This document shows positions 1 through 64,000 of a DNA stretch of 64,000 nt, piece by piece. Source of the DNA: a virus. A model generated the notes under the pieces. That model saw only the letters and a list, made by a program, of their open reading frames with translations. It was not told where the DNA came from and searched no databases. The DNA is taken from positions 1 to 64,000 of IMG/VR virus record IMGVR_UViG_3300021092_000031; one strand, 5' to 3'. Position 1 is the stretch's first letter. Each line of letters begins with the position of its first letter. Both the position numbers and the translations under genes were made by a program.

Positions 1-86
1 GCGTGGGGCGACATCTGTGGGTAGCGTGGGGCGACATCTGTGGGTAGCGTGGGGCGACATCTGTGGGTAGCGTGGGGCGACGGGGG
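1..86. repeat. 23-bp tandem repeat, about 3.6 copies
   Basis: The unit GCGTGGGGCGACATCTGTGG + GTA (23 bp) occurs at 1-23, 24-46 and 47-69. A partial copy starts at 70 and diverges after the first 13 bases. The array probably continues to the left of the window. No ORF here is convincing. The function is unknown; it may be a minisatellite or an iteron-like binding array. Confidence 0.9.
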
Positions 87-283
87 ATCCGTCTGTTGGA
101 GTCACCCAACCACAATCATTGATGATCAGGAACTCCTACGTATCGGTCGACCGGCGCGCCACACCACACCACATGCGCGCCGGTGCATAACCCGGGTACA
201 GAAACTCAAGCTGCACGAGTCAGCATAATGCTCTGCTGACCATCTGCTCGAGCGGACGGGCCAACTTGACCCGCCTCCGGCGC

Positions 284-460
284 GCTGCACGCATCCACAT
301 GCGCGCCGGTGTGAACACCGGCCGGTGTTGCACTCCAAGCACCTTCTCGTTCTTCGCAACATGTCATGGGTGCAGCGTGCTGCACGCATCCACATGCGCG
401 CCGGTGTGAACACCGGCCGGTGTTGCACCGTCTCTTTCTTCGCAACATGTCATGGGTGCA
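284..460. repeat. Two-copy direct repeat carrying overlapping palindromes
   Basis: A 50-bp block is present at 284-333 and 379-428. Each copy is followed by a conserved 25-bp block (350-374 and 436-460). A shorter relative, containing CACATGCGCGCCGGTG, lies near 170-185. Within each copy the arms CGGTGT, ACACCG and CGGTGT follow one another, so the middle arm can pair with either neighbour. This includes the perfect 16-bp palindrome AACACCGGCCGGTGTT at 314-329 and 409-424. The region is non-coding and lies upstream of the first gene. A protein-binding array or an RNA switch is possible, but neither is shown. Confidence 0.85.
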
Positions 461-506
461 TACCCCCACCCCGGGGGGGTCTTATGGCAGTTTGATTCCC
501 CCCACC

Positions 507-658
507 GGGGATACCTTAGGCCCAAGCGCCCTCATCTTCATTTTCCCTGGGACGGGGATACCTTTTGTGAACTGGGGGGTAAGATATTTGGCAACCTGTC
601 GGGACGTGGGTGGTATGGGTGGGGCTGGAGTCGTAATTTTGAAAAAAGGGGATACCTT
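507..658 (+). promoter_or_regulatory. GGGGATACCTT elements spaced 47 and 94 bp apart
   Basis: GGGGATACCTT occurs at 507-517, 554-564 and 648-658. The starts are 47 and 94 bp apart, so they fit a 47-bp period with one decayed copy expected near 601, where the sequence begins GGGAC. The last copy ends about 50 bp before the first gene. The regular spacing suggests a regulatory or binding array, which is an inference. The rest of 461-706 is G/C-homopolymer-rich and holds no gene I can support. Confidence 0.5.
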
Positions 659-710
659 AGCTTGGAGGTAAGAATAGATAATTCTCATCAGCACAAAGGA
701 GGATTCATGT

Positions 711-1193
711 ATGATATACAGGCTTTCAAAGAACGACTGGGTTGAAATAGGGAAGAAAACTGGCTGGCTGAAGACGGCTTATATTCATCATGGTTATGAT
801 GGGGGTAAATTGATGAGGGCGCTGGAAGGGGGAGATTTAAAATCTTTCGTTGATTCCATAGAAGAAGAGAACGCTCAAATGGCAGCAGATACCCTCCATT
901 TAGAGAGAGACATTTACGCTTATTCTTTAGATCAAGGTTTCACCAACGGTGACACGGACACGCATGTGCCATCTCAAAAAGAAACGATCCTGGTTGGATT
1001 CATAGAGAAGTTATCCAAGATTCTCGAGATGATGAAGGACAAGTTCCCGAATATCAAGACAAAAGACCCCACAGAGGCCATATGGGATATTCTCAGCCAT
1101 GAGGGGGAAAGAGGAGCTCATAGAGATGAGAATGCGACTGGAGATCCTCTCAGCGATGAGGCCGTCCGCGAGGCGGCCGAACGACATCAATGA
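711..1193 (+). CDS. Uncharacterised tagged protein, 160 aa
   Basis: The ATG at 711 follows a perfect AAAGGAGG at 695-702 with an 8-nt spacer, which decides the start against the out-of-frame ATG at 707. Residues 5-23 (LSKNDWVEIGKKTGWLKTA) are the clearest example of the long tag shared by several unrelated proteins in this window, with Trp at residue 10. The rest is acidic and helical, with no family I recognise; a Glu-rich segment ends in AAERHQ. It is the first gene after the repeat-rich non-coding region. The function is unknown; the tag suggests a common destination or processing with the other tagged proteins. Confidence 0.9.
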   Translation: MIYRLSKNDWVEIGKKTGWLKTAYIHHGYDGGKLMRALEGGDLKSFVDSIEEENAQMAADTLHLERDIYAYSLDQGFTNGDTDTHVPSQKETILVGFIEKLSKILEMMKDKFPNIKTKDPTEAIWDILSHEGERGAHRDENATGDPLSDEAVREAAERHQ

Positions 1194-1238
1194 ATAGAGG
1201 ACTTCATCAATCGCCCTCTTCAGACAGAAGAATAGCAC

Positions 1239-1358
1239 ATGCTCACACAGACTTTCCTAGCCATAGTGTTGCGCGTTGCTGAGAAGGCTTGTTGGCTCAA
1301 AAAGGCTGAAAGAAAATTAGTCGCACGGCTCTCTGCCTGCGCCCACAATGGCGTGTAG
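1239..1358 (+). CDS. Possible 39-aa peptide with tag-like CWLKKA
   Basis: A short ORF between two better genes encodes a 39-residue peptide. A hydrophobic start (MLTQTFLAIVLRVAEKA) is followed by CWLKKAERK, which resembles the W-L-K-[ST]-A end of the tag in the preceding gene. No strong ribosome binding site is seen, and its 3' end lies just before the ATG at 1360. It could be a genuine small gene or a decayed remnant of a tagged gene. Confidence 0.35.
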   Translation: MLTQTFLAIVLRVAEKACWLKKAERKLVARLSACAHNGV

Positions 1359-1359
1359 C

Positions 1360-1484
1360 ATGTGGTACAAGAGGGCAAAAGACACCCTGCACCTTTTAGA
1401 GTCCAAGCGGACTGTTGACCTTGTGGCTCTCAGAGGAAAAACCGGGGGACAAGAAACACTTCTGGTCCTCCGTTTCGGGGGGGG
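1360..1484 (+). repeat. ~125-bp direct repeat of the Nudix gene 5' end
   Basis: Positions 1360-1484 closely match 2300-2424, with about a dozen mismatches by eye. Most of these cluster in one short stretch after the first 38 bases and near the G-rich 3' end. Both copies begin at a start codon and keep the same reading frame, so the result is two proteins with nearly the same first ~42 residues. A local duplication or recombination through the G-run is likely. Confidence 0.9.
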
Positions 1485-2298
1485 CAGAGGGATGAACTGG
1501 TGGGGCGCTGCGAATGACAATCCTGAGCAGCAGCGTGCCAAGCACCCATACAGGTCACTGCTTGAGGCGTGGGACAGGTACAACGGTGACGGTGCAGAGA
1601 TTCAGACTCCAGAGGATCTTGCGGACACTGTCGAGTCTTTGCTTGAAGATGACCGTGCACCAGCAGAGTTGGACGAGGCAGTTCGCAAGTTCCGCGAGGA
1701 TCAGACCTACGACATCGAGGTCAAGGGCCGTGGCGAGATGGACACGGCTGGCGAGCAGCTTGAGATTGCGGTGCAGAAAGCAGCCGAGACCATCAGACAA
1801 GAGATGGGGGGCGCGACTCCCACTCCAGGGGGGAGCGGTGCGGAAATCGATGCTGGCAGGTTTACAGGGTACACGGACAGAGAGGTTGGGGAGATGTTGG
1901 ATCACGCATACATGGCTGGCGCACCCCAGGGGATCATCGACATGCTTGAGACGGAGTTGGACCTGCGCGAGAGGGAAGAAGACGACCCGTCCGGCGGAGA
2001 TGATGAGCCCAACAGGAGCAACATGGGTCTTGGTGTTGAAGAACTGATGCGGCAAGCAGCGTTGCGGGGGAGAAATGAGAACATGTCCCCCGCACAGCTG
2101 GGGGCGGAAATCCGCAGAGACGGCGACTTTGCCGTGATGACAGGTGCAATTCCGCTTGCGACAGTCAGTGATGCAGAACTTGGGCAGGAGGCCTACGACG
2201 CGTTGCAGGCGCACGAGGATCGCATCTCCGCAATCCGGAGGAGGATGTCAACAGATGCCGGGCGGCGGCCCTCTACCCGTGCTGGAGAGGACACCTGA
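1360..2298 (+). CDS. Uncharacterised protein with a copied Nudix-type N-terminus, 312 aa
   Basis: The start at ATG 1360 matches the start of the downstream Nudix gene (MWYKRAKDTLHLL). The first ~42 residues are a copy of that N-terminus, short tag WYKRA included, but no Nudix box follows. After about residue 44 the sequence changes to MNWWGAANDN and then to a polar, acidic, helical protein rich in Glu, Asp and Arg. ATG 1492 could be the original start, with a second Trp-rich N-terminus, and the upstream part may have been added by duplication. It ends 1 nt before the next ATG (TGA-C-ATG). The function is unknown; the composition would suit a scaffold-like or binding protein, but that is a guess. 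Confidence 0.8.
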   Translation: MWYKRAKDTLHLLESKRTVDLVALRGKTGGQETLLVLRFGGGRGMNWWGAANDNPEQQRAKHPYRSLLEAWDRYNGDGAEIQTPEDLADTVESLLEDDRAPAELDEAVRKFREDQTYDIEVKGRGEMDTAGEQLEIAVQKAAETIRQEMGGATPTPGGSGAEIDAGRFTGYTDREVGEMLDHAYMAGAPQGIIDMLETELDLREREEDDPSGGDDEPNRSNMGLGVEELMRQAALRGRNENMSPAQLGAEIRRDGDFAVMTGAIPLATVSDAELGQEAYDALQAHEDRISAIRRRMSTDAGRRPSTRAGEDT

Positions 2299-2299
2299 C

Positions 2300-3142
2300 A
2301 TGTGGTACAAGAGGGCAAAAGACACCCTGCACCTTTTGGGGGTCAATCCAACTGTTGACCTTGTGGCTCTCAGAGGAAAAACCGGGGGAGAAGAAATACT
2401 TCTGGTTCTCCGCTCCGGGGGGGCTGTGGAGGGCGGCAGGTGGGCCCTCCCAGGTGGCTTCATCAACACAGACGCACAGAGGGGTGAGAGGTGGAAAGAG
2501 GGTCGTGAATCTCCGAGAGAGGCAGCGGTCCGTGAAACGTTGGAAGAAACAGGTGTATCCGTTGACCCTGGAGACCTCATTGAGGTGGGGGTGTTTGAGG
2601 GTGGAGGCAGAGACCCACGCGACTCCCCAGATTCATGGACCAAATCCCATGCATTTGCCGTTCGCGTTGACGGAAGCCCCCGGGCAAGGGGCGGGGACGA
2701 CGCATCAGACGCAGAGTGGTTTCCGTTGGAGGAACTGCCCACCATGGCATTTGACCACAGGGAGATCGTTTCTGCGGCTCTCAGGAAGCTTGGGAGGCGT
2801 GAGAAGACCGCAGCACGAGTTGCAGGAGCAGCACGAGAGGCAGGGTCTGGTGACCATCTCACCCTTGGTGACCTTGTCACCCTGAAGGTGGGGATGAAGG
2901 ACGCCGACTTCTGGATCATCAGGCGCGGGAGCCCCGACAGGGTGGGAACCCCCGTGAGGGATTGGGGGTCAGAGTTGATCGGTGTGAAGGTGGAGAGAAC
3001 CGACCTGCTCCTGCCCGACTACCTCTTCCACATGATCATGCACATCGCGAACACTGGTTATTTCCGCCGCTTTTCAACGGGAACGGTTGGGATAAAGCAC
3101 ATAACCATATCCGATGTGGCCAACATTCCAATCGGAAGGTGA
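2300..3142 (+). CDS. Nudix hydrolase with C-terminal HsdS-like domain, 280 aa
   Basis: Nudix enzymes cleave nucleoside diphosphates linked to another group. The Nudix box is visible (ESPREAAVRETLEETGV, with the catalytic REx2EE core), preceded by ALPGGF and a short insertion. The start at ATG 2300 gives MWYKRAK, the short tag. Residues from about 205 onward form a second module. Its end (LPDYLF...GYFRRFSTGTVGIKHI...SDVANIPI) resembles target-recognition regions of type I restriction specificity subunits or TaqI-like proteins; I base this on motif memory only. The gene follows its partial duplicate directly. It may serve nucleotide-pool sanitation or decapping in the infected cell. The Nudix call is firm; the C-terminal assignment is tentative. 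Confidence 0.88.
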   Translation: MWYKRAKDTLHLLGVNPTVDLVALRGKTGGEEILLVLRSGGAVEGGRWALPGGFINTDAQRGERWKEGRESPREAAVRETLEETGVSVDPGDLIEVGVFEGGGRDPRDSPDSWTKSHAFAVRVDGSPRARGGDDASDAEWFPLEELPTMAFDHREIVSAALRKLGRREKTAARVAGAAREAGSGDHLTLGDLVTLKVGMKDADFWIIRRGSPDRVGTPVRDWGSELIGVKVERTDLLLPDYLFHMIMHIANTGYFRRFSTGTVGIKHITISDVANIPIGR

Positions 3143-3275
3143 AGTTTGGTGTGGAGTGGAATGAAGGTTCTTTCCTCTTTTAAAGGTATCTAAATGTGGA
3201 CATAAATCGATGATACATCAACATGAACAAATTTGCAACAATTTCCGCAACAGGACAGAAAGAGGATAAGAAGGC

Positions 3276-3713
3276 ATGTTTTCATCTGAACTTATAAGCC
3301 TGGTTGGTGGTGGACTTGTGGGGTTCCTCTTCAGGTACATGGCGCAGAAGAGCGCCGACCAGAAGGAGATGTTCAACCAACTGATTCAGGCGAACATACA
3401 GACAAGAGAAAATCAAGACAAAGCAGCAGCGAGGGTTCCAATCGACACGGGCAGGGTGGTTCGTCAGATTATTGTGCTGACGATCCTCTTTGGGGCGTTC
3501 GCAGCCCCGTTCATCCTCCCATTCTTTGGGATTCCAACGTTCGTCGAAGTCGATGTGAAGAATCCAGAAGGCCTCTTTGGCCTCATCCCGGCAACGGTCA
3601 AGAAAGCATTCGTTGAGGTCAATGGGTTTTTCTGGACATCAGAAAACCGCGAAGTGCTCCTCAGCATTGTTGGCTTCTACTTCGGCACTGCCGCAGCAAC
3701 AACCAAAAAGTAA
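3276..3713 (+). CDS. Small membrane protein, 145 aa, holin-like in layout
   Basis: An N-terminal hydrophobic stretch (LISLVGGGLVGFLFRYMA) is followed by a charged Gln-rich linker. Then come a strong membrane segment (IIVLTILFGAFAAPFILPFF) and a C-terminal hydrophobic stretch (VLLSIVGFYFGTAAA). AGAGGATAAGAAGG upstream offers a ribosome binding site. It sits directly before a small lipoprotein gene, an arrangement seen for phage lysis genes (holin plus outer spanin). No lysozyme is nearby, so a lysis role is only a suggestion. Confidence 0.75.
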   Translation: MFSSELISLVGGGLVGFLFRYMAQKSADQKEMFNQLIQANIQTRENQDKAAARVPIDTGRVVRQIIVLTILFGAFAAPFILPFFGIPTFVEVDVKNPEGLFGLIPATVKKAFVEVNGFFWTSENREVLLSIVGFYFGTAAATTKK

Positions 3714-3727
3714 TGAGGCGCAGAGAA

Positions 3728-4066
3728 ATGAAATTCATCACAAAGATTCCATTAATCATGTTGGGAATATGCTTCGCAGCAATATGCTTCGCAGCAATAT
3801 GCTTCGCAGCAGGCTGCTCCAGTGACCCGGTCATCATCCCCAACAAGACGACAGACAACGCAGTGATGCTGGAGTTGAAAACAAAACTCGCAGAACCGGG
3901 CGTCCACACATCCAGCTACGGATGGCTCTTCTGGTACGCACCACTGGCAACCATCCTCCTCATGTGGGGGTGGAGAAACCTTATCAAAAAACCACTCGAC
4001 TGCATCGAAAAAGAGCCTGATTCGTTGAAGATCCAAACCAAGATCGACGACAACCCAGAGACCTGA
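3728..4066 (+). CDS. Small lipoprotein with one extra membrane segment, 112 aa
   Basis: The signal peptide has a repeated core (ICFAA three times) and a lipobox FAAGC followed by SSD, so the mature protein probably starts at that lipidated Cys. A second hydrophobic segment (WLFWYAPLATILLMW) sits in the middle, and the tail is charged. I prefer ATG 3728, which has TGAGG upstream, over ATG 3713, which overlaps the previous stop (TAATG). Coupling to the upstream membrane protein suggests shared work at the envelope, perhaps as an outer-spanin-like lysis protein. The second membrane segment is unusual for that role. Confidence 0.7.
   Translation: MKFITKIPLIMLGICFAAICFAAICFAAGCSSDPVIIPNKTTDNAVMLELKTKLAEPGVHTSSYGWLFWYAPLATILLMWGWRNLIKKPLDCIEKEPDSLKIQTKIDDNPET
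3766..3810 (+). repeat. Three 15-bp in-frame repeats in a signal peptide
   Basis: AATATGCTTCGCAGC is repeated exactly three times at 3766-3780, 3781-3795 and 3796-3810. It codes for repeated ICFAA in the hydrophobic core of the lipoprotein signal peptide. A change in copy number would lengthen or shorten the core by five residues without a frameshift. Confidence 0.95.
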
Positions 4067-4243
4067 TCGACCCCTGAGGTTCGGGAAGAAATGCGGCTCC
4101 AAACCCCCAGAGGCGGTGTCCCTGCTGGGGATGACAACTTTCTAGTTCCGTTTGTGTGACGGGTTATTTACAGCCCTTGGGTGCAGCACCTGTCTCTAGA
4201 GGTGTGTTCTCCAGTGCCATGTAAGATGTCGTGTGGAGACACC

Positions 4244-4972
4244 ATGAACTGGTTCAAGAGGGCTGAAGGTGAGGGGGAGGTTGGCTTCAGGCACCTGAAG
4301 CGCTGGAGAACCCCGAGCAATTATTTCGGTGCGGAATGGGATGGCTGGTATGCGGCCCCCGTCAGACGCCACCGAGATTCGGAAATCCTGGATAACTCGA
4401 ACTGGGAGGTGCAGCTGGAGAGGATACCCGAATCAGAGACAGTGCAGGCGGTGACTGAGAGCCACTTTGCGGTGGGATGGGTCGAGTGGCTTGCCATCCA
4501 CGAGTCAGACAGGGGGGCACTGGCAGAGGCGGAGAAGATAGGAGAGCAGTTAGAAAACTATCCCATACTGGACGAAGATCACTACAGCCAACTCGAGTGG
4601 AAGACGATGGAGGAGAGCGGCATGATCCACGACCCGAACAGTGGTGAGTGGGTGGACGAAGTCGAAGGGGAGTGGAAGGGCAGGTTGGAGGGGATCAGTA
4701 TACCTGGCATGGACGGGGTGACAGCATCAGGGGAATTTATCATCACATACATGCTGAACAGGGAAGAACTCAAAGTGACAAATGCGAAACCTATCTACAT
4801 GGAAGTGAAGAAACCACGTGGTCGGGTAGTGGTTGTCACCAATGGGAATGAGCTCAACCCTGGAGGAATTGTGAAGAGAGTGATGGAGTCACTGATGGAA
4901 ATGGGCTCAGAAGCGCATGCCGAAAAGGTCTTTGACCAGATGCGGGCCCAACTGGAGAGCAAATACTTCTGA
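4244..4972 (+). CDS. Tagged phage-type protein of the YPxLDEDHYS family, 242 aa
   Basis: The start at ATG 4244 gives MNWFKRAEG, the short tag. The middle contains VGWVEWLAIHESD, then LENYPILDEDHYS. This combination is familiar from a widespread uncharacterised phage protein family (HWAVGW... then a YPVLDEEDYS-like segment). The C-terminal part (GISIPGMDGVTASGEFIITYML and the following ~60 residues) looks like an added alpha/beta domain. The function is unknown. A 177-nt non-coding stretch precedes it. No strong ribosome binding site is seen, but the tag supports this start over the longer ORF beginning at 4181. Confidence 0.82.
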   Translation: MNWFKRAEGEGEVGFRHLKRWRTPSNYFGAEWDGWYAAPVRRHRDSEILDNSNWEVQLERIPESETVQAVTESHFAVGWVEWLAIHESDRGALAEAEKIGEQLENYPILDEDHYSQLEWKTMEESGMIHDPNSGEWVDEVEGEWKGRLEGISIPGMDGVTASGEFIITYMLNREELKVTNAKPIYMEVKKPRGRVVVVTNGNELNPGGIVKRVMESLMEMGSEAHAEKVFDQMRAQLESKYF

Positions 4973-5042
4973 AGGGGGATGCACCCCCATCTCAAAACCA
5001 ACCCAGAGTTTTCGTATATAACCCCCCGGAAATATATTTTCT

Positions 5043-5074
5043 AAAAAAAACCCTGCGCCCCCAGAGAGGGGGTC
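5043..5074 (-). terminator. Rho-independent terminator of the zwf operon
   Basis: On the minus strand a CCCCC/GGGGG stem with a 5-nt loop (5058-5072) is followed, after seven bases, by eight T (5050-5043). It lies just past the last gene of the minus-strand glucose-6-phosphate dehydrogenase operon. The stem is short, so efficiency is uncertain. Confidence 0.55.
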
Positions 5075-5114
5075 TGTAAAAAAAAATTTACGTGGGAGAC
5101 GGTCGGCGGATATT

Positions 5115-5213
5115 CTAGAACCCGAACATCTGCGCGATGATCATCCCCAAAATGAAGCTTGCTGTTGCAGTTATGAACTTGGTTGCAACAGTATTGAAAT
5201 CATCCTCATCCAT
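5115..5213 (-). CDS. 32-aa single-pass membrane peptide
   Basis: A minus-strand ATG at 5213 has an AGGGAGG ribosome binding site placed right after the stop of the upstream dehydrogenase-like gene. The peptide begins with acidic MDEDDF and continues into a hydrophobic helix (ITATASFILGMIIAQMFGF). The good ribosome binding site, the operon position and the terminator after it make it likely to be real. It should lie in the inner membrane, acidic end first. The function is unknown. Confidence 0.7.
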   Translation of the reverse strand: MDEDDFNTVATKFITATASFILGMIIAQMFGF

Positions 5214-5223
5214 GTGAACCTCC

Positions 5224-6291
5224 CTACAAGTGCCTACGCCGCATGAGCATACGCATACTAGCCTTCACGAGTTCATCTGCAGATCCGTGCGGCGAGGAAA
5301 TTGTGTCAAGCATATTCCCGACCCAGCGCTCCTTCAGGATAGAGCGCGTTTCGTCGGAATCCCATGCGTCATCTGCGCAGATGTGGACGCATTTGTGAGC
5401 AGAAAGAATCTTCAATTCGGAAGGGCTGTCCTTAAGGTCTTTTCCTCCGACAGAATATCCGATCACCTTACCGTTCTCGATTGCGGAGGACATGGCGGCG
5501 TTGTCCACCAATACGGCATTGGCGAGGTTGACGACGATGGCACCCCTGCACCGACCAAGCAAATCTCCATCGATCATCCCCAGATTTTTACCTTCACCTT
5601 CGCTGACCGTCTTCATGCTGATGCAGATCACATCGCACTGGGAGAACAGGGTTTTGAGTGGCGTGATCTCCAGGCCGGGCTTGGGCGCATGGTTCCAGCC
5701 GATAACATCCATCCCCGTGCAGCGCAAGAGTTGTGCAACCTCCGAACCGATGTTGCCGCAACCGACGATCCCCGCCCTCTTGTTGAGCAGATTGATACCC
5801 TTGCGGGTTTTGGCATCTTTTCCTGAAACAACATCCATGTAAGCAAGGTGTCTGTTTCTGGAGTGGAGGAGAACCTCGCACAGGACAGTTTCAGCAACGC
5901 TTCTGGTTGAATAGTTATCCACAGAAGTCAGTTGCACGCCAGCAGCAGATGCTTCATGGGGGCTGAAATAGTCAAGGCCTGTCATGTCAACGCATATTGA
6001 CTGGAGATCGGCAGTGCCTGGGTTTGAGTAGAAAGATTTGGTGAGCTTAGAATTGCCCTTCATTTTGACTGCGTCCATGTTGAGCATCAGGTGGTCGAAG
6101 CCAGAGCACATCTGCGCCAACTTCTGCTCGGATATGGGTTCCGTTATAACCAATTTCATGTCCGCAACATCACTGATGGGCTGCAGGTCTTTCTTCTCAA
6201 TCATCCCCGAAATGGAGACGACGAGCACCTTTGGCTTGCGGGATGCAAGTTTTGCATGCGTTGACTTGTATAGGTTAAATATGTTCTTCAT
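5224..6291 (-). CDS. D-2-hydroxyacid dehydrogenase-like protein, 355 aa
   Basis: A Rossmann-type NAD-binding motif GCGNIG lies at about residues 177-182, inside the helical DNYSTRSVAETVL...GCGNIG layout of D-2-hydroxyacid dehydrogenases (phosphoglycerate dehydrogenase type). The family's catalytic Arg motif (N-x-x-R-G) reads NLANA here. The C-terminal His motif (PHxxxxT) reads ICADDAWDSDE. Two catalytic residues therefore seem to be lost, and activity is doubtful. ATG 6291 lies 4 nt after the zwf stop and has AGGA upstream; the longer ORF would overlap zwf by 110 nt. Co-transcription with zwf suggests a redox or carbon-metabolism role, perhaps only cofactor or substrate binding. Confidence 0.8.
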   Translation of the reverse strand: MKNIFNLYKSTHAKLASRKPKVLVVSISGMIEKKDLQPISDVADMKLVITEPISEQKLAQMCSGFDHLMLNMDAVKMKGNSKLTKSFYSNPGTADLQSICVDMTGLDYFSPHEASAAGVQLTSVDNYSTRSVAETVLCEVLLHSRNRHLAYMDVVSGKDAKTRKGINLLNKRAGIVGCGNIGSEVAQLLRCTGMDVIGWNHAPKPGLEITPLKTLFSQCDVICISMKTVSEGEGKNLGMIDGDLLGRCRGAIVVNLANAVLVDNAAMSSAIENGKVIGYSVGGKDLKDSPSELKILSAHKCVHICADDAWDSDETRSILKERWVGNMLDTISSPHGSADELVKASMRMLMRRRHL

Positions 6292-6295
6292 GTGC

Positions 6296-7639
6296 TCATT
6301 CCTGATCTGGTTCCATGGGCTTCGTCCATCCGCTCGCTGGGCCAACGCCTGAAGAGTCAGGCCCCCATGTCCCCTGTTCATATTTTTGCGTTTTGGGCTG
6401 ACCACCTACAACCCGATCAAATATTCTCCACTGGTGATCAACCTCGTCTTTTCTTGAGAAGAATGTTGCATCTCCGACCATGGCCATGCTGAAAAGACGT
6501 TCATAGGTGGGGATCTGCTGGTGGGTCTCCAGTTGGATGCGCAAAATATCCCCATCAACCACGCAGTTTTCTGGCCATTCGACATCGGGAACCTTCCGCA
6601 TCTTGATGACCACCTCGGTGCTGGTGATGGGCATGCGCTTCCCGGATCTGAGGTGGAATGTCGTTCCTTTCCATCTCGGGTTGTTGATGGACATCTTCAT
6701 GGCTGCATATGTCTCTGTTTTGGACCCCGATTTGACCCCCGGCTCCTTGAGATATCCCTCAAACTGACCGACGACGAGATCTTCAGGGTTCACCTGGGCA
6801 ACCCTGGACAGGAGGTCTGACTTCTTGTCACGGATCGAGTCGCCTGCGCCATATGGCTCCATGCACAGGAAGGACAGAACCTGCATCAGGTGGTTCTGCA
6901 CCACGTCCCTGATGCATCCTGCGTGGTCGTAAAACTGACCCCTCTCCTTGATGCCGAAGTCTTCCACCATGGATATCTCCACAGATGTGATGTTCTTGCT
7001 GTTCCAGAAGCGGTCAAGCTCAGGGTCGTCAAACCTGATGTCAAGGATGCTGCGCACCCCATCCTTGCCGAGGAAGTGATCCATTCTGAAGACATCTGCC
7101 TCGTCGAATGCAGAATGAACAACCCTGTTGAGTTCCCGTGCAGATTCCCTGTCCTCGCCGAAAGGCTTCTCAATCACCAGTCTGGAGCCGCGATTGCATC
7201 CTGAATTCTTCAGACCAAGTATTGCAGGCTTGAATGCTTGGGGCGGGAGTGCCAGGTAGATGAGGGGATGCCTGCAGCCACGAAGCGATGCCTTCAGTTC
7301 ATTGAAGTCTTGTGGGCTTTCCACATCGCCACTGATGTAGTGCAGGCGCTCTGCTACTTCTTTAATTACATTTTCTTCTGCGTCCTCGACATTGGAACGC
7401 ATCATGTCGACCAGTTGACTGTTTGATAATTTTTCTCTTGCGAAGCCAATCACTGGCATGTCCAACTTGCCATCATGGGCCAAACCATGGAGTGCAGAGA
7501 ATATTTGTTTTTTGGCAAGATCCCCGGAAATTCCAAAAATGACAATGCCGTCAGACCTTGGATGCGATGGATAGTTGCTCAGCCACCCTGTTCTTCTGCC
7601 TATCTTGAGCCACTCTGATTTGGAAAATTTGCGATGAAT
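6296..7639 (-). CDS. zwf: Tagged glucose-6-phosphate dehydrogenase, 447 aa, probable AUU start
   Basis: The enzyme oxidises glucose-6-phosphate to 6-phosphogluconolactone with NADP reduction. Visible motifs are GISGDLAKK (nucleotide binding, ~36-44), EKPFG (~157-161) and RMDHFLGK (~185-192, with Phe for the usual Tyr). The first 21 residues are the long tag (FSKSEWLKIGRRTGWLS), which normal G6PD lacks. There is no in-frame ATG. An AUU at 7639 has AGGAGA seven bases upstream and places Trp exactly at residue 10, as in the tagged protein at 711. The other choice is TTG at 7657, without a ribosome binding site. It heads the operon with the dehydrogenase-like gene. A phage zwf could supply NADPH and pentoses for nucleotide synthesis, as known for cyanophages. 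Confidence 0.9.
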   Translation of the reverse strand: MHRKFSKSEWLKIGRRTGWLSNYPSHPRSDGIVIFGISGDLAKKQIFSALHGLAHDGKLDMPVIGFAREKLSNSQLVDMMRSNVEDAEENVIKEVAERLHYISGDVESPQDFNELKASLRGCRHPLIYLALPPQAFKPAILGLKNSGCNRGSRLVIEKPFGEDRESARELNRVVHSAFDEADVFRMDHFLGKDGVRSILDIRFDDPELDRFWNSKNITSVEISMVEDFGIKERGQFYDHAGCIRDVVQNHLMQVLSFLCMEPYGAGDSIRDKKSDLLSRVAQVNPEDLVVGQFEGYLKEPGVKSGSKTETYAAMKMSINNPRWKGTTFHLRSGKRMPITSTEVVIKMRKVPDVEWPENCVVDGDILRIQLETHQQIPTYERLFSMAMVGDATFFSRKDEVDHQWRIFDRVVGGQPKTQKYEQGTWGPDSSGVGPASGWTKPMEPDQE

Positions 7640-7758
7640 TTTACATCTCCTACACAATATATTTACACATACAAGACCATATCCTGCATATTTTTACAAG
7701 CAGTACGCCAAAATGCGACATAAACAGACTAGAGGATGTAGTGTGGATAGATGGAAAT

Positions 7759-8487
7759 ATGTTGCTAGTCGTGGACATAGAATCTTTGGAAAAAATCGGC
7801 AGGATGGCAGGGTGGATCAAGTCTGCCATGTACAACCACAAAACGGGAAACGAGAACATGAAAAAAGTTTCGGGCATGGGTAACATGATGGGGGTGACAG
7901 GACATTCTGGTGGAGAAGTTGGCGAATGGAAGTCATATACGGACAACGATAGAGAGCGCTTCGATGTCGCAAAACTGTCGAATGATGCCCTCGGCAAAAT
8001 AAAGGACACAATTGGATACAAGACTTCGGGTGAGCAACTAAAACTCGGAGGCTATGAGTATGGGACAGTCTATGTCATGCGTAGCGGTCAGCAGCAGCAT
8101 GTCTCAGAAAGCACCACTCACGGCTATAGGGCAGATTTGGACTACACAGAGAATGTCAGACCTGAACACTACAACAAGCGTGACGAAAAGCAGGACGCCT
8201 CTGTTATAATTGAAAATCTCCAAACAACAGGACATCGTGTCACCGTGAAGGCGTATGCCTCATTCAGTCCGCTCGAGTATCTTTCGCTGAGGGGTAGGTC
8301 GGGGGGGCCGGCATCGGTGGCAAGCATGGTCATAAAGCGCGGCTCTGTGGAGGTCGATATTCACGAACCAGAGCAAAGTTGGTCAGAAAAGAAGAAGCCG
8401 GGTTTCTTTGCTAGGCTCTTCGGCAAGGCAACCTCATATGGATGGGTGAAGACAGCATCGGGATGGACTATCAACAAAACAGGTTGA
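7759..8487 (+). CDS. Tagged protein with basic C-terminus, 242 aa
   Basis: ATG 7759 is preferred over GTG 7741 because it puts the tag (ESLEKIGRMAGWIKSA) in the same register as in other tagged proteins, with Leu in place of Trp at residue 10. The body has a polar beta-rich region (LGGYEYGTVYVMRSGQQQH) and a short basic aromatic stretch (KKKPGFFARLFGKA). The C-terminus carries a second tag-like YGWVKTASGW. No family is recognised. It is transcribed divergently from zwf across a ~120-bp intergenic region. The function is unknown; the double tag would allow it to bridge two copies of the same receptor, which is speculation. Confidence 0.8.
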   Translation: MLLVVDIESLEKIGRMAGWIKSAMYNHKTGNENMKKVSGMGNMMGVTGHSGGEVGEWKSYTDNDRERFDVAKLSNDALGKIKDTIGYKTSGEQLKLGGYEYGTVYVMRSGQQQHVSESTTHGYRADLDYTENVRPEHYNKRDEKQDASVIIENLQTTGHRVTVKAYASFSPLEYLSLRGRSGGPASVASMVIKRGSVEVDIHEPEQSWSEKKKPGFFARLFGKATSYGWVKTASGWTINKTG

Positions 8488-8516
8488 CATACCAAGTTCA
8501 GAGCCGTACTTTGTGG

Positions 8517-8708
8517 TCATGTGAATCTGTGAACCTCCTTGTCTATGCCGTTTGCATCAACAACCTGCACCACATCGGTGACATGCCCCATTGACTCCAA
8601 GGTTCTTGAAACAAAATTACATGAATTGTACAATCCATATGCCTTGGTCTTTTGTTCGTAGATATAGCGGTCTTTGAGTACAAATTGTATGCGTTTCTGG
8701 GATGTCAT
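8517..8708 (-). CDS. Short IDxEVxRF phage protein, 63 aa
   Basis: The sequence matches the first part of a phage protein family that I know as a conserved small gene (segments like NSAKFV, then VVxVxDxNxIDREVxxYRP). Here it reads NSCNFVSRTLESMGH and then VVQVVDANGIDKEVHRF before the stop. Family members usually continue into a YRPTHVIIEALWV-type region, so this copy is either C-terminally truncated or a short version. It converges with the tagged gene ending at 8487. The function of the family is unknown. Confidence 0.65.
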   Translation of the reverse strand: MTSQKRIQFVLKDRYIYEQKTKAYGLYNSCNFVSRTLESMGHVTDVVQVVDANGIDKEVHRFT

Positions 8709-8818
8709 TTTTCTCCGATGTCGACAGACTTCGTTATTGAATTATATGCTTGTAACCTCCCAAGGATGATTGCAATATCAAGAGGAGTGGGGAAAGTCTG
8801 TTGGAAATTAACACCTAG

Positions 8819-11800
8819 ATGAAGAATATATACAGATCAGAAGATGGTCTCATCAAGGTTGCTGAATCAGAAGCAATCAGAAGACATCAAACAGCCTACT
8901 ATGTCGCAGAAACCGACCATAACATGGAACGGGTAGCATCGAATGTATTTCGGAACAAAGAAGTTTTTGAGTATGTTATAGGGAACATGATCGCAAGGTT
9001 AGGAAATAATTCGGTGGACACCGTCATGGGTGTGCAGCTGACAGAACTAGAAATCAAGGTTCTGAAGAGGGTGATGAACAATCCGAACGACATACCTGGA
9101 GGGCATAGGCTGCTGTTCGCTTGGCTCGCTGGTTCGATCTTCAATGTGGCTTTGTACATTTCGCTCTCGTCACCATGGATGCTTGAAAGGGCCAACAAGG
9201 AAAAAATTGAATACGACAAATTAGCCAGCTGGGTCGTTGACGAACTTCCGTATGGCTCAGTTGGTAAAATAGTTTTAGAGATGTTAGAAAAACCGATTTC
9301 CACAAAACTGCTCCAGTCAATGCACCTGGTCGCACTTAGCAGTCTAAATTATGCTGGTCCAACTTGGGTCAATATGACAGACCGTCCAAATTCTAACTTT
9401 CCAGTTGCGTTGCAAAGATTGCTGCGACCTGCGGTTAATGGTCTTGGCGAGAACAGGCACGAGCAGGCCACCAAATTAATCTTGGATTGGTTCGATAAGA
9501 ACGCATATCCTCCGTCATGGCTCATGAAAGAATTTGACGAGATCATGAGCGGTAAAGTTGATGGAGAAAAGTTCAAAACTTTCAGGCAGATTATAATCGA
9601 TTGGCCTGGGTTATTTTATGAAAACAACTTCCCAGAGTGGTCCGCAAAATATCTTGAGATGTTGATGAGGGGGGATCCGCCCTACCATGTCATGGCTGAT
9701 AAGAAGCGGGAAATCCAGAGCCGAATCATGGACAGTTTCCTGCTCGCAAAACAGCCAGAGTTTATCAATCAGCTGCTTTCAGATGCCATGCTTTCTGGTG
9801 AGATCGACGAGAATTCTTACATCAACAAGCTGACAAATTATCTCATTTCAGAGAAGAATAAAGATGCCCCCCCAAGGATTAAGGATGAATGGCTTGAACC
9901 AGTCGTTGGCAAACTGCTGAGGGATGGCAGGTTCAGGGACGATGAGGGGAGGCAGGCTGCGGTCTGGTGGCTCCAAAGGATGGGCGGCGGAGAATTGGAG
10001 ACCCCACAGAAGACGGCGTCTGCCTCAACTCCCCTCCTGCGGAAGGACAGGTTCGATGGGTTGATACGCACCATGCTGTCTGCGGCAAGCAAGAGGATGA
10101 GCAGCCCATGGCAGCCGCCAGTCGGAGCGGAGAAGCTGAAAATGACAGAAAGATCACTGAGGAGTGTTTGGGAATACGCACTGACAAACGATGTGCCAGA
10201 TGTCTTACACAATCACATGATTGTCATTTGTGAGCAATATGGCGGATGGCCTGGCATGTATGTCAGTGCCATGCGTTTTCTTCCACAACTGATGGAGAAA
10301 TATGGCGAAGCAGGCACACTGTTGAGCATCATGAAGACAAAAACAGCAAATGATTTTGAAGAATTTATGTTCGGGTGGCATCATCAGCACAAGAAGAACA
10401 TGGCAGAGACCGAAGCCATCATGGAATACAAGAAGACATTCAAAATCGGAGAGAACATGCATTGGCGTGTTGAAATGCTTGCAACGGCTCCTGCAATCAG
10501 TGCACACAGCACCCACCAAGACCATACGGGCATCGATTCAGACGGCGTGGCCAAGCCTCTCTTGGTGTATGACATCTACAAAGGACGAGGATCCGATGTC
10601 CTACCGCTGAATAAGGTGGGAAGCCTGTTTTTTATAACACCCAAAAATCCAAAACACCAAGGTGAGGGATATACGGCAAGAATCAACTCCATGCATGACG
10701 AGCACATCGAAGAATATTTTGGATCCGAAGAACCAGAAGAAAATGATATGTACAGCATTGTGAAAACATCAGTAGTCAACGAGCATGGAGATGAACTTGA
10801 TAGGGATGCATGGAGGGCAGTCGTGCTTGGTCGACCGATGCCCAAGGGGTTCGTAAGGTTTGTAGAACAAAATGCGAATCCTGAAATGTCAGAATTTCTT
10901 CTTAGATATGTATCTGATACGGAATGGGAAGGCAATGAAAACGATGCGCTCGATGATTTGCAATCCGGTCAATCTTTCATGAATTTGATAATTAGACGCC
11001 TTGAGGCTCTCGTGCAGGGAGGGTCTGAAAGTAGACTGAAGCAATTTCTACTAAATATGGCGGCAGATCGAAATTTGCTTGAATCATTCAGTTCTACTGT
11101 GCACCTGTACGGGCTTGCCAGTTGGAGAGCGGAAGCCACCATGATGACGGAATCTGGAGGTTTTGACACTGGTTGGTCAAGGCGAAATGTTTTTGCCGAA
11201 AAACTCGGCAATGTGATCAAGAATATTGCCAAGGAGAACAGTGACAGCACACCTGAGTCGTTTGCGGATCTTGTCTTTGCTCTGATGCATTCACACCTGA
11301 TTGACAATTGGATCAGGATCAGTATTGCACAGCAAGCAAGTCCATGTCGATGGATAAAAAGGCTGTGGGCTCTTGCAATGCTCTCTGGAGACTTGGGAGA
11401 TGAGGGCATGTCAATATATACACATCACAAAGATGATGGCTCAAATTCTCCATTAAGTGATCTCAATCCACAGGTCATGAAAAAAATGCTTCCAGATTCA
11501 CAAGCTGCTGCTGACCTTATAGAAAGATCATACCTAAGTAGCAAAAAATTCCAATATTGGTCTCCTGCAATGGCTCAACTTAATGAGGCGAACGAAGACA
11601 GTGAATTACCCACCATAATAAAAGACATGATAGACATGTACCGTCAAGAGATCCTGGGAGACAAGAGGGTTATAGAATATGCAGAAAGGTACTGCAGAGT
11701 ACATGGGCATTTGAGCGATTATTCAAAAAAAATAATGATCGGAAATCTCGGGAACAAGGGCGGGATACTCCCGTGGCAGTTGGAACCCAAAAAAGGCGTG

Positions 11801-12175
11801 CCAGAATTTGCTGTGATAGAAGTGGCCAAAGAGTGCGCAAAGAGTGGCAATAGAATTTGCAAAAGATTATTTCTAGAAGCACTTTTTTCACAATTGATGA
11901 ATACTAACTACCCGAGGGCAACTGAGATAGTGTCATTTGTTTTCAAATTGCTATTTGATGATTTTCACACCGAACACAAGCTTAATATTTTCCGTCATTT
12001 CGGAGTTCTTCCACCCTACATACTGGCTGACAGAGAGGTCTGGGGGGGAGGCACATCGTCCAAATTGGAAGAAAGGGTGGGGAATCTCCTTCGAGAGAAC
12101 AATAGTGGCATGAGCATTCAGCAGGCCATCCAAAACTGGAAGTCTCAAGTCGCCTCCATGATTGGCATATCTTAA
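8819..12175 (+). CDS. Large helical protein of unknown function, 1118 aa
   Basis: This single long ORF has normal codon content and no frameshift. Most of the protein is predicted helical, with repeated amphipathic stretches that could form a solenoid. A central segment (about 575-650) with TPKNPKHQGEGYTARI and a His-rich HSTHQDHTGIDSDG looks more like a beta domain. The N-terminus contains DGLIKVAESEA, faintly similar to the end of the tag. It starts a plus-strand string that runs to the terminator near 15840. Size and position would suit a virion-associated or injected protein, but nothing in the sequence proves it. Confidence 0.8.
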   Translation: MKNIYRSEDGLIKVAESEAIRRHQTAYYVAETDHNMERVASNVFRNKEVFEYVIGNMIARLGNNSVDTVMGVQLTELEIKVLKRVMNNPNDIPGGHRLLFAWLAGSIFNVALYISLSSPWMLERANKEKIEYDKLASWVVDELPYGSVGKIVLEMLEKPISTKLLQSMHLVALSSLNYAGPTWVNMTDRPNSNFPVALQRLLRPAVNGLGENRHEQATKLILDWFDKNAYPPSWLMKEFDEIMSGKVDGEKFKTFRQIIIDWPGLFYENNFPEWSAKYLEMLMRGDPPYHVMADKKREIQSRIMDSFLLAKQPEFINQLLSDAMLSGEIDENSYINKLTNYLISEKNKDAPPRIKDEWLEPVVGKLLRDGRFRDDEGRQAAVWWLQRMGGGELETPQKTASASTPLLRKDRFDGLIRTMLSAASKRMSSPWQPPVGAEKLKMTERSLRSVWEYALTNDVPDVLHNHMIVICEQYGGWPGMYVSAMRFLPQLMEKYGEAGTLLSIMKTKTANDFEEFMFGWHHQHKKNMAETEAIMEYKKTFKIGENMHWRVEMLATAPAISAHSTHQDHTGIDSDGVAKPLLVYDIYKGRGSDVLPLNKVGSLFFITPKNPKHQGEGYTARINSMHDEHIEEYFGSEEPEENDMYSIVKTSVVNEHGDELDRDAWRAVVLGRPMPKGFVRFVEQNANPEMSEFLLRYVSDTEWEGNENDALDDLQSGQSFMNLIIRRLEALVQGGSESRLKQFLLNMAADRNLLESFSSTVHLYGLASWRAEATMMTESGGFDTGWSRRNVFAEKLGNVIKNIAKENSDSTPESFADLVFALMHSHLIDNWIRISIAQQASPCRWIKRLWALAMLSGDLGDEGMSIYTHHKDDGSNSPLSDLNPQVMKKMLPDSQAAADLIERSYLSSKKFQYWSPAMAQLNEANEDSELPTIIKDMIDMYRQEILGDKRVIEYAERYCRVHGHLSDYSKKIMIGNLGNKGGILPWQLEPKKGVPEFAVIEVAKECAKSGNRICKRLFLEALFSQLMNTNYPRATEIVSFVFKLLFDDFHTEHKLNIFRHFGVLPPYILADREVWGGGTSSKLEERVGNLLRENNSGMSIQQAIQNWKSQVASMIGIS

Positions 12176-12224
12176 AAAGGGTTGGTGCATTATTTTTGTT
12201 AAATATTGTTTAATGGAGGACAGG

Positions 12225-13235
12225 ATGGCAGACATACAGGAAATAGCATCAGGACTGCAATTTAGGCCTGTCAGGAAGAAATCAAATATTAATTACAGGT
12301 ATATGCCTGATGCCGATTACGGCAGTATGCAGCCGCTCACCTACACTGTCCTTAGCAGGAGAGAGAGGATAGTGACAGACCTTGATAAGACCTCTAAGGA
12401 GGGGATGCCTGGGGATATACTCATATCTGGACCCAAGGGAGAAGTATATGTTGTTGACAGTAGTCAGTTCAGCAACAAATACGATGGGGAAATTGGCGGC
12501 GACATCAGACCTAAAGGGGACATAAGGTATGCGGCCCTGTATGGAGGCCCAGAAGAGATAAACTTCAAGGCATCATGGGGAGAAGATATGGTGCTCAAGC
12601 CAGGCGACCAGCTGATGCGTGACGGAGACAAGGGGTTCTACAGAATAGATGGCGCAGTATTCTCTGAGACATACGAAGAGGTAGAAGACGACATGGAAAA
12701 GGTCGCCAGCCTTGACAGATGGTTCAAGGAGAAGTGGGTTGACATATCGCGCAGGGACGAGGATGGGAAGCACCCGCCTTGTGGAAGAAGTGATGCCTCA
12801 AAGGGGGCGTACCCAAAATGTCGTCCATCTAAAAAAGTATCTCGCCAGACCCCATCAACATCGCGCGGCATGAGCGACGACGAAAAGAAAAGAGCCACAA
12901 GACAGAAGAGAACTGCAGAGAAGAAGAAGAGAGTTGGGAAGAAGCCGCACATGACATCACACCACAAGCTCAAGGGCGCCGATGCCGCAACCTGGTGGAA
13001 GAGGGCCAAGTCTGGCTACAACATGCCCATGGAAGACATGTGCAGAGACAGCGAGAACTTGGCAGCAAGTATGATATCAGGTGCAAAAGATCTCATGCGC
13101 TCTGCCGACTTTCATCATGAATTGAACAAATTGGAGATTCCTGACTTTCGCAACTGTGGGGACGCCGAATGTTGCGAAAAGAAGATATCAGAACTGCAAG
13201 ATGAGATAGAGATCATAATTGATATATATCGATGA
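12225..13235 (+). CDS. DUF5872-like protein with internal WWKRA tag, 336 aa
   Basis: ATG 12225 follows GGAGGA at 12215-12220. The N-terminal ~150 residues are beta-rich (LKPGDQLMRDGDKGFYRI). At about residues 165-205 a DUF5872-like domain is visible: WFKEKWVDISRRDEDG, CGRSDASKGAYPKCRPS and basic Lys/Arg runs, a family I know from phages and large viruses. Next comes ADAATWWKRAKSGYN, which is the short tag in an internal position, as if a second protein began there. The C-terminal ~60 residues are acidic with paired Cys. The basic domain suggests nucleic acid binding. It overlaps the next gene by 4 nt (ATGA). Confidence 0.8.
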   Translation: MADIQEIASGLQFRPVRKKSNINYRYMPDADYGSMQPLTYTVLSRRERIVTDLDKTSKEGMPGDILISGPKGEVYVVDSSQFSNKYDGEIGGDIRPKGDIRYAALYGGPEEINFKASWGEDMVLKPGDQLMRDGDKGFYRIDGAVFSETYEEVEDDMEKVASLDRWFKEKWVDISRRDEDGKHPPCGRSDASKGAYPKCRPSKKVSRQTPSTSRGMSDDEKKRATRQKRTAEKKKRVGKKPHMTSHHKLKGADAATWWKRAKSGYNMPMEDMCRDSENLAASMISGAKDLMRSADFHHELNKLEIPDFRNCGDAECCEKKISELQDEIEIIIDIYR

Positions 13236-13774
13236 CTGTCAGTAGGCCAAGTGCACTCGACTTTTGGCCAAATGATGTCGTTGGCAAGGAATCACTCAGT
13301 CGACTAAGAACTTACGCCCAAGAACTTCGTGCCATTTTTGGCAGCATTGATACAATACCTGATCGAGTAAAATCGCTATGGCAGAAACCCGATGAATACA
13401 AAAAAGATATAAGTGACATGACTTCTTATTTGCAGTTAGTGCAAAAAATTCCGGATTATATAGAAGAGGTGGTCGATCTTTCAACAGAATATGTAATTTC
13501 AGTGCATGGTTCTGGAATAGAAATGGAAGATGACGGAAAACTTCACCATGCTTACTCCATATCATCGAGACAACTAGCCGTGGACATGTGCATGAGCAAC
13601 CCTTCAGGGTCCTACACCATCCTCCGGATGTACCTACCTGCGGTTGCAGATCCCCTCGACAGGCTCAAAGAGATGATCAGGATGGCTTCAGAGTCCAGTA
13701 GAGAGGGTATCAAGGATGCTTTTGACCTGGTGGTGCCCAAAGAGTGGAAAAAGTTGCTTGCCGCCCAGGTCTGA
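13232..13774 (+). CDS. Uncharacterised helical protein, 180 aa
   Basis: It is translationally coupled to the DUF5872-like gene by an ATGA overlap. The protein is helical, with a central coiled-coil-like region and the segment HHAYSISSRQLAVDMCMSN before a hydrophobic turn. No domain, signal peptide or tag is seen. It ends just before the thioredoxin gene. The function is unknown. Confidence 0.8.
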   Translation: MTVSRPSALDFWPNDVVGKESLSRLRTYAQELRAIFGSIDTIPDRVKSLWQKPDEYKKDISDMTSYLQLVQKIPDYIEEVVDLSTEYVISVHGSGIEMEDDGKLHHAYSISSRQLAVDMCMSNPSGSYTILRMYLPAVADPLDRLKEMIRMASESSREGIKDAFDLVVPKEWKKLLAAQV

Positions 13775-13800
13775 CCCGCCACAGTCGTAAGATTGTTGGC

Positions 13801-14186
<386 letters not shown>

Positions 14187-14190
<4 letters not shown>

Positions 14191-14684
14191 CAACTGAAGT
14201 TGCAAATGAAGTAAATGTATCCATGCTGACGGATTTTGCCCGTTCAGAGTTTGTCGTCGCCACCAGGGCAAGGGAGTCTGCTGGGCAGGGGCAGGCAATC
14301 GACCCATGGATCGTCCGAATCGAAGGAGCCGTGATAAGGATGCTAGAGATCCTTGAGGGTCTTCCTGGCGACGACCGCAGCAGGTGGCTGGCGTCTTCAC
14401 TCTTTGGTCGCCTCTCCCAGATGCAAGTCATCACCCCGCTCACCGGGACAGAAGATGAGTGGCATCCGACCGACGGCGAGGGGAAGCAGCAGAGCACACG
14501 TTGTGCCCATGTGTTCCGTCGGGCGGACGGAACCTCGTTCGACGCTCATGCAGTGGTCATTATCTCAGATCAGAACACCCCTCAGGGTGTCGAGGCAAGA
14601 GAGATCTCTTTCCCGTACATGCCACGACAGGAATTCATTCGCGCAAAGACCGATAATACTGCCGAGCCACCTCAGCCCCAGTGA
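14187..14684 (+). CDS. Conserved phage protein of unknown function, 165 aa
   Basis: It is coupled to thioredoxin by ATGA. The segment PLTGTEDEWHPTDGEGKQQS followed by TRCAHVFRRADGT resembles a widespread phage protein family whose members carry LTGxDxEW, then QNxRCxxVF and a beta-rich end. The N-terminal half is helical. The function is unknown. The stop is TGA, and the same frame stays open and coding-like afterwards (see the next entry). Confidence 0.8.
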
Positions 14685-14894
14685 CACATCCACCATCAGG
14701 AATTTACTCCGTATAGAAGTGGAACCTTCACTGTCTTCAAGGATGGTGAAACATGCTCACATATTGGTGGAGCAGTTGGTGATTGAGATGGAGAGATTGC
14801 AGTCATAAACCAAGCAGGAGACGCAGAAGATATGACACCTTTTGGATATTTGTGTCTTCTGTACGCCCATAACATCAAGAATGGTTCCGACTAG
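14685..14894 (+). other. In-frame coding-like continuation through a second TGA
   Basis: The frame of the preceding gene continues past TGA 14682-14684 with protein-like sequence (EFTPYRSGTFTVFKDGE). It meets another TGA at 14784-14786 and then goes on (DGEIAVINQAGDAEDMTPFG) to TAG at 14892-14894. There is no ATG in this frame before the second TGA. It could be a decayed gene, a gene with a non-standard start, or TGA readthrough. Nothing else is seen between 14895 and the tRNA at 14925. Confidence 0.35.
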
Positions 14895-14924
14895 ACATCC
14901 AAATAGAGCAACCGCTCATTACGA

Positions 14925-14997
14925 GACACCGTAGCTCAGCTGGTAGAGCAAGTGGCTTTTAACCTCTAGGTCCTGGGTTCGATCCCCAGTGGTGTCA
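14925..14997 (+). tRNA. tRNA-Lys (anticodon UUU)
   Basis: A full cloverleaf can be drawn. The acceptor arms are GACACCG and TGGTGTC, with a G-U pair at the end. The D arm is GCTC/GAGC, the anticodon loop is CTTTTAA (anticodon UUU) and the T arm is CTGGG-TTCGATC-CCCAG. The anticodon stem has one T-T mismatch. CCA is not encoded. It reads AAA/AAG codons. Confidence 0.93.
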
Positions 14998-15008
14998 TTA
15001 GAGACCGT

Positions 15009-15380
15009 ATGGACAACGACAAAGCAATCAAGCCCAAAGAAGATTTGAGATTTGTGTGGCACGATAAGTACCCGTGGATACACTGTCACATCGAATGCGG
15101 CACTGGGTGGGATGTTCTGCTTGACAGACTTTTTAAGTTGATGGATGCGTCTTGGCGCAAGATGAAGGAACCTGAAGAGGAGCGCTTTTCCGTGATGCAG
15201 GTGAAGGAAAAGTTTGGAACCCTGAGGGTGTATATTGCGGGTCAGCACCAACAGGAGATTGGGGGCATGATAAATATGGCAGAAACCATGTCTGGAGCGA
15301 TCTGCGAGATGTGCGGAGCTTCAGGATCCATGACCAAAAATGGGTCGTGGTTCATGACGCGCTGCACATCTTGCTCGTGA
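15009..15380 (+). CDS. Phage zinc-ribbon protein of the QVKEKFGTLR family, 123 aa
   Basis: The order ECGTGWDVLLDRL, then VMQVKEKFGTLRVYI, then AE..S..ICEMCGASG ... TRCTSC matches a small protein family that I know from phages and prophages. The four Cys (CxxC...CxxC) probably bind one zinc. It sits between two tRNA genes. The function is unknown; zinc-ribbon proteins of this size often bind nucleic acid. Confidence 0.8.
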   Translation: MDNDKAIKPKEDLRFVWHDKYPWIHCHIECGTGWDVLLDRLFKLMDASWRKMKEPEEERFSVMQVKEKFGTLRVYIAGQHQQEIGGMINMAETMSGAICEMCGASGSMTKNGSWFMTRCTSCS

Positions 15381-15387
15381 CCAATTT

Positions 15388-15461
15388 GGGATTGTAGCTT
15401 AATCGGATGAAGCAGCCGCCTTCTAAGCGGCAGATTGTGGGTTCGAGTCCCGCCAGTCCCG
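15388..15461 (+). tRNA. tRNA-Arg (anticodon UCU)
   Basis: The acceptor arms are GGGATTG and CAGTCCC, the anticodon stem is GCCGC/GCGGC with loop CTTCTAA (anticodon UCU), and the T arm is GTGGG-TTCGAGT-CCCGC. The discriminator is G and CCA is not encoded. It reads AGA/AGG, codons used often in this window. Confidence 0.93.
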
Positions 15462-15486
15462 TTGTTGGGGAGCGTATGATTGTTTT

Positions 15487-15795
15487 ATGTTTGATGAACA
15501 GACTAAAAACCGTATACGTGCGGCAGGGTTTCAGCAAGTTGATCAGGATGAGCAGGAATGCATTAGGGCGATCATGAACGAACTGGAGCAGACAAGATCA
15601 AGGGCGGAGATGAGGGCAAAGGAAGCAGAGGCTTTGCGCCTTGCGCTGAAGAATTCGCAGGCTGATATTTGGGTTCAGCGTGAGATGTACATGGCGGTGC
15701 AGAACCAATGGGGTGCTGTTCTGCGAAAGATGTACCAGATGGTCAGTGAGACTGAAGCGACAGCAGCCACGCAGAACACCATGCGTCAGAGTTAA
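15487..15795 (+). CDS. Small coiled-coil protein, 102 aa
   Basis: An acidic N-terminus is followed by a Glu/Arg/Ala-rich helix (ELEQTRSRAEMRAKEAEALRL) that should form a coiled coil. The C-terminus is polar. No family is recognised and the tag is absent. It is the last gene before a strong terminator. The function is unknown. Confidence 0.75.
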   Translation: MFDEQTKNRIRAAGFQQVDQDEQECIRAIMNELEQTRSRAEMRAKEAEALRLALKNSQADIWVQREMYMAVQNQWGAVLRKMYQMVSETEATAATQNTMRQS

Positions 15796-15816
15796 TTCTT
15801 AAAATACGCCATTTGC

Positions 15817-15851
15817 ACGACAAAACCGCACCCTGGGTGCGGTTTTGTCGT
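15817..15851. terminator. Strong hairpin terminator
   Basis: A 15-bp perfect stem (ACGACAAAACCGCAC with its complement) closes on loop CCTGG. The inner GC-rich stem followed by TTTT is a typical Rho-independent terminator and works on paper in both directions. It separates the tRNA/thioredoxin string from the sugar island. Confidence 0.9.
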
Positions 15852-15887
15852 TGGAGGGGTGATGGCAATCGGTAGGTAAATAGTTAT

Positions 15888-16892
15888 GTGTACGTGGAAC
15901 ATAAAAACAAAAAAACATGGCTGGTGACGGGTGGTTGCGGATTCATAGGTTCGCATCTGGTGGACGCCATAATGTCAGCAGGCGACAGGGTGGTGAACAT
16001 AGACAACCTGGCACCATCGGTGCACATCGGGAGCACGCCAACGCCTGGGGGGGATGAATTTATTCATGCCGACATTGGTGACGCAGATGTCGTTATGGAT
16101 ACTCTGAAGAGGAACAACCCTTGGCGTGTGATAAATCTTGCAGCTGAAACACATGTTGACAGATCCATATCGTCTCCTGGTGATTTTTTTAAATCAAATG
16201 TTGAATCGACATGGAGATTTGTGGATGCCGTCAACAGGTGGCGAGAAGCTGAAGGCGTGTCTGACTTTTTATTTGTGCATGTGAGTACTGATGAGGTTTA
16301 CGGCTCCCGAAAGCCTCATGATCCCCCCACAGATGAAATGGACAGATACCACCCAAGAAATCCATACGCTGCAAGCAAAGCGGCCTCTGATCATGTGGTG
16401 CGGGCTTGGGGCGAGACATTCGGTCTTCCACATGTGGTGACCAATTGCTCAAATAATTATGGACCAAGACAGTTTAGAGAAAAATTCATACCCAACACAA
16501 TATCGTGCGCCATGTCAGGCAGAGAAGTACCCATATATGGAGACGGCAGACAAGTGAGAGAGTGGCTGCATGTCAAAGACCACTGCGATGCCCTCGTTTT
16601 GATTGCCAAGTCGTCCGCTGCTGGTGAGACATACAACATATCTTCAGAAGACTTTAGAGAAAACATATGGGTTGCCAAAGAGATTCTGAAGACGATGGAA
16701 GATTTGGACGGCGAAAAGTATGGACACCTCATCACCCATGTAAAAGACAGGATTGGACATGACTGCAGATATGCCATAAAATCATCCAAGTTGCAGAAAG
16801 AGCTCGGGTGGAGGGCAAAAAAATCATTGAGCGATGGACTTCGTGAAACTGTTGCTTGGTACATGAACAACAGAGAATGGATGGCACGATGA
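15888..16892 (+). CDS. rfbB: dTDP-glucose 4,6-dehydratase, 334 aa
   Basis: This enzyme makes dTDP-4-keto-6-deoxyglucose, the entry to most deoxysugars. The NAD-binding TGGCGFIGSHL lies at the N-terminus. STDEVYG and the catalytic YAASK are present, as is the NNYGPRQFREKFIP segment typical of RfbB. Length fits the family. The start is GTG 15888; an overlapping ATG at 15886 is out of frame. It leads the sugar island and overlaps rfbA by 4 nt (ATGA). Confidence 0.95.
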   Translation: MYVEHKNKKTWLVTGGCGFIGSHLVDAIMSAGDRVVNIDNLAPSVHIGSTPTPGGDEFIHADIGDADVVMDTLKRNNPWRVINLAAETHVDRSISSPGDFFKSNVESTWRFVDAVNRWREAEGVSDFLFVHVSTDEVYGSRKPHDPPTDEMDRYHPRNPYAASKAASDHVVRAWGETFGLPHVVTNCSNNYGPRQFREKFIPNTISCAMSGREVPIYGDGRQVREWLHVKDHCDALVLIAKSSAAGETYNISSEDFRENIWVAKEILKTMEDLDGEKYGHLITHVKDRIGHDCRYAIKSSKLQKELGWRAKKSLSDGLRETVAWYMNNREWMAR

Positions 16893-17767
16893 GGGGGATA
16901 ATTTTGGCAGGGGGGACAGGAAGTAGACTATATCCCGCCACAAAGGCAATATCGAAGCATCTGCTTCCCGTCTACGACAAACCAATGGTCTATTATCCCA
17001 TATCCGTCCTCATGCTTGCGGGCATCAGGGACATCATGGTGATCACGACGCCACAGGACAGAGATAATTTTGTACGCCTGCTTGGCGATGGATCATCGTG
17101 GGGTTTGAATCTGACCATAGAGGTTCAGCAGTCGCCTCGGGGACTTGCGGAAGCCTTCCTGATTGGGGAAGAGTTTATTGCGGGCGGAAGGTGCTGTCTT
17201 GCCCTTGGTGACAACATCTTTTATGGAGCGGGATTCACCGGTCAATTGGAAGAAGCCGTTTCAAGAACGCATGGTGCGACGATTTTTGGATACATGGTCA
17301 AGAACCCACGAGACTTTGGGGTGGTTGAACTTGACAGTAGCGGGATGCCAGTGTCCATAGAGGAGAAGCCAATCGAACCACGGTCAGACCTGGCTGTCCC
17401 TGGGCTGTACTTTTATGATGAAAGGGTTTGCGAATTCGCACGCAAGGTGACTCCATCTGTAAATGGAGAGTTGTCTATAACATCAATCAACCAGATGTAT
17501 CTTGGACATGGAGAACTCCATGTAATACGACTCGGTAGGGGTTTCACATGGTTCGACACCGGAACCCATGACAGTCTGCTGGAAGCATCAAACTTCGTCC
17601 ATAGCGTGGAGGAGAAGCATGGGTTCAAGATAGCGTGTCTTGAGGAGATAGCGATGCAAAAAGGATGGGTTCTTTCCGAGACGATAAAAAGTAGTGGTTT
17701 CAGTTCTCCACAGATGTCTAGATACATGGAGTATGTGAGCAGAATGTTGCCAAAGGTCAGGATCTAA
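16889..17767 (+). CDS. rfbA: Glucose-1-phosphate thymidylyltransferase, 292 aa
   Basis: It joins dTTP and glucose-1-phosphate to make dTDP-glucose, the substrate of RfbB. The nucleotide-binding ILAGGTGSRLYP, the LLPVYDKPMVYYP segment and the metal-site GDNIFYG are all standard, and the length of 292 is typical. ATG 16889 overlaps the rfbB stop. With RfbB it gives a complete two-step route from glucose-1-phosphate to dTDP-4-keto-6-deoxyglucose. Confidence 0.96.
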   Translation: MRGIILAGGTGSRLYPATKAISKHLLPVYDKPMVYYPISVLMLAGIRDIMVITTPQDRDNFVRLLGDGSSWGLNLTIEVQQSPRGLAEAFLIGEEFIAGGRCCLALGDNIFYGAGFTGQLEEAVSRTHGATIFGYMVKNPRDFGVVELDSSGMPVSIEEKPIEPRSDLAVPGLYFYDERVCEFARKVTPSVNGELSITSINQMYLGHGELHVIRLGRGFTWFDTGTHDSLLEASNFVHSVEEKHGFKIACLEEIAMQKGWVLSETIKSSGFSSPQMSRYMEYVSRMLPKVRI

Positions 17768-17768
17768 A

Positions 17769-18611
17769 ATGATTTCAGTGTTCGGCTCTACCGGATTCAT
17801 TGGAAGCAACTTTGTCTCCATGTTCAAAGAAGAATGCCTTCCCATTGGAAGGTATGAAAATAAGTCATGCAGCGATGACGTTTTGTACATGATAAGCACG
17901 ACAGACAACTATAACATTTTTGACAAACCCACTCTAGATATTGATACCAACATAACAAAACTGATACATGTTCTAGAAGATTACAGAAAATCTGGTCGAA
18001 GGGGTGTCTTTAACTTTGTCAGTTCTTGGTTTGTTTATGGAGCAAATTCCACCGTCAATACACATGAATGCACTCCGTGTGATCCAAGAGGATTTTATTC
18101 GATTACGAAAAGAGTTGCAGAGCAACTGCTTATTTCCTATTGCACAACATTCGAAATTGAATACAGGATTCTCAGGCTTGCAAGCATCACTGGAAGAATT
18201 GACCATAGGGCATCTAGCAAAAAAAATGCCATCCAGTACCTGTTCGAGAAATTGGCCATCGGAAATACCGTTGAGCTTTATGATGGAGGTCATTCTATTA
18301 GAGATTTCATGCATGTGGATGATTGCTGTCGTGCGATTATGAACTGCATAAGATGCAGCGAAAAAAACTTTGTCGTCAACATCAGTAATTCAAGCCCCAT
18401 GACAATAAAAGATGCTGTCGAATATGGAAAAATAAGGTTAGAGTCGTCTTCAAAGATAGTGAGCATAAATACGCCTGTATTTCATAAGATTGTTCAGGTT
18501 AATGATGTGTGTCTCAATAATCATAAGCTATTGAGCCTGGGCTATCAGCCAAAAATTACATCCCTAGAGGCTCTCGATTGTCTTGCCCGTGAGGTTAAAA
18601 AAAATGATTGA
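17769..18611 (+). CDS. NAD-dependent sugar epimerase/reductase (SDR), 280 aa
   Basis: An extended short-chain dehydrogenase with GSTGFIGSNF at the N-terminus. The catalytic pair is in YSITK, and the substrate-side motif FMHVDDCCRA (like RDFxHVxD) is present. It follows rfbA by 1 nt and overlaps the aminotransferase-like gene by 8 nt. It probably reduces or epimerises the keto-deoxysugar nucleotide. The exact reaction cannot be told from sequence alone. Confidence 0.85.
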   Translation: MISVFGSTGFIGSNFVSMFKEECLPIGRYENKSCSDDVLYMISTTDNYNIFDKPTLDIDTNITKLIHVLEDYRKSGRRGVFNFVSSWFVYGANSTVNTHECTPCDPRGFYSITKRVAEQLLISYCTTFEIEYRILRLASITGRIDHRASSKKNAIQYLFEKLAIGNTVELYDGGHSIRDFMHVDDCCRAIMNCIRCSEKNFVVNISNSSPMTIKDAVEYGKIRLESSSKIVSINTPVFHKIVQVNDVCLNNHKLLSLGYQPKITSLEALDCLAREVKKND

Positions 18612-19956
18612 ACCGACTATCAACAAAACTTCCATAGAAAGTCAAATTTACAACTTGATAGAGCAGTTGTTTAATGAAAACAAGTCTGAATGGACGGAGG
18701 GTCGTGATTGGGTGAGATACGCTGGTAGCTTTTTTGATGCTGCCGAATACAAGGCAGGAGTTCAATCTTTGCTATCAGGATGGCTAGGACTCGGAGACAG
18801 CGGAATAAGATTTGAGAGAAAGTTTTCCAAATTGATGGATAAGGGATTTGGTGCTCTTGTAAACAGTGGTTCAAGTGCCAATCTTTTGATGGTATCTGCA
18901 TTAAAGTCCAAGCGCCTTTGGAACTTGCCAAAAGGAAGCAAGATAATAACACCAGTAGCCGGGTTCCCTACGACAGTCAATCCAATTATGCAAAATGGTT
19001 TCAAGCCCGTATTCGTAGATATTGACATCGATGGTCTGAATATGAATTTGAGACAGGTTGAAGATGCAGCCAAAAAAGGCGCAAAAGCAATCATGTTTGC
19101 ACATGTCCTTGGGAATCCTCCGGATATGGACTGGCTTATGTCCATAGTGAAGAATTACGATTTGATATTGCTAGAAGACTGTTGCGATGCACTTGGAAGT
19201 ACATTTGACAAACGTCCTTTGGGGTCATTTGGAGACATGGCTTCCTGTTCTTTCTATCCTGCACATCATATAACCATGGGCGAAGGAGGCTTTGTCGCAT
19301 GTCGGTCAGAAACTTGCGCTGAGGTGGTAAAAAGCCTCAGAGAATGGGGACGAGGATGTTACTGCACGGGACAAGGGTCGTCATGTCTGAAGAACGGAAT
19401 GTGCAAAAAAAGATTCAGCAATTGGCTTCCTGCGTTCCCGGATGATGTTTTTGACCACAAGTACATTTATGAGGAAATAGGATACAACTTAAAGCCCTTA
19501 GATTTACAAGCAGCAATTGGACTTGTGCAGCTAGAAAAGCTAGAGCTTTTCGCACAAAGGAGGCAAAGGAATTTTGCAAGGCTAATGGATATCTTCAGTA
19601 AATATGACTCTGTGTTCCATCTTCCTTGCGCCACCAGCAAATCCGACCCATCTTGGTTTGCATTCCCATTGACAATAAGAGACGGAGTCTATTTAAAGCG
19701 TTCACATTTTACAATGTACCTTGAAGACAACAGGATACAGACAAGGAACTATTTCGGAGGTAATCTGTTGTTGCAGCCGGCATATTCGGATTTGGCAAAG
19801 ACATGCGATCCAAAAAAGAAATATCCAAACGCCACGAAGTCAACAAGAGACACATTTTTTGTGGGCACAAGTCAAGTCATAGACGACAGGCAGTTGGACT
19901 ATGTGCAGAAAGTTGTAGACGCCTATTTTGAGAGGGCGGCAAACATAAGGGTGTGA
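18604..19956 (+). CDS. rfbH: RfbH-type 3-dehydrase of deoxysugar synthesis, 450 aa
   Basis: It belongs to the DegT/DnrJ/EryC1 fold, but the PLP-Lys site reads FYPAHHITMGEGG, with His where aminotransferases have Lys. This is the mark of CDP-6-deoxy-4-hexulose 3-dehydrase (RfbH/DdhC/E1). A four-Cys segment (GCYCTGQGSSC then CKKRF) matches the [2Fe-2S] region of E1 in position and style, although the Cys spacing is slightly different. The protein should use PMP plus an iron-sulfur cluster to remove the C3 hydroxyl. E1 needs a reductase (E3), which is not in the window. Known enzymes act on CDP sugars; here the neighbours make dTDP sugars. Confidence 0.88.
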   Translation: MIEPTINKTSIESQIYNLIEQLFNENKSEWTEGRDWVRYAGSFFDAAEYKAGVQSLLSGWLGLGDSGIRFERKFSKLMDKGFGALVNSGSSANLLMVSALKSKRLWNLPKGSKIITPVAGFPTTVNPIMQNGFKPVFVDIDIDGLNMNLRQVEDAAKKGAKAIMFAHVLGNPPDMDWLMSIVKNYDLILLEDCCDALGSTFDKRPLGSFGDMASCSFYPAHHITMGEGGFVACRSETCAEVVKSLREWGRGCYCTGQGSSCLKNGMCKKRFSNWLPAFPDDVFDHKYIYEEIGYNLKPLDLQAAIGLVQLEKLELFAQRRQRNFARLMDIFSKYDSVFHLPCATSKSDPSWFAFPLTIRDGVYLKRSHFTMYLEDNRIQTRNYFGGNLLLQPAYSDLAKTCDPKKKYPNATKSTRDTFFVGTSQVIDDRQLDYVQKVVDAYFERAANIRV

Positions 19957-19968
19957 AGGGTTCCTGAC

Positions 19969-21087
19969 ATGAAGATATCGATTAACATACTTGGGACATC
20001 GAAAAATATAGATCGATTGAGGGTTTTGACAGCCTGTGCAATACGTTCACAAAGACATGAAGTGACAATGAATTTTATGGCCGAGGGTGAAAAGCCTAGT
20101 TTTCTTCCTCAGGATTGGAACTGGATTCCAAGTGAGAAATACAGACTGCCTGATCGCCATGTCCATGCCTTGATAGACGGTGTGGCCAATGAGTCATATG
20201 ACTATAACATATTCTGTGATGATGATGTTATCATAGATGTGGATAGGTTTGTTGAAATTGCAAATCAGCAAAATGGACCATGCGTATGGACTACACATCC
20301 AGGAGAATACTGCAAAATAGAAACTGCACAAGCAATAAGAAAGCACGCAAGAAGATATCTAAATAACCGTCAGTTATCTTCAATGTGGTGTGGGTATTGC
20401 ACGTCAGTGATAAACAGAGAGTTATGTGTTGATGTAAGAAAAAACGAAGATTTGCTAAAATGTATGCTACAAATATCTCATGACATATCTAGGAGCAGTT
20501 TTATACCTGATTTGCAGATTTCAATACTAGCCTTTCTTGCAGGAGCACAGCATGTTCGTGGAATGACAAATCGTGGTACTTGTTGGCCAGACTTTGTAAA
20601 TTCGTCTTTGCTCATTCATTCCGGAACGCAATGGCATATCCATGCCACTGGAGAGAGTCCGACTGTTCCTCCTGATGCATTGATATGCGCATTGAAAAAT
20701 GCACCATTCGGTGATGCGAAAGATTTGCTAAAAACTATTCATCCTACGATTAGTTCCGGGGTTAAGGCAAAGAATTATTTGGATATGCCATTCCATTTAG
20801 CGTGGTTTTGGAGGCCGTGGAGAAGTCGAATAGACTATCCAGACCAAAACGATATTGCCATAAACGACTGTGTCATGCATGCTAATGGAAGATTTCAATC
20901 AAAAGGAAGACCTGATCTTGATGGAGCATGGGAGCCAGCTGCAGGGGGGTGGAAGATTGATGCAGCAAGTCATTCGAGTACAATTGATTTTTTTGGTCTT
21001 TACGACAATCGATTTCCGGTTGGCATAGGGCAACAAAAATGGAAAGGATACGATTCGTCCGTTTTCATGCTTGTTCCCATTTTATAG
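19969..21087 (+). CDS. Glycosyltransferase-like protein, 372 aa (paralogue 1)
   Basis: The N-terminal ~200 residues look like a GT-A glycosyltransferase: a beta start (INILGTSKNIDRLRVLTACA) and a metal-binding FCDDDVIIDVD. The C-terminal ~90 residues form a separate beta-rich module with DLDGAWEPAAGGWKI that is also present in the next gene. It shares the whole layout with that gene, so the two arose by duplication. It probably moves the island's sugar onto a phage or host acceptor. Donor and acceptor are unknown. Confidence 0.75.
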   Translation: MKISINILGTSKNIDRLRVLTACAIRSQRHEVTMNFMAEGEKPSFLPQDWNWIPSEKYRLPDRHVHALIDGVANESYDYNIFCDDDVIIDVDRFVEIANQQNGPCVWTTHPGEYCKIETAQAIRKHARRYLNNRQLSSMWCGYCTSVINRELCVDVRKNEDLLKCMLQISHDISRSSFIPDLQISILAFLAGAQHVRGMTNRGTCWPDFVNSSLLIHSGTQWHIHATGESPTVPPDALICALKNAPFGDAKDLLKTIHPTISSGVKAKNYLDMPFHLAWFWRPWRSRIDYPDQNDIAINDCVMHANGRFQSKGRPDLDGAWEPAAGGWKIDAASHSSTIDFFGLYDNRFPVGIGQQKWKGYDSSVFMLVPIL

Positions 21088-21186
21088 ATTCTCAGGTTAT
21101 TTGTTGGGAAATCGGCATGTTATAAAACTACATGATAAAATAAGCGAAAAAGCAACGAAATCAACACTTCATGAAAGGATATGATT

Positions 21187-22353
21187 ATGAGAAAAAAGGT
21201 AGCGTGCATCATCCTTGGGACAAGCAAGAATATAGACAGGCTTCATGTGCTGACCGCCGGAGCTATCAAGTCAACAAAACATGATGTATTTATGAAGTTT
21301 GTTTCCGAAGGCCCACGCCCAGACTTCATCCCGCAAGAGTGGGAATGGATTTCTGCAGATCATGTACAGGTACAAAATAAATCTGCTCATCCCACAAGCA
21401 GACGGCATGCATGGGCTCTAGAGCATGGAATAGCATCTACCGATTATGATTATTGCATATTTTGTGATGACGATGTTATAATTGATGTAGACAAGTTCTG
21501 TGATTTGGCGAAACAAGAAGATGGCAAGCCTGCATGTTGGATCACAACTCCCGGCATCGATTTATGCGCATGGGGTCATGTTCACGACTTGGCAGCAAAG
21601 CATTTTCCTGGATTTGATTTGTGTCACATATTTATGGCAGGATGCGTAGCTGTAGTTAATAGAGAATTTATAGAACTATCTTCATCTCAAAAGAATATGT
21701 GGCATGGCAAACTTCAGGACTGGTCAGACGAGGTAGGAACGCCTGATATCGCGATTTGTCTACTTGCTGGATTGCTTAAAGTCAAGACTATAAAAGGATC
21801 GGATTGGGGAGATTCTGGAGGGACGGGGAGGCCGTCGTTGGTTTGCTCTTCTGTTTTGTGCAAAACCGGAGATCGCTGGTTTGTGCACGGAACATTTAGG
21901 AGAACTCTACATGTAAATGCCGAGTCACTTCAGAAGGCCCTTCTCAAAGCGCCAATGGATGTAGATAACCTGATTTCCAAATTGTATTACAGTCTTAAAA
22001 AAGGATTCAAAGCCAAGAATTTTGTTGGCAAGGATTTGGCTCTTAAGATGTACTGGTGTCCCTGGCATCTTGAGCATCAAACAGGATGTCAGTTTGGACA
22101 TAATGTGGTTTACAGAATGATTAAGTTGATGGATGATGGATCAATAATGGAGTGCTTGAGCGATAAAAGCACGAAGTTAGCAGGATCATGGAAGGCGTGC
22201 GAAGATGGGTTTGTTATCGAAATCGAAGGCACTGTGCCGCATATATTTAAATGGACATTCAATAACAATCCAGTTGGATATCCGACAATCACGCCCAATA
22301 GCGACTATTGGGGGCACCTTGTGCAGTTAGTCTGTGAGCAAAAGGATGAATAA
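21187..22353 (+). CDS. Glycosyltransferase-like protein, 388 aa (paralogue 2)
   Basis: It is closely similar to the preceding gene: ILGTSKNIDRLHVLTAGAIK at the start, FCDDDVIIDVDKF as metal site, and a C-terminal module with LAGSWKACEDGFVIEI. ATG 21187 has AAAGGA seven bases upstream and fits better than ATG 21181. A ~95-bp AT-rich gap separates it from its paralogue. The two probably add related sugars or act on different acceptors. Confidence 0.75.
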   Translation: MRKKVACIILGTSKNIDRLHVLTAGAIKSTKHDVFMKFVSEGPRPDFIPQEWEWISADHVQVQNKSAHPTSRRHAWALEHGIASTDYDYCIFCDDDVIIDVDKFCDLAKQEDGKPACWITTPGIDLCAWGHVHDLAAKHFPGFDLCHIFMAGCVAVVNREFIELSSSQKNMWHGKLQDWSDEVGTPDIAICLLAGLLKVKTIKGSDWGDSGGTGRPSLVCSSVLCKTGDRWFVHGTFRRTLHVNAESLQKALLKAPMDVDNLISKLYYSLKKGFKAKNFVGKDLALKMYWCPWHLEHQTGCQFGHNVVYRMIKLMDDGSIMECLSDKSTKLAGSWKACEDGFVIEIEGTVPHIFKWTFNNNPVGYPTITPNSDYWGHLVQLVCEQKDE

Positions 22354-22356
22354 TCT

Positions 22357-23250
22357 ATGGCCGAAAACTCAACCATAAAAAAAAGCACACCACTTACCAA
22401 TGTACTGTTTGTAAACCATTTTGGTCATGTTGACTTTTTGAACGACCATGTGTATGAGGGATTCGTTCGCCAGCCTGGATTTAAGATTTGGGAGACGCAC
22501 CACCCTTTCTACATGCTTGAGGGATGCCCTGACCTGAATGGAATGTGGGGCAGGGGAATAGGGTACGGAAAAATGGCACATGTTCCCAATTTAGAAGATG
22601 CACAAACAATCAAGGATAAAATCCTAAATAAGTTCTATGATCTGATTGTATATGGAAGCATTCGTAGATGTAGAGATCATTTTGAAGATGTAAGTAAGGT
22701 GTATCCTTTTGATCGTGTGCTAATTTTTGATGGAGAAGACGATCAAGGGACAGATATGTCTTTAACACAGTATGGACTATACTTCAAAAGAGAACTTGTT
22801 ACGGGCCGGCCTAGAGTTCTGCCAATAAGTTTTGCAGCAACAGAATCTGCTGTTGCTACCAAATTTCTAGAAAAGGAACAGATGTTTGGCACATGCATAC
22901 CCGGCGATCCGTCAACTTACAAGTGGAACTTTTGGACACAAAAAGATTATTACACAGACTACAACAAATCTTTTTTTGGAGTCACTCACAAAAAGGCAGG
23001 GTGGGACTGTAACCGGCACTACGAGGTACTAGCTTCCCACTGCGTACCGTATTTTCCTAATCTTGAAGCCTGTCCAACCTTGACAATGACCAATTTCCCA
23101 AAGAAACAAGTAATCAATGCGAATAGATGGGCTGAACAAAAAATCGTCCCATCCGACTACGCGGAAATACTTGATGAGTTGTTCGCATTCACCAAGGAAA
23201 ATTTGATTACTGAGAAGATGGTTGCCAAGATGGTTCTCAGCAAACTTTGA
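22357..23250 (+). CDS. Glycosyltransferase-like protein with KKAGWDCNRHYE motif, 297 aa
   Basis: The fold looks like two Rossmann-type halves (NVLFVNHFGHVDFL; then FDLIVYGSIRR/RVLIFDGEDDQ). The C-terminal half carries FFGVTHKKAGWDCNRHYEVL and CVPYFPNLEACP, which resemble nucleotide-sugar-binding segments of spore-type and family 1 glycosyltransferases. It is packed between other glycosyltransferase genes. The role is probably sugar transfer; substrate unknown. Confidence 0.6.
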   Translation: MAENSTIKKSTPLTNVLFVNHFGHVDFLNDHVYEGFVRQPGFKIWETHHPFYMLEGCPDLNGMWGRGIGYGKMAHVPNLEDAQTIKDKILNKFYDLIVYGSIRRCRDHFEDVSKVYPFDRVLIFDGEDDQGTDMSLTQYGLYFKRELVTGRPRVLPISFAATESAVATKFLEKEQMFGTCIPGDPSTYKWNFWTQKDYYTDYNKSFFGVTHKKAGWDCNRHYEVLASHCVPYFPNLEACPTLTMTNFPKKQVINANRWAEQKIVPSDYAEILDELFAFTKENLITEKMVAKMVLSKL

Positions 23251-23371
23251 AATGCGCATGGAATGCTTCAGAGATTACCGACAAAATAATATGAATGGTT
23301 GAATAGGGGTGTTTTCTGGTGACAAAGGTGACTTCAAAACCAAATAGAAAGGCATAGAGATAAAAAAAGTC

Positions 23372-24220
23372 ATGTGTCATCATGCAGAAATTCTTTTTGA
23401 GCAAGGATTGTGGGAACTATCTTTCATCACACAGGAGTTATTGCCAAACATTCCTGTAAATTTTTTCCAGTGGCAAAAAATAAAAACAATAGAGTTTTCC
23501 AAAAATACAAAATATGGAATTTTGGTGTTCACATCCAATGTGCATTCATATCATGATGTTGCAGATGTATGTGAAAGAATAAAGCCAACAATCATAATAC
23601 ATTGTTCTGATGAGTGGGGGAATAGGCCAAAATTTGACAGTCTAAGTAATTATTGCCAACTGTATCTTAGGCAGTATCGTCATGCAGGCTACCCTTGTTG
23701 TAAAAACGTTACAATTATACCATTAGGATATGGCGTTGACATGTTCTCGGAACCATGCGCGAAAACATCTTTGACTCCATCTTGCGAAAGATCACGTATG
23801 TGGTCTTTCGTTGGGAATATGAAGTCTGACCGAGCAAAAATGCATGCGGCTTTCGGCAAATTGGAAAATGGATTTTTTGGGAATGCAGACAAGACTACTA
23901 TGAAAAATATGTATCTTAACTCAAAGTTTGTGCCAATTGGGAGGGGTAATTTGTCCCTCAATTGCTTGAGAATATACGAGGCGCTATCAGCTGGCGCTTT
24001 GCCAGTGGTGGTTGGAAGTCTCGACGAAATAAGAGAAACATTCATAGATGAAAAAATAGAAGGATGGGTGGTTGCCTCTTCATGGGAAGAGGCAGCAGAA
24101 AAATGTAGAAGCATATCAGACGATGAGAAAATAATGAATCAAAAACAACATATTGCTATAAATGACTGGAGAACTCGTCTAGAAGAGTTGCAAAAAAAAC
24201 TTGTAAGCAAAATGCATTGA
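23372..24220 (+). CDS. Exostosin-like glycosyltransferase, 282 aa
   Basis: The C-terminal half shows RGNLSLNCLRIYEALSAGAL followed by PVVVGSLDEIRETF, the pattern of exostosin-like (GT47) enzymes. The N-terminal half is an alpha/beta domain with TIIIHCSDEWG. It is the last plus-strand gene of the sugar island and converges with a minus-strand sugar/methyl gene. A ~120-nt gap precedes it with no feature I can support. Confidence 0.75.
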   Translation: MCHHAEILFEQGLWELSFITQELLPNIPVNFFQWQKIKTIEFSKNTKYGILVFTSNVHSYHDVADVCERIKPTIIIHCSDEWGNRPKFDSLSNYCQLYLRQYRHAGYPCCKNVTIIPLGYGVDMFSEPCAKTSLTPSCERSRMWSFVGNMKSDRAKMHAAFGKLENGFFGNADKTTMKNMYLNSKFVPIGRGNLSLNCLRIYEALSAGALPVVVGSLDEIRETFIDEKIEGWVVASSWEEAAEKCRSISDDEKIMNQKQHIAINDWRTRLEELQKKLVSKMH

Positions 24221-24243
24221 AAGTAGTTATAGAAAAGTTTGAG

Positions 24244-25305
24244 TTATCTTGATGCTTTGCAGTACACAATCACTGAATCTCCATACCCCGACCTGACCCT
24301 CTGATCGATGACCTCGATGTTCATATTGCTGAATTTATTCTTCAGTTCGGGCACGAGCCATTCAAATCCGTGCGCAGTTTCAATGATGTAGTGACCGTCT
24401 TCATTTAGCAGGGGCATGAAATTGCATGCTGTTTTGAACTGCGATTGTGGATCGTGGTCTCCGTCATCAACAATCACATTGAACTTGCCCTTATTGATCC
24501 TAGAAACTTCAGCAACACCTTCGGCAGTGGTTGAGTCTCCAGTCAAACAGACAAGCCCAGACTCCGCAAGGGAAGACTCTGGGTAAGAGTCTAGCCCAAA
24601 CACCGCCCCACCCCCAAGATAGTCCCTCCAGGTTCTCAGGCTGCCACCGAACGCAACGCCGATTTCAAGGAGAGCGCAGCCCATGCCCCGCATCGGAGAG
24701 AGAATGTCATGGTAGAATCCGGAGTATCGGTGCTTCCAAAACTTCATGTTCCAATACATGACACATAACTTTTCAAAGTCATTTTCCGCACCTCGGGATA
24801 TGTAGACATCCGAGCAGGGTATCGATCTGGATCTGTTTCTGATGTCAGTGAAGAACTCATCTGCATCTGAAGACCCATCAAGCACAGCATCCGATGGGCG
24901 ACGGAAAATCAGATGATCAATACCACGGCACAAGTCTCTTTCGACAGTAATTGGAGCATCGGAAGCACTGATTAGCTTAAGCATTTCTCCACCCGAGTGG
25001 ACATCCGCCATGGCCCCCTCGGGGATGATCCACACCCAATCGCCTTCTGCAAGTGTCCGTATTGCAGCCAGTGTAGAATCATTGCGATTTCTTCTGGCAC
25101 TAGGGTCTATCAAAACCTTAACATCCATTGGCACATCGCGAGCCTGATGAACCACCTTGCTGGCTCTTTCCTCGCTGTGCGTCACGAATGTCCAGTCTGT
25201 TTCAAAGCATTTCCTTACGGTGCTGTCCGCGATATGGTTGCAAGACCACTCGATCATGGGGTCGTTGGCAAGGACTCCTGTTGTAAGCAGATGCAATTTA
25301 TTCAT
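24244..25305 (-). CDS. Two-domain protein: N-terminal GT-like, C-terminal methyltransferase, 353 aa
   Basis: Residues ~1-170 resemble a degraded nucleotide-sugar-binding domain (KLHLLTTGVLANDP; EGDWVWIIPEG). Residues ~200-353 are a class I SAM methyltransferase of the cephalosporin hydroxylase/MycE type: CALLEIGVAFGGSLRTWRD, GLDSYPE, VIVDDGDHDPQSQ and HYIIETAHG. The enzyme could methylate a sugar. It is third in a minus-strand string with two other sugar/methyl genes. Confidence 0.75.
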   Translation of the reverse strand: MNKLHLLTTGVLANDPMIEWSCNHIADSTVRKCFETDWTFVTHSEERASKVVHQARDVPMDVKVLIDPSARRNRNDSTLAAIRTLAEGDWVWIIPEGAMADVHSGGEMLKLISASDAPITVERDLCRGIDHLIFRRPSDAVLDGSSDADEFFTDIRNRSRSIPCSDVYISRGAENDFEKLCVMYWNMKFWKHRYSGFYHDILSPMRGMGCALLEIGVAFGGSLRTWRDYLGGGAVFGLDSYPESSLAESGLVCLTGDSTTAEGVAEVSRINKGKFNVIVDDGDHDPQSQFKTACNFMPLLNEDGHYIIETAHGFEWLVPELKNKFSNMNIEVIDQRVRSGYGDSVIVYCKASR

Positions 25306-25314
25306 GGATTTTTC

Positions 25315-26970
25315 CTAGATGGATGATATGACCCGTCTGAATTTTGAAGGAGATGGTTTTTGTTTCACGATGTCTTCCATCCTGACCACCTGTCTGTGGA
25401 AGTCTCTCATGTCCGCCGAAGGACTGTAGGGCTTCCTCAACCCCTCTTCATATCCAGTGGTGTCTGTCATGCCTATCAGAGTATTTATCTTGTCCGTGTT
25501 GTGCTTGTCGTTGCCGTTGAAGTGGAGGATGATCGGCTTGCCTCCTGTTGGTTTTATTTTAACGCATGGTTTTCTATTTCTTAAGCCTTCCACAAAATTA
25601 ACCATCGGCACATTGCAGGTCGATACGACCATATGGCATGCATAATCAAGTTCAACTGAAGCGCCAAGCGTGGCTTGGTTGAGGAACATGCGGTGCCAGG
25701 TGGCCTGATCTGTCCTCCACGACTCCATGAGCTCCTTCTGTCTAGAATACATGTCCTGCATGATCTTCATGTGCCTGATGAAGTCAACCCTCCTGCCCAT
25801 GCAGACACCAGCACAGAGATATTTGTAGTCAATGCCACTGAAGTTGTATGGTGAAGCCCTGAACTTATATGAGAATTCAGGTTCTGGCCAGCAGTTCCCC
25901 TCCGCTGACACAAGGATTTCTTTCCCACATGCCTTTGCATACTTGACCGCAAGGTAGGGATCCTGCGCACAATAGACATCGGAGCAGTCGAGCCACATGA
26001 CCCACTTGTGATCCATCTCCTCAAGTTTCGGGACGATCAGATGGTTCTTCATCTCCTGCATAGTCTTCGGGCATGGTCCGTCAACAACCACGAACTCCCT
26101 GTCGAATCGCTCAACCGATGCACGCAGGCGTCTTGCGGCTTCAAAGCAGCGCTGAGGATCCCCATAGAATGCACCTGTGATTACAGCAAACTCACCCTTG
26201 CCAGCCTTATTCGATGCCTTACCCTTCACCTTGGTGGTCTTCTTCACTGTCGGGCTGGCTTGCGGGGATGCGACAGCAGTTTTGATCGGGTGATAAATCC
26301 CAGGATTCTTGCTGTATTCGCACCTGTGCCACTGCACATTCTTTCCAATTGCTTGGGGAAGCGTCCCCATGCGGGAGCCAATCAGATTCGCGGTGGTGCC
26401 TATCCTCATCTCATTGTTGTAAAGTGGGTGAAGACGCGTATCATCACGAACCCTCTCGGCTATCGCAACCATGCATTCCGGCTTTACGCATATCACCGAG
26501 AACGGAACCAGACCACGCAGCTGATTAGCGAATTCGAGATGCTTATGCTTTTCAAAGAATGTCCAGCCGTCTTGTCCAAATTTCAAAAGATTGGACCCTG
26601 ATATGTCAGATTCTGCCACGGTCTTCGGCATCCACTCGGAGGACGCAATCTGCCACCATGTGTCGTATTCATTGATGCAAATGGCAGAGCTCGATAAAAC
26701 CCTGTCCCTGTTGGCAAGGACATACTTGTATATCAATCCATCACACATCCAATAACTATCCCAGTGGGGGAAGGGCCATTTTCCATGGTCCGCCCTGAAT
26801 GTGCCCTTGAGGAACGAACGACAGTCAGATATGGGCTGTACATTCTCCGAGCCCTCCACGCTGCACAGTTGTTCGAAATTGTTCCTTGTGGCGTCATCGT
26901 CCTTGTGGTATAGGAACAGATGCAAAGGCCTCCATACCGCCTTGGATTTGACTACAATATCTTGACCCAT
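25315..26970 (-). CDS. Two-domain glycosyltransferase, 551 aa
   Basis: The C-terminal ~280 residues match procollagen-type (PLOD-like) galactosyl/glucosyltransferases: FVVVDGPCPKTM, MWLDCSDVYC (metal site), the AGVCMGRR segment, SWRTDQATWHR and a final ILHFNGND. The N-terminal ~220 residues are a second alpha/beta domain with HWDSYWMCDGLIYKYVL and SSAICINEYDTWW, likely another transferase module. A charged linker (KKTTKVKGKASNKAGKG) joins the two. Its start overlaps the upstream methyltransferase gene by 19 nt. It probably glycosylates a protein or glycan. Confidence 0.8.
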   Translation of the reverse strand: MGQDIVVKSKAVWRPLHLFLYHKDDDATRNNFEQLCSVEGSENVQPISDCRSFLKGTFRADHGKWPFPHWDSYWMCDGLIYKYVLANRDRVLSSSAICINEYDTWWQIASSEWMPKTVAESDISGSNLLKFGQDGWTFFEKHKHLEFANQLRGLVPFSVICVKPECMVAIAERVRDDTRLHPLYNNEMRIGTTANLIGSRMGTLPQAIGKNVQWHRCEYSKNPGIYHPIKTAVASPQASPTVKKTTKVKGKASNKAGKGEFAVITGAFYGDPQRCFEAARRLRASVERFDREFVVVDGPCPKTMQEMKNHLIVPKLEEMDHKWVMWLDCSDVYCAQDPYLAVKYAKACGKEILVSAEGNCWPEPEFSYKFRASPYNFSGIDYKYLCAGVCMGRRVDFIRHMKIMQDMYSRQKELMESWRTDQATWHRMFLNQATLGASVELDYACHMVVSTCNVPMVNFVEGLRNRKPCVKIKPTGGKPIILHFNGNDKHNTDKINTLIGMTDTTGYEEGLRKPYSPSADMRDFHRQVVRMEDIVKQKPSPSKFRRVISSI

Positions 26971-27506
26971 GATGTGTCCTGAAATGCCATATCAGGCTTG
27001 CCGACTATTTCTACAACCGCCCTCTCGACGCCTTTCAGCCTTTCGAGACCAGAGCCGAAATCGTGCCCACCGATGGCGAGACGCGCACGGGGTAACCAGG
27101 TGAGCAGGTCTTGCTTGACGGCCTCGTATGTGTGGCATCCATCTATGTAGACCACATGGATTTTCTTAAACTCAGGATAGTCAATGAAGTCCTCTGAAAC
27201 CCCTTTGTATTTTACTATGTGGGAGAATGGTGCCACGGCGCTGTCGAAAGACTCCTCAACCTTGGACATGTCTGAGAAACTAGTCGGATCGGTGGAGTCA
27301 AAGCCGGTCTTCCATGGGTCTATGCACCGAATCACCGCCCTGGGAAAACACTCGCGAAGTATTCTGGTTCCCTCCCCCATGTAGCATCCGATCTCAACCA
27401 CAGACTTCACATCGTGCGAAACTTTTTTGTTGACATATCTACAGAAGTCCCTCAGTCCATCCGAGTATGACTTCCACTCCCTCATCTTGAACGTTCCGTC
27501 CGACAT
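26952..27506 (-). CDS. Class I SAM methyltransferase, 184 aa
   Basis: Motif I is SVVEIGCYMGEGTRIL, followed by CIDPW and VVYIDGCHTYEAVKQDLL and by LAIGGHDFG, a layout of the Methyltransferase_24 family that often methylates sugars. It opens the minus-strand string of three sugar/methyl genes and lies just downstream of a strong terminator for the genes above it. The substrate is probably an O- or N-position on the island's glycan. Confidence 0.82.
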   Translation of the reverse strand: MSDGTFKMREWKSYSDGLRDFCRYVNKKVSHDVKSVVEIGCYMGEGTRILRECFPRAVIRCIDPWKTGFDSTDPTSFSDMSKVEESFDSAVAPFSHIVKYKGVSEDFIDYPEFKKIHVVYIDGCHTYEAVKQDLLTWLPRARLAIGGHDFGSGLERLKGVERAVVEIVGKPDMAFQDTSWVKIL

Positions 27507-27531
27507 GCTTTTTTATCGTCTATAAAAGAAA

Positions 27532-27557
27532 GCGGGGGCGTCTTGCGACGCCCCCGC
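27532..27557 (-). terminator. GC-rich terminator
   Basis: An 11-bp perfect stem (GCGGGGGCGTC with its complement) has loop TTGC. On the minus strand it is followed by a T-rich stretch (TTTCTTTTAT). It ends the minus-strand string that includes the small Cys-rich membrane protein at 27583. Confidence 0.9.
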
Positions 27558-27582
27558 AGGATCGTTTCATAAGAAACAATTG

Positions 27583-27735
27583 TCAGCCAGTAACATTTTT
27601 GATGGCGGCCAAAATGACCTTAACACCTTCCAGCGTGAAGGGCAGGACGGCGAGACCGAAGAACCAGTGAACGGGGTTCTTCCAGCAGAAGCCACCCATT
27701 GGGCACTTGACGGGGCATGAGTTCTTGTTGTCCAT
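27583..27735 (-). CDS. Small Cys-rich membrane protein, 50 aa
   Basis: The minus-strand ORF starts at 27735. It begins MDNKNSCPVKCPMGGFCWKN, with four Cys, and continues into a hydrophobic helix (HWFFGLAVLPFTLEGVKVIL). A terminator follows it and a beta-barrel-like gene precedes it. It is probably a one-pass membrane protein whose Cys cluster could bind metal. No family is recognised. The upstream sequence is purine-rich without a clear ribosome binding site. Confidence 0.65.
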   Translation of the reverse strand: MDNKNSCPVKCPMGGFCWKNPVHWFFGLAVLPFTLEGVKVILAAIKNVTG

Positions 27736-27764
27736 TTTCTTTTCTCTCTTTCTTGAAGATTTTT

Positions 27765-28526
27765 TTAGAACTTGACATTCAAACCAAACCTGACCACGAG
27801 GTCAAGATCGTTGGCACTACTCTCCTCGAATGGAATGTCACACGCGAAGTCAAAAGAAGCGTTGTTGCACATGTCCCATTTTAGGCCCGGCCCGATTGTG
27901 TTCAGACTAGAGCCGCTGTCTAGGTACCAGAAGTTGTAGTTGGCGGCCACGCTGAGATCCTTGATGATCTCATAGTTGAGCGAGGCATCGACATCCAGCA
28001 CATTATAGGTGATAAATCCACCAAAGATGGGTAGGTAGTCTCCATTTGTATTCCACTCCCAACTTGCGCCAGTGGAGTAGGTCAGCTTCTCAATCGGCGT
28101 CTTGCCACCAATGCCCGCATTGAGGACGGGGTTGACGCCACTGCCACCGAAGCCTGCAGAGGATGTAGGGAGCATCAGGTTCAGCCCGAGATCGACGGAG
28201 TCAATAAAAGACACAGGAGACGTCAGCAACTCATACTGCGCCCCCAAGGTGAGCATCCCTGCGCCAGTACTTCCATCTGTGTACACTGGCAGGATCAGGT
28301 GGAGGTCAAGCTTGTCGCTAAAATTATAGTCAACCCTCTGCAGGAACTGGGTGACATTGCCCGTGTTCAGGTTGTAGAAATTGATATTTTCGCTGAAGCC
28401 GAAATTGCTAAGTGAGAGGGCATCCACCCCACCTCCTGTCTGGACTGGTGCCTGGGGCTGCTGGGCACCAAAAACAACCGAAGTTGCTGTCAATACCGTT
28501 ACCAAACTAAAAATACACTTCTTCAT
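27765..28526 (-). CDS. Secreted beta-barrel-like protein, 253 aa
   Basis: A clear signal peptide (MKKCIFSLVTVLTATSVVFG, then AQ) is followed by repeated amphipathic strands (VDYNFSDKLDLHLILPVY; LGAQYELL; LDVDASLNYEIIKDLSVAAN). The last residue is Phe (NVKF), typical of outer membrane beta-barrels. AAAGGAG lies 6 nt before the start. This points to a Gram-negative host and to insertion in its outer membrane, perhaps to change surface properties during infection. No family could be named. Confidence 0.8.
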   Translation of the reverse strand: MKKCIFSLVTVLTATSVVFGAQQPQAPVQTGGGVDALSLSNFGFSENINFYNLNTGNVTQFLQRVDYNFSDKLDLHLILPVYTDGSTGAGMLTLGAQYELLTSPVSFIDSVDLGLNLMLPTSSAGFGGSGVNPVLNAGIGGKTPIEKLTYSTGASWEWNTNGDYLPIFGGFITYNVLDVDASLNYEIIKDLSVAANYNFWYLDSGSSLNTIGPGLKWDMCNNASFDFACDIPFEESSANDLDLVVRFGLNVKF

Positions 28527-28599
28527 GCTTTCTCCTTTGTTGAGGTTTGTAACCCTATTTGTTATTCATGTGAAAAAGGGTTGGAATGAATCATTAGCA

Positions 28600-29487
28600 T
28601 TATACGCCCATAGATCCTCTGCGCACCAAACCAAGCCCCGACATCTTGACCTCCCATTCTGAAGCCTCCCGCCGATTCGAGGTCTGGATGGGCTGACCAT
28701 TTTTGATGGCTTCAACCTCGAGAGCAGTCAGGTGTACTGAGTGTAAGCTGTAGTCCTCAAAAGCTTTACATGCAATTGGGAAGAATGGCTTGATCAACCC
28801 ATACATGGCATCTGCGTACACCCTGATCTCCATCTGTGCATGGGGATCCATGCGGAGGTGTAAAAAATGAAAAATATTGTGAAGATCACATTTCCAATAC
28901 CATTCTGTGTAGGCGTTCACGGGCAGGATGATCCTGGCGAGTTCCCTGGCCACGCCGCCATTTATTGCCTCCATGTACTTTGAATATGATTCAGATGATA
29001 TGGAGTCACAGGATTCTATGAATGATTCAACTGCCTCAGGAGGAAGACTGTCCCCCCTGCCCTGCTTGTTGGTGGCACTCTGCTGCTTTACCGCGTCGCC
29101 ACCTGGAGTGTAAAACTGGTCAGGAACCACCGAGTAGCGTGCTGAGTACTCGTTCACGTTCGCGGTACGGTGGCGGATCCACTGGCGGGCCACAAAGATC
29201 GGCATCCTGATGTGAAACTTGACCTCGCAGAATTCAAACGGGGTGGTGTGCCTGTGCCGCATCAGGTAGCGGATCAGCCCCTCATCCTCGTTTATTTTCT
29301 TGGTGCCGTGCCCGTAGCTGGTTCTTGCAGCTTGGGCTATGGCGTAATCTGCAGTCTTTCCTTCAGGAACCAGCCTTGGCATCAGGTCAACGAGCGCCAC
29401 AAAACCATGGTCAAAAATCTGTTCCTCGATTCTTGATCTGCCGCCCATGATGTCAACAAGTTTTTCATCTTCATGCGTGTGCATCAC
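28600..29487 (-). CDS. thyX: Flavin-dependent thymidylate synthase ThyX, 295 aa
   Basis: It makes dTMP from dUMP with FAD and methylene-tetrahydrofolate. The signature RHRTANVNEYSARYS is present at about 105-119 (pattern RHRx7S). Further family segments are RHRHTTPFEFCEVKFHIRMP and, near the end, LHNIFHFLHLRMDPHAQMEIR. The length is normal. With the dUTPase and class II ribonucleotide reductase in this window it forms a phage nucleotide set. Confidence 0.95.
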   Translation of the reverse strand: MMHTHEDEKLVDIMGGRSRIEEQIFDHGFVALVDLMPRLVPEGKTADYAIAQAARTSYGHGTKKINEDEGLIRYLMRHRHTTPFEFCEVKFHIRMPIFVARQWIRHRTANVNEYSARYSVVPDQFYTPGGDAVKQQSATNKQGRGDSLPPEAVESFIESCDSISSESYSKYMEAINGGVARELARIILPVNAYTEWYWKCDLHNIFHFLHLRMDPHAQMEIRVYADAMYGLIKPFFPIACKAFEDYSLHSVHLTALEVEAIKNGQPIQTSNRREASEWEVKMSGLGLVRRGSMGV

Positions 29488-29502
29488 AAGGCAATCTTAC
29501 GC

Positions 29503-30039
29503 TCAGCCCTCGAGCCCATCTTCCATCAACTTCCTCATGTGCATGGCATTCATGTAGGCATCCTCAACGGCAGAATGTGGAAGATTGCCGCGCTCGTCAG
29601 AAAGCCGATTGGACAGAGACCTCCTGAAGCCCTTGTGCAGGTCATGAAGGTTTCTTGGGGAATGTCCAAAAGGATTTTGACCCACATATTTGTGAAAATA
29701 AAAGTCAACAAAAGACCAGTCGAATCCGTTGTCGCTGACAAAAATGGGCGAGCTGTCATGGGAGTTTTCAGATATCCACCTGTTGAAGGACTCCATGGCG
29801 GATTTGGGATCTTCAAACCCCATGGTCTGTTCCCTCGTGAAACCTGAAATGGCAAGTGAGCGCGGGTTGAAGGTGTCTTTATCTGGGCGTATTTTGACAG
29901 AAAATCTCTTGGACGGATCGTCTACGGCAACGCAACCCAATTCAATCATCGATCCAACAGCTGGAGATGGACCGTCAGCCTCAATGTCAACTGAAAAATA
30001 TTTGACAGGTCTTGAATAATTTGCCCTTATGTGGAGCAT
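29503..30039 (-). CDS. DEDDh 3'-5' exonuclease, 178 aa
   Basis: Exo I is YFSVDIEADGPSP (Asp and Glu), Exo II is the VSDNGFDWSFVDFYF segment, and Exo III is LPHSAVEDAYMNAM (His and Asp). This is the DnaQ/oligoribonuclease-like fold. The protein is short and free-standing, so it may trim nucleic acid or degrade small fragments for nucleotide reuse. It is the first gene of a minus-strand pair with ThyX and diverges from the large plus-strand gene at 30.1 kb. Confidence 0.85.
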   Translation of the reverse strand: MLHIRANYSRPVKYFSVDIEADGPSPAVGSMIELGCVAVDDPSKRFSVKIRPDKDTFNPRSLAISGFTREQTMGFEDPKSAMESFNRWISENSHDSSPIFVSDNGFDWSFVDFYFHKYVGQNPFGHSPRNLHDLHKGFRRSLSNRLSDERGNLPHSAVEDAYMNAMHMRKLMEDGLEG

Positions 30040-30119
30040 ATCATGAATTTCACGGGGCAGGGAATAGATCCTCTTGGCGGAAATAACACATTGTGATAAA
30101 AATACGCAGTCAAAATATT

Positions 30120-32213
30120 ATGATGCAGAAAGAAGCTTTTGCGGCGCTTTGGCCACTCGTCAGGGCTTCCCTTCCATATCTTGCCAGGGGGGCAACTGAA
30201 TTGACAAAAGCGTATGTCGTTGAAAAAATGATACGATTCATGACAAATTTGGTGAAGAAGAAGGGTGCAGATATGGTTGCTAAAGCCATGCTGCGATCCA
30301 CCAGTAATGGCAAAGATGCCTCTAAATTGCTCAGCGCATATGTGTCTGGCGGTGGTAAGACAACACCAGAAATAAAGCGACTCATGTCGGCATTTAATAA
30401 TTTAGGAGGTGTGCCTGAGACACCCAAGAAATCTTTGTGGTCTTTGACGGGCGGATCTGCAGGAAGTGGCTCGGGAGGAGGATCTTCGGGGTCTAACGCG
30501 CGTTGGAACCCTTCGCCTGAACTCAGGCTTGCTTCCGCCGCATCGACAAGCAGCGCATCCTGGATTCAGGCAGCAAAAGCCGAGGGCATACCTGATGATG
30601 TTATCACAAAAATTGAATCTCTTCCCCTCAAGAACAAATTGTTCTTTTCTAGGGTGATGAAAAATGAGGAGATACCCCTAGACCATTTTGATGCACAAGC
30701 GGCTGCTGTAGAGGAAAGAATAGAACAACTGAAGGTGGGCCTTGTACCCAAGAAGGTTGATGATTACAAGAGCCTTGAGGAAATCTCTGCCGACATGGAC
30801 GGGGTGGAAGAAAAATACAAAAAGAGAATGGGGGGACTAGAACACAAGGTTTTTGACCCCGGAGATCAGATGGAAGTTGTTCGTAGGTTTGCCCTGCCTG
30901 GATTCCCGGCAATGACTGTTTATAGATATAACAATTGGGAAAAACAGCATCATCTCATAGAAAATTCTGATAGATTTTGCATAGGCACCATGAAAAATTT
31001 CGATTGTGCCCATATGCTGCATTCTAGGTATGGCGGAGAAGTGTTCATGTTTGTTCGGGATGGAAAACAGTGGGCACTCATGGCTCCACACAGTACAGAT
31101 GCTGGCTCCTTCACCAACATGTCAAACGTCCCTTTGACGCCATGCGAAAGGGCGATATGCATAATTGCCGTCTATGATCTGGCTGACAAATGGAAAGGAA
31201 CATTGGCAAAGTCGATGTCTGAATGCTCATCAGAAGGCTTTTCGGAAGCCTATAGCTATCTGTCTGCATTGCCGAAAGATCAGGAAAAAGAAATAAAGAA
31301 AGATCTCATGTCGAGGGGCATGTTCTCTCTGCACCTGACGCTGCTGCTTGAAACCCAATCTGGTAGAATACAGGCGACAGAAAGCAACAAAGAGATAATA
31401 GAAGAGGCAAAACAACTTATATCAGAAGGCAAGTTTCAGTGGGCTGTAGCCCTGAAACCTGTGGTGTACGAAGTGGCGTCTGAAAATGGGGCAAGTGTGG
31501 CCATAGATGCTCTCAAGCTTGCAATTAATTCTGTCCGTCAAGCGGCAGTGCAAAATTTCAAACGAGCCTTGTTCCAGGGAATTAACATCCCAAAACACAC
31601 AGAACCTCAAACCCAGCAGCAGAAGCAGTTTCTGGTAGATACATTTGCTCCGTGGGAGGACCTCAAGCGGACGCTCGAATCTCCTGAGTGGAGGCCGCAG
31701 ATAATTATGGCTGCATCAAAGGCTCCGTATGCTAAATTCATTTCTTTTTTAACAGCCGTCGCATCATATGACAAGACAATGCTTCAGGATTACAACATAG
31801 ATACAGCTCTTGAAAAGCTGTCGAATGATTTGAAGGAATTGATGCCATATGTCATCGCGCACGAAAAAAACCAACAGGGCAAAAATGCTCTGGATTATGT
31901 CTTTGGCACAGGTAATCCACATGCAATACAGACTGTATACGAAAGACAGTTCAGGGGAGGAAATCTGCACAGGCAGACACAGGGTCAGGGTCTCCGTTGG
32001 GCACAGATGGAGGCACACATAGTGGATATGGTGCTGTCTGGATCAGACCTGAGTGGGATACGAAAGATGCTCGTACCATATCTCCACGCAGTGGAGAAAC
32101 CCGAAGATCGCCTCGCCCTGATGGCTCAGGTAATTAAGGATTCTGCTCCTGAAAAGGCTGAAGACATGATACAGAGACTCGAACGTGCCGCCGGTAAGAA
32201 GGTCAGGTCGTAA
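30120..32213 (+). CDS. Large uncharacterised protein, 697 aa
   Basis: I start at ATG 30120; a GTG at 30093 would add nine residues, and neither has a clear ribosome binding site. The N-terminus is helical (QKEAFAALWPLVRASLPYLA) and leads into a Gly/Ser linker (GSAGSGSGGGSSGS). A charged middle follows, then a compact segment near 260-360 (MTVYRYNNWEKQHHLI; NFDCAHMLHSRYGG) and a long helical C-terminal half. A tag-like SWIQAAKAEG follows the linker. No domain is recognised. A virion or assembly role is a guess based on size and neighbours. Confidence 0.8.
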   Translation: MMQKEAFAALWPLVRASLPYLARGATELTKAYVVEKMIRFMTNLVKKKGADMVAKAMLRSTSNGKDASKLLSAYVSGGGKTTPEIKRLMSAFNNLGGVPETPKKSLWSLTGGSAGSGSGGGSSGSNARWNPSPELRLASAASTSSASWIQAAKAEGIPDDVITKIESLPLKNKLFFSRVMKNEEIPLDHFDAQAAAVEERIEQLKVGLVPKKVDDYKSLEEISADMDGVEEKYKKRMGGLEHKVFDPGDQMEVVRRFALPGFPAMTVYRYNNWEKQHHLIENSDRFCIGTMKNFDCAHMLHSRYGGEVFMFVRDGKQWALMAPHSTDAGSFTNMSNVPLTPCERAICIIAVYDLADKWKGTLAKSMSECSSEGFSEAYSYLSALPKDQEKEIKKDLMSRGMFSLHLTLLLETQSGRIQATESNKEIIEEAKQLISEGKFQWAVALKPVVYEVASENGASVAIDALKLAINSVRQAAVQNFKRALFQGINIPKHTEPQTQQQKQFLVDTFAPWEDLKRTLESPEWRPQIIMAASKAPYAKFISFLTAVASYDKTMLQDYNIDTALEKLSNDLKELMPYVIAHEKNQQGKNALDYVFGTGNPHAIQTVYERQFRGGNLHRQTQGQGLRWAQMEAHIVDMVLSGSDLSGIRKMLVPYLHAVEKPEDRLALMAQVIKDSAPEKAEDMIQRLERAAGKKVRS

Positions 32214-32288
32214 GATTGATCTTGTGGCAACTTTTTTAGGGAGGACCTGTTTAGGTACTCCGAAAAGTTTATGCTGGAGGATCGTCTC

Positions 32289-34328
32289 ATGTTTGACAAT
32301 ACAGGGAAGAAAAAACTGAAGGTTGGAGACCTGTTCGCGGGGGTGGGCGGATTCAGCCTCGGTTTCATGCGGGAGGGTTGTGAGTTGTGCTGGGCTGTGG
32401 AGTGGGACAAGACCTGCCAAAAGGTCTTGCGCAAGCAGCACCCCCACACGAAGATATTCGGGGACATCACCAAGGTGGCTGCGGAAGACCTTGAGGATGT
32501 CGACATCATAATAGGTGGCAGCCCGTGTCAAGATTTATCAGTGGCTGGTAAAAGAAAGGGTCTAGAAGGAGAAAGGTCAGGCTTATTCCATGAATTCATT
32601 CGACTTGTTCGGGCCAAGAGTCCTCGCTGGGTGGTATGGGAAAACGTTCCGGGAGCCCTCAGCTCAAACGGAGGAAAAGACTTCGGAGTGGTACTCGGTG
32701 AAATGGCAGACAGCGGGTATCCTGACATCGCCTACCGAGTTCTTGATGCCCGCTACTTCGGAGTTGCGCAAAGACGAAGGAGAGTCTTTGTCGTTGCCTC
32801 GCGTGAAGTTGTCGGAGGTCCTACAGAGTCCCGCTCAGCCATGGTGCTCGGACTACTTGAGCCAATACAAACTCAGCAAAAAAGCTTGCGAAGGCATATT
32901 GAGGCGTGCAGAGCGCAGGGGCAAGCTCCTCCCCCAGTTGCTGAAAGAGGCTCTCAATCAGCAGGTGAACAGGGTGGAGGAGCCTCCGCAACAGGGCTCG
33001 GAAGGGAAGAAAGCATCTTCAGCGAGCAAAAAATCAAAGCAATTACGGAAGCCCTCAACGAGGGCAGCGAAGTCGGAGAGGTCGGCAAAGCCAAGTTCTT
33101 CGCCGAAGAAGGGAAGGGGAAATGGTGGGACGCAGGAGACGAATCGTCGAGCTTGACAACGAGATGTCATGATCAATTCATGCCAGACAAGGGCAACTTT
33201 GCTGCGGTCATAGAACATGTGCCATGTCAGGGATTTAGGTATGTAAATCAGCAGACTGGTATCGTACCAACAGATGAGGTTGGTGCTCTGCGATCATGCA
33301 TGGGTCGCGCAGGTGTGCACGAGTTTAATCACCCGGTTATCGCACAACAGTCTGAAGAAACCATGGCTTTCAGGCTTGGACAGACGGGCGCAAATGGAAT
33401 AGGTGTATCAAATGACGCATATGCGCTGGACGGCTCATCTCCACAGGGCGTGATGCAGCCAGATGCCGTTGAAGCACTTGCATTTCAGCCAAGATTTTTC
33501 ACTAGGGATCAACGCACTGGAAATGCAGAATCGTGCAGCACAGATGTTGTTTCACCGCTGACCGCAGGTGGTCTTGGAGATTCTGCAAATCACGTCGCTA
33601 TATCTGGTCAGGAAATTACTCAAGCATACAGCATACGCGAAGATGCAAAGAAAAATAATTTCAGCGCAACTCCGCTCGAAGTTGCCAACGCCCTCCAGGC
33701 ACTTCAGCCTGCGCCAACCAGTCACCATGCCCAAACCTATATTGCTCAGAATGATAAATATCACCAAGAGGTGGTGGGATCATTAGCGGCAAGAGACTAT
33801 AAGGGTGTTGGAAATCAATATGTTAGCGAAGGAAAATGTATTGTGCAGCATGAAAACAACCCAGCCCTAGCATATGATGGAATGAATCAGAAACTTTCTG
33901 ACGACCTGCATCACTCCCTCAGGACGGGCAAGGATTCCAGTGACTGCGTGATCAGCCAGTCGGATGTGTTCCGCAAGTCTGCTAGGGCACAGACAAATAC
34001 AGACGATGAGTCTTGGGTTCCTGCCGACCACAGCAACACGCTCAACGCGTTTGATACTGGAGAACGCGACACCCATGCGGTAGTGCGGACAGAGACTGAA
34101 CCAGCCCACAGCCGTGGAGGTATGGTCGTTCGCCGTCTGACCCCCGTTGAGTGCTGCGTCCTCATGGGATGGCCGCATGACTGGAATGAGTTTGGAGAAG
34201 AAGAAGATGGCCGTATCGTGACGATTAGCAATGCGCAGCGTTACAAACAGTGTGGCAACGGTGTTGTTTCTAACTGCTCACAGTGGATAGCTGCAGGGAT
34301 ACTGAGCCTAGAGGGGCTCAGCGAATGA
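32289..34328 (+). CDS. dcm: DNA cytosine-5 methyltransferase, 679 aa
   Basis: It methylates cytosine at C5 in DNA. ATG 32289 has GGAGGA seven bases upstream. Motif I is DLFAGVGGFSLG, motif IV SPCQDLSVAGKRKG (catalytic Cys ~80), motif VI ENV, motif VIII QRRRRVF, and the motif X region reads YKQCGNGVV. Between motif VIII and the end lies an unusually long insert (~400 residues) made of degenerate 30-40 residue repeats, each with a polar start and an ending like HVVI/HAVV. The insert probably recognises DNA. No cognate endonuclease is next to it, so self-protection or epigenetic use is likely. A second gene overlaps in another frame at 32590-33156. Confidence 0.95.
   Translation: MFDNTGKKKLKVGDLFAGVGGFSLGFMREGCELCWAVEWDKTCQKVLRKQHPHTKIFGDITKVAAEDLEDVDIIIGGSPCQDLSVAGKRKGLEGERSGLFHEFIRLVRAKSPRWVVWENVPGALSSNGGKDFGVVLGEMADSGYPDIAYRVLDARYFGVAQRRRRVFVVASREVVGGPTESRSAMVLGLLEPIQTQQKSLRRHIEACRAQGQAPPPVAERGSQSAGEQGGGASATGLGREESIFSEQKIKAITEALNEGSEVGEVGKAKFFAEEGKGKWWDAGDESSSLTTRCHDQFMPDKGNFAAVIEHVPCQGFRYVNQQTGIVPTDEVGALRSCMGRAGVHEFNHPVIAQQSEETMAFRLGQTGANGIGVSNDAYALDGSSPQGVMQPDAVEALAFQPRFFTRDQRTGNAESCSTDVVSPLTAGGLGDSANHVAISGQEITQAYSIREDAKKNNFSATPLEVANALQALQPAPTSHHAQTYIAQNDKYHQEVVGSLAARDYKGVGNQYVSEGKCIVQHENNPALAYDGMNQKLSDDLHHSLRTGKDSSDCVISQSDVFRKSARAQTNTDDESWVPADHSNTLNAFDTGERDTHAVVRTETEPAHSRGGMVVRRLTPVECCVLMGWPHDWNEFGEEEDGRIVTISNAQRYKQCGNGVVSNCSQWIAAGILSLEGLSE
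32590..33156 (+). CDS. Nested gene inside dcm in another frame, 188 aa
   Basis: This 188-codon ORF lies wholly inside dcm in the +1 frame. It is not just a chance frame. It contains NSFDLFGPRVLAGWYGKTF followed later by KLSEVLQ and by KLSKKACEGILRRAERRGK with LLPQLLKEAL. This combination recalls a small phage protein family (LSDILE... FLSxKACxGILRRAxxRGKxLP) that I have seen near methylase genes. The C-terminal ~60 residues are Lys/Ser/Arg-rich and of low complexity. In the 3' half of the overlap the dcm frame itself is poorly conserved-looking. The function is unknown; it could bind DNA or partner with the methylase. Confidence 0.6.
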   Translation: MNSFDLFGPRVLAGWYGKTFREPSAQTEEKTSEWYSVKWQTAGILTSPTEFLMPATSELRKDEGESLSLPRVKLSEVLQSPAQPWCSDYLSQYKLSKKACEGILRRAERRGKLLPQLLKEALNQQVNRVEEPPQQGSEGKKASSASKKSKQLRKPSTRAAKSERSAKPSSSPKKGRGNGGTQETNRRA

Positions 34329-35094
34329 ATAATCTCTGGGGTTTTTTCCCTGGAGATTGACCCGGGAATCGGTGTATAACTGGTCGCAGGGCCGGATGTC
34401 CGGCCACGGACATCCAAGACGCTGCACCTCCACCATTCTTATGATGGTGAGCCACGGACGGAACTAGAAGTTCGCAGTGCCCCCAACATCCTTCTTCACT
34501 AATTTCATCAAGCGATGCCATGAGTCTTGCTGACATCACGGTGGCAGTGTAGTGACATATCGTGGTGTCCTTTAGCCATTCTGGAGGACGCACAGTTGGC
34601 GGCTGTATGGCATCAGGGCCAGGTCTGTATGTTTTTACCGGGTGGGCAAGAAACTTATGGTGAGCAAATGCTGGAGTTAGGGCCTGGGCGGCTCTAAATG
34701 GAGCATCCCACCACAGGTCGTGCTCCCACACCATAAACCTGCCCTCTGGTCTTCCGTTTTCCCTCCACCATTGGAGTGCTGGAAGATGTCCCAATACCCA
34801 CTTGATGGGTCTTTTGGGGCCACCGTCCTTGGGAAAAACCCTAGGGGTGTCTTGTGGACAAGAATCATATGTTTCAAAGATTTTGGGCCAAATTTGCCGA
34901 ATTCGATAATCTGTATTGGTAAAAATGGATGAGTTTTTACCCAATACACCCCCATACTGACAGCCTCCGGCTGAATCTCCGTCGCACATCCATACAACAT
35001 TTGCCATCCCACTGAGTAGGTGGCTCAACTCATCAAATCTACCTTGTGTTTTTTCATCGTTTTGATGGGTTCTGTACAGTAACCAATTTTGCAT
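34318..35094 (-). CDS. Uncharacterised protein, glycosyltransferase-like layout, 258 aa
   Basis: It converges with dcm and overlaps its 3' end by 11 nt. The protein is rich in Trp, His and Pro. Segments NVVWMCDGDSAGG, FMVWEHDLWWDAPFRAAQAL and ICHYTATVMSARLMASLDE suggest an alpha/beta enzyme with a metal-site-like DxD (DGD). The end is Gly/His-rich. I recognise no family; a sugar transferase is one possibility. Confidence 0.6.
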   Translation of the reverse strand: MQNWLLYRTHQNDEKTQGRFDELSHLLSGMANVVWMCDGDSAGGCQYGGVLGKNSSIFTNTDYRIRQIWPKIFETYDSCPQDTPRVFPKDGGPKRPIKWVLGHLPALQWWRENGRPEGRFMVWEHDLWWDAPFRAAQALTPAFAHHKFLAHPVKTYRPGPDAIQPPTVRPPEWLKDTTICHYTATVMSARLMASLDEISEEGCWGHCELLVPSVAHHHKNGGGAASWMSVAGHPALRPVIHRFPGQSPGKKPQRLFIR

Positions 35095-35143
35095 ATGGTT
35101 TCATCGGCAAAGGAAATGGCGATTGTGGTTTGTAAAAAGAATC

Positions 35144-35569
35144 ATGCGAAGAATATTCTCAATAAAAGATTCCTCTTCTCTCGTCCGCACTGCAATCAAG
35201 GCAGGAGATCCTGACGACCAATTTTGGAAATTGATTATGTCTGGAGAGCCTGCCGTGAGGGGCGGTTCCCGAGATTCTTGGGAGTCGCGTCTCCGTAATT
35301 CCGATGAAGTTGATGACTGGTCAGATAATAACGACGTGTTCGAATTCATATTTGTTTACTCGCCACCAAAGAGAATTAAAAATCAGTTGCCGTTATATCT
35401 AAAGATGAATAAGGATGTAAAACTCATCAGCGTTAACCAGCCATCAGATGAAATGAATGTTGTGGAGGTAAAGGTGATGGCTCGTGTCGAAAAAGAAGAC
35501 GCCTTTGACGCAATCAGAAATGTTCTTACGGAAGACCTTGGTCTCTTCATAGAAGAAGCGAGAGGATAA
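35144..35569 (+). CDS. Uncharacterised protein, 141 aa
   Basis: The frame is open from a TTG at 35123, which has AAAGGA at a good distance; ATG 35144 is the first ATG. The N-terminus reads RRIFSIKDSSSLVRTAIKAG, with LVRTA faintly like the tag end. The rest is acidic with an alpha/beta pattern (FEFIFVYSPPKRIKN; NVVEVKVMARVEKEDAF). The function is unknown. It opens the plus-strand string up to 39.2 kb. Confidence 0.7.
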   Translation: MRRIFSIKDSSSLVRTAIKAGDPDDQFWKLIMSGEPAVRGGSRDSWESRLRNSDEVDDWSDNNDVFEFIFVYSPPKRIKNQLPLYLKMNKDVKLISVNQPSDEMNVVEVKVMARVEKEDAFDAIRNVLTEDLGLFIEEARG

Positions 35570-35571
35570 AC

Positions 35572-36399
35572 ATGGCAAACTGCAGTGAAGATGAGCTCAA
35601 GAAAACCGATGTCGTGACCAAATTTATGGCTGCAAAAGCAGCAGAAGACCTGATTGCATCTGGAAAGTCCTTCTCCTTTCCCATAGCGCTGTACATCGTC
35701 AATGAAGAAGACGTGGTCAGGGGCTTGGCAGAACCAGAACTGTACTTTGACAGTGCTGATCCCAAAAAAATCCAAAATAGAAAAGTCATGGATTCTGTGA
35801 AGAGTGATTCTGGCAAATGTGTCTATAAAGTCTTCGGAACATACGAGGACAGATCACAATTTAAAGGACTACTCGGCAGGTCTCAGTCGTTTGGCAAAAG
35901 GAGAGAACAGAGAGCAATCGAGCCAATAGACATGGGCAGGCGGTGGAACGCTCCACCTGGATTAACGCTTTCCATGACTAAGAAAGATTGGATCCGCATC
36001 GGCGAAAATGCGGGGTGGATCAAGTCAGCACAACAGCAGCAACCGATGATACCCATAGGACAAATGGAGTCTCCGCAGGCCCAAGGGGTTGCCATGCAGG
36101 CCATGGAGACGAACGCAGAGCAAACCAAAAGAATTCAAGAGGCCCTAAGCGGAGGCAGCAAGAAGATGGCGGATCAACTGGCTGCTCTGCAACGACAACT
36201 GGCCTCCAAGCAGCAGGCATACAACGTCGGATGCAAGCAGGGAAATGAATCTCAAAGTCCTGATTGCGTGGAGATTCAGAATGCAATGAACGAAATTCAG
36301 GAGCAAATGTCAACCATCCAACAACAAGCTGACAAAAACAAGTCAGACTTAGAACAGTTGTCCAAAAACAACCTTATCGGAGGCTTCAGTTTAGCATGA
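35572..36399 (+). CDS. Fused protein with an internal long tag, 275 aa
   Basis: Residues 1-125 form a mixed alpha/beta domain with AALYIVNEEDV-like and VYKVFGTYED strands. At 135-153 an intact long tag occurs (MTKKDWIRIGENAGWIKSA), beginning with a Met coded at 35974, and a Gln/Ala-rich coiled-coil region follows (QLAALQRQLASKQQAYN). In other proteins the tag is N-terminal, so this looks like two genes fused with no stop between, or an internal translation start. AGAGGA precedes the ATG at 35572. The next gene overlaps by ATGA. Confidence 0.8.
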   Translation: MANCSEDELKKTDVVTKFMAAKAAEDLIASGKSFSFPIALYIVNEEDVVRGLAEPELYFDSADPKKIQNRKVMDSVKSDSGKCVYKVFGTYEDRSQFKGLLGRSQSFGKRREQRAIEPIDMGRRWNAPPGLTLSMTKKDWIRIGENAGWIKSAQQQQPMIPIGQMESPQAQGVAMQAMETNAEQTKRIQEALSGGSKKMADQLAALQRQLASKQQAYNVGCKQGNESQSPDCVEIQNAMNEIQEQMSTIQQQADKNKSDLEQLSKNNLIGGFSLA

Positions 36400-37871
36400 A
36401 AAATTCAAACAAGAATATAGAAGTTGTAGTTGCTCAGGTCAGTCCTGATTATGCACGTTCGCAAATTCCGGGGGTGGCAACCGACATAGAGGGGCAGATT
36501 AGAGCAAAGGGAGGACAGGGCGTGGTGGTTCCCCTGTTCACAAGAAGCCTACATGAAATGACTGGGGGTGGAAAAGGAGTGCTTGCCGATTTGATCAGGC
36601 AGCATATGCCCTGGCTGCCTCCAAATCTAGAAAACCTCATGCTGCCTGCATGGTATTATTTGGAGCACCATGAGTTCAAGGCGGCTCCGGGACCTAACGG
36701 CAGAGATGTATACTACTTCATATTGAAGCGGGAAAAAGATAAAAAAACTGGTGAAAAATTCACGATATTTGATATCACCAATCAGGAGATACGAACCATA
36801 GATGAGAACGATCCAATATTTACCCAAGCCAAAGATATACACATAAATACCGAAAAGATCAGAATGGAGGCGTTGAACATCTTAATAAAAAGGCACAATA
36901 GATTTATGGAAGGCCTTGAAGATGCTGGTCGTCGTGGCGGGATACCGGCGTGGTGCCAAATGGTGGGAGCTGCTCGAAAAATTGCTCAAGACAGAAAGAC
37001 TCAGCTTGAAGCTCAGATTGCAGCGGCAGCAGCGAGACAGGGTGCGCCTGAAGCTGCGGGAAGAGTTGAATTGCAGAAAAATTTCTCTCGTGGTGCTGAA
37101 GCCGCATTTGCTGATGCATTAAAAAATGGAAGCATGTTCTCCACTTTTGAAAGTGTGATAGTGCGCATTCTCTCAAATTCTGCTGGGCAAGAAGATGAGT
37201 TGGCGACACATATTAGGGCGAACGGACTAGACTTGAGCAACCTGGTCAGCAACCTCGTACAAAAGGGAGTAGATCGACAGGAGGCACAAAATCAGGTTGA
37301 CGGCATGCTGGTGTTCATTGCCGATGTCGCAGAAAGAATAGTTCAGGAGCGACAAAGAAAAAGAGATAGAGTTCAAACTCCCAGGGAGCCAGTTGATGCT
37401 GAGAATCTGAGGAGACAGGTTCCTAGCAGTATACCAGTACTCACAATCGATGATATGCCTGCTTTTGTTCATTCCAGATTGCAGGGGTACGCCCATATGA
37501 GGAATTATGAGGCGCAGGGAAGGGCCATGATGGCCGGAATAGAGACAGAACAAATTGAAGATGTCGACAAGGTGATCAAACACATGGATGAAATCATCAG
37601 CATCGTGTGTAAAAACAGATATTTTTCCAAACTAGAAGAAATTAGTCAAAGCCAGCTTAGAGTGCAGACACTAAAGGCTGCCAAAGGTGGACTGCTTGAC
37701 TTTTTCAAAAAGTATAATTCTGAAATGTTTGTCACCAACAAAGAAACTGGCGATTTGAGAATAAACAAAACCAGGATAGGCGGCGGGCAGGGCAAAGAAG
37801 CCTTGGGCAATGTTAAACTGTGCATCTACCTTGTGCAGATATATGACAAGCTTGAAATGATGGGCATATGA
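36396..37871 (+). CDS. Uncharacterised helical protein, 491 aa
   Basis: An alpha/beta N-terminus (NIEVVVAQVSPDYARSQIPG) is followed by a strand region with RDVYYFILKREKDKKTGEKF. Long helices then follow (KTQLEAQIAAAAARQGAPEA; ERIVQERQRKRDRVQ). It has no tag and no family I recognise. ATGA overlaps on both sides couple it to the tagged neighbours, so it probably works with them, perhaps in virion assembly. Confidence 0.8.
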   Translation: MKNSNKNIEVVVAQVSPDYARSQIPGVATDIEGQIRAKGGQGVVVPLFTRSLHEMTGGGKGVLADLIRQHMPWLPPNLENLMLPAWYYLEHHEFKAAPGPNGRDVYYFILKREKDKKTGEKFTIFDITNQEIRTIDENDPIFTQAKDIHINTEKIRMEALNILIKRHNRFMEGLEDAGRRGGIPAWCQMVGAARKIAQDRKTQLEAQIAAAAARQGAPEAAGRVELQKNFSRGAEAAFADALKNGSMFSTFESVIVRILSNSAGQEDELATHIRANGLDLSNLVSNLVQKGVDRQEAQNQVDGMLVFIADVAERIVQERQRKRDRVQTPREPVDAENLRRQVPSSIPVLTIDDMPAFVHSRLQGYAHMRNYEAQGRAMMAGIETEQIEDVDKVIKHMDEIISIVCKNRYFSKLEEISQSQLRVQTLKAAKGGLLDFFKKYNSEMFVTNKETGDLRINKTRIGGGQGKEALGNVKLCIYLVQIYDKLEMMGI

Positions 37872-38314
37872 AGCATGTAAAGTTGTCGTATGCAGACTGG
37901 CTTAAGATCGGTCATGCGTTTGGCACGTCGAAAATTGCCCAAGATATTGGGGCTCCACTAGGCGGAGCCACTGGCGGTCCAGCTGGAGTCGCAGGCACCG
38001 TTTCAGGAATCGATGCGGCTCTTATTGACAAAGACACAAATAACGATGAAGATCATCTGAATAGACTCAATGTGCTGTTCAGGAGGGCGCTCCGAAGCAG
38101 AAAGAATTCAGATGATCCAGTTGAAAGCGCACTCATGGATGCATGTCAGGCAGACGGCTCTAGACTATTTCCATCGCAACTTGATGTAGATCTGACGCAG
38201 GATCCACCCGTGATACGTGGATGGTATGGTCTTGAGCTTGGGCCACAGACGCCAAAGCCTCCTACCCCCGCTGGCGAACCTCCAGGCGGAGCGGCTCCAC
38301 CTACAGGAATGTGA
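37868..38314 (+). CDS. Tagged protein with Pro/Gly-rich ends, 148 aa
   Basis: It begins with the long tag in a variant form (LSYADWLKIGHAFGTSKIA; Trp at residue 11, and TSKIA in place of WLKTA). A Gly-rich stretch follows (GAPLGGATGGPAGVAG), then an acidic helical middle and a Pro-rich tail (TPKPPTPAGEPPGGAAPP). ATGA coupling to the previous gene. It ends directly before the superoxide dismutase start codon. Confidence 0.8.
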   Translation: MKHVKLSYADWLKIGHAFGTSKIAQDIGAPLGGATGGPAGVAGTVSGIDAALIDKDTNNDEDHLNRLNVLFRRALRSRKNSDDPVESALMDACQADGSRLFPSQLDVDLTQDPPVIRGWYGLELGPQTPKPPTPAGEPPGGAAPPTGM

Positions 38315-38941
38315 ATGCCAATCATAAAGCACACAATTCCACAATTGCCATATGGATATGGAGATTTGGACCCGCACATAGGTTCAGAAACCATGCGTCT
38401 CCACCATCAAAAACACCACAAGGCCTACTGCGACAAGCTCAATGAACTTCTTGCAGATGAACCGTCTCTGGTTGAACTGGACATAGAAAAGCTTATCGTC
38501 GAAGTTGGGTCGGCCGAAAACGGTAAATGGCTAAAAATCAGAAACAACGCAGGCGGCGTTTTCAACCATCAGATATGGTGGCCTATGATGACACCCAATC
38601 CAGACAAGCCAGGAGACATGCTGAATAAAATGATTGAAGAATCATTTGGAAACATTGACGGCATGCAGTCTGAATTTGTTGATGCATGCTCTGATTCTTT
38701 CGGCAGTTCGTGGGTTTGGCTGGTGGTGCGGAACAAAACTCTTGACATAGTGCAGACCAAAATGCAAGACAATCCTCTTGGCCTCGGGATCGGCTACCCA
38801 GTGTTGGGATGCGACCTGTGGGAGCATGCGTATTATCTTGACAGGCGTAATCGTAAGAACGACTGGGTTAACAACTTCTGGGAGGTAATCAACTGGAAAG
38901 AAGTGGAAAACAGGATACTCATGTCGGAGGGAGAGGTATGA
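38315..38941 (+). CDS. sodB: Fe/Mn superoxide dismutase, 208 aa
   Basis: It converts superoxide to oxygen and hydrogen peroxide. The N-terminal LPYGYGDLDPHIGSETMRLH is typical. All four metal ligands appear to be present: His in LHHQKHH, His in GGVFNHQIWW, and Asp and His in GCDLWEHAYYLD. The length is normal and there is no signal peptide, so it is cytoplasmic or packaged. Fe versus Mn use cannot be decided. It is the only recognisable enzyme in a string of unknown, partly tagged genes. It has no tag itself but its downstream partner has one. Confidence 0.93.
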   Translation: MPIIKHTIPQLPYGYGDLDPHIGSETMRLHHQKHHKAYCDKLNELLADEPSLVELDIEKLIVEVGSAENGKWLKIRNNAGGVFNHQIWWPMMTPNPDKPGDMLNKMIEESFGNIDGMQSEFVDACSDSFGSSWVWLVVRNKTLDIVQTKMQDNPLGLGIGYPVLGCDLWEHAYYLDRRNRKNDWVNNFWEVINWKEVENRILMSEGEV

Positions 38942-39201
38942 TAAACAACTGGTATCAGAGACAGTTGGAGAAGATAGCAGACATTCATGGATCCATGTCG
39001 GCAAAGTCTCCAAAAAGCATAAAGAAACTGATAGAAAACTGTGTCGGGATCAGCATATCCGATGATGCCGCAATAAAGATTGCATCAGTTGTAGAGAATG
39101 CGAATGACGAGTCTGAGATATGTGCGGCTTTAAAAGAGACTGGGAAACTGCCGATTGCTGCTGCAAGATCTTTGGCGCATTCCATAATGCCAGTCCGATG
39201 A
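38938..39201 (+). CDS. Small tagged protein, 87 aa
   Basis: It starts MINNWYQRQLEKIADIHGS, a variant of the short tag (NWYQR...LEKIA). The remainder is helical, Ala/Ile-rich with two Cys. ATGA coupling to superoxide dismutase. It ends at the convergent minus-strand gene without overlap. The function is unknown. Confidence 0.75.
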   Translation: MINNWYQRQLEKIADIHGSMSAKSPKSIKKLIENCVGISISDDAAIKIASVVENANDESEICAALKETGKLPIAAARSLAHSIMPVR

Positions 39202-40740
39202 TCATTTCTTATACAGCAATTTACTAAAAATCTTGGACCTAAAAGATCGGAATGCGCCGTATGATGCCGTCATGCTTTGGTATAGTTCTGATTGTGTGTG
39301 GCCAAAATAATCAGAAGGATCAATATCCCACAGGGTATGATTTAATAGGCGAATTGAATAAACAGCAGTATTGGCTAAATCTTGCTTCCATTTGGAAAAG
39401 TTGACCCTCTCTGATATCTGCGGTGTGTATAGCCACTTCGTTGTATCCCCACCAGCCCACCAGGGCTGGATGTTGTACTGTCTGAAATAAACATCAAAAT
39501 TAGCGTTAGGCTCACCCTGATACTCGAGTATCAATATAAATTCTCTCCATGTCGGTGGCGGCAACGGAGATGGAGAGTTGCGTCTCATAACTGTACGAAT
39601 GTGTGCGAATCCAGAAAAATAGTATGGCTCCTCTAAGGATGGTGTAGAAATGACATTATCAAAATCATCTATATAAATGTACTCGCTCTGTGGGTGGTTA
39701 TAACTCCCGCGACGTGAGTCTTTGCCACTTTGTGATATGTTGAATGTTTGACTATACATTTCTACAACCATGCCAAATGATTCGCCTTCAACCTTTATTC
39801 TTGCGCCATCAAATTTATCAAAATTAATATTTACAGTCCCTGCTGGACCAAGCATATTGCTTTGTGTGGTTGATACACTGTGATTTGTTGATATAAGCTT
39901 CGTGTTGGAATTGCTTTTCGTTGCTGATGTAAAATGCCCTAAATTTATATTAAATCTCTTGCTCATACTGTTGTTAAGGCTCAAACCGAGCAAGTTTCCT
40001 GTCCCGTCAAGCAGGCGCCCATCAAGATCTTGCACCACTAGGTCGTTGCAGACAGAACTTAACTGAAGCATGTCTATTCCATGAAACTCTGCCTCTTCTC
40101 CGAAGAGGTCATCGACCCATCCGTCTGCCAATGCAGATACAGATGATGGGTTTTCTTCGCCAAAAGTAAGAGTGTTCAGATTTTGAATCTCTCCGAATTT
40201 GTGCAGAAGTCGGTTGGCGACCCAAGAGGCAAGAAACACTGTGTCTTTCATTTCTCCAAGGGCAGATGTTGAAAAAACTCCTATACTGTCTAATCTTTCA
40301 ACCTCTGCGCTCAAAGAAGTTCTGAAGTTAGGATCGGTTTCATCCATTCTATGAAGCAAGGCCCTGATACTCAGAAGTATTGATGAAGAAAGCAGATCTG
40401 ACCATCCTGAAAACACATGGAGGGAAGACGCCCCATTTTCGAGAAAGTCTAAAATAGTGTCTTCGTCTGCAGGTTTGCAGATTACAAGCAAAACATGTTT
40501 GTCGGGAGTGGCAAGTACTTTTAACGAATGTCCAGTAGGTCGCATCAGCCACCTGACTAGAGCCCTGCATTTGAGAACATCTGCATCGCTTGTGGCAGAG
40601 TCACATATCAGCAGACATTTAAGATCGGATGGCATATCAATCGAGGCCAGGACAACATCCGCCGAGCCAATTGTTGTGCCCCTGGTTTCATGCGGAAGAA
40701 GCAGAGCTTCAACCATTTCTTTTGTTTTGCCTAATACCAT
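39202..40740 (-). CDS. Uncharacterised protein, probable structural, 512 aa
   Basis: The N-terminal ~200 residues are alpha/beta with short hydrophobic strands (CLLICDSATSDADVL; KHVLLVICKPADE). The middle and C-terminal parts are Ser/Asn-rich and beta-like (STTQSNMLGPAGTVNINFDK) with aromatic segments (YFRQYNIQPWWAGGD). It is downstream of a gene whose start resembles phage fibre or tailspike N-termini, on the same strand. A role in a tail or baseplate structure is plausible only. Confidence 0.7.
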   Translation of the reverse strand: MVLGKTKEMVEALLLPHETRGTTIGSADVVLASIDMPSDLKCLLICDSATSDADVLKCRALVRWLMRPTGHSLKVLATPDKHVLLVICKPADEDTILDFLENGASSLHVFSGWSDLLSSSILLSIRALLHRMDETDPNFRTSLSAEVERLDSIGVFSTSALGEMKDTVFLASWVANRLLHKFGEIQNLNTLTFGEENPSSVSALADGWVDDLFGEEAEFHGIDMLQLSSVCNDLVVQDLDGRLLDGTGNLLGLSLNNSMSKRFNINLGHFTSATKSNSNTKLISTNHSVSTTQSNMLGPAGTVNINFDKFDGARIKVEGESFGMVVEMYSQTFNISQSGKDSRRGSYNHPQSEYIYIDDFDNVISTPSLEEPYYFSGFAHIRTVMRRNSPSPLPPPTWREFILILEYQGEPNANFDVYFRQYNIQPWWAGGDTTKWLYTPQISERVNFSKWKQDLANTAVYSIRLLNHTLWDIDPSDYFGHTQSELYQSMTASYGAFRSFRSKIFSKLLYKK

Positions 40741-40746
40741 GAGTTA

Positions 40747-41328
40747 TTAAAGGCTTGGGTTGTCAAATGATTCTGTTTCCGTTATGAAGAAAACAGGATT
40801 TGAAGTTGAAGACTCCATGAAGCCAGCAATCTTAAAAGAAAGATATTTTGGCTGAGTGTACGGCACGGTGGCAAATAATTCGTCATTTTCGTTCTTAAAA
40901 TATATGGTGATGTCAGTGCCTGCAGATATGACCAGTCTAGTTTCAGCAAAAACTCCAGTGCCTGATCCTGAAATGTCAGCCAAAGAAGTGAGAAAAACCT
41001 TCACCGTTGTTGTCGTTTCTCCGTCATCGTATCCATCGTATTTTATCAACTTTGCAGAATCGGTCGCAAGATCTATATTGAGAGTATCTGACAACTGATG
41101 AGTTTTTGATTCGCACATGTGCATCTGAGATACAAAAACTGCATTCGATGCCACTCCACCTCCGAAATCAACTGAAACCTTGCCAGCTCCCAAACTGATG
41201 CCGGTGGCATTCCCTGCGCCATCCCTGACAGGAATATGCTCAGAGCTAGACACTCCATTGCCACCGTTGTCGACGTGCAGCAGATCTTTGTAACTTGCTG
41301 ATGGTGTTTTGTCTTTTAAACTTGCCAT
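40747..41328 (-). CDS. Phage tail-fibre-like N-terminal protein, 193 aa
   Basis: It begins SLKDKTPSASYKDLLHVDNG, then VSSSEHIPVRDGAGNATGIS. This matches N-terminal segments of phage tailspike/fibre proteins (YKDLLxVDN... RPVxDGxGNxSxLxLS). The rest is beta-rich and Thr/Ser-rich. It touches the upstream 41328-41729 gene at one base. It may attach a fibre to the baseplate, together with the neighbouring 512-aa protein. Confidence 0.75.
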   Translation of the reverse strand: MASLKDKTPSASYKDLLHVDNGGNGVSSSEHIPVRDGAGNATGISLGAGKVSVDFGGGVASNAVFVSQMHMCESKTHQLSDTLNIDLATDSAKLIKYDGYDDGETTTTVKVFLTSLADISGSGTGVFAETRLVISAGTDITIYFKNENDELFATVPYTQPKYLSFKIAGFMESSTSNPVFFITETESFDNPSL

Positions 41329-41729
41329 TATCTTACTCCATATGAAGAGATTCTGAATTTACCAGGATTGACTACAACAAGAGTACGAGGGGAACTGAAC
41401 CAAATCCCATCGAAATCTCCATGTTTTACAAAAGCAGGAATCTCAGACCCGGGATCTAGTTTCATGCCTGAGGCGATTATGTTGCTCAACTTTTCATATT
41501 CATCACGAACATTGTCGTGAAGTATTCTTGGCTTACCAAGAATTTTTACCTTAAAAAATGACCCGCTCGACGGCGGGTTGAGACCCAAGTGGCAAACTAT
41601 GCCATCTGGCATTTCTCTTCCAATATTGGCGTTCGAAGGCAGTGAAAGAGAGAACAATTCAACTGCATTCCAGTTTGGAATAATTCTTCCAATACAATCT
41701 ACTATTTTTGATTTTTTAGCCTCTTCCAT
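41328..41729 (-). CDS. Uncharacterised protein, 133 aa
   Basis: A small alpha/beta protein with IIPNWNAVELFSLSLPS, then SFFKVKILGKPRILHDNV and a beta-rich end. No family is recognised and there is no signal peptide. First of three minus-strand genes that run into fibre-like proteins, so a structural or assembly role is likely. Confidence 0.65.
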   Translation of the reverse strand: MEEAKKSKIVDCIGRIIPNWNAVELFSLSLPSNANIGREMPDGIVCHLGLNPPSSGSFFKVKILGKPRILHDNVRDEYEKLSNIIASGMKLDPGSEIPAFVKHGDFDGIWFSSPRTLVVVNPGKFRISSYGVR

Positions 41730-41777
41730 ATCATATGATTTCCCTAATGAAGCATTATCACCTACTAGCCAGACAGG

Positions 41778-42050
41778 ATGTATCTAAATCTACGTGTATT
41801 TTACATTGTGGTCGTATGTGGTCGGAACAACTGGCCAAATCAGAGACAAGTGCTTTTTTATACACCTATAGGAAAGCCTGCGGACAGGTGCTCGTATCTG
41901 CTCGTGAAAAGTGGATTGGTTTTTGAGGTATGCGTTTGGGAAGACACTCCAATTTTGGTTGTTACTAGGCGGATGGAACTGCATGGAGAAATAGCAATAG
42001 AAAATTGGATACAAAGCATGAGGTATATGATCGATGCATATGAGTGGTGA
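41778..42050 (+). CDS. Small conserved-looking protein, 90 aa
   Basis: ATG 41778 gives a protein whose C-terminal two thirds look ordered (DRCSYLLVKSGLVFEVCVWE, then MELHGEIAIENWIQSMRYM). The N-terminus is less convincing. It is divergent from the minus-strand genes and leads the plus-strand string with the membrane proteins and sigma factor. The function is unknown. The opposite-strand ORF here looks like a shadow. Confidence 0.6.
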   Translation: MYLNLRVFYIVVVCGRNNWPNQRQVLFYTPIGKPADRCSYLLVKSGLVFEVCVWEDTPILVVTRRMELHGEIAIENWIQSMRYMIDAYEW

Positions 42051-42378
42051 AGATGTCATGTCGTTGTTTAGCTTTGCCGTGCTTGGGGTCGCTGGGGCCA
42101 CGGTGCTTGTTGAAAAGCGCGACGAAGCGCCAGTGAGTTACATAAGTAATTTCATCCGATGGGTAATGACAAAGATGCGCATTGGCTATGTAACAAAATT
42201 GCTAGAATGCACTGTTTGTTGTTCTTTTTGGATGGCAGGCATAATAGAAGTTATATGGGGATTATGGTTCTACCAAGAGCTAGCAGGGTGGCCATATTGG
42301 CCATTCAGCGGGCTAGTTGCCTCTGCCATAAGTTTCTATGTAATCGATTTTCTCAATACCATAGATAAGAACGGCTAA
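42040..42378 (+). CDS. DUF1360-like membrane protein, 112 aa
   Basis: The first hydrophobic stretch (FSFAVLGVAGATVLV) is followed by LLECTVCCSFWMAGIIEVIW and by a last membrane segment. The CxxCxSxW-like Cys/Trp pattern recalls the DUF1360 family of phage and bacterial membrane proteins. ATG 42058 is an alternative start. It overlaps the previous gene. The function is unknown; the Cys pair might be redox-active. Confidence 0.7.
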   Translation: MSGEDVMSLFSFAVLGVAGATVLVEKRDEAPVSYISNFIRWVMTKMRIGYVTKLLECTVCCSFWMAGIIEVIWGLWFYQELAGWPYWPFSGLVASAISFYVIDFLNTIDKNG

Positions 42379-42380
42379 CA

Positions 42381-42674
42381 ATGACAAAGATCATAATGAT
42401 AATCATGGCAATGGCCATGAGTTCGTGCTATGCCTTGCCTGCCGAGGTGCAGGAATGCAAAACTGAATCAAAGCAAGACGTAGTCGACAAGCAGATCATG
42501 CTGTCAGTTCAACATGTTCCTGAAGAGGAGCGTGTGCAAATACCGATGACAGAAGCAAAAGGATTGCAAAATGAATCCACTACGCAATGGGCATACTTAA
42601 ATAGGGTCATTGTTGTTGCGTTGCTGGGCGCGGTTGGATTGGCAGCATGGAAGTTTTTGCCAAGAAAAGAGTGA
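42381..42674 (+). CDS. Small exported protein with C-terminal membrane segment, 97 aa
   Basis: The N-terminus is a signal peptide with possible lipobox (MIIMAMAMSSC). A polar acidic middle follows, then one membrane segment (VIVVALLGAVGLAAWKFL) and basic tail RKE. It would span the periplasm with both ends at membranes, an arrangement seen in spanin-like proteins. It follows the DUF1360-like gene by 2 nt. A role in lysis or envelope work is possible. Confidence 0.65.
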   Translation: MTKIIMIIMAMAMSSCYALPAEVQECKTESKQDVVDKQIMLSVQHVPEEERVQIPMTEAKGLQNESTTQWAYLNRVIVVALLGAVGLAAWKFLPRKE

Positions 42675-42681
42675 CTTACAT

Positions 42682-43506
42682 TTGAAGACAACGCATCCAA
42701 AAAGAAGAGGGAATCGCGGCATTAGGCGGCAAGAAACGCCGCTTGATTGCTGGATAAAATTAAAAGAATTACGTGGGGCGGGCAGCGCATTCCAGTGTGA
42801 ATATATCATGCTTAGAAATCGCATAGCAGAAGAGAATTATGATCTTGTTAACAAATTGGCAGAATTGATGCATTACAAGCACCCAGAACACAGCAAAGAA
42901 GATCTAAAAAGTTACGCTGCGCACGGGCTTATGGATGCTATAAACAAATACGATCCAGGCAAGGGAAATAAGTTTGAGACATTCGCCACATATCGACTAT
43001 TTGGATCGATGTATGATGAGATGAGGAAATCAACTTGGTCTCCAAGGCTAGTCAGACAGAGACAGGCGATATTGGATGTGCATAGGGAGAAGTTTGTGGC
43101 AGTGAACGGACGACAGCCAAATGAACACGAGCTCATTTGTGCACTGACAGAAGCAGGAGTTGAAAAGCCAGACAAGGTTGTGAAGGATGGGACTACGAGG
43201 GGATTGATTTCTATCTTTGTGCAAGATGAAAACAACAATGATTCTAAAGACATACTCATAAAAGCAGATATAAGGTCTGCCTGCGTTCAAACAGATGAAT
43301 CAGAACAGATGTTTTCAAATATAAGCAGGGAGATAGGAATAATTGCCGGCAGGGTGTGTAGCATGATATATGCAGAGAATATGTCCGAAGAAGAGGTGTC
43401 TAAAAAGTTAGAGATTGGTCTTTCTGATGTTGTCAAAATACACAAAAAGGCCCTGAAAAAACTTAAGACATCTGAGTATGTTAAGATGCTCGTCGATAGA
43501 GAATGA
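42682..43506 (+). CDS. RNA polymerase sigma factor, FliA/sigma-28 type, 274 aa
   Basis: Region 2 is clear: DLKSYAAHGLMDAINKYDPG, then FETFATYRLFGSMYDEMRK and STWSPRLVRQ, as in group 3 sigma factors. The last ~60 residues (SEEEVSKKLEIGLSDVVKIH) form the region 4 helix-turn-helix. The start is uncertain. TTG 42682 keeps the upstream helix (PLDCWIKLKELR); the first ATG after it is 42808, and the ORF open from 42610 overlaps the previous gene. It would direct host RNA polymerase to phage promoters, probably for late genes. Confidence 0.85.
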   Translation: MKTTHPKRRGNRGIRRQETPLDCWIKLKELRGAGSAFQCEYIMLRNRIAEENYDLVNKLAELMHYKHPEHSKEDLKSYAAHGLMDAINKYDPGKGNKFETFATYRLFGSMYDEMRKSTWSPRLVRQRQAILDVHREKFVAVNGRQPNEHELICALTEAGVEKPDKVVKDGTTRGLISIFVQDENNNDSKDILIKADIRSACVQTDESEQMFSNISREIGIIAGRVCSMIYAENMSEEEVSKKLEIGLSDVVKIHKKALKKLKTSEYVKMLVDRE

Positions 43507-43509
43507 CAA

Positions 43510-44175
43510 ATGTCAACAAGACAGAATAAGATTACACTATCCAAATTGACTGGGATGTTTCATGAAACACCATGCTTTATCATAGGAAATTCTCCTTCGC
43601 TTCTTGACATCAATCTAAACATGGTGGAGCCGTTTTTAACAATAGGAATTAACAGAGCCTACAGGGCTATGAAGCTTTCTTTTTTGATGTGGCAAGATCC
43701 TGAAATAATGAGAGATTGCAGGATGGATCTTGAAAGATTTGACGGTGTGTGTGCCTGCCCACCACATGCAGATCCTGGAAACAGATTTTCTCATTTCACC
43801 ATTCGAGGTAAAAAGTTTCACAAAAGTTCTGATCCTTCTGTGCTTTATGGAAGAGGATCAACAGGGCCATTGGCCGTGCAGTTTGCTGCAACTATAGGAT
43901 GCAGACCAATTTTCATGATTGGGATGAATTGCAGGTCAAAAGGCCGCATGACAGACTTTTACGGCAACAACAGAGACTGGAAGCCGCACACTCCAAGGCT
44001 ATGTGCCGACGGGTTAAAATGGATATCCACAAACTTTACACATGAAGAAGTCGAAAACTTATCATCTAGTCCACATGCAGTTTACAATGCAACAAAGAAA
44101 TTTGCTAAACATGCACTGGGGCGAGAGCAATATCTTTCGATGATCAGACGAAGATCTTCGTCTCTAAGATCGTAA
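43510..44175 (+). CDS. MptE/DUF115-like protein, 221 aa
   Basis: The order PCFIIGNSPSLLDINLN, LTIGINRAYRAM, FLMWQDPEIM and then GPLAVQFAATIGCRPIFMIG is that of the MptE-like/DUF115 fold, which includes flagellin-modifying (Maf) and lipopolysaccharide enzymes. It could be a sugar transferase or pyrophosphokinase-like enzyme. It sits between the sigma factor and ribonucleotide reductase. Confidence 0.75.
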   Translation: MSTRQNKITLSKLTGMFHETPCFIIGNSPSLLDINLNMVEPFLTIGINRAYRAMKLSFLMWQDPEIMRDCRMDLERFDGVCACPPHADPGNRFSHFTIRGKKFHKSSDPSVLYGRGSTGPLAVQFAATIGCRPIFMIGMNCRSKGRMTDFYGNNRDWKPHTPRLCADGLKWISTNFTHEEVENLSSSPHAVYNATKKFAKHALGREQYLSMIRRRSSSLRS

Positions 44176-44219
44176 TCTTGTATTAAGGACTCAAGCGGTC
44201 AAAAGAAATATGGAGAAAA

Positions 44220-46760
44220 ATGGAAAACGAAAACAAGTGCTGTGGCGGTGTTTCATGTGGTTCGTGCGAAAAGAATATATACTCCTATCAGGAGGCCCTT
44301 ACTGCAAGCACGGCCTACTTCGGTGGAGACGACTTGTCTGCAAAAGTATTCGTGGACAAATATGCCCTCCGAGACAGAAAGAACAACCTGCTAGAGAAGT
44401 CTCCGAAGGACATGCACTGGAGGATCGCAAAAGAGTTCGCACGCATAGAGGCTAAAAAGTTCAAGAATCCGTATTCTGCTGAATTTCTTTTCAGTCTGAT
44501 GGATCACTTCAAGTACATAGTGCCGCAGGGATCTCCGATGTACGGGATTGGCAACAACCAGCAATACATCAGCCTGAGCAACTGCTATGTCATTGCATCT
44601 CCGCACGATTCTTACGGCTCTATCATGTCCGCAGACGAATGCCTGGTTCAGATCAGCAAGCGTCGTGGCGGAGTTGGCTTGAATCTTTCCAATCTCAGAC
44701 CGAACGGCAGCCCCACAAGGAATGCCGCCCGAACAAGCACTGGCGTGATATCTTTCGCAGAGCGCTTTTCAAATTCCATCAGAGAGGTTGGACAGGCAGG
44801 TCGACGCGGTGCCCTTATGTTGACCCTTGATGTCCACCACCCGGACATCGAAGAGTTTACGGTTATGAAGCGAGACCTGACAAAAGTCACCGGAGCCAAC
44901 ATATCAGTCATGCTGTATGATGATTTCTTGGAGGCAGTTGATAAGGGAGAAAAGTATGAGCAGAGGTGGCCATGCAATTCGGACGAGCCACAGATCAGAA
45001 AGAATGTCGATGCCAAGAAGATATGGCGCTTGATTGTTGAAAATGCACACCACATGGCCGAGCCTGGTCTTCTGTTCTGGGACAACATCATCAAGGAAAG
45101 TCCTGCTGATTGCTATGCATCTGATGGATTTGAAACAATCAGCACGAATCCATGTTCAGAAATCCCGCTGTCTGCATTTGACTCTTGCCGTCTGATGCTT
45201 TTGAATGCCTTCAGCTATGTTGAAAATCCATTCACCAGCAAGGCCAAGTTCAACTTCAAATTGTTCTCTGAGCATGTTGCCGTGTGCCAGAGATTGATGG
45301 ATGATTTGGTGGATCTTGAGATTGAATGCATCGACAGGATCATTGACAAGGTCAAGAAGGACCCCGAGGAGCCTAAATTCCGCCAGCGAGAACTTGAGTT
45401 GTGGAAAGACATAAGAAATGCTGCCTCGAGAGGCAGACGAACGGGAACGGGATTGACTGCTGTGGGAGACACCCTTGCAGCTTTGGGCATGCCATACACT
45501 TCAGATGAGGGAATATCCACAATCACCAAGATATACAAGACCATGAAATTGTCTGCCTACAGGAGCAGCGTTGACATGGCGATGGAGATTGGAGCCTTCC
45601 CAATTTGGGACGCAGATAAAGAGTCAGGCAATCCGTTCCTAAAACGAATGAAGTCTGAAGATCCAGAGCTTTATGCCGACATGCAGAAATACGGAAGGCG
45701 CAATATCGCTCTGCTAACTACGGCACCATGTGGATCAGTTTCTATCTTGACACAGACAAGTTCTGGGATTGAACCACAGTTCATGGTTGCTCCATACATC
45801 CGAAGAAAAAAGGGGAACCCAGGAGACATTGGATTCCGATCCGATTTTGTTGACCAAAACGGAGATCACTGGATGGAGTTTAAAGTGTATCCGCCAAAGG
45901 TTAAGATGTGGGTTGATGTCACAGGAGAGGACGACATCACCAAAAGTCCATGGGCGGGCAGCACTGCATCTGAACTTGATTGGAAGAAGAGAGTCAAGTT
46001 ACAGGCTTCGGCGCAGAAGCACATAGATCACGCCATCAGTTCCACCCTAAATCTGTCGGCCGATGCCACAGTCGAGGCAGTTGATGAGATTTATAGAACT
46101 GCCTGGAAGGCTGGCTGCAAAGGTATCACCATCTATCGCGATGGGTGTAGAACTGGGGTACTTGTTGATGAAAAGAAGGCATCTGCTGAAAAGAATGATG
46201 AAATCATCAACACCAAAGCCCCAAAGAGGCCGGAAACTCTCGCTTGCGATGTTCATCACATTCAGGTGAAGGGCTCTCCATTCGTGGTGTTTGTTGGTCT
46301 TCTAAAAAGCAAACCATATGAAGTCTTTGCCCTTCCAAACAAATCAGATGGAGACGATAAGGAACTGATGGTTTCCAAGTCTTTCACTTCGGGACTGACA
46401 ACGAAGGAGGCTAGAGGCAAATACAGAATCGATCTCGTTGATAAATATGACAGTAGACTGTCAATCAGCAAAGTGAATGACAAGGAGACTGAGGACGAGG
46501 CTGCTCTCACGAGGATAATTTCGACTGCTTTGCGTCATGGTGCAGATATACAGTTCATTGTTCAGCAACTTGAGAAGGTTCAGGGAGACATGAATAACTT
46601 CAGCAGATCTGTTGCACGAGCTCTGAAAAAATATATTCCCGATGGCACCGAGGTCACAGGAGAGACTTGTGCCAGCTGTGAGACAAAAGACAAATGCAGT
46701 CTGATCAGGCAGGAAGGTTGTGTAACCTGCAGATCTTGTGGATGGACCAAGTGCAACTGA
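44220..46760 (+). CDS. nrdJ: Class II (B12-dependent) ribonucleotide reductase, 846 aa
   Basis: It reduces ribonucleotides to deoxyribonucleotides with adenosylcobalamin. Cys in SLSNCYV (~122), the radical-site NPCSEIPLS (Asn 310, Cys 312, Glu 314) and TTAPCGSVSILT are all present. The C-terminus carries two Cys groups (CASCETKDKC and CVTCRSCGWTKC) expected to bind zinc or pass electrons. The Cys-rich start (NKCCGGVSCGSC) is unusual. No small subunit is needed or seen. With dut directly after it and thyX at 28.6 kb it supplies DNA precursors; the thioredoxin could reduce it. The host must have or take up cobalamin. Confidence 0.95.
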   Translation: MENENKCCGGVSCGSCEKNIYSYQEALTASTAYFGGDDLSAKVFVDKYALRDRKNNLLEKSPKDMHWRIAKEFARIEAKKFKNPYSAEFLFSLMDHFKYIVPQGSPMYGIGNNQQYISLSNCYVIASPHDSYGSIMSADECLVQISKRRGGVGLNLSNLRPNGSPTRNAARTSTGVISFAERFSNSIREVGQAGRRGALMLTLDVHHPDIEEFTVMKRDLTKVTGANISVMLYDDFLEAVDKGEKYEQRWPCNSDEPQIRKNVDAKKIWRLIVENAHHMAEPGLLFWDNIIKESPADCYASDGFETISTNPCSEIPLSAFDSCRLMLLNAFSYVENPFTSKAKFNFKLFSEHVAVCQRLMDDLVDLEIECIDRIIDKVKKDPEEPKFRQRELELWKDIRNAASRGRRTGTGLTAVGDTLAALGMPYTSDEGISTITKIYKTMKLSAYRSSVDMAMEIGAFPIWDADKESGNPFLKRMKSEDPELYADMQKYGRRNIALLTTAPCGSVSILTQTSSGIEPQFMVAPYIRRKKGNPGDIGFRSDFVDQNGDHWMEFKVYPPKVKMWVDVTGEDDITKSPWAGSTASELDWKKRVKLQASAQKHIDHAISSTLNLSADATVEAVDEIYRTAWKAGCKGITIYRDGCRTGVLVDEKKASAEKNDEIINTKAPKRPETLACDVHHIQVKGSPFVVFVGLLKSKPYEVFALPNKSDGDDKELMVSKSFTSGLTTKEARGKYRIDLVDKYDSRLSISKVNDKETEDEAALTRIISTALRHGADIQFIVQQLEKVQGDMNNFSRSVARALKKYIPDGTEVTGETCASCETKDKCSLIRQEGCVTCRSCGWTKCN

Positions 46761-46768
46761 GGATATAA

Positions 46769-47251
46769 ATGTATCATAACATCAATGTTGCTTTTGATCT
46801 GAAGCATGTCATAAAATTTGAACTTGAGGAGGGGGCAACGCCTCCTCAAAAGGCCCACCCAGACGACGCAGGATGGGATCTAGTGGCTCTTGACGATGGA
46901 GAGGCGACATTTGGTCTTGATGGATCGGTAGACCTCATCAAATACAACACTGGCGTGAAATGCGACCCGCATGGTGCATATTTGCTTCTGTTTCCGCGCA
47001 GCAGTGTTTGCAAAACAGATTTGGTGATGGGAAACTCCGTTGGTCTTATCGATCCTGGCTACAGGGGTAACATAATTGCCGCCTTCAGACCAATCAGAAA
47101 TCAAAACAAACCTGAAATGATGAAGAAATACAAGAAAGGTGACCGAATTGCTCAACTTGTACCCATGATGCCCATGGTGGCAGAATTTGTGCGTGATTCC
47201 GTTTCCCGATCAGGGAGGGGATCTGGAGGTTTTGGATCAACAGGTAGTTGA
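46769..47251 (+). CDS. dut: dUTPase, 160 aa
   Basis: It cleaves dUTP to dUMP and pyrophosphate, feeding ThyX. The five trimeric dUTPase motifs are seen: DDAGWDL, PRSS, GLIDPGYRGNI, KGDRIAQL and GRGSGGFGSTG. The length is normal. It starts 8 nt after nrdJ and overlaps the next start codon (TGATG). Confidence 0.95.
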   Translation: MYHNINVAFDLKHVIKFELEEGATPPQKAHPDDAGWDLVALDDGEATFGLDGSVDLIKYNTGVKCDPHGAYLLLFPRSSVCKTDLVMGNSVGLIDPGYRGNIIAAFRPIRNQNKPEMMKKYKKGDRIAQLVPMMPMVAEFVRDSVSRSGRGSGGFGSTGS

Positions 47252-49056
47252 TGCCCGAATATTCCAAGGTCATTGTTGGGTACAATGCGGCCGTTTCTGA
47301 AAGCAAAGAACTGGCGCAGTTATATATTGCTTCCCTTGGCGCTTCCTCATCTAGGACTGTTCCACTAGACTGTTCAACAGAGCCAATTCTAGATTCTTAT
47401 GAAGAATTCAGAAACACTATAGAGACTCCACTGAGAAACGCAGGAAGAGAAGGAGTCAGTGCATTTGTGCTTGGATTTCGGGTGCCAGTCGCGTTTCTTC
47501 ACAATGGTGGATATGTTTCGTCGTGCTCGCGTTTGTCAAGCCCATACCCATTGGAACCAGGCAAAAGAAATCCTGCTTTCCATGCTTCTGGGAACATCAG
47601 ATCATCAAAGTTGTATGAACTTGGGATTATACCAGTGTCATCCCTGGACATGCCAACTGTGGCTCAATCGAGAAAACTGATTGATCAGGTCGTATCAAAT
47701 CTTGTTGGTGTTGATGTATATGGGATCCTGCTCCTTGATCCATATCCTCCTCGAGGTAAGACAAGCGATTATTTGTCTCGATCTTTAGAAGAGTTTGAAA
47801 ATGGACTTGCGCCTGACATGTTTCCTTCATACAGAAGGTCGGTGGAACAGCCAATACCCTATGACTCTTCGTTTCCCTATGTTTCAGGAGACAGCTTCTT
47901 TTATGGTTGGGGTCTGCAGGAGGCCAATGAATCTTATTTCGTTAGTGGATTTGACAAGAGGGCCATATTCGTAAATGCTGATGGTGGATCGTTATCGAAA
48001 GTCAGACCGTCCGACGGAGGATTTTCCCCGTGTGTGTCTGCTGCGTCTGCTGGTTATGGCTTTGTGATTGGATCCGTTGGGCCACCACCTGCAGACATGA
48101 TTGATCCATATATTCAGCAGGATCCATATGGGCAATACGATGAGTTTGGAGGGGCTCCGCATCCAACATCCCTGTTCATATCAGTCGCAAACAAGGAAAC
48201 ATGTGGGGAGTCTTGGTGTCTTTCATCTCCTGCGTTGGACACGTCGTTCGGATGTATAGGATGCCCATTTGGAAAATTCACCGTCAATAGGTCTGTGGCA
48301 ACCCAGAAGCTGAATAGTGTAGAAATGCTAGAAGAAACCATGTTCATGCTGTCACAAATTGTGGCCAAGATGAACAGGAGCGGAAAGAAGATAGATGCAT
48401 ACCTAAATAGTTTTTTCACACCATCAACAGATGTCTCAGACGCTCTTTTTAAATTAAAAATGAGAGAAATTGTTACACCTTTTTCAACAGATAATGGAGT
48501 CGTGAGTACTAAAGGTAGTCTTTCTTTTTTGATGATAGGTTACAATCATTTTGTATCACAGATATCATATGGGCAGTCAAATTTAAATATCGAACCATCA
48601 TTCGTTGAGTTCGTCAGTAATGCAAATCAAAAACTATCTGGATCTTTCTTATCTTACACTCCAGGGGGCCCACAACTGATTAAGGAAATATCTGCACTCA
48701 ATGTGGAGAAGCCTGGAACTTGGACTGCAGAGTTCCCACTGCAGGACATGAACGGAATGCTTGGATTTATACACTTCCAAGCGAAGGTATACAATGAGGA
48801 CGGAGATCTGATCGACGAGTTGAAAAGTTACAACAACCAGAGTAGATGGAAGTATGAGATATATTCAGGAAGGATGAAAGAAATACCTCTTTTGGGAGTA
48901 TTCTCTGGAAGGGTCGGTGCAAACATCAGGATGATATCAGGAAATTCTGGATCTAGTTTGAAAATATCTGAAAGAGGTCGGGTTATGATCAGACAAATTC
49001 TTGACAGAACAACGGTAGGCGAGTGGTTTGAGACCACCACCATAGCAACCACATGA
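47251..49056 (+). CDS. Uncharacterised protein, weakly TIGR03790-like N-terminus, 601 aa
   Basis: The first ~180 residues (KVIVGYNAAVSESKELAQLY, later VSAFVLGFRVPVAF) resemble the start of TIGR03790-type proteins, a match made from memory of the pattern. The middle holds Cys groups (ETCGESWCLSS; FGCIGCPFGKF) that may bind metal. The C-terminal part is beta-rich. ATG 47251 overlaps the dut stop. No signal peptide is seen. The function is unknown; a virion protein is possible. Confidence 0.75.
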   Translation: MPEYSKVIVGYNAAVSESKELAQLYIASLGASSSRTVPLDCSTEPILDSYEEFRNTIETPLRNAGREGVSAFVLGFRVPVAFLHNGGYVSSCSRLSSPYPLEPGKRNPAFHASGNIRSSKLYELGIIPVSSLDMPTVAQSRKLIDQVVSNLVGVDVYGILLLDPYPPRGKTSDYLSRSLEEFENGLAPDMFPSYRRSVEQPIPYDSSFPYVSGDSFFYGWGLQEANESYFVSGFDKRAIFVNADGGSLSKVRPSDGGFSPCVSAASAGYGFVIGSVGPPPADMIDPYIQQDPYGQYDEFGGAPHPTSLFISVANKETCGESWCLSSPALDTSFGCIGCPFGKFTVNRSVATQKLNSVEMLEETMFMLSQIVAKMNRSGKKIDAYLNSFFTPSTDVSDALFKLKMREIVTPFSTDNGVVSTKGSLSFLMIGYNHFVSQISYGQSNLNIEPSFVEFVSNANQKLSGSFLSYTPGGPQLIKEISALNVEKPGTWTAEFPLQDMNGMLGFIHFQAKVYNEDGDLIDELKSYNNQSRWKYEIYSGRMKEIPLLGVFSGRVGANIRMISGNSGSSLKISERGRVMIRQILDRTTVGEWFETTTIATT

Positions 49057-49541
49057 TCAGGCTAACAATAAAACCAAGAACATTTTGGGAATCTTTGAGC
49101 GCGGTTGCTGTTATCAAAGAAGAGATGGTAGATGTATTAGGCTATCTGCCAAGACTGATATCCACTGTCTACAAAACAGACACCAACTATCTCAATTTTA
49201 GGTCGAGGTCTTTCTTGACCGGAATAGCCACCTTAGGTAGCGATCTTCAGAGGAGGATAGACACCTCTGTTCCAAGGTCAGCACACCTTTTCAAGGTTTT
49301 TTCTAAATCAGTGAGATCTAGTCACAAAATATCTGTTGCTGAATTCATGCGTGAAAACTTCATTGCATGTCCAGCACTGGTTGCAGAAACACTTGCAAGA
49401 GCTTCTATGGAAAAAGACTTACCGATTGGAGATTCGTCCGCAGAGTGGAAAGACCTAAATTGCGGGGCTTCTGATATCTCAGCAGGAGAGTTCTCTTCAA
49501 GACCACTATCATGGTCTTGGATAGGGTCGGTCAATACCTGA
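49053..49541 (+). CDS. Uncharacterised protein, 162 aa
   Basis: ATGA overlap with the 601-aa protein indicates coupled translation. It is helical at the start (FWESLSAVAVIKEEMVDVLG), then basic, with a Ser-rich end. No family is recognised. It converges with the gene at 49509 and overlaps it by 33 nt. Confidence 0.7.
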   Translation: MIRLTIKPRTFWESLSAVAVIKEEMVDVLGYLPRLISTVYKTDTNYLNFRSRSFLTGIATLGSDLQRRIDTSVPRSAHLFKVFSKSVRSSHKISVAEFMRENFIACPALVAETLARASMEKDLPIGDSSAEWKDLNCGASDISAGEFSSRPLSWSWIGSVNT

Positions 49542-49979
49542 GTTTGTGAACGCGCTGTCAAGCCGCAGTATGCTCTCTGAAAGTTCCCTCATCGTGTCCG
49601 AACTGCATGCCCTGCCAGCTTCAATAGAGGCCTTCTTCGTGGCAGAGACAGCCTGCCGCATGGCTTGAGCAAGGTCTGTCCCCCTAGATGCTTCAGACCC
49701 CCTACCTAGTTTCTTGGCCATCTCTATGGCAGCCATGTCCTCAGGAACATATTCTTCCATGTACGTGGCAAGTTGATTGGCCTGATTCTTAAGTTTTTCT
49801 ATTTCCGTAACAAGACCAACTATGGTCGACTGCATATGTTCATTTTTTATGATCATGGCAGCAGCTAATGATATGGCGCTTTTTGTGTTGCTGATGCTGT
49901 CTGCTATGATCTGAGATTCTGCAGAAATTGGGACATCATGTTGAGCCCTGACAAGTTTGGTGGCATCATTTATGGACAA
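49509..49979 (-). CDS. Helical Ala/Glu-rich protein, 156 aa
   Basis: The body should form long helices or coiled coil (GLVTEIEKLKNQANQLATYM; AMRQAVSATKKASIEAGRA). It is the last gene of a three-gene minus-strand string and overlaps its neighbour's stop by a few bases. The function is unknown. Confidence 0.7.
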   Translation of the reverse strand: MSINDATKLVRAQHDVPISAESQIIADSISNTKSAISLAAAMIIKNEHMQSTIVGLVTEIEKLKNQANQLATYMEEYVPEDMAAIEMAKKLGRGSEASRGTDLAQAMRQAVSATKKASIEAGRACSSDTMRELSESILRLDSAFTNSGIDRPYPRP

Positions 49980-50557
49980 GGCGGGGCTCCTGGACTAGTG
50001 CCATTGGCAGCTGATATTCTGTTGCTGAGGTTGCGGACTGATTCAAATAGCAATGACATTTGTGAGTCTGCGAATTTCTCTGCTTTTTCGTCAACCTTGC
50101 CAATTTCATCGGTATGTTTGTTGATGTAGATATTGTACGCATGTGCGAATGGACCAAATTTATAATCAAAAGTACTTAAGCACCACTGTCTCCATGTATT
50201 AGATTTGGTTTTATAACCTCGAAGCATACCAATGCCTTGGCTATGCATATTCTGCAGCGCGTCTTTAATAGACTCGGGTATCTTGTGGCAGTTCGGTTCA
50301 GTGGCATCTATAAGAGAAACCATGTCTCTGGTGACCGAGGCAAGTTCTCGACCTTCCCTGTCTGTCACTCCAGCCCGCTCAAGAGACTGCAACCCCTGCC
50401 CAAGCAGACCTGATTTTGCGTCCAGGTGGGTTCCTTTCCAGAAACTTCCCCACAGCGGATGGCTTGTCATCCTGGAGAATATGTCAAAACCACGAGACAT
50501 TGACTCGCCGAGAGATGCTTTCTTTTCTGAATATGATTTTGATCTGATTTCTTTCAT
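49970..50557 (-). CDS. Uncharacterised helical protein, 195 aa
   Basis: Segments such as SRGFDIFSRMTSHPLWGSFW and RQWCLSTFDYKFGPFAHAYN are rich in aromatic residues, and the ends are helical. No family is recognised. It overlaps both neighbours (start with the 165-aa gene by ATGA-type overlap, end with the 156-aa gene), so the three are likely translated together. Confidence 0.72.
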   Translation of the reverse strand: MKEIRSKSYSEKKASLGESMSRGFDIFSRMTSHPLWGSFWKGTHLDAKSGLLGQGLQSLERAGVTDREGRELASVTRDMVSLIDATEPNCHKIPESIKDALQNMHSQGIGMLRGYKTKSNTWRQWCLSTFDYKFGPFAHAYNIYINKHTDEIGKVDEKAEKFADSQMSLLFESVRNLSNRISAANGTSPGAPPCP

Positions 50558-51051
50558 CGGGAAAACCTTTCAACAGCCAATTTGAATTCTCTACATGCCC
50601 TGTCAACTAGTGCAGAACAATTTCTGACATGATCGACAAAGTCTTGCATTTCAATGATCTTAATAATTTGACCCAAAGAGGCTATCTCCCCAGCAGTGGC
50701 ACGCCTCTGGGGTTCGTACAGGCTTTTTATCTTCATGTCTTTAGCCTCGGGACAAGACTTCCTGTTCTTCTTTTTACCAAAAAATATTGCTGGTTTTTCA
50801 AGCCTGACTTCAGTCATAATCAATGATTCTTCAATTTTTTCAATGATATTTTGGATCAGGAAGGACAGAAAACTTCTGTCGTAATCTGTTCCTTCCGAAC
50901 CATGCAGGTTCAAATTGACAAGATCATCTCTAGGGGTAGGGGGCAGAGGGTTATGATTGAAGATATCGATACCAGATTTAATATAAACGATGGCGTCGTT
51001 GGCAATCCGTATGCCCATTTCTGTCAAAGTGTCATCTATGTCGTTTGGCAT
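50554..51051 (-). CDS. Uncharacterised helical protein, 165 aa
   Basis: It is the first gene of the minus-strand trio. It is helical and charged, with DDTLTEMGIRIANDAIVYIK at the N-terminus and a basic stretch FFGKKKNRKS. It has no membrane segment and no domain I recognise. The partner gene on the other strand starts ~45 bp away, so this is a divergent promoter region. Confidence 0.72.
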   Translation of the reverse strand: MPNDIDDTLTEMGIRIANDAIVYIKSGIDIFNHNPLPPTPRDDLVNLNLHGSEGTDYDRSFLSFLIQNIIEKIEESLIMTEVRLEKPAIFFGKKKNRKSCPEAKDMKIKSLYEPQRRATAGEIASLGQIIKIIEMQDFVDHVRNCSALVDRACREFKLAVERFSR

Positions 51052-51096
51052 GTTCTTCTAGAGGAATTTTCGACCATTACTAGCAAAATACCTTGC

Positions 51097-51693
51097 ATGA
51101 GTATATATAGCATTTCAAAAATTGCGCAACAGCAACAGCAGGGCGATCCCACAATGATTGCTATACAGCGTCAAATAGTACAGATTCAGATGCAGTTGGC
51201 CAACTTGTCCAAACAGCCCAAAAATCCAAATCCGCAACTTGAGCAGCAGAGGCAGCAACAGATAGAACAGTTGAAGGCCCAGTATCGGCAGTTGTTTGAA
51301 AAGCAAAGCAATTTTTCAAGAATCATACAAGAGAGAACCAGGTCCAGTATCCAGGAACAGATCAGGGCAATACTTGAGGGAGATGATGCCGTCCTGTCAC
51401 AAATGAATGCAGATGATTATATTGCTGCAAGAAGTGCCTTCTTGAAAACCGTGCCACCAATTCAGAGGGGTGAAACAATTGAAATGTATTCGGACAGGGT
51501 GAGGGAGTACATCTATCGGTACAACACAAAGGGTGATCTTGTTGAACCGTACACAAAAATGGTCATTAACGATATCAATATCAAAGCCGGCGCCGACAGA
51601 GATAGGGCACAAAAAGAAAAGGAGAGAAAGGACAATGTTGCAGCAGTAAGGGCTGCAAGGCAAGCCCAGCAGTCAGCAGCGAGAAGACGATGA
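51097..51693 (+). CDS. Gln-rich coiled-coil protein, 198 aa
   Basis: The start MSIYSISKIAQQQQQGD recalls the tag end SKIA of the gene at 37868 and the WIKSAQQQQ region of the gene at 35572. Long Gln-rich helices follow (RQQQIEQLKAQYRQLFEKQ), then a compact region with MYSDRVREYIYRYN and a basic Ala/Arg tail. ATG 51097 is the first likely start after the divergent region. The function is unknown. ATGA coupling to a small tagged gene. Confidence 0.75.
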   Translation: MSIYSISKIAQQQQQGDPTMIAIQRQIVQIQMQLANLSKQPKNPNPQLEQQRQQQIEQLKAQYRQLFEKQSNFSRIIQERTRSSIQEQIRAILEGDDAVLSQMNADDYIAARSAFLKTVPPIQRGETIEMYSDRVREYIYRYNTKGDLVEPYTKMVINDINIKAGADRDRAQKEKERKDNVAAVRAARQAQQSAARRR

Positions 51694-51833
51694 ATCACGG
51701 CAATTGGTATAAGCAGGCCAAGAAGAAGGAGTATGACCCAAATCCTTGGGCTGTTTGCACAGTATCTGTCGGCAGAGATGATAAAAAGAAATACGAACGT
51801 TGCGTTAAAGATGTGAAGAAGCAGAGCAAATAA
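51690..51833 (+). CDS. Small tagged NPWAVC-type protein, 47 aa
   Basis: It starts MNHGNWYKQAKKKEYDPN (short tag). It continues PNPWAVCTVSVGRDDKKKYE and RCVKDVKKQ. The NPWAVCxxxxG...KYERCVxxVK pattern is one I know from many small phage proteins; its function is unknown. ATGA overlap with the upstream gene and a terminator directly after support it as a gene. Confidence 0.8.
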   Translation: MNHGNWYKQAKKKEYDPNPWAVCTVSVGRDDKKKYERCVKDVKKQSK

Positions 51834-51852
51834 GCGAGATCATAAGAAACAA

Positions 51853-51890
51853 CAAAAAGGGCATCCCATCAGGGAGCCCTTTTTGTTTTT
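51853..51890. terminator. Bidirectional terminator
   Basis: CAAAAAGGGC (51853-51862) pairs with GCCCTTTTTG (51876-51885), followed by TTTTT on the plus strand. On the minus strand the stem ends in its own T-run. It ends both the plus-strand pair at 51.1-51.8 kb and the minus-strand string at 51.9-55.4 kb. Confidence 0.92.
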
Positions 51891-51903
51891 AACGGATAAT
51901 ATC

Positions 51904-52896
51904 TTAGGTGCCCTGAGCAGATGATTGCTGAACTGCCTGAGACGCCGCAGCAGGAACAGATGCATACCTGCCACTGTACATGAATTGCCCAGCTTGACCG
52001 TTATACTCAATCTCTGCCCAGAAAATGTTCTGTCCACGCGCAAACGGTCCGTAAAAGCCAGTTTCTGACACCTCGTTGTTTGGGAACCAATATTGCGGCT
52101 GGTCTGCGACAATCATCTGGGCGAGAACCTGATCGGAAACCTTGGGCGCAGACGGCATCTTTTTGATGGCATCGAGCACGACTGCCAGTCCTTGTTCAAC
52201 GAGAGACAGAAGCCCCACACCAGAACCGCCCTGCTGACCAGGAGTCGCAGCCTTGGGCTTTCCACCTGCATCTGCCTGCTGAGTAGTGGCCCCCTTGCCG
52301 CCTGCCTTGTCTTTCGCAGCGGCGGTGGATTGCTGTGAGTCGCTTGCGTCAGTTGTGTTGACTGATGATGGGGTTTCTTGGGCCTTGGGCTGCTTCTTAC
52401 CTGCAGGTTGTCTTGAAGGCTGATGTGTCGGCTGCTGAGCAGGCTGCGTCGGCTGCTGAGCAGGCTGCTGTAGGGCAGACTGAATCCTTTCCAACTCATA
52501 TTTCAGTATCTGGATAGCCTTCTGTTCCCTATTTTCCCCTAATGGTTTGAGTCGCGGCTGAAGCCTGAATGCATTATCTATGGCGGACTCCCTATTTGAA
52601 AACAGTCCAGTTTCTGACATTTTCTTGATGTAATACTCAAGTAACTTTTTCTTGCTTGCGGGGTCAAGAGATTCGTAGTGCGGACCACCGATGGCGATGT
52701 ACCATTCCTTGCCTCCATCAAGCCAACTCTTGGCTTCGGCGGCTATGGCAGCATTCTCTTTATCAGCAGCCATCTGGTTAAAGGATTGTGCCTGCTTTGA
52801 GCGTGCAATATCCCTGAACATGTCGAGAACCATGCTTGCCTCATTTGGGTCTGTGAGGGTGGTCAGTGGTCCAAAGCCTGTGTAAATTTTATCCAT
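51904..52896 (-). CDS. Pro/Gln-linker protein, 330 aa
   Basis: ATG 52896 follows AGGGA; the longer ORF would overlap the upstream gene. The N-terminal ~145 residues are helical with GKEWYIAIGGPHYESLDP. A long Pro/Gln/Ala/Lys-rich linker follows (~150-245). The C-terminal ~90 residues are a small beta domain (PQYWFPNNEVSETGFYGPFA then FMYSGRYASVP). No family is recognised. It is last in a minus-strand string with two tagged proteins; a virion-linked role is possible. Confidence 0.75.
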   Translation of the reverse strand: MDKIYTGFGPLTTLTDPNEASMVLDMFRDIARSKQAQSFNQMAADKENAAIAAEAKSWLDGGKEWYIAIGGPHYESLDPASKKKLLEYYIKKMSETGLFSNRESAIDNAFRLQPRLKPLGENREQKAIQILKYELERIQSALQQPAQQPTQPAQQPTHQPSRQPAGKKQPKAQETPSSVNTTDASDSQQSTAAAKDKAGGKGATTQQADAGGKPKAATPGQQGGSGVGLLSLVEQGLAVVLDAIKKMPSAPKVSDQVLAQMIVADQPQYWFPNNEVSETGFYGPFARGQNIFWAEIEYNGQAGQFMYSGRYASVPAAASQAVQQSSAQGT

Positions 52897-52897
52897 G

Positions 52898-53386
52898 TTA
52901 AGTTCCCTGCCCTTGGTGGGCTCTAAGTTCCTGTGTCGGCTGCCACTTTCCACCTGTCTGCAGCGAAATGACCCACTTCATGTCAACAGGCTGACCTGAA
53001 TACTGATGTGGACCAGTCCAAACCTCATATGAATCCTCTCCGACCTGAGTCGGAGTGGTTACCTGTGCTGCATTTGGATTGTATTGCCACGCTGGTTGTG
53101 CAACAGCCTGTTGTCCTTGCGACTGCTGAACCATCCGCTGAGATGTACTAGGAGCTCCCCACTGAGATGTATCAGGAACTGTGCCCATGTTGCCAAGCGG
53201 AGCTGCGGCCACATTGTCCCTGGATGTTGCAGAAGGCCCCCATGCACGAATCGAGCCTGCACCCCGGGCTGCCATGTCCCTTGCTGATGGGGCCACTGGC
53301 TGGGCAGCGCTGCCAGAAAGACCAACATCACGAGCCCTCATACGTTGGGCTCCAGACACTTCAGATGACTGAGCAACCTTATCCAT
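52898..53386 (-). CDS. Low-complexity protein with short beta C-terminus, 162 aa
   Basis: The first ~105 residues are Ala/Ser/Gln/Gly-rich with little order. The end (DSYEVWTGPHQYSGQPVDMK followed by WVISLQ) looks like a short beta domain similar in flavour to the C-terminus of the downstream protein. The stop lies 1 nt before the next start. The function is unknown. Confidence 0.7.
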   Translation of the reverse strand: MDKVAQSSEVSGAQRMRARDVGLSGSAAQPVAPSARDMAARGAGSIRAWGPSATSRDNVAAAPLGNMGTVPDTSQWGAPSTSQRMVQQSQGQQAVAQPAWQYNPNAAQVTTPTQVGEDSYEVWTGPHQYSGQPVDMKWVISLQTGGKWQPTQELRAHQGQGT

Positions 53387-53397
53387 AGTGAATTGAA

Positions 53398-54033
53398 TTA
53401 GGCTGCTAGAGCTCCTGGTGGCTTAGGAGCGGCTGCTGTGGCAGACTGATTTGGTGTTCCGCCAGTAGGCTTGACAGGGGCTTGTGGGTTGAAGTCTTTC
53501 GGCAGTTCGCCTCCAGGTCCCTTGCCAAGAGCGCCATACATCTGGGTCTTCTTCTGAATGTCCTCCAGCTGCTTCTTGTGTGCAGCGGTGGTTTCTTCCT
53601 CAAGTTGCTGACCGCCGAAAGAGGCAGAACCTCCTGCAACACCAATCTGTCGTGCCATGTCGTTCATCTTGGCTGCCATTTCGACTTTTGCTGCCGTGAC
53701 TGCCTGAGCAACACGCGGGGACATCGTGGACAACTTGTCAAGGTGACTCATGAGCAACTTGTAGTTCGTCTGGATCTGTTGAAATTTTTGTGGATTGATA
53801 CCGTACCCGGAAAAAAGTTCTCCTAAACTACGATTGTCCGTGGCTTTGTTCCACAGCCATTTGCCACCTTCCCACACAGCAGGTAGAGCAGCACCTACAC
53901 CGAGGGCAGCAAGTGGTCCCAATGCTTCTTTACGAAGCATGACACCCTCGGGGCCTTTTGCGAGATACCCACGCTTGATGCCTGCTTCAATCCACTGACG
54001 GTCTGATATTTTTATCATTTTCTTGTCGTTCAT
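53398..54033 (-). CDS. Tagged protein with membrane-like segment, 211 aa
   Basis: The long tag is near the N-terminus (ISDRQWIEAGIKRGYLAKG). A hydrophobic Ala/Gly stretch follows (LGPLAALGVGAALPAVWEGG), then helical charged sequence (VTAAKVEMAAKMNDMARQIG) and a Pro/Ala-rich tail. It resembles the upstream gene in layout (tag, Ala/Gly region, helices, Pro-rich end), so the two may be distant paralogues. The function is unknown. Confidence 0.78.
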   Translation of the reverse strand: MNDKKMIKISDRQWIEAGIKRGYLAKGPEGVMLRKEALGPLAALGVGAALPAVWEGGKWLWNKATDNRSLGELFSGYGINPQKFQQIQTNYKLLMSHLDKLSTMSPRVAQAVTAAKVEMAAKMNDMARQIGVAGGSASFGGQQLEEETTAAHKKQLEDIQKKTQMYGALGKGPGGELPKDFNPQAPVKPTGGTPNQSATAAAPKPPGALAA

Positions 54034-54054
54034 TTTTGTTCTTTCTGTTTCTGA

Positions 54055-55086
54055 TCAGCGTGTTGGAACAGGGGCGACTGGCAGACCAACGGGAGACTGA
54101 ACCTGTGGACCTGTTGGGACAGGGGCGGCTGGCAGGCCAACGGGAGCCTGAACCTGTGGACCTGCCATAGACTTCGCGTATGCGGCCTGAGCAGCAGCCT
54201 GAGCTGCTTGGGCATCTGCCAACTCTTTTGCCCTCTGCTCTTCAGGGGTGGTCACGGTTGGAGTCATATTATTGTTCTGCATCTGCTGCATTGTCTGGAT
54301 AGTGTCAGTCACGGCTGACGCTACGGTGTCAAGCTGCTTGTCAATGCTGCTAGACATACCCTTCAGCGTTGGAGCCAACTGGTTGAATTGATATATTGAC
54401 CTCATGATTAACTTCTGCTTTGCCGGGTCGGTCATCAGTTCTGGGTTTGGAGCTGCATCGCCCTTGGATTTGTCCTTGAAGTAATCTATCAGGTACTTGC
54501 TGCCCAAGAAACCTCCGACGCCCGCAAGGGCTGGGAGAGCCATTCTTGCCGCGAAACCTCCTACGCCTTTTGCGACATTGCCAAACGTTGTTGCTGCGCC
54601 ACCAACAGGTGCTCCACCAAATCCTCTGCCAAAGGCACTTCCAAGTCCACCAAGGGTTCCAGCGGTGCTCTGTCCGGCGCTCGCGAGACCAGAACCGACA
54701 TTTTTGGCAAGGTTGGTGTACATGGCCCTGCCGCCCTGGGTGAGGAGGGGTGCGGCAGCAAGACCTGCAGCGGCAGTGGCAGCGGTACTACCCCAGCCTG
54801 GGCCTCCTGTGTCCTGACCGACCTGCTGAGCAGTCTTGATCAGCGAACTTCCTTCAAGGTTTTCTGCGATCTTTGCCATGATCTCTTCATTCTGCATGGC
54901 TTTCTTGATCGTTGTATAACTTGCCTTGCCAGGTTCGAGACCAGCAGACTTTGTAAGCTCTGCAGCGAATCTTGGAACTCGGGGATCAATTGAGAGCAGA
55001 CCACGCTTCAAACCAATATCAATCCACTCCGGGGTGGACATTGAAATCTTCTGTGTCCCATTACTTGCTGTTTTGATATGAGCCAT
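54055..55086 (-). CDS. Tagged protein with Gly/Ala-rich core, 343 aa
   Basis: ATG 55086 has AAAGGA seven bases upstream. The start MAHIKTASNG is followed by the long tag (MSTPEWIDIGLKRGLLS), and SLIKTAQQVG follows at ~85, so IKTA occurs twice. A large Gly/Ala region (GLGSAFGRGFGGAPVGGAAT; ALAGVGGFLGSKYLIDYF) may contact membranes. The C-terminus has two 17-residue repeats (GPQVQ-PVGLP-APVPT). It is likely a structural or membrane-active protein; no family is recognised. Confidence 0.78.
   Translation of the reverse strand: MAHIKTASNGTQKISMSTPEWIDIGLKRGLLSIDPRVPRFAAELTKSAGLEPGKASYTTIKKAMQNEEIMAKIAENLEGSSLIKTAQQVGQDTGGPGWGSTAATAAAGLAAAPLLTQGGRAMYTNLAKNVGSGLASAGQSTAGTLGGLGSAFGRGFGGAPVGGAATTFGNVAKGVGGFAARMALPALAGVGGFLGSKYLIDYFKDKSKGDAAPNPELMTDPAKQKLIMRSIYQFNQLAPTLKGMSSSIDKQLDTVASAVTDTIQTMQQMQNNNMTPTVTTPEEQRAKELADAQAAQAAAQAAYAKSMAGPQVQAPVGLPAAPVPTGPQVQSPVGLPVAPVPTR
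54061..54162 (-). repeat. Two 51-bp tandem repeats at a gene 3' end
   Basis: Units 54112-54162 and 54061-54111 (minus strand) code for GPQVQAPVGLPAAPVPT and GPQVQSPVGLPVAPVPT. They are in frame and at the very C-terminus, so copy number can vary without frameshift. Confidence 0.92.
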
Positions 55087-55097
55087 TTTGTTTCCTT

Positions 55098-55433
55098 TCA
55101 GGGTAGTTTTGTTCCGCGACGCCATGCCTTGCATGACCAATACCTTGGCGTCGTGGGATCTTTTGCGGTGTCGCACTTGTGACGTGCAAGAAAATTATTC
55201 TGCCTGTCACTATTATTTCTCTTTATTGACATGGTCTTTTCGCCTCTAGCCTTGGCAGATGACCCGCCATGACCGAAGTTAATCTTCTTGACATTACCAG
55301 AGGACGGATCTTTTACATAGACCTTAAATTTCTTAACATCGCCAGGAAGTATATTCCTCAGCGTAACCTCTTTGCCCTGATACTCTGCTGCCGTCTTTTT
55401 TATGTCGGCAGAATCAGAAACAAATTCCATCAT
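55098..55433 (-). CDS. DUF5754-like protein, 111 aa
   Basis: The pattern KKFKVYVKDPSSGNVKKINF, then NNFLARHKCDTAKDPTTPRY and WSCKAW is that of DUF5754-like proteins, a small family I know from phages and large viruses. It probably binds nucleic acid or is part of the capsid; its function is not established. It heads the minus-strand string, and its stop overlaps the ribosome binding region of the next gene. Confidence 0.85.
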   Translation of the reverse strand: MMEFVSDSADIKKTAAEYQGKEVTLRNILPGDVKKFKVYVKDPSSGNVKKINFGHGGSSAKARGEKTMSIKRNNSDRQNNFLARHKCDTAKDPTTPRYWSCKAWRRGTKLP

Positions 55434-55451
55434 AGATGAAAATCCTCCAGG

Positions 55452-56132
55452 TTATACCTTTCTTGGTTTTTTTAAAACCCCCTCCAAAGAAGATAATGAA
55501 TAGTCGGCGGAAATTGACACCGTCACCTCAAAAAAATGCTTTCTTTGCTCCACGTCAACAACCCATTTGTACCTCGGATCCCCCTCCCGCTTCCTGCGGT
55601 CAACCACCTGCTGTATGGTCTCCCCAGTGCGCCCCTTCTCTCCAAATATATCCTCAGACACAGGTTGGGTTTCCTCACCCTGTGGCGCTGATTTTTTGAT
55701 CACTAAGACACAGTCGTCTTCAGGTAGATCACTTATGTCTAAATCCGTGATTTGTATGTCATGGAGTGGTATTGCCTCTGGCGTGGCTCCACCCAATATT
55801 CTTTCCCTTATGGCTTCACGGATTTTATGGAGCATGTCGGTTTCTAGAATCTTGGATACTTCGTCTCTCCACCTGTCCATGGCTTGGACATCGTCGTCGC
55901 AAACATAACTAGTTTCAGACATGATTTGGATCAGATTTTTTATCACACCTGGCTTGCAGTCAAATCTGATCCATGTGTTTGCTTTACCCTTTGACTTCAT
56001 CATCCCGTTGCTAACATCGAATTCGGCGATAATGCTGTCAGGCTGTATACCTCTATCCAATGCAGAAGTAATTATTTCTACCGCTGCCTTGTGTGGCTCA
56101 ATTTCCGATAAAAGTTCTTGAAAGGTTTTCAT
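55452..56132 (-). CDS. Uncharacterised protein, 226 aa
   Basis: I start at ATG 56132 (MKTFQELLSEIEPHKAAVEI), which avoids overlap with the divergent ATPase start at 56137. A TTG at 56150 and ATG 56138 are possible. An N-terminal helical/beta domain contains WIRFDCKPGVIKNLIQIM. The C-terminal half has YKWVVDVEQRKHFFEVTVSI. No family is recognised. It diverges from the ATPase, and the pair may share a promoter. Confidence 0.7.
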   Translation of the reverse strand: MKTFQELLSEIEPHKAAVEIITSALDRGIQPDSIIAEFDVSNGMMKSKGKANTWIRFDCKPGVIKNLIQIMSETSYVCDDDVQAMDRWRDEVSKILETDMLHKIREAIRERILGGATPEAIPLHDIQITDLDISDLPEDDCVLVIKKSAPQGEETQPVSEDIFGEKGRTGETIQQVVDRRKREGDPRYKWVVDVEQRKHFFEVTVSISADYSLSSLEGVLKKPRKV

Positions 56133-56136
56133 CTGC

Positions 56137-57009
56137 ATGTATTGGCTCAAAAGTTTGAAGTTGAAGAATTTTTGTGGGTTGAAGGACGCAAGTTTTGACT
56201 TCTATCCAGAAAACAGACCGTTCTCCGTATTTTTCGGACCAAATGGCACGGGTAAGTCAACACTTATGCATGCCATCAGGATTGTTTCCACCCCAAGAAT
56301 GCTGAGGGGGCGTGATAATTCTATGCTGTTCAGAAAATTGACATACAATCCTGATTATGACCCAACTATGGCTGCCTACATTCCATCTTCAGAGCCATGC
56401 AGTATGTATGCTGAATTTCTTCATGATGGTGGAGTATCGAATGTCTCCATCATAGGTGGAGAAATAGTTGAAAATGGGCTTGAAGAAGCCCCTTCAGGAT
56501 CAGATGGTTGGGCTGCCTACTGTGATGCAGACCACCCCATGAATATGTACAAGTTTCAACTCCCATCTCATTTGGGAGAAAGGTTTCTTAAACTTGCTGA
56601 CGAGGTTTATGGGTTGCCTTGTGAACTCGGAAAGCTTGTGACAACAGCCGAATCAGGTGAAAGGGTGGATTTCTATCAGGATTTCTGTATCAGAAAAGGG
56701 TTCACTAGGGTTCACCACAAGAGAATGAGTGATGGAGAGAAAAAGATAGCAACATTGTTGCGTCATCTTTGCATGAAGTTGTCTGATGACAGGAGTATGG
56801 CTTTAGTTGACAATCTTGAGATGCATGTCTATTTCCGTAGGCATCCACGATTGGTTAAGGCTTTGAATATTCAATTCCCAAAAACACAGTTCCTGTGTAC
56901 CACACATAGTGATGGAATCTTGAGGACTGTCCGTCAAATGTGGGGAGAATCATCCCTGATTGATATGCAAAGTATGCATCCAGACTGGTCTGATGCATCC
57001 GCTGAATAA
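56137..57009 (+). CDS. SMC/AAA-type ATPase, 290 aa
   Basis: Walker A is FFGPNGTGKST (~32-42). A signature-like MSDGEKKIATLL follows (~197-208), then a Walker B-like ALVDNLEMHVYF (Asp with Asn in place of the usual second acid) and FLCTTHSDG. This is the small RecF/OLD-like ABC ATPase layout (AAA_15/21 type), without a long coiled coil. It may act in DNA repair, anti-defence or transport. The start MYWLKSLKLK contains the tag-like WLKS. A non-coding structured region follows. Confidence 0.85.
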   Translation: MYWLKSLKLKNFCGLKDASFDFYPENRPFSVFFGPNGTGKSTLMHAIRIVSTPRMLRGRDNSMLFRKLTYNPDYDPTMAAYIPSSEPCSMYAEFLHDGGVSNVSIIGGEIVENGLEEAPSGSDGWAAYCDADHPMNMYKFQLPSHLGERFLKLADEVYGLPCELGKLVTTAESGERVDFYQDFCIRKGFTRVHHKRMSDGEKKIATLLRHLCMKLSDDRSMALVDNLEMHVYFRRHPRLVKALNIQFPKTQFLCTTHSDGILRTVRQMWGESSLIDMQSMHPDWSDASAE

Positions 57010-57104
57010 ATAAATGTTCATGAACACCTAGTTCAGGAAAGAATTTGGCATTGCTCTTAAAAATAGGTATCAACTCAATTGGGAATGACCATCAAGGCAG
57101 AATG

Positions 57105-57578
57105 GTGGTGCACAATCCTGGCTCCGCCGGATGTGCACCACAGCCGTTGGACCTTCGGCCCAACGGTGTATAGGTATATTATATATATACAGATTTACAA
57201 CAACGACATACGACCCGTGATGTAGAGACAATAATCCCTTGTCTTTGCCACTCTTGCCAAGAACATCTTGATACACCCAAACACTGGCAAGAGGTCATCC
57301 TCCATCAAGGTGTATCATCCCATCCGACCATGACTGATCGATATGTTTCATAAGCACACCTGGGACGGTGCACGGGCAGACTTCCTGTAGACTGTAGAAA
57401 CCCCATCGGTGACACACATGCGCCTTGTGGATGCATGATGCCTAATAGCTCCCGACTCCTGAGCATACTTGAGCTGTTGGACCAGACTTACGTCCGTCGG
57501 GGGCGATTGCTCAAAACCCATCAGGCGCCCCCAGAAGCGCCACACCAAGATTTTGGTCTCCGATACAGGCGAGAGACC
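57105..57578 (+). ncRNA. Structured non-coding region with a possible pseudoknot
   Basis: No convincing ORF is seen between 57010 and 57704. Inverted repeats are frequent. GTGGTGCAC (57105-57113) pairs with GTGCACCAC (57133-57141). CCGTTGG (57144-57150) pairs with CCAACGG (57160-57166) around a UUCG-type loop. CTCTTGCCA (57251-57259) pairs with TGGCAAGAG (57285-57293). TGATACACC (57269-57277) pairs with GGTGTATCA (57309-57317). The last two are interleaved, so they form an H-type pseudoknot. A GGGGGCG/CGCCCCC pair (~57499/57525) and GGTCTC/GAGACC (~57555/57573) follow. Strand and limits are not certain; it may be a phage ncRNA. Confidence 0.55.
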
Positions 57579-57704
57579 TATCTAATTATTCGTCCTACGG
57601 GTGGTCGGAAAACAAAAAATACTGAAAATTGTCAACTTATCTGCACGAAGAATTTTTTCAGATGGGGGGAAAGAACCAGTTTTTGTGAAACATCTTTTGT
57701 GGCT

Positions 57705-58631
57705 ATGTCTCCAAATGTTCCGATTTCCAGACTGAAAGATCTTGCTGATGTCGCAAGACATCAGCCACAGGACGGCAATACGCTGGTTTGGAATCAGTCC
57801 CAGGGCAAATGGGTACCAGCCACTATTGTTAGACAGAAGACTGAAATATCCCCAACACAGCCCCCGTCGCCATCTTTAGGTGGGCGTTGGATAAATCCTA
57901 TAACTGGTAGGGAGGCGGTATGGTACACAGATCCGCAGGGAAGGTCTGCATGGGTTGAGTTTGGTTCTGAGGGAGACTTTTTACAACTTTCTGCAGCCAC
58001 CACAGCCATGGTCTTGATCCAGTCCCCAACCGTCAGTCAGATCATCATCCACGGCCGACGCAAGTGGCAGTGGGACGGCACAGCGTGGCGCCTGTTGTCG
58101 CCACCAAAGCTTGAGGGCCTGTCAAATCAGGACGGCACCATATCCGTGTCACTGTCCAATGGTGGAACAGCAACAGTTTCCGTATCTTCCGTGCCATTGT
58201 CAAAAATAGCACAGAGCGGTGCAGCATCTGGACAGGTTCCCACATGGACTGGGTCTGCATGGGTTGCATCTTCTCCAGCTGGCGGTGCAGGCATCACAGA
58301 CGGAGACAAGGGCGACATCACCGTCAGTGGTTCTGGCTCCACATGGACGATTGATTCCGAAGTGGTTTCAACATCTAAGCTCGGTGGAGATATTACGGCG
58401 GCAGGCAAAGCCCTGCTTGATGACCCCGATGCCAACACGCAACGAGCAACGCTAGGGCTAGGGACTGTTGTAACTAGAGATGTTGGCAACGGAGAAGGAA
58501 ATGTTCCTGTCTTCGATAGTCTTCTCAGGTACCCATCTGGAGATGGGTCACTGATATATGGAGTTGATGCTGATTATCTCGAGGGATACACAAGACAACA
58601 GATCACCAGGGCGGGTTTATTCAGTAACTAA
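57705..58631 (+). CDS. Tail-fibre-like protein, 308 aa
   Basis: ATG 57705 is preferred because the open frame upstream (from 57435) is not protein-like and lies in the structured region. The N-terminus (PISRLKDLADVARHQPQDGN, then TLVWNQSQGKWVP) is typical of fibre proteins. Middle repeats (GQVPTWTGSAWVAS; GDKGDITVSGSGSTWTI) are common in phage fibres. The end has DYLEGYTRQQI, as in fibres that carry a C-terminal chaperone or receptor part. It probably contacts the host surface. Confidence 0.82.
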   Translation: MSPNVPISRLKDLADVARHQPQDGNTLVWNQSQGKWVPATIVRQKTEISPTQPPSPSLGGRWINPITGREAVWYTDPQGRSAWVEFGSEGDFLQLSAATTAMVLIQSPTVSQIIIHGRRKWQWDGTAWRLLSPPKLEGLSNQDGTISVSLSNGGTATVSVSSVPLSKIAQSGAASGQVPTWTGSAWVASSPAGGAGITDGDKGDITVSGSGSTWTIDSEVVSTSKLGGDITAAGKALLDDPDANTQRATLGLGTVVTRDVGNGEGNVPVFDSLLRYPSGDGSLIYGVDADYLEGYTRQQITRAGLFSN

Positions 58632-58757
58632 TCTTGGTCTATAGAAGGCCATGCTACGATACTTGTTCTAGTAATTATCAGCATAGCAATTTCTGCGGTT
58701 TCTTTCCGTTTGTGCGACCTCCAAAGAGAAAATAATTAATAAATTCTATGATATAGT

Positions 58758-58776
58758 TGTGTATGTTGTATACACA
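58758..58776. promoter_or_regulatory. Small inverted repeat before the fibre gene
   Basis: TGTGTAT and ATACACA form a perfect 7-bp inverted repeat around GTTGT in the 215-bp AT-rich gap between two fibre genes. It could be an operator. The gap otherwise shows only A/T-rich stretches and no gene I can support. Confidence 0.4.
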
Positions 58777-58846
58777 GGTGTAGAGGTAACTTTTACCGAA
58801 AAACATATAGAATGAATCAGAAGCGCAAAATTAAAGGATAAAAACC

Positions 58847-60901
58847 GTGCCAACATCGAGAGAATCACTTATAACCGTCCTGTATGGTTCTTCTGCAACG
58901 ACAGCCCCTTCTGATCTGTATGATGGCGAGTTAGCTTTTGCCAATGGGTCAGGCAGTAACAAGAAACTCTTTGTAGGCTCTAACAGTAATAATACGGCGA
59001 ACTGGGTGGGTGCGATCATTGAAGATCAAGCAACCATCGATTGGTCTAGCGTCAGCAGTGAAAACAATAAGTTGGCAACCCAGTATGCCGTAAAAAGCCT
59101 AGCTGGAAATTATCTGCCGCTTTCCGGCGGATCGCTTACCGGGGACTTGAGTCTCGGGACAACAAGTGAAATAGTATTCACAGCCCGTGGCGGTGGTGGT
59201 GGAACGTTGACCCTTCAGGCGCCCACTGCCACCACTTCGAATGCAGCATATACATTCACCCTGCCGGCGAATGACGGCAATGCGTCCGAAGTTCTGACCA
59301 CGGATGGCAGCGGTGTTCTCAGTTGGGGAGGAGTGGACACCGCCACGAATGTGAGCGTCACAAATGACGATGCCACCACAACCGCATACATCGCATTCAC
59401 AAATGCCACCTCTGGCGCCACCGCATTGAGGGTGGACAGTGATGGTCTGACCTACAATGCGGCGTCGGACTCCCTCAGCGTTGGAGGCGACATTTCTGTC
59501 GGAGGGGTAATCAGAACTAGTGCCGCGTCATTTAATTTTGTGACGGCTACAGCCACAACACTCAATATTGGCCTTGTCGCAACAGCCGTTTCAATTGGTG
59601 CTGCAACTGGTACAACAACAATCAATAATGCAGATACAGTGGTAACAGGCGACCTTGCTGTCAACGGCGGAGACATTACAACTACAGCTGCTGGTACAGC
59701 AACAGTATTCAATACAAATGCTACAACTCTAAACGTAGGTGGAGCGGCAACTACAGTCACAATTGGTGCTGGAGCTGGTACAACAACCACAATTAGGGGT
59801 GGTACACTTGTCGGGGGCACGCAGACACAGAATGTCTTTAATACCCTTGCATCAACTGTGAATGCTTTTGGTGCAGCCGCCACGGCGAACATCGGTTACA
59901 ATGGCACTGCTGCTTCAACCACCAACATTTCGACTGGTGCTGCTGCTAGTTTAACCACCAAAACTCTAAACTTGGGCACTGGTGGTGCGGAGTTCTCTAC
60001 CACTAATGTAAACATTGGTTCTGTTGAAGGCGGCACGACTACGGTAAACAGCCCTTTTCTGGTGGGTGCTTGTCCAATACAAGCTGTATTCAACACTACC
60101 GCAACAACCGTGAATGCTTTTGGTGCAGCAACCGCCATCACCATGGGTGCGACAAGTGGCACTACAACCACAATTCGTGGTGGCACCCTTGTCGGGAACA
60201 CGACGACACAGAACCTTTTCAACACCACGGCAACGACCCTGAATCTTGGCGGTGCAGCCACCGCCATCACCATGGGTGATTCGACAACAGCCACCACCAC
60301 TATCCGTGGCGGCACACTTGTCGGAAACACGACGACACAGAATGTGTTTGACAGCACCGCAACAACCGTCAACGCGTTTGGCGCAGCCACCACAGCAAGC
60401 TTCGGGTACGATGGGGCATCTGGTGCAACCACTGGAATTGCCAATGGCGCGACGGGAAGTGGATCCACCAACACCATAAATATAGGTGCAATTGGAGAAT
60501 CTGGGTCAACCACAAATGTCAACATAGGATCTTCTGCAGGCGGCACCGTTGCGCTTGGCTACAACGCCACGGTTGGCAACAACTTGACCGTGACTGGTGA
60601 TCTGACTGTCAACGGAACAACCGTCACAGTTAACACCTCGACCCTATCGGTTGAGGACCCGCTCATAAAACTCGCCAATGGCAACAGCACCGCTGACAGT
60701 GTTGACATCGGTTTCTACGGCCTCTATGACACAAGTGGATCGCAGGACCTGTATTGCGGTCTTATCCGCGATGCTTCGGACGGAAAGTTTAGACTTTTTG
60801 TGGATTCACAATCGGAACCCACCACCACCGTCAACACTGGTGCAACAGGATACTCGGTTGGAACACTTGTTGCCAACATCAGGGGTGGAACCTTCACCTG
60901 A
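58847..60901 (+). CDS. Repeat-rich tail-fibre-like protein, 684 aa
   Basis: GTG 58847 has AAAGGA eight bases upstream. The N-terminus (PTSRESLITVLYGSSATTAP) is related to that of the next gene (PVTRESIIQHLYSTSASAQP), so both probably attach to the same base. LPLSGGSLTGDLSL is a common phage-fibre segment. From ~310 to 520 several ~30-residue Thr/Ala/Gly-rich repeats (TTIRGGTLVGNTTTQN, then TTATTLNLGGAATAITMG) suggest a beta-solenoid. The last ~60 residues form a different domain (NSTADSVDIGFYGLYDTSGS). It is probably a host-recognition fibre. Confidence 0.85.
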   Translation: MPTSRESLITVLYGSSATTAPSDLYDGELAFANGSGSNKKLFVGSNSNNTANWVGAIIEDQATIDWSSVSSENNKLATQYAVKSLAGNYLPLSGGSLTGDLSLGTTSEIVFTARGGGGGTLTLQAPTATTSNAAYTFTLPANDGNASEVLTTDGSGVLSWGGVDTATNVSVTNDDATTTAYIAFTNATSGATALRVDSDGLTYNAASDSLSVGGDISVGGVIRTSAASFNFVTATATTLNIGLVATAVSIGAATGTTTINNADTVVTGDLAVNGGDITTTAAGTATVFNTNATTLNVGGAATTVTIGAGAGTTTTIRGGTLVGGTQTQNVFNTLASTVNAFGAAATANIGYNGTAASTTNISTGAAASLTTKTLNLGTGGAEFSTTNVNIGSVEGGTTTVNSPFLVGACPIQAVFNTTATTVNAFGAATAITMGATSGTTTTIRGGTLVGNTTTQNLFNTTATTLNLGGAATAITMGDSTTATTTIRGGTLVGNTTTQNVFDSTATTVNAFGAATTASFGYDGASGATTGIANGATGSGSTNTINIGAIGESGSTTNVNIGSSAGGTVALGYNATVGNNLTVTGDLTVNGTTVTVNTSTLSVEDPLIKLANGNSTADSVDIGFYGLYDTSGSQDLYCGLIRDASDGKFRLFVDSQSEPTTTVNTGATGYSVGTLVANIRGGTFT

Positions 60902-60941
60902 TCTGATCGTATAATGTTATGTAGAAAGTGATGGCTATGTC

Positions 60942-62141
60942 GTGCCAGTGACTAGAGAGAGTATCATTCAGCATTTGTACTCGACATCTGCTTCTGCGCA
61001 GCCGGATACTTCTCTAGAACTTGGTGAAATTGCAATAAATGCCGCTGACGAGGCACTCTTCATCAAGAACACCAGTGGCACTGTGAAGAAGTTATCGGCA
61101 ACGACCGATTTGGCAACAAATCTTGTCACCCTATCCACCACACAGACCGTTACGGGCGACAAGATATTTTCAGGGAATATCACCTTCAACAACGGCATTG
61201 TTTTTGAGGGGGCAACAGTAGATAACAAAGACACCACTCTGACCGTTCAGGATCCCACCTCCAACAGGACTATAACACTTCCTGACGCCTCTGGTACGGT
61301 TGCGATTATTTCTGGTTCTGATACACAAATAATGTTTAACGATGGTGGTTCTGCTCTTGGCGGAGATGCAGGACTTACCTACAACAAAACCACTGACTCA
61401 TTAACCATTTCTGGGGACCTTGCTGTAAATGGCGGGGATATAACTACTTCATCGTCAACCCTCAATATTGCAGCAGGCACCACAACCGTAAATATAGCCA
61501 CAGGATCTGGAACCGCCCAAAGCCTTACGATGGGTTCTGAAGTCAGCGGTAGTACATTTAAATTGTTTGGTTCTGGAAATAAGTTTTCCGGAACTTACAG
61601 TGCTGTGAAGAGCTACCATAGTTTGTATTTTTCTACTGACGTGCATTTCTTTGGCTTATTCGGCGCAACTGATTTTATGGGCTATGGCTGTATGGGGACT
61701 ACTGTCATTGGAGACTGGGACGGCGGCGCCAACGGTACTACCATTACAGTAGACGACAGCGCAAGTGGAATCACTTTTTCTGCACTTTCAATAAACTTCG
61801 GTGCACCTGGGGGCAGTACATTCAGCGGACCCATTCAGTCAACTCGTCTTGCTCGTTTTACATCTGCTGCATTTGAAACAAAGACAGCATCTTGGTCAGT
61901 AACAGATTCTGATGACGGAAAGATTTTCATATCTAATCCTGCCAGTGGAAAAGCAACTCTAACTTGTACTATAAACGGATTAAGCACTGGGGTTCATTTC
62001 AAAATACTGGTAAAGAGCGGTACTCTTGCTTTCTCGTCATCAGGAACCCTAACAAACGAAAATTTCGGCTCTACCTCTACGACCAGTGTAACCGTATACT
62101 GCACTGGGTCTAGTTCTTACCATGTTACCAAGTCAGCGTGA
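60942..62141 (+). CDS. Tail-fibre-like protein, 399 aa
   Basis: The start is GTG 60942. It shares its N-terminal attachment-like segment with the preceding protein, followed by LVTLSTTQTVTGDKIFSGNI and DASGTVAIISG, which are typical fibre stretches. It also shares SGDLAVNGGDITT with that protein. Its C-terminus is different (FFGLFGATDFMGYGCMGTTV; later SWSVTDSDDGKIFISN), which may mean another receptor. The two fibres may be alternates or partners. A TATAAT at ~60912 could be a -10 element, without a clear -35. Confidence 0.85.
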   Translation: MPVTRESIIQHLYSTSASAQPDTSLELGEIAINAADEALFIKNTSGTVKKLSATTDLATNLVTLSTTQTVTGDKIFSGNITFNNGIVFEGATVDNKDTTLTVQDPTSNRTITLPDASGTVAIISGSDTQIMFNDGGSALGGDAGLTYNKTTDSLTISGDLAVNGGDITTSSSTLNIAAGTTTVNIATGSGTAQSLTMGSEVSGSTFKLFGSGNKFSGTYSAVKSYHSLYFSTDVHFFGLFGATDFMGYGCMGTTVIGDWDGGANGTTITVDDSASGITFSALSINFGAPGGSTFSGPIQSTRLARFTSAAFETKTASWSVTDSDDGKIFISNPASGKATLTCTINGLSTGVHFKILVKSGTLAFSSSGTLTNENFGSTSTTSVTVYCTGSSSYHVTKSA

Positions 62142-62712
62142 TCCCCATACTCTTGAAACAGTTTACACAAAGCCAGCCGAAAATGGTTATGGCAAGCCTT
62201 TTGCATATCAACGATTTGAAATTCTGAAACTGTTTGATTTTAATTCGGTCTTGGATGTTGGCAGCGGTGCTTGTTTTCTTCTTGACTGGTTAAAGGAGAA
62301 TAATATTAAAACCGATTATGAAGCCGTGGATATAAGACCTCAAGCACTTGCGCTGTGTGACTGCCAAACATACACACAAATACCAAAAAACAAAGTATAC
62401 GATTTGGTGTGTTTATTCGGAACCGTAACTTACAATTTAGATTACGACAACGAAAAGAACAAACAAACTCTTGTCTCGCTTTTACAGGAGTCTATACAAG
62501 CAAGCAAAAAGTATTTGTTATTTACAGTTATGAAAAATGAGATAAATCATCCCGTGGTGATTGAGGCAAATCGTTTTCTATACTACACCAAGCAAGATGT
62601 GGTGAACCTATTGACAGATTTGAAAGTAACAAAATATGAAATCATAGAAAACGACAACTACGATAGAGAGGAGTATTTTGTTGTAATCCACCGAAAAGTA
62701 GGAGAATCTTGA
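62122..62712 (+). CDS. SAM methyltransferase-like protein, 196 aa (paralogue 1)
   Basis: Motif I is SVLDVGSGACFLLDWL and the post-I motif is YEAVDIRPQALAL, then DLVCLFGTVTYNL. It overlaps the fibre gene's 3' end by 20 nt and is followed by a paralogue. The pair might modify the fibre, a host glycan or a nucleic acid. A specific target cannot be told. The G/C content looks lower than in the fibre genes before it. Confidence 0.75.
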   Translation: MLPSQRDPHTLETVYTKPAENGYGKPFAYQRFEILKLFDFNSVLDVGSGACFLLDWLKENNIKTDYEAVDIRPQALALCDCQTYTQIPKNKVYDLVCLFGTVTYNLDYDNEKNKQTLVSLLQESIQASKKYLLFTVMKNEINHPVVIEANRFLYYTKQDVVNLLTDLKVTKYEIIENDNYDREEYFVVIHRKVGES

Positions 62713-63281
62713 ATAAGCATAATATCAAAGGTCTGTACGATATCTATCCAGAGCCTATTAGTAATGGCTATGGTAAAGATTTAGCCAAAAAGAGATTCGA
62801 GATACTTAAAGGGCACAAGTTTAAGTCTGTACTGGATGTTGGATCTGGACCATGCTACTTACACGAGTGGTTAGAGGAGAACAACTTAGACTCCACCTAT
62901 GAGGCGGTAGACATACGCCCGGAGACGCTAAAGTTGTGCAGTTGTTCGGTATATATAACAATCCCTACCACAGGCAGTTATGATCTAGTGTGTCTGTTCG
63001 GTACGGTTACCTACAACATTGATGGTGACGAGCTCAAGAATAAGCTTCTTTTAAAGAAGCTGTTAGAACAGTCTTTAAAGGTTTGTAGATCCCTACTCGT
63101 CTTTACAGTATTTAAGGAAAGCGTAAAAAAAGAACTAAAAGTTTTTCAGCAAGATCGATTTGTATACTTTAGTGAAATAGAACTCCGTAACCTTTTATTG
63201 GGTCTAGGGGTTAGTAATTTTACTATTGATAAGAACAACAAGATAGATAAAAACGAGTACTTTGTAATCTGCCATATGTAG
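62709..63281 (+). CDS. SAM methyltransferase-like protein, 190 aa (paralogue 2)
   Basis: It starts at TTG 62709 with AGGAG five bases before, overlapping the stop of its paralogue (TTGA). The layout is the same (NGYGKDLAKKRFEILK; SVLDVGSGPCYLHEWL; YEAVDIRPETLKLC; DLVCLFGTVTYNI). The pair is a tandem duplication with strong divergence outside the motifs. They may act as a dimer or on two substrates. Confidence 0.75.
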   Translation: MNKHNIKGLYDIYPEPISNGYGKDLAKKRFEILKGHKFKSVLDVGSGPCYLHEWLEENNLDSTYEAVDIRPETLKLCSCSVYITIPTTGSYDLVCLFGTVTYNIDGDELKNKLLLKKLLEQSLKVCRSLLVFTVFKESVKKELKVFQQDRFVYFSEIELRNLLLGLGVSNFTIDKNNKIDKNEYFVICHM

Positions 63282-63749
63282 ATTACACCATTTTTAGATT
63301 TGTACTATCATTACCATGATTTTTGAAGTCAACGCAATCGATATAGATAGACCTAAAACTTTGAAGTCAGATGCCTATGTTTGGTACTAATATACATTAT
63401 AGGTTAGTCATCTATGGTATTATCTAGTATTGTATACGGAAGTAATTTAGAAGCGCAGCATCTCACACTATGCATATTGCTGCTAGCAGTATCTATGGTA
63501 CATGATTAAGTACAATTCCTTCTTTTTGTGGGTCGGCGAGAGTATGTTTATGTCAAGTTCTCTTATTTTGCGGTCTATAAGCCATTCAATTATCTGATGT
63601 GAATAGTGTGCGCTATGGTGTATGTGTGACACAGATGTGACACTAAGAGTTTTCTAGTCTGTAGAAGAGTTAGTATGATTGACGTTTTGTTTTTGTGAAG
63701 GTATTATTGTCGTTTGTTGGTAAATATCTTTGTGGATAGGAGGTGTCTC
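63282..63749. other. AT-rich spacer without a clear gene
   Basis: This stretch between the methyltransferase pair and the final gene is AT-rich. TTTGAAGTCA occurs twice, near 63324 and 63370. No terminator with a good stem was found. The only coding-like trace is a short minus-strand ORF (63483-63632), listed separately. Nothing else can be supported. Confidence 0.5.
63483..63632 (-). CDS. Possible 49-aa peptide or gene remnant
   Basis: A GTG at 63632 opens a 49-codon minus-strand frame with the protein-like text HQIIEWLIDRKIRELDINIL followed by SPTHKKKELYLIMYH. There is no ribosome binding site, so it may be a relic. The amino-acid order looks like a real helix-strand protein and not like a random frame, but that is a judgment by eye. 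Confidence 0.25.
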   Translation of the reverse strand: MSHIHHSAHYSHQIIEWLIDRKIRELDINILSPTHKKKELYLIMYHRYC

Positions 63750-64000
63750 ATGGATATTTTCCATGTGGTGATTCCTCTGAAGCAGGCAGAAATTGTGAAG
63801 TCTGCCATCTCCACCAAAATGGCTGATAGAGACGACATATTTGCTTGGTCTTGTGTCCCAGAGTCAAATGTAGAACCCATATGCGCTGCCTGCGAAGGCA
63901 TACCAGAATATTTGATGAAATATGTTTATATGGTGGATCCTGAGCGCTTGAGTAGGTTCTTTTTCTGGCGTATTGATGGAGAAACAGGAGTTCTTTTGGA
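63750..64000 (+). CDS. Partial gene running off the window, 83+ aa
   Basis: ATG 63750 has AGGAGG six bases before it (63739-63744), a strong ribosome binding site. The frame stays open to the end of the window. It reads MDIFHVVIPLKQAEIVKSAI at the start; later EPICAACEGIPEYLMKYVYM and FFWRIDGETGVLL. No family is recognised. The 3' end is missing. Confidence 0.8.
   Translation, partial: MDIFHVVIPLKQAEIVKSAISTKMADRDDIFAWSCVPESNVEPICAACEGIPEYLMKYVYMVDPERLSRFFFWRIDGETGVLL

What the first reader, a model, noticed from the sequence alone, without database searches (positions are those of the whole stretch)
711..55023. A Trp-containing tag shared by unrelated proteins: possible new sorting or packaging system
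A long tag with consensus W-[LIV]-x-I-G-x3-G-[WYL]-[LI]-K-[ST]-A begins close to residue 10 in proteins at 711, 6296 (zwf), 7759, 37868, 53398 and 54055 and lies internally in 35572. A short tag W-[YFW]-K-[RQ]-A lies at the N-terminus of proteins at 1360, 2300 (Nudix), 4244 and 51690, internally at 12225, and in a variant form at 38938. The proteins share nothing else, and normal G6PD and Nudix enzymes lack it. Such a pattern is expected of a signal read by one partner, for example a virion-packaging peptide, a propeptide cut by a prohead protease after the Ala, or a docking peptide for a phage compartment. I know of no described system with this signature.
Basis: partly seen in the sequence, partly recalled or inferred. 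Interest (0 to 1): 0.88.

Follow-up and report, generated by a model that had tools for sequence, protein, structure and literature searches.

The report
Phage capsid-packaging tag with protease cut site
Many unrelated proteins of a large, mostly uncultured group of phages related to Bacillus phage G start with a short peptide that looks like the cutting site of the phage's own head-maturation protease, so it probably marks proteins to be loaded into the phage head and trimmed there, as in phage T4 but with a different code.

Summary
The window is a piece of an IMG/VR phage; a colinear 130-kb sister contig (>=99.95% identical) supplies the core head genes. The shared core is Phi-x-K-x-A near the N-terminus; W-Y, I-I and the long W..IG...GW form look like interchangeable heads on it. 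The head-maturation protease is fused to a giant scaffold-like polyprotein in which K-x-A is the most over-represented residue pair in 44 of 74 frames examined; the same test on T4 scaffold gp22 returns the known gp21 site L-x-E. Inferred site: [LMF]-x-K-[VT]-A|[SQ]. The polyprotein itself begins M-x-x-x-[KR]-x-A in 30 of 41, the register of cargo M-N-W-Y-K-x-A. Published N-terminal sequencing of phage G's capsid protein (52% identical) implies a cut after Ala, before Gln. Best reading: an N-terminal capsid-targeting propeptide removed by the maturation protease, like T4's capsid targeting sequence, with a new code and a varied, swappable cargo list; phage G has its own flavour, MKRLIKK[AS]. 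Packaging and cleavage of tagged proteins are inferred, not shown. New variant of a known kind.

The parts
738..779 (+). long tag WVEIGKKTGWLKTA, residues 10-23 of gene 711-1193
1363..1377 (+). short tag WYKRA near the N-terminus of gene 1348-2298 (N-terminus shared with gene 2300)
2303..2317 (+). short tag WYKRA, residues 2-6 of the Nudix gene 2300-3142; NUDIX match starts at residue 17
4250..4264 (+). short tag WFKRA (MNWFKRA) of gene 4244-4972
7574..7612 (-). degenerate long tag WLKIGRRTGWLSN before the G6PD domain of zwf 6296-7657 (no K-x-A)
7786..7827 (+). long tag LEKIGRMAGWIKSA of gene 7759-8487; a second GWVKTA lies at 8440-8457 near the C-terminus
8849..8863 (+). LIKVA, N-terminal K-x-A site of gene 8819-12175 (not in the finding)
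12693..12710 (+). MEKVAS just before the DUF5872 region inside gene 12162-13235: putative inter-domain site
12993..13007 (+). WWKRA after the DUF5872 region: second putative inter-domain site
30123..30137 (+). MQKEA, N-terminal K-x-A site of gene 30093-32213 (not in the finding; kept in relative G027)
35989..36030 (+). internal long tag WIRIGENAGWIKSA of gene 35572-36399
37898..37939 (+). long tag variant WLKIGHAFGTSKIA of gene 37868-38314; the relative in G011 has MNNWYKIS instead
38950..38979 (+). variant WYQRQLEKIA of gene 38938-39201
51705..51719 (+). short tag WYKQA of the 47-residue DPNPWAVC protein 51690-51833
53372..53386 (-). MDKVA, N-terminal K-x-A site of gene 52898-53386 (MDRIA in G027)
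53923..53994 (-). long tag WIEAGIKRGYLAK followed by RKEA in gene 53398-54033
54991..55086 (-). MAHIKTA followed by WIDIGLKRGLLS in gene 54055-55176, whose likely start is the Met at 55086
55389..55403 (-). IKKTA, N-terminal K-x-A site of gene 55098-55433 (phrog_7595)

Best explanation
The tag is an N-terminal capsid-targeting propeptide that ends in a cleavage site of the phage's own head-maturation protease. In this phage group the protease (herpesvirus-assemblin / T4 gp21 fold) is the first domain of a very large protease-scaffold polyprotein. The polyprotein, the portal and other head proteins, and a varied set of cargo proteins carry sites of the form [LMFWI]-x-K-[VTKQ]-A|[SQ]. During head assembly the aromatic or aliphatic N-terminal residues (NWY, KII, KRLI, or the long W..IG...GW form) would bring the cargo into the core; the protease then cuts after the Ala of K-x-A in scaffold, head proteins and cargo, so the scaffold is dismantled and the cargo is freed inside the head to be ejected with the DNA. 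Shown by computation: the motif statistics, the shared register with the protease N-terminus, the predicted protease fold, swapping of tags on related cargo. Shown by others for one relative: phage G capsid protein shortened by 27 residues, which puts the cut after Ala, before Gln. Inferred: that tagged proteins are packaged, that tags are cut, where exactly, and that the polyprotein acts as scaffold.
For: (1) K-x-A is enriched in the polyprotein (46 vs 15.2 and 41 vs 16.1 in the two clearest of five) while the other proteins over 400 residues of those five contigs hold 229 against 216.8 expected in sum. (2) Of all residue pairs with spacing 1-4 it ranks first in 44 and in the top five in 57 of 74 frames. 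(3) Control: T4 gp22 gives LxE first (10 vs 3.3) and IxE fourth, the known gp21 specificity; phage G gp19-21 gives KxA first (16 vs 6.1). (4) Around 2,185 sites in 67 polyproteins the residue after A is Ser 3.15x or Gln 2.30x, K+1 is Val/Thr 2.2x, K-2 is Leu 2.5x; SPN3US gp245 cuts after A-X-E with Ser preferred at P1' (PMC10052503, passages). (5) The polyprotein starts M-x-x-x-[KR]-x-A, or one residue shorter, in 30 of 41, with a second [KR]xA site in 37 of 41 before the protease core. (6) Protease model: T4 gp21 Z 10.1, varicella-zoster protease Z 10.8; rows 1-37 all herpesvirus or T4 capsid proteases; residues 1-13 and 31-37 below pLDDT 50. (7) Phage G capsid protein 282 -> 255 residues, marked as N-terminal sequencing (PMC5646251 Table 1) = ...GRVALA|QAMAN. 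(8) Tags swap: the DPNPWAVC protein follows WYKQA, WYKSA, WYKEA, WHKLA or MKILKTA; the 37868 family has the long tag here and MNNWYKIS in G011. (9) Capsid-gene neighbourhoods: K of K-x-A at residue 5 in 27 proteins against a mean of 8.9 at 13 other positions. (10) Tagged bodies include NUDIX, kinase-like AAA_33, cREC_REC, LysM and polyA-polymerase/HD proteins (in the last three the tag is looser: WYRRA, WYKMS, WYRKVS).
Against: No virion proteomics or N-terminal data on any tagged cargo. Trp at K-2 is under-represented in polyprotein sites (0.46x), so MNWYKKA is not a typical scaffold site. The phage G capsid site has Ala, not Lys, at P3. K-x-A is also above expectation in the folded protease core (124 vs 67), though 85 of the 124 lie at five positions. 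N-terminal K-x-A is not enriched in contig G047 (0.62), weakly in G054 (1.23), G043 (1.28) and phage G (1.30); high-scoring sites are not N-terminally enriched in G003, G019, G043, G054. R-x-A is N-terminally enriched too in six contigs (1.45-2.37) though depleted in others. 17 of 74 frames do not have K-x-A in the top five. The single-protein control is modest: LxE in T4 gp22 has z 3.7, while the best pair of a T4 control set has 3.6 and unrelated pairs in MoMoMixon proteins reach 4.2-4.9; the weight lies on the same pair recurring in many polyproteins. MoMoMixon, a distant relative, shows no K-x-A. zwf, the most striking cargo, lacks K-x-A.
Confidence: 0.72

Rival explanations
1. Docking without cutting: the motif is a short linear peptide that binds the scaffold or the inner face of the capsid (as encapsulin cargo peptides do, recalled); repeats in the polyprotein are repeated binding sites, and cargo is packaged but not processed.
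For: Trp-Tyr and the long W..IG...GW form are richer than a bare cleavage site; Trp at K-2 is avoided in polyprotein sites; zwf keeps the head of the long tag without K-x-A.
Against: The motif is strongest in the protein that holds the protease; the residue preference after Ala (Ser, Gln) looks like P1' of a protease; the phage G capsid protein is cut Ala|Gln; sites at domain junctions suit cleavage.
Confidence: 0.15
2. Sorting inside the infected cell, for example import into a phage nucleus or another compartment, unrelated to the virion.
For: Cargo includes metabolic enzymes (Nudix, G6PD).
Against: Head proteins carry the same sites (portal, polyprotein); the code tracks the protease. I did not search for a nucleus-type system.
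Confidence: 0.05
3. Descent and recombination: tagged genes are copies of a few gene starts, spread by duplication, and the shared N-terminus has no function.
For: 1348 and 2300 share their N-terminus; contig G020 has 12 genes starting MNWY[KR]xIK[LIV]A within 7.3 kb.
Against: Related cargo bodies carry different tags; codons vary among tags; the motif recurs in the polyprotein and in another flavour in phage G.
Confidence: 0.05
4. Chance or composition: K-x-A is common in K- and A-rich proteins, and gene starts are simply K-rich.
For: Enrichment at N-termini is moderate (6.62 vs 4.44 per 1000 residues) and absent in G047.
Against: Shuffles and composition-based expectations; eight other XxA pairs are not enriched at N-termini in the pooled set; T4, MoMoMixon and Tunturi_5 give 0.75, 1.21 and 0.94.
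Confidence: 0.03

Closest known systems
T4 capsid targeting sequence (IPI-III, Alt) and prohead protease gp21
   Same: N-terminal propeptides (7-65 residues; the first 10 residues of IPIII suffice) on packaged, ejected proteins; targeting and processing residues separate (PMC9026906, passages); scaffold rich in the protease's own site; gp21-type fold.
   Different: Code is Phi-x-K-x-A|[SQ], not [LI]-x-E; protease fused to a giant scaffold-like polyprotein; more varied candidate cargo; several tag flavours.
phiKZ / SPN3US head-protein propeptides (gp175, gp245)
   Same: Jumbo phages in which several head proteins lose N-terminal propeptides; several sites in some propeptides; Ser favoured at P1' (PMC10052503, passages).
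   Different: Motif there is A-X-E (SPN3US); no short aromatic tag shared by unrelated cargo in the passages read.
Phage P1 Dar proteins (DarB capsid targeting sequence, DarA processing)
   Same: N-terminal signal directs a 250-kDa anti-restriction protein, and a reporter, to the capsid (PMC9024508, passages).
   Different: One cargo signal in the passages read; no repeated short code.
Bacillus phage G head genes
   Same: Capsid protein 51-52% identical; gp19 aligns with these proteases (34% identity to the first row) and has 7 Phi-x-K-x-A against 0.8; its own N-terminal flavour MKRLIKK[AS].
   Different: gp19 is a separate 300-residue protein, not fused to a giant scaffold.
Encapsulin cargo-loading peptides (recalled)
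   Same: Short peptide loads unrelated enzymes into an HK97-fold shell.
   Different: C-terminal and not cleaved as far as I recall; here N-terminal and tied to a protease.

Membership tests
T4-type capsid targeting sequence | short peptide at the N-terminus of otherwise unrelated proteins | tested here: met
T4-type capsid targeting sequence | cleavage motif [LI]-x-E shared with the scaffold | tested here: not met
   K-x-A, not L/I-x-E, is the recurring over-represented pair; T4 gp22 gives LxE in the same test
T4-type capsid targeting sequence | tagged proteins are in the mature head and lack the propeptide | not testable with these tools
   needs virion proteomics
T4-type capsid targeting sequence | peptide suffices to bring a reporter into the head | not testable with these tools
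   needs a fusion experiment
capsid maturation protease of the gp21 / herpes assemblin fold | fold | tested here: met
   AlphaFold2 model mean pLDDT 85.6; T4 gp21 Z 10.1 over 130 residues, rows 1-37 all capsid proteases; Foldseek best E only 3.6e-3
capsid maturation protease of the gp21 / herpes assemblin fold | conserved catalytic His and Ser | tested here: inconclusive
   H98 invariant and S149 (GTSMG) nearly invariant in 41 sequences, but not superposed on a known active site
capsid maturation protease of the gp21 / herpes assemblin fold | sequence-profile match to a head maturation protease family | tested here: met
   phrog_18299 E 3e-14, residues 56-185; Pfam gave no match for the first 333 residues
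SPN3US/phiKZ propeptide system | cleavage after A-X-E | tested here: not met
   K-x-A recurs instead; motif from PMC10052503, passages
encapsulin cargo-loading peptide | C-terminal location (recalled) | tested here: not met
   tags are N-terminal or at internal junctions

The most novel reading that the evidence does not exclude
A general, modular protein-delivery code: in this phage group a short, interchangeable N-terminal code (MNWYKxA, MKIIKTA, W..IG...GWLKTA, and MKRLIKKA in phage G) copies the N-terminus of the protease-scaffold polyprotein and loads dozens of unrelated enzymes, among them Nudix, kinase-like, ADP-ribosyltransferase-like and perhaps metabolic enzymes, into giant phage heads for injection, with fused cargo strings cut apart at the same sites.
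Probability: 0.5. Interest if true: 0.9.

Novelty: new variant of a known kind. Interest (0 to 1): 0.78.

Why it matters
If right, the first residues of a protein would tell which of the many unknown jumbo-phage proteins are injected into the host, an otherwise costly question, and would do so for uncultured phages. It gives a head-protease specificity readable from sequence alone, a directly testable list in the cultured phage G (MKRLIKK[AS] proteins), and a short, swappable tag for loading proteins into very large phage heads.

Tried and rejected
Strict DNA pattern for the long tag: no match in IMG/VR or GTDB contigs; the long tag is too variable for one pattern. Megablast of the first 25 kb of the window against phage records: none. 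Many tagged proteins had no PHROG or Pfam match. A search of the protease profile against PDB sequences gave no relevant match. Ortholog conservation (42 of 85 N-terminal K-x-A kept against 28.7 expected from identity; other XxA 60 of 264) is weak support: 7 of the 42 come from gene 44220-46760, which I read as ribonucleotide-reductase-like (no search) and not tagged, and one gene (63714 / L041:6154) was counted twice. The head-versus-tail contrast in the sister contig (8 of 15 against 4 of 19) rests on block labels inferred from gene order (only one of ten proteins searched had a tail match) and on the first-ATG rule, which misses non-ATG starts. The phage G regex (22 of 525 against 2.9) was written after seeing examples, on 400 of 497.5 kb. 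ADP-ribosyltransferase-like labels rest on an H-G-T signature that I recall and on a sub-threshold PARP match (E 2.5e-4). R-x-A as a lineage variant (polyproteins L144, L145, L148) did not track N-terminal R-x-A cleanly. Encapsulin similarity of the long tag is a recalled lead only.

Rows dropped: one search took the longest qualifying frame of each of 80 loci (6 had none); several loci are near-duplicates, and some frames do not start with a protease (L102, L128, L134, L135, L154). Alignment A3 used 41 of the 52 starts. and the pooled part of 92 left out contig G020; one search left out 8 loci that overlap contigs found by the tag.

Prior description: nine full-text searches listed none that I recognised as describing it, from titles, abstracts' beginnings and the passages read. 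The literal motifs gave two unrelated papers. Subscription papers, including the phage G structure paper that I recall as containing virion mass spectrometry, are not held, so a description there cannot be excluded.
Full report
WHAT THE WINDOW IS. The window is the first 64,000 bases of an IMG/VR virus record of 70,638 bases. A second record, IMGVR_UViG_3300020190_000012 (130,267 bases, here G001), is colinear with it at 99.95-99.99% identity over the whole window and runs on into the core head genes, which the window lacks: terminase (L041:4278-6164), portal (L040:14441-16654), a 1,886-residue protein with a head-maturation-protease domain (L040:8402-14062, phrog_18299, E 3e-14) and the major capsid protein (L040:6834-7739, phrog_2522, E 2.8e-66). 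The mechanism below therefore rests on a sister copy of the same virus, not on window sequence alone.

THE OBSERVATION. 1348 and 2300 share their N-terminus and count once. A scan of IMG/VR with M-N-W-[YF]-K-[KRQHNS]-A (one Asn codon only) gave 28 stretches, several in the same contigs; across those 25 records the pattern with both Asn codons occurs 41 times forward and 0 times backward. Because those contigs were found by the tag, I also took 50 records chosen only by their capsid protein: 16 hold M-x-W-[YF]-K-x-A, 27 matches against 1 for the backward pattern. Eight of the 25 tag-found records are among the 80 loci found by the capsid protein alone. Within contigs, the core W[hyd][KR]x[AS] lies in the first 60 residues of 6, 8, 12, 4, 11, 1, 6 and 6 genes (G001, G003, G018, G019, G011, G024, G020, G010) against shuffle means of 0.13-0.80 (all eight had come up in the tag scan).

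THE REAL CORE IS K-x-A. Reading N-termini shows the Trp form to be one flavour among several: MNWYKKA, MKIIKTA, MKIYRIA, MAHIKTA...LQKTA...LSKVA...GLIKSA. Pooled over 12 contigs (G020 left out), K-x-A occurs at 6.62 per 1000 residues within residues 3-60 against 4.44 beyond residue 100, while R-, E-, D-, Q-, S-, T-, N- and H-x-A are each lower at N-termini; sites that also fit the polyprotein flanks (over 2 bits) are 76 in 74,449 against 122 in 236,692 residues, rank test p 0.002. In the capsid-gene neighbourhoods (743 unique N-termini, polyproteins left out), K of K-x-A lies at residue 5 in 27 proteins against a mean of 8.9 at the 13 other positions examined; 5 of the 27 are capsid proteins, one is a portal and 2 look like protease fragments; raw totals over positions 3-16 are K 143, R 38, T 37, S 29, D 25, E 23, N 20, Q 15. 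In six contigs not chosen by the tag pattern the peak is weaker (10 at residue 5, 8 at residue 4; mean 4.1 over positions other than 5). Controls: enrichment of N-terminal K-x-A over the rest is 0.75 in T4, 0.94 in Tunturi_5, 1.21 in MoMoMixon, 1.30 in phage G; in the 13 family contigs it is 0.62-2.89, with G047 (0.62), G054 (1.23) and G043 (1.28) low. R-x-A is also enriched in six of them (1.45-2.37) and depleted in others.

THE PROTEASE CARRIES THE CODE. In the five contigs where the polyprotein was whole, Phi-x-K-x-A is far above shuffles: 22 vs 4.0 (G001), 19 vs 3.8 (G010), 19 vs 5.2 (G003), 15 vs 4.0 (G024), 12 vs 4.8 (G019); among the other largest proteins listed the highest is a 971-residue protein of G003 (6 vs 1.6). 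A scan of residue pairs puts K-x-A first in G001 and G010, third in G024, eighth in G003 and outside the top ten in G019, while the other proteins over 400 residues are near expectation (64/67.1, 40/32.3, 47/45.7, 42/39.6, 36/32.1). Eighty IMG/VR loci were fetched with a capsid-protein alignment (157 relatives in all). In 74 of them a long frame on the capsid strand was taken as the polyprotein; K-x-A ranks first in 44 and within the top five in 57 (near-duplicates included, frames not checked one by one). The method was tried on a known case: T4 scaffold gp22 gives LxE first and IxE fourth, the known gp21 specificity, with modest scores (z 3.7; the best pair of a T4 control set has 3.6). Phage G gp19-21 gives KxA first, Tunturi_5 gp331+332 second, and the distant Bxz1-type MoMoMixon gp98 does not show it. 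Over 67 polyproteins (2,185 sites, not independent) the surroundings are K-2 Leu 2.5x, Met 1.8x, Phe 1.7x; K+1 Val and Thr 2.2x; after Ala Ser 3.15x, Gln 2.30x, Val and Ile depleted: [LMF]-x-K-[VT]-A|[SQ].

SAME START AS THE CARGO. In an alignment of 41 proteases (of 52 starts) the N-terminal column reads K in 38 and R in 2, and 30 of 41 have M-x-x-x-[KR]-x-A or the same one residue shorter (MAFKKRA, MAMYKRA, MSFNKKA, MGFTKRA, MLYKHA), the register of MNWYKxA; a second [KR]-x-A closes the N-terminal segment in 37 of 41. In the window virus itself the start is MIPSKFS, with LQKQA as second site. The model of residues 1-290 is good from about residue 41 (mean pLDDT 85.6) and poor over 1-13 and 31-37. 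VIA-align ranks only herpesvirus and T4 capsid proteases in rows 1-37 (varicella-zoster Z 10.8, 2.3 A over 112; T4 gp21 Z 10.1, 2.8 A over 130); Foldseek alone is weak (best E 3.6e-3). The portal start LTKAAQ of G001 is matched by FSKTAQ, ITKNAQ and LRKMAQ in 3 of 7 aligned relatives, not in the other 4.

EXPERIMENTAL ANCHOR. Phage G's capsid protein is 51-52% identical to this virus's. Hua et al. 2017 (PMC5646251; passages with Table 1) list it as 282 residues, 255 when mature, marked as N-terminal sequencing data. Counting gives ...EEGRVALA|QAMANPIRV, mass 28.17 kDa against the listed 28.2: Ala at P1, Gln at P1', as inferred here, but Ala rather than Lys at P3. In phage G 22 of 525 called proteins (400 of 497.5 kb) fit M..[KR]L..K.[AS], 9 of them with [KR]RL[IMFT]KK[AS], against 2.9 on average in 500 sets of shuffled N-termini, highest 9 (pattern written after seeing examples). 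Three of the 22 continue with an H-G-T or H-H-T signature that I recall from ADP-ribosyltransferases; gp53, which starts MKRLVKAE and does not fit that pattern, has a sub-threshold PARP match. T4's packaged and injected Alt is such an enzyme (PMC9026906 and PMC5512222, passages).

TAGS ARE MODULES. A small DPNPWAVC protein carries WYKQA here, WHKLA in G027 and MKILKTA in L112; in G011 it is fused through WYKEA behind a kinase-like AAA_33 domain, and in L013 it follows WYKSA in one frame with a similar upstream stretch, though an own Met start (MNWYKSA) is possible there. The 37868 protein has the long tag here and MNNWYKIS in G011 over a shared body (38% over 95 columns). In gene 12162 the DUF5872 region lies between MEKVAS and WWKRA. 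Internal tags therefore look like junctions of fused cargo, where a maturation protease would separate the parts. Tagged bodies match NUDIX (from residue 17), G6PD (from residue 39 of the TTG frame), AAA_33, cREC_REC, LysM and polyA-polymerase/HD families, the last three behind looser tags; many others match nothing. Solved G6PD structures align from residues 24-38 of the zwf frame in 41 of 42 sequences, so most of its tag region lies ahead of the enzyme; the true start codon is not known.

MECHANISM. T4 offers the model: propeptides of 7-65 residues, a 10-residue capsid targeting sequence in IPIII with targeting mainly at residues 4 and 7 and processing at 8 and 10, cut by gp21 after L/I-x-E (PMC9026906, passages). 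By analogy the W-Y, I-I or long-form residues would target and K-x-A would be processed. Cleavage, packaging and ejection of the cargo are inferred. The main rival is docking without cleavage.

WHAT COUNTS AGAINST. No virion data on cargo; Trp at K-2 is avoided in polyprotein sites; K-x-A is also over-represented in the protease core (124 vs 67), 85 of the 124 at five positions; some contigs show no N-terminal excess; R-x-A behaves unevenly; zwf lacks K-x-A.

STATUS. The kind of system (capsid targeting plus maturation protease) is known; the code, the fused giant polyprotein, the interchangeable tag flavours and the breadth of candidate cargo were not found in print in nine full-text searches, with the limit that subscription papers are mostly not held.

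Noticed in passing
L090, L093, L113, L115, L119, L143, L151, L155 (8 of the 21 rows shown of protease alignment A3): The protease frame is interrupted at or just after the conserved GTSMG (putative catalytic Ser) motif by sequence that looks like an intein (for example CFPPDAPVLMSNGTE; label recalled).
   Followed up: no
L071:9505-16808 (contig G020): Twelve genes start MNWY[KR]xIK[LIV]A, eleven of them followed by [LV]P[VI]: a tandem paralogue family with a variant tag, mixed with MNWYKQA and MSWYKVA genes.
   Followed up: no
window 1348-3142: Two neighbouring genes share about 30 N-terminal residues (tag plus the start of the Nudix domain); the first continues into an unrelated protein.
   Followed up: partly
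window 13744-14190: Thioredoxin-like gene (label from reading) whose C-terminus is a run of about 14 Asn codons.
   Followed up: no
window 3713-4066: Short gene with a repeated ICFAA stretch ahead of a lipobox-like Cys, next to a possible membrane protein (3276-3713).
   Followed up: no
window 5224-6405 and 6296-7657 (minus strand): A D-isomer (phosphoglycerate-type) dehydrogenase-like frame overlaps the end of zwf; both look like auxiliary metabolic genes (first label from reading the sequence, no search).
   Followed up: no
L198-L217 (Bacillus phage G): Nine proteins begin with [KR]RL[IMFT]KK[AS] and more with looser variants; not noted in the passages of the two phage G papers read.
   Followed up: partly
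L139-L153 (clade of contigs G003 and G019): Several polyproteins of this clade are over-represented in R-x-A as well as K-x-A (for example 21 vs 7.1 in L145), suggesting a relaxed P3.
   Followed up: partly
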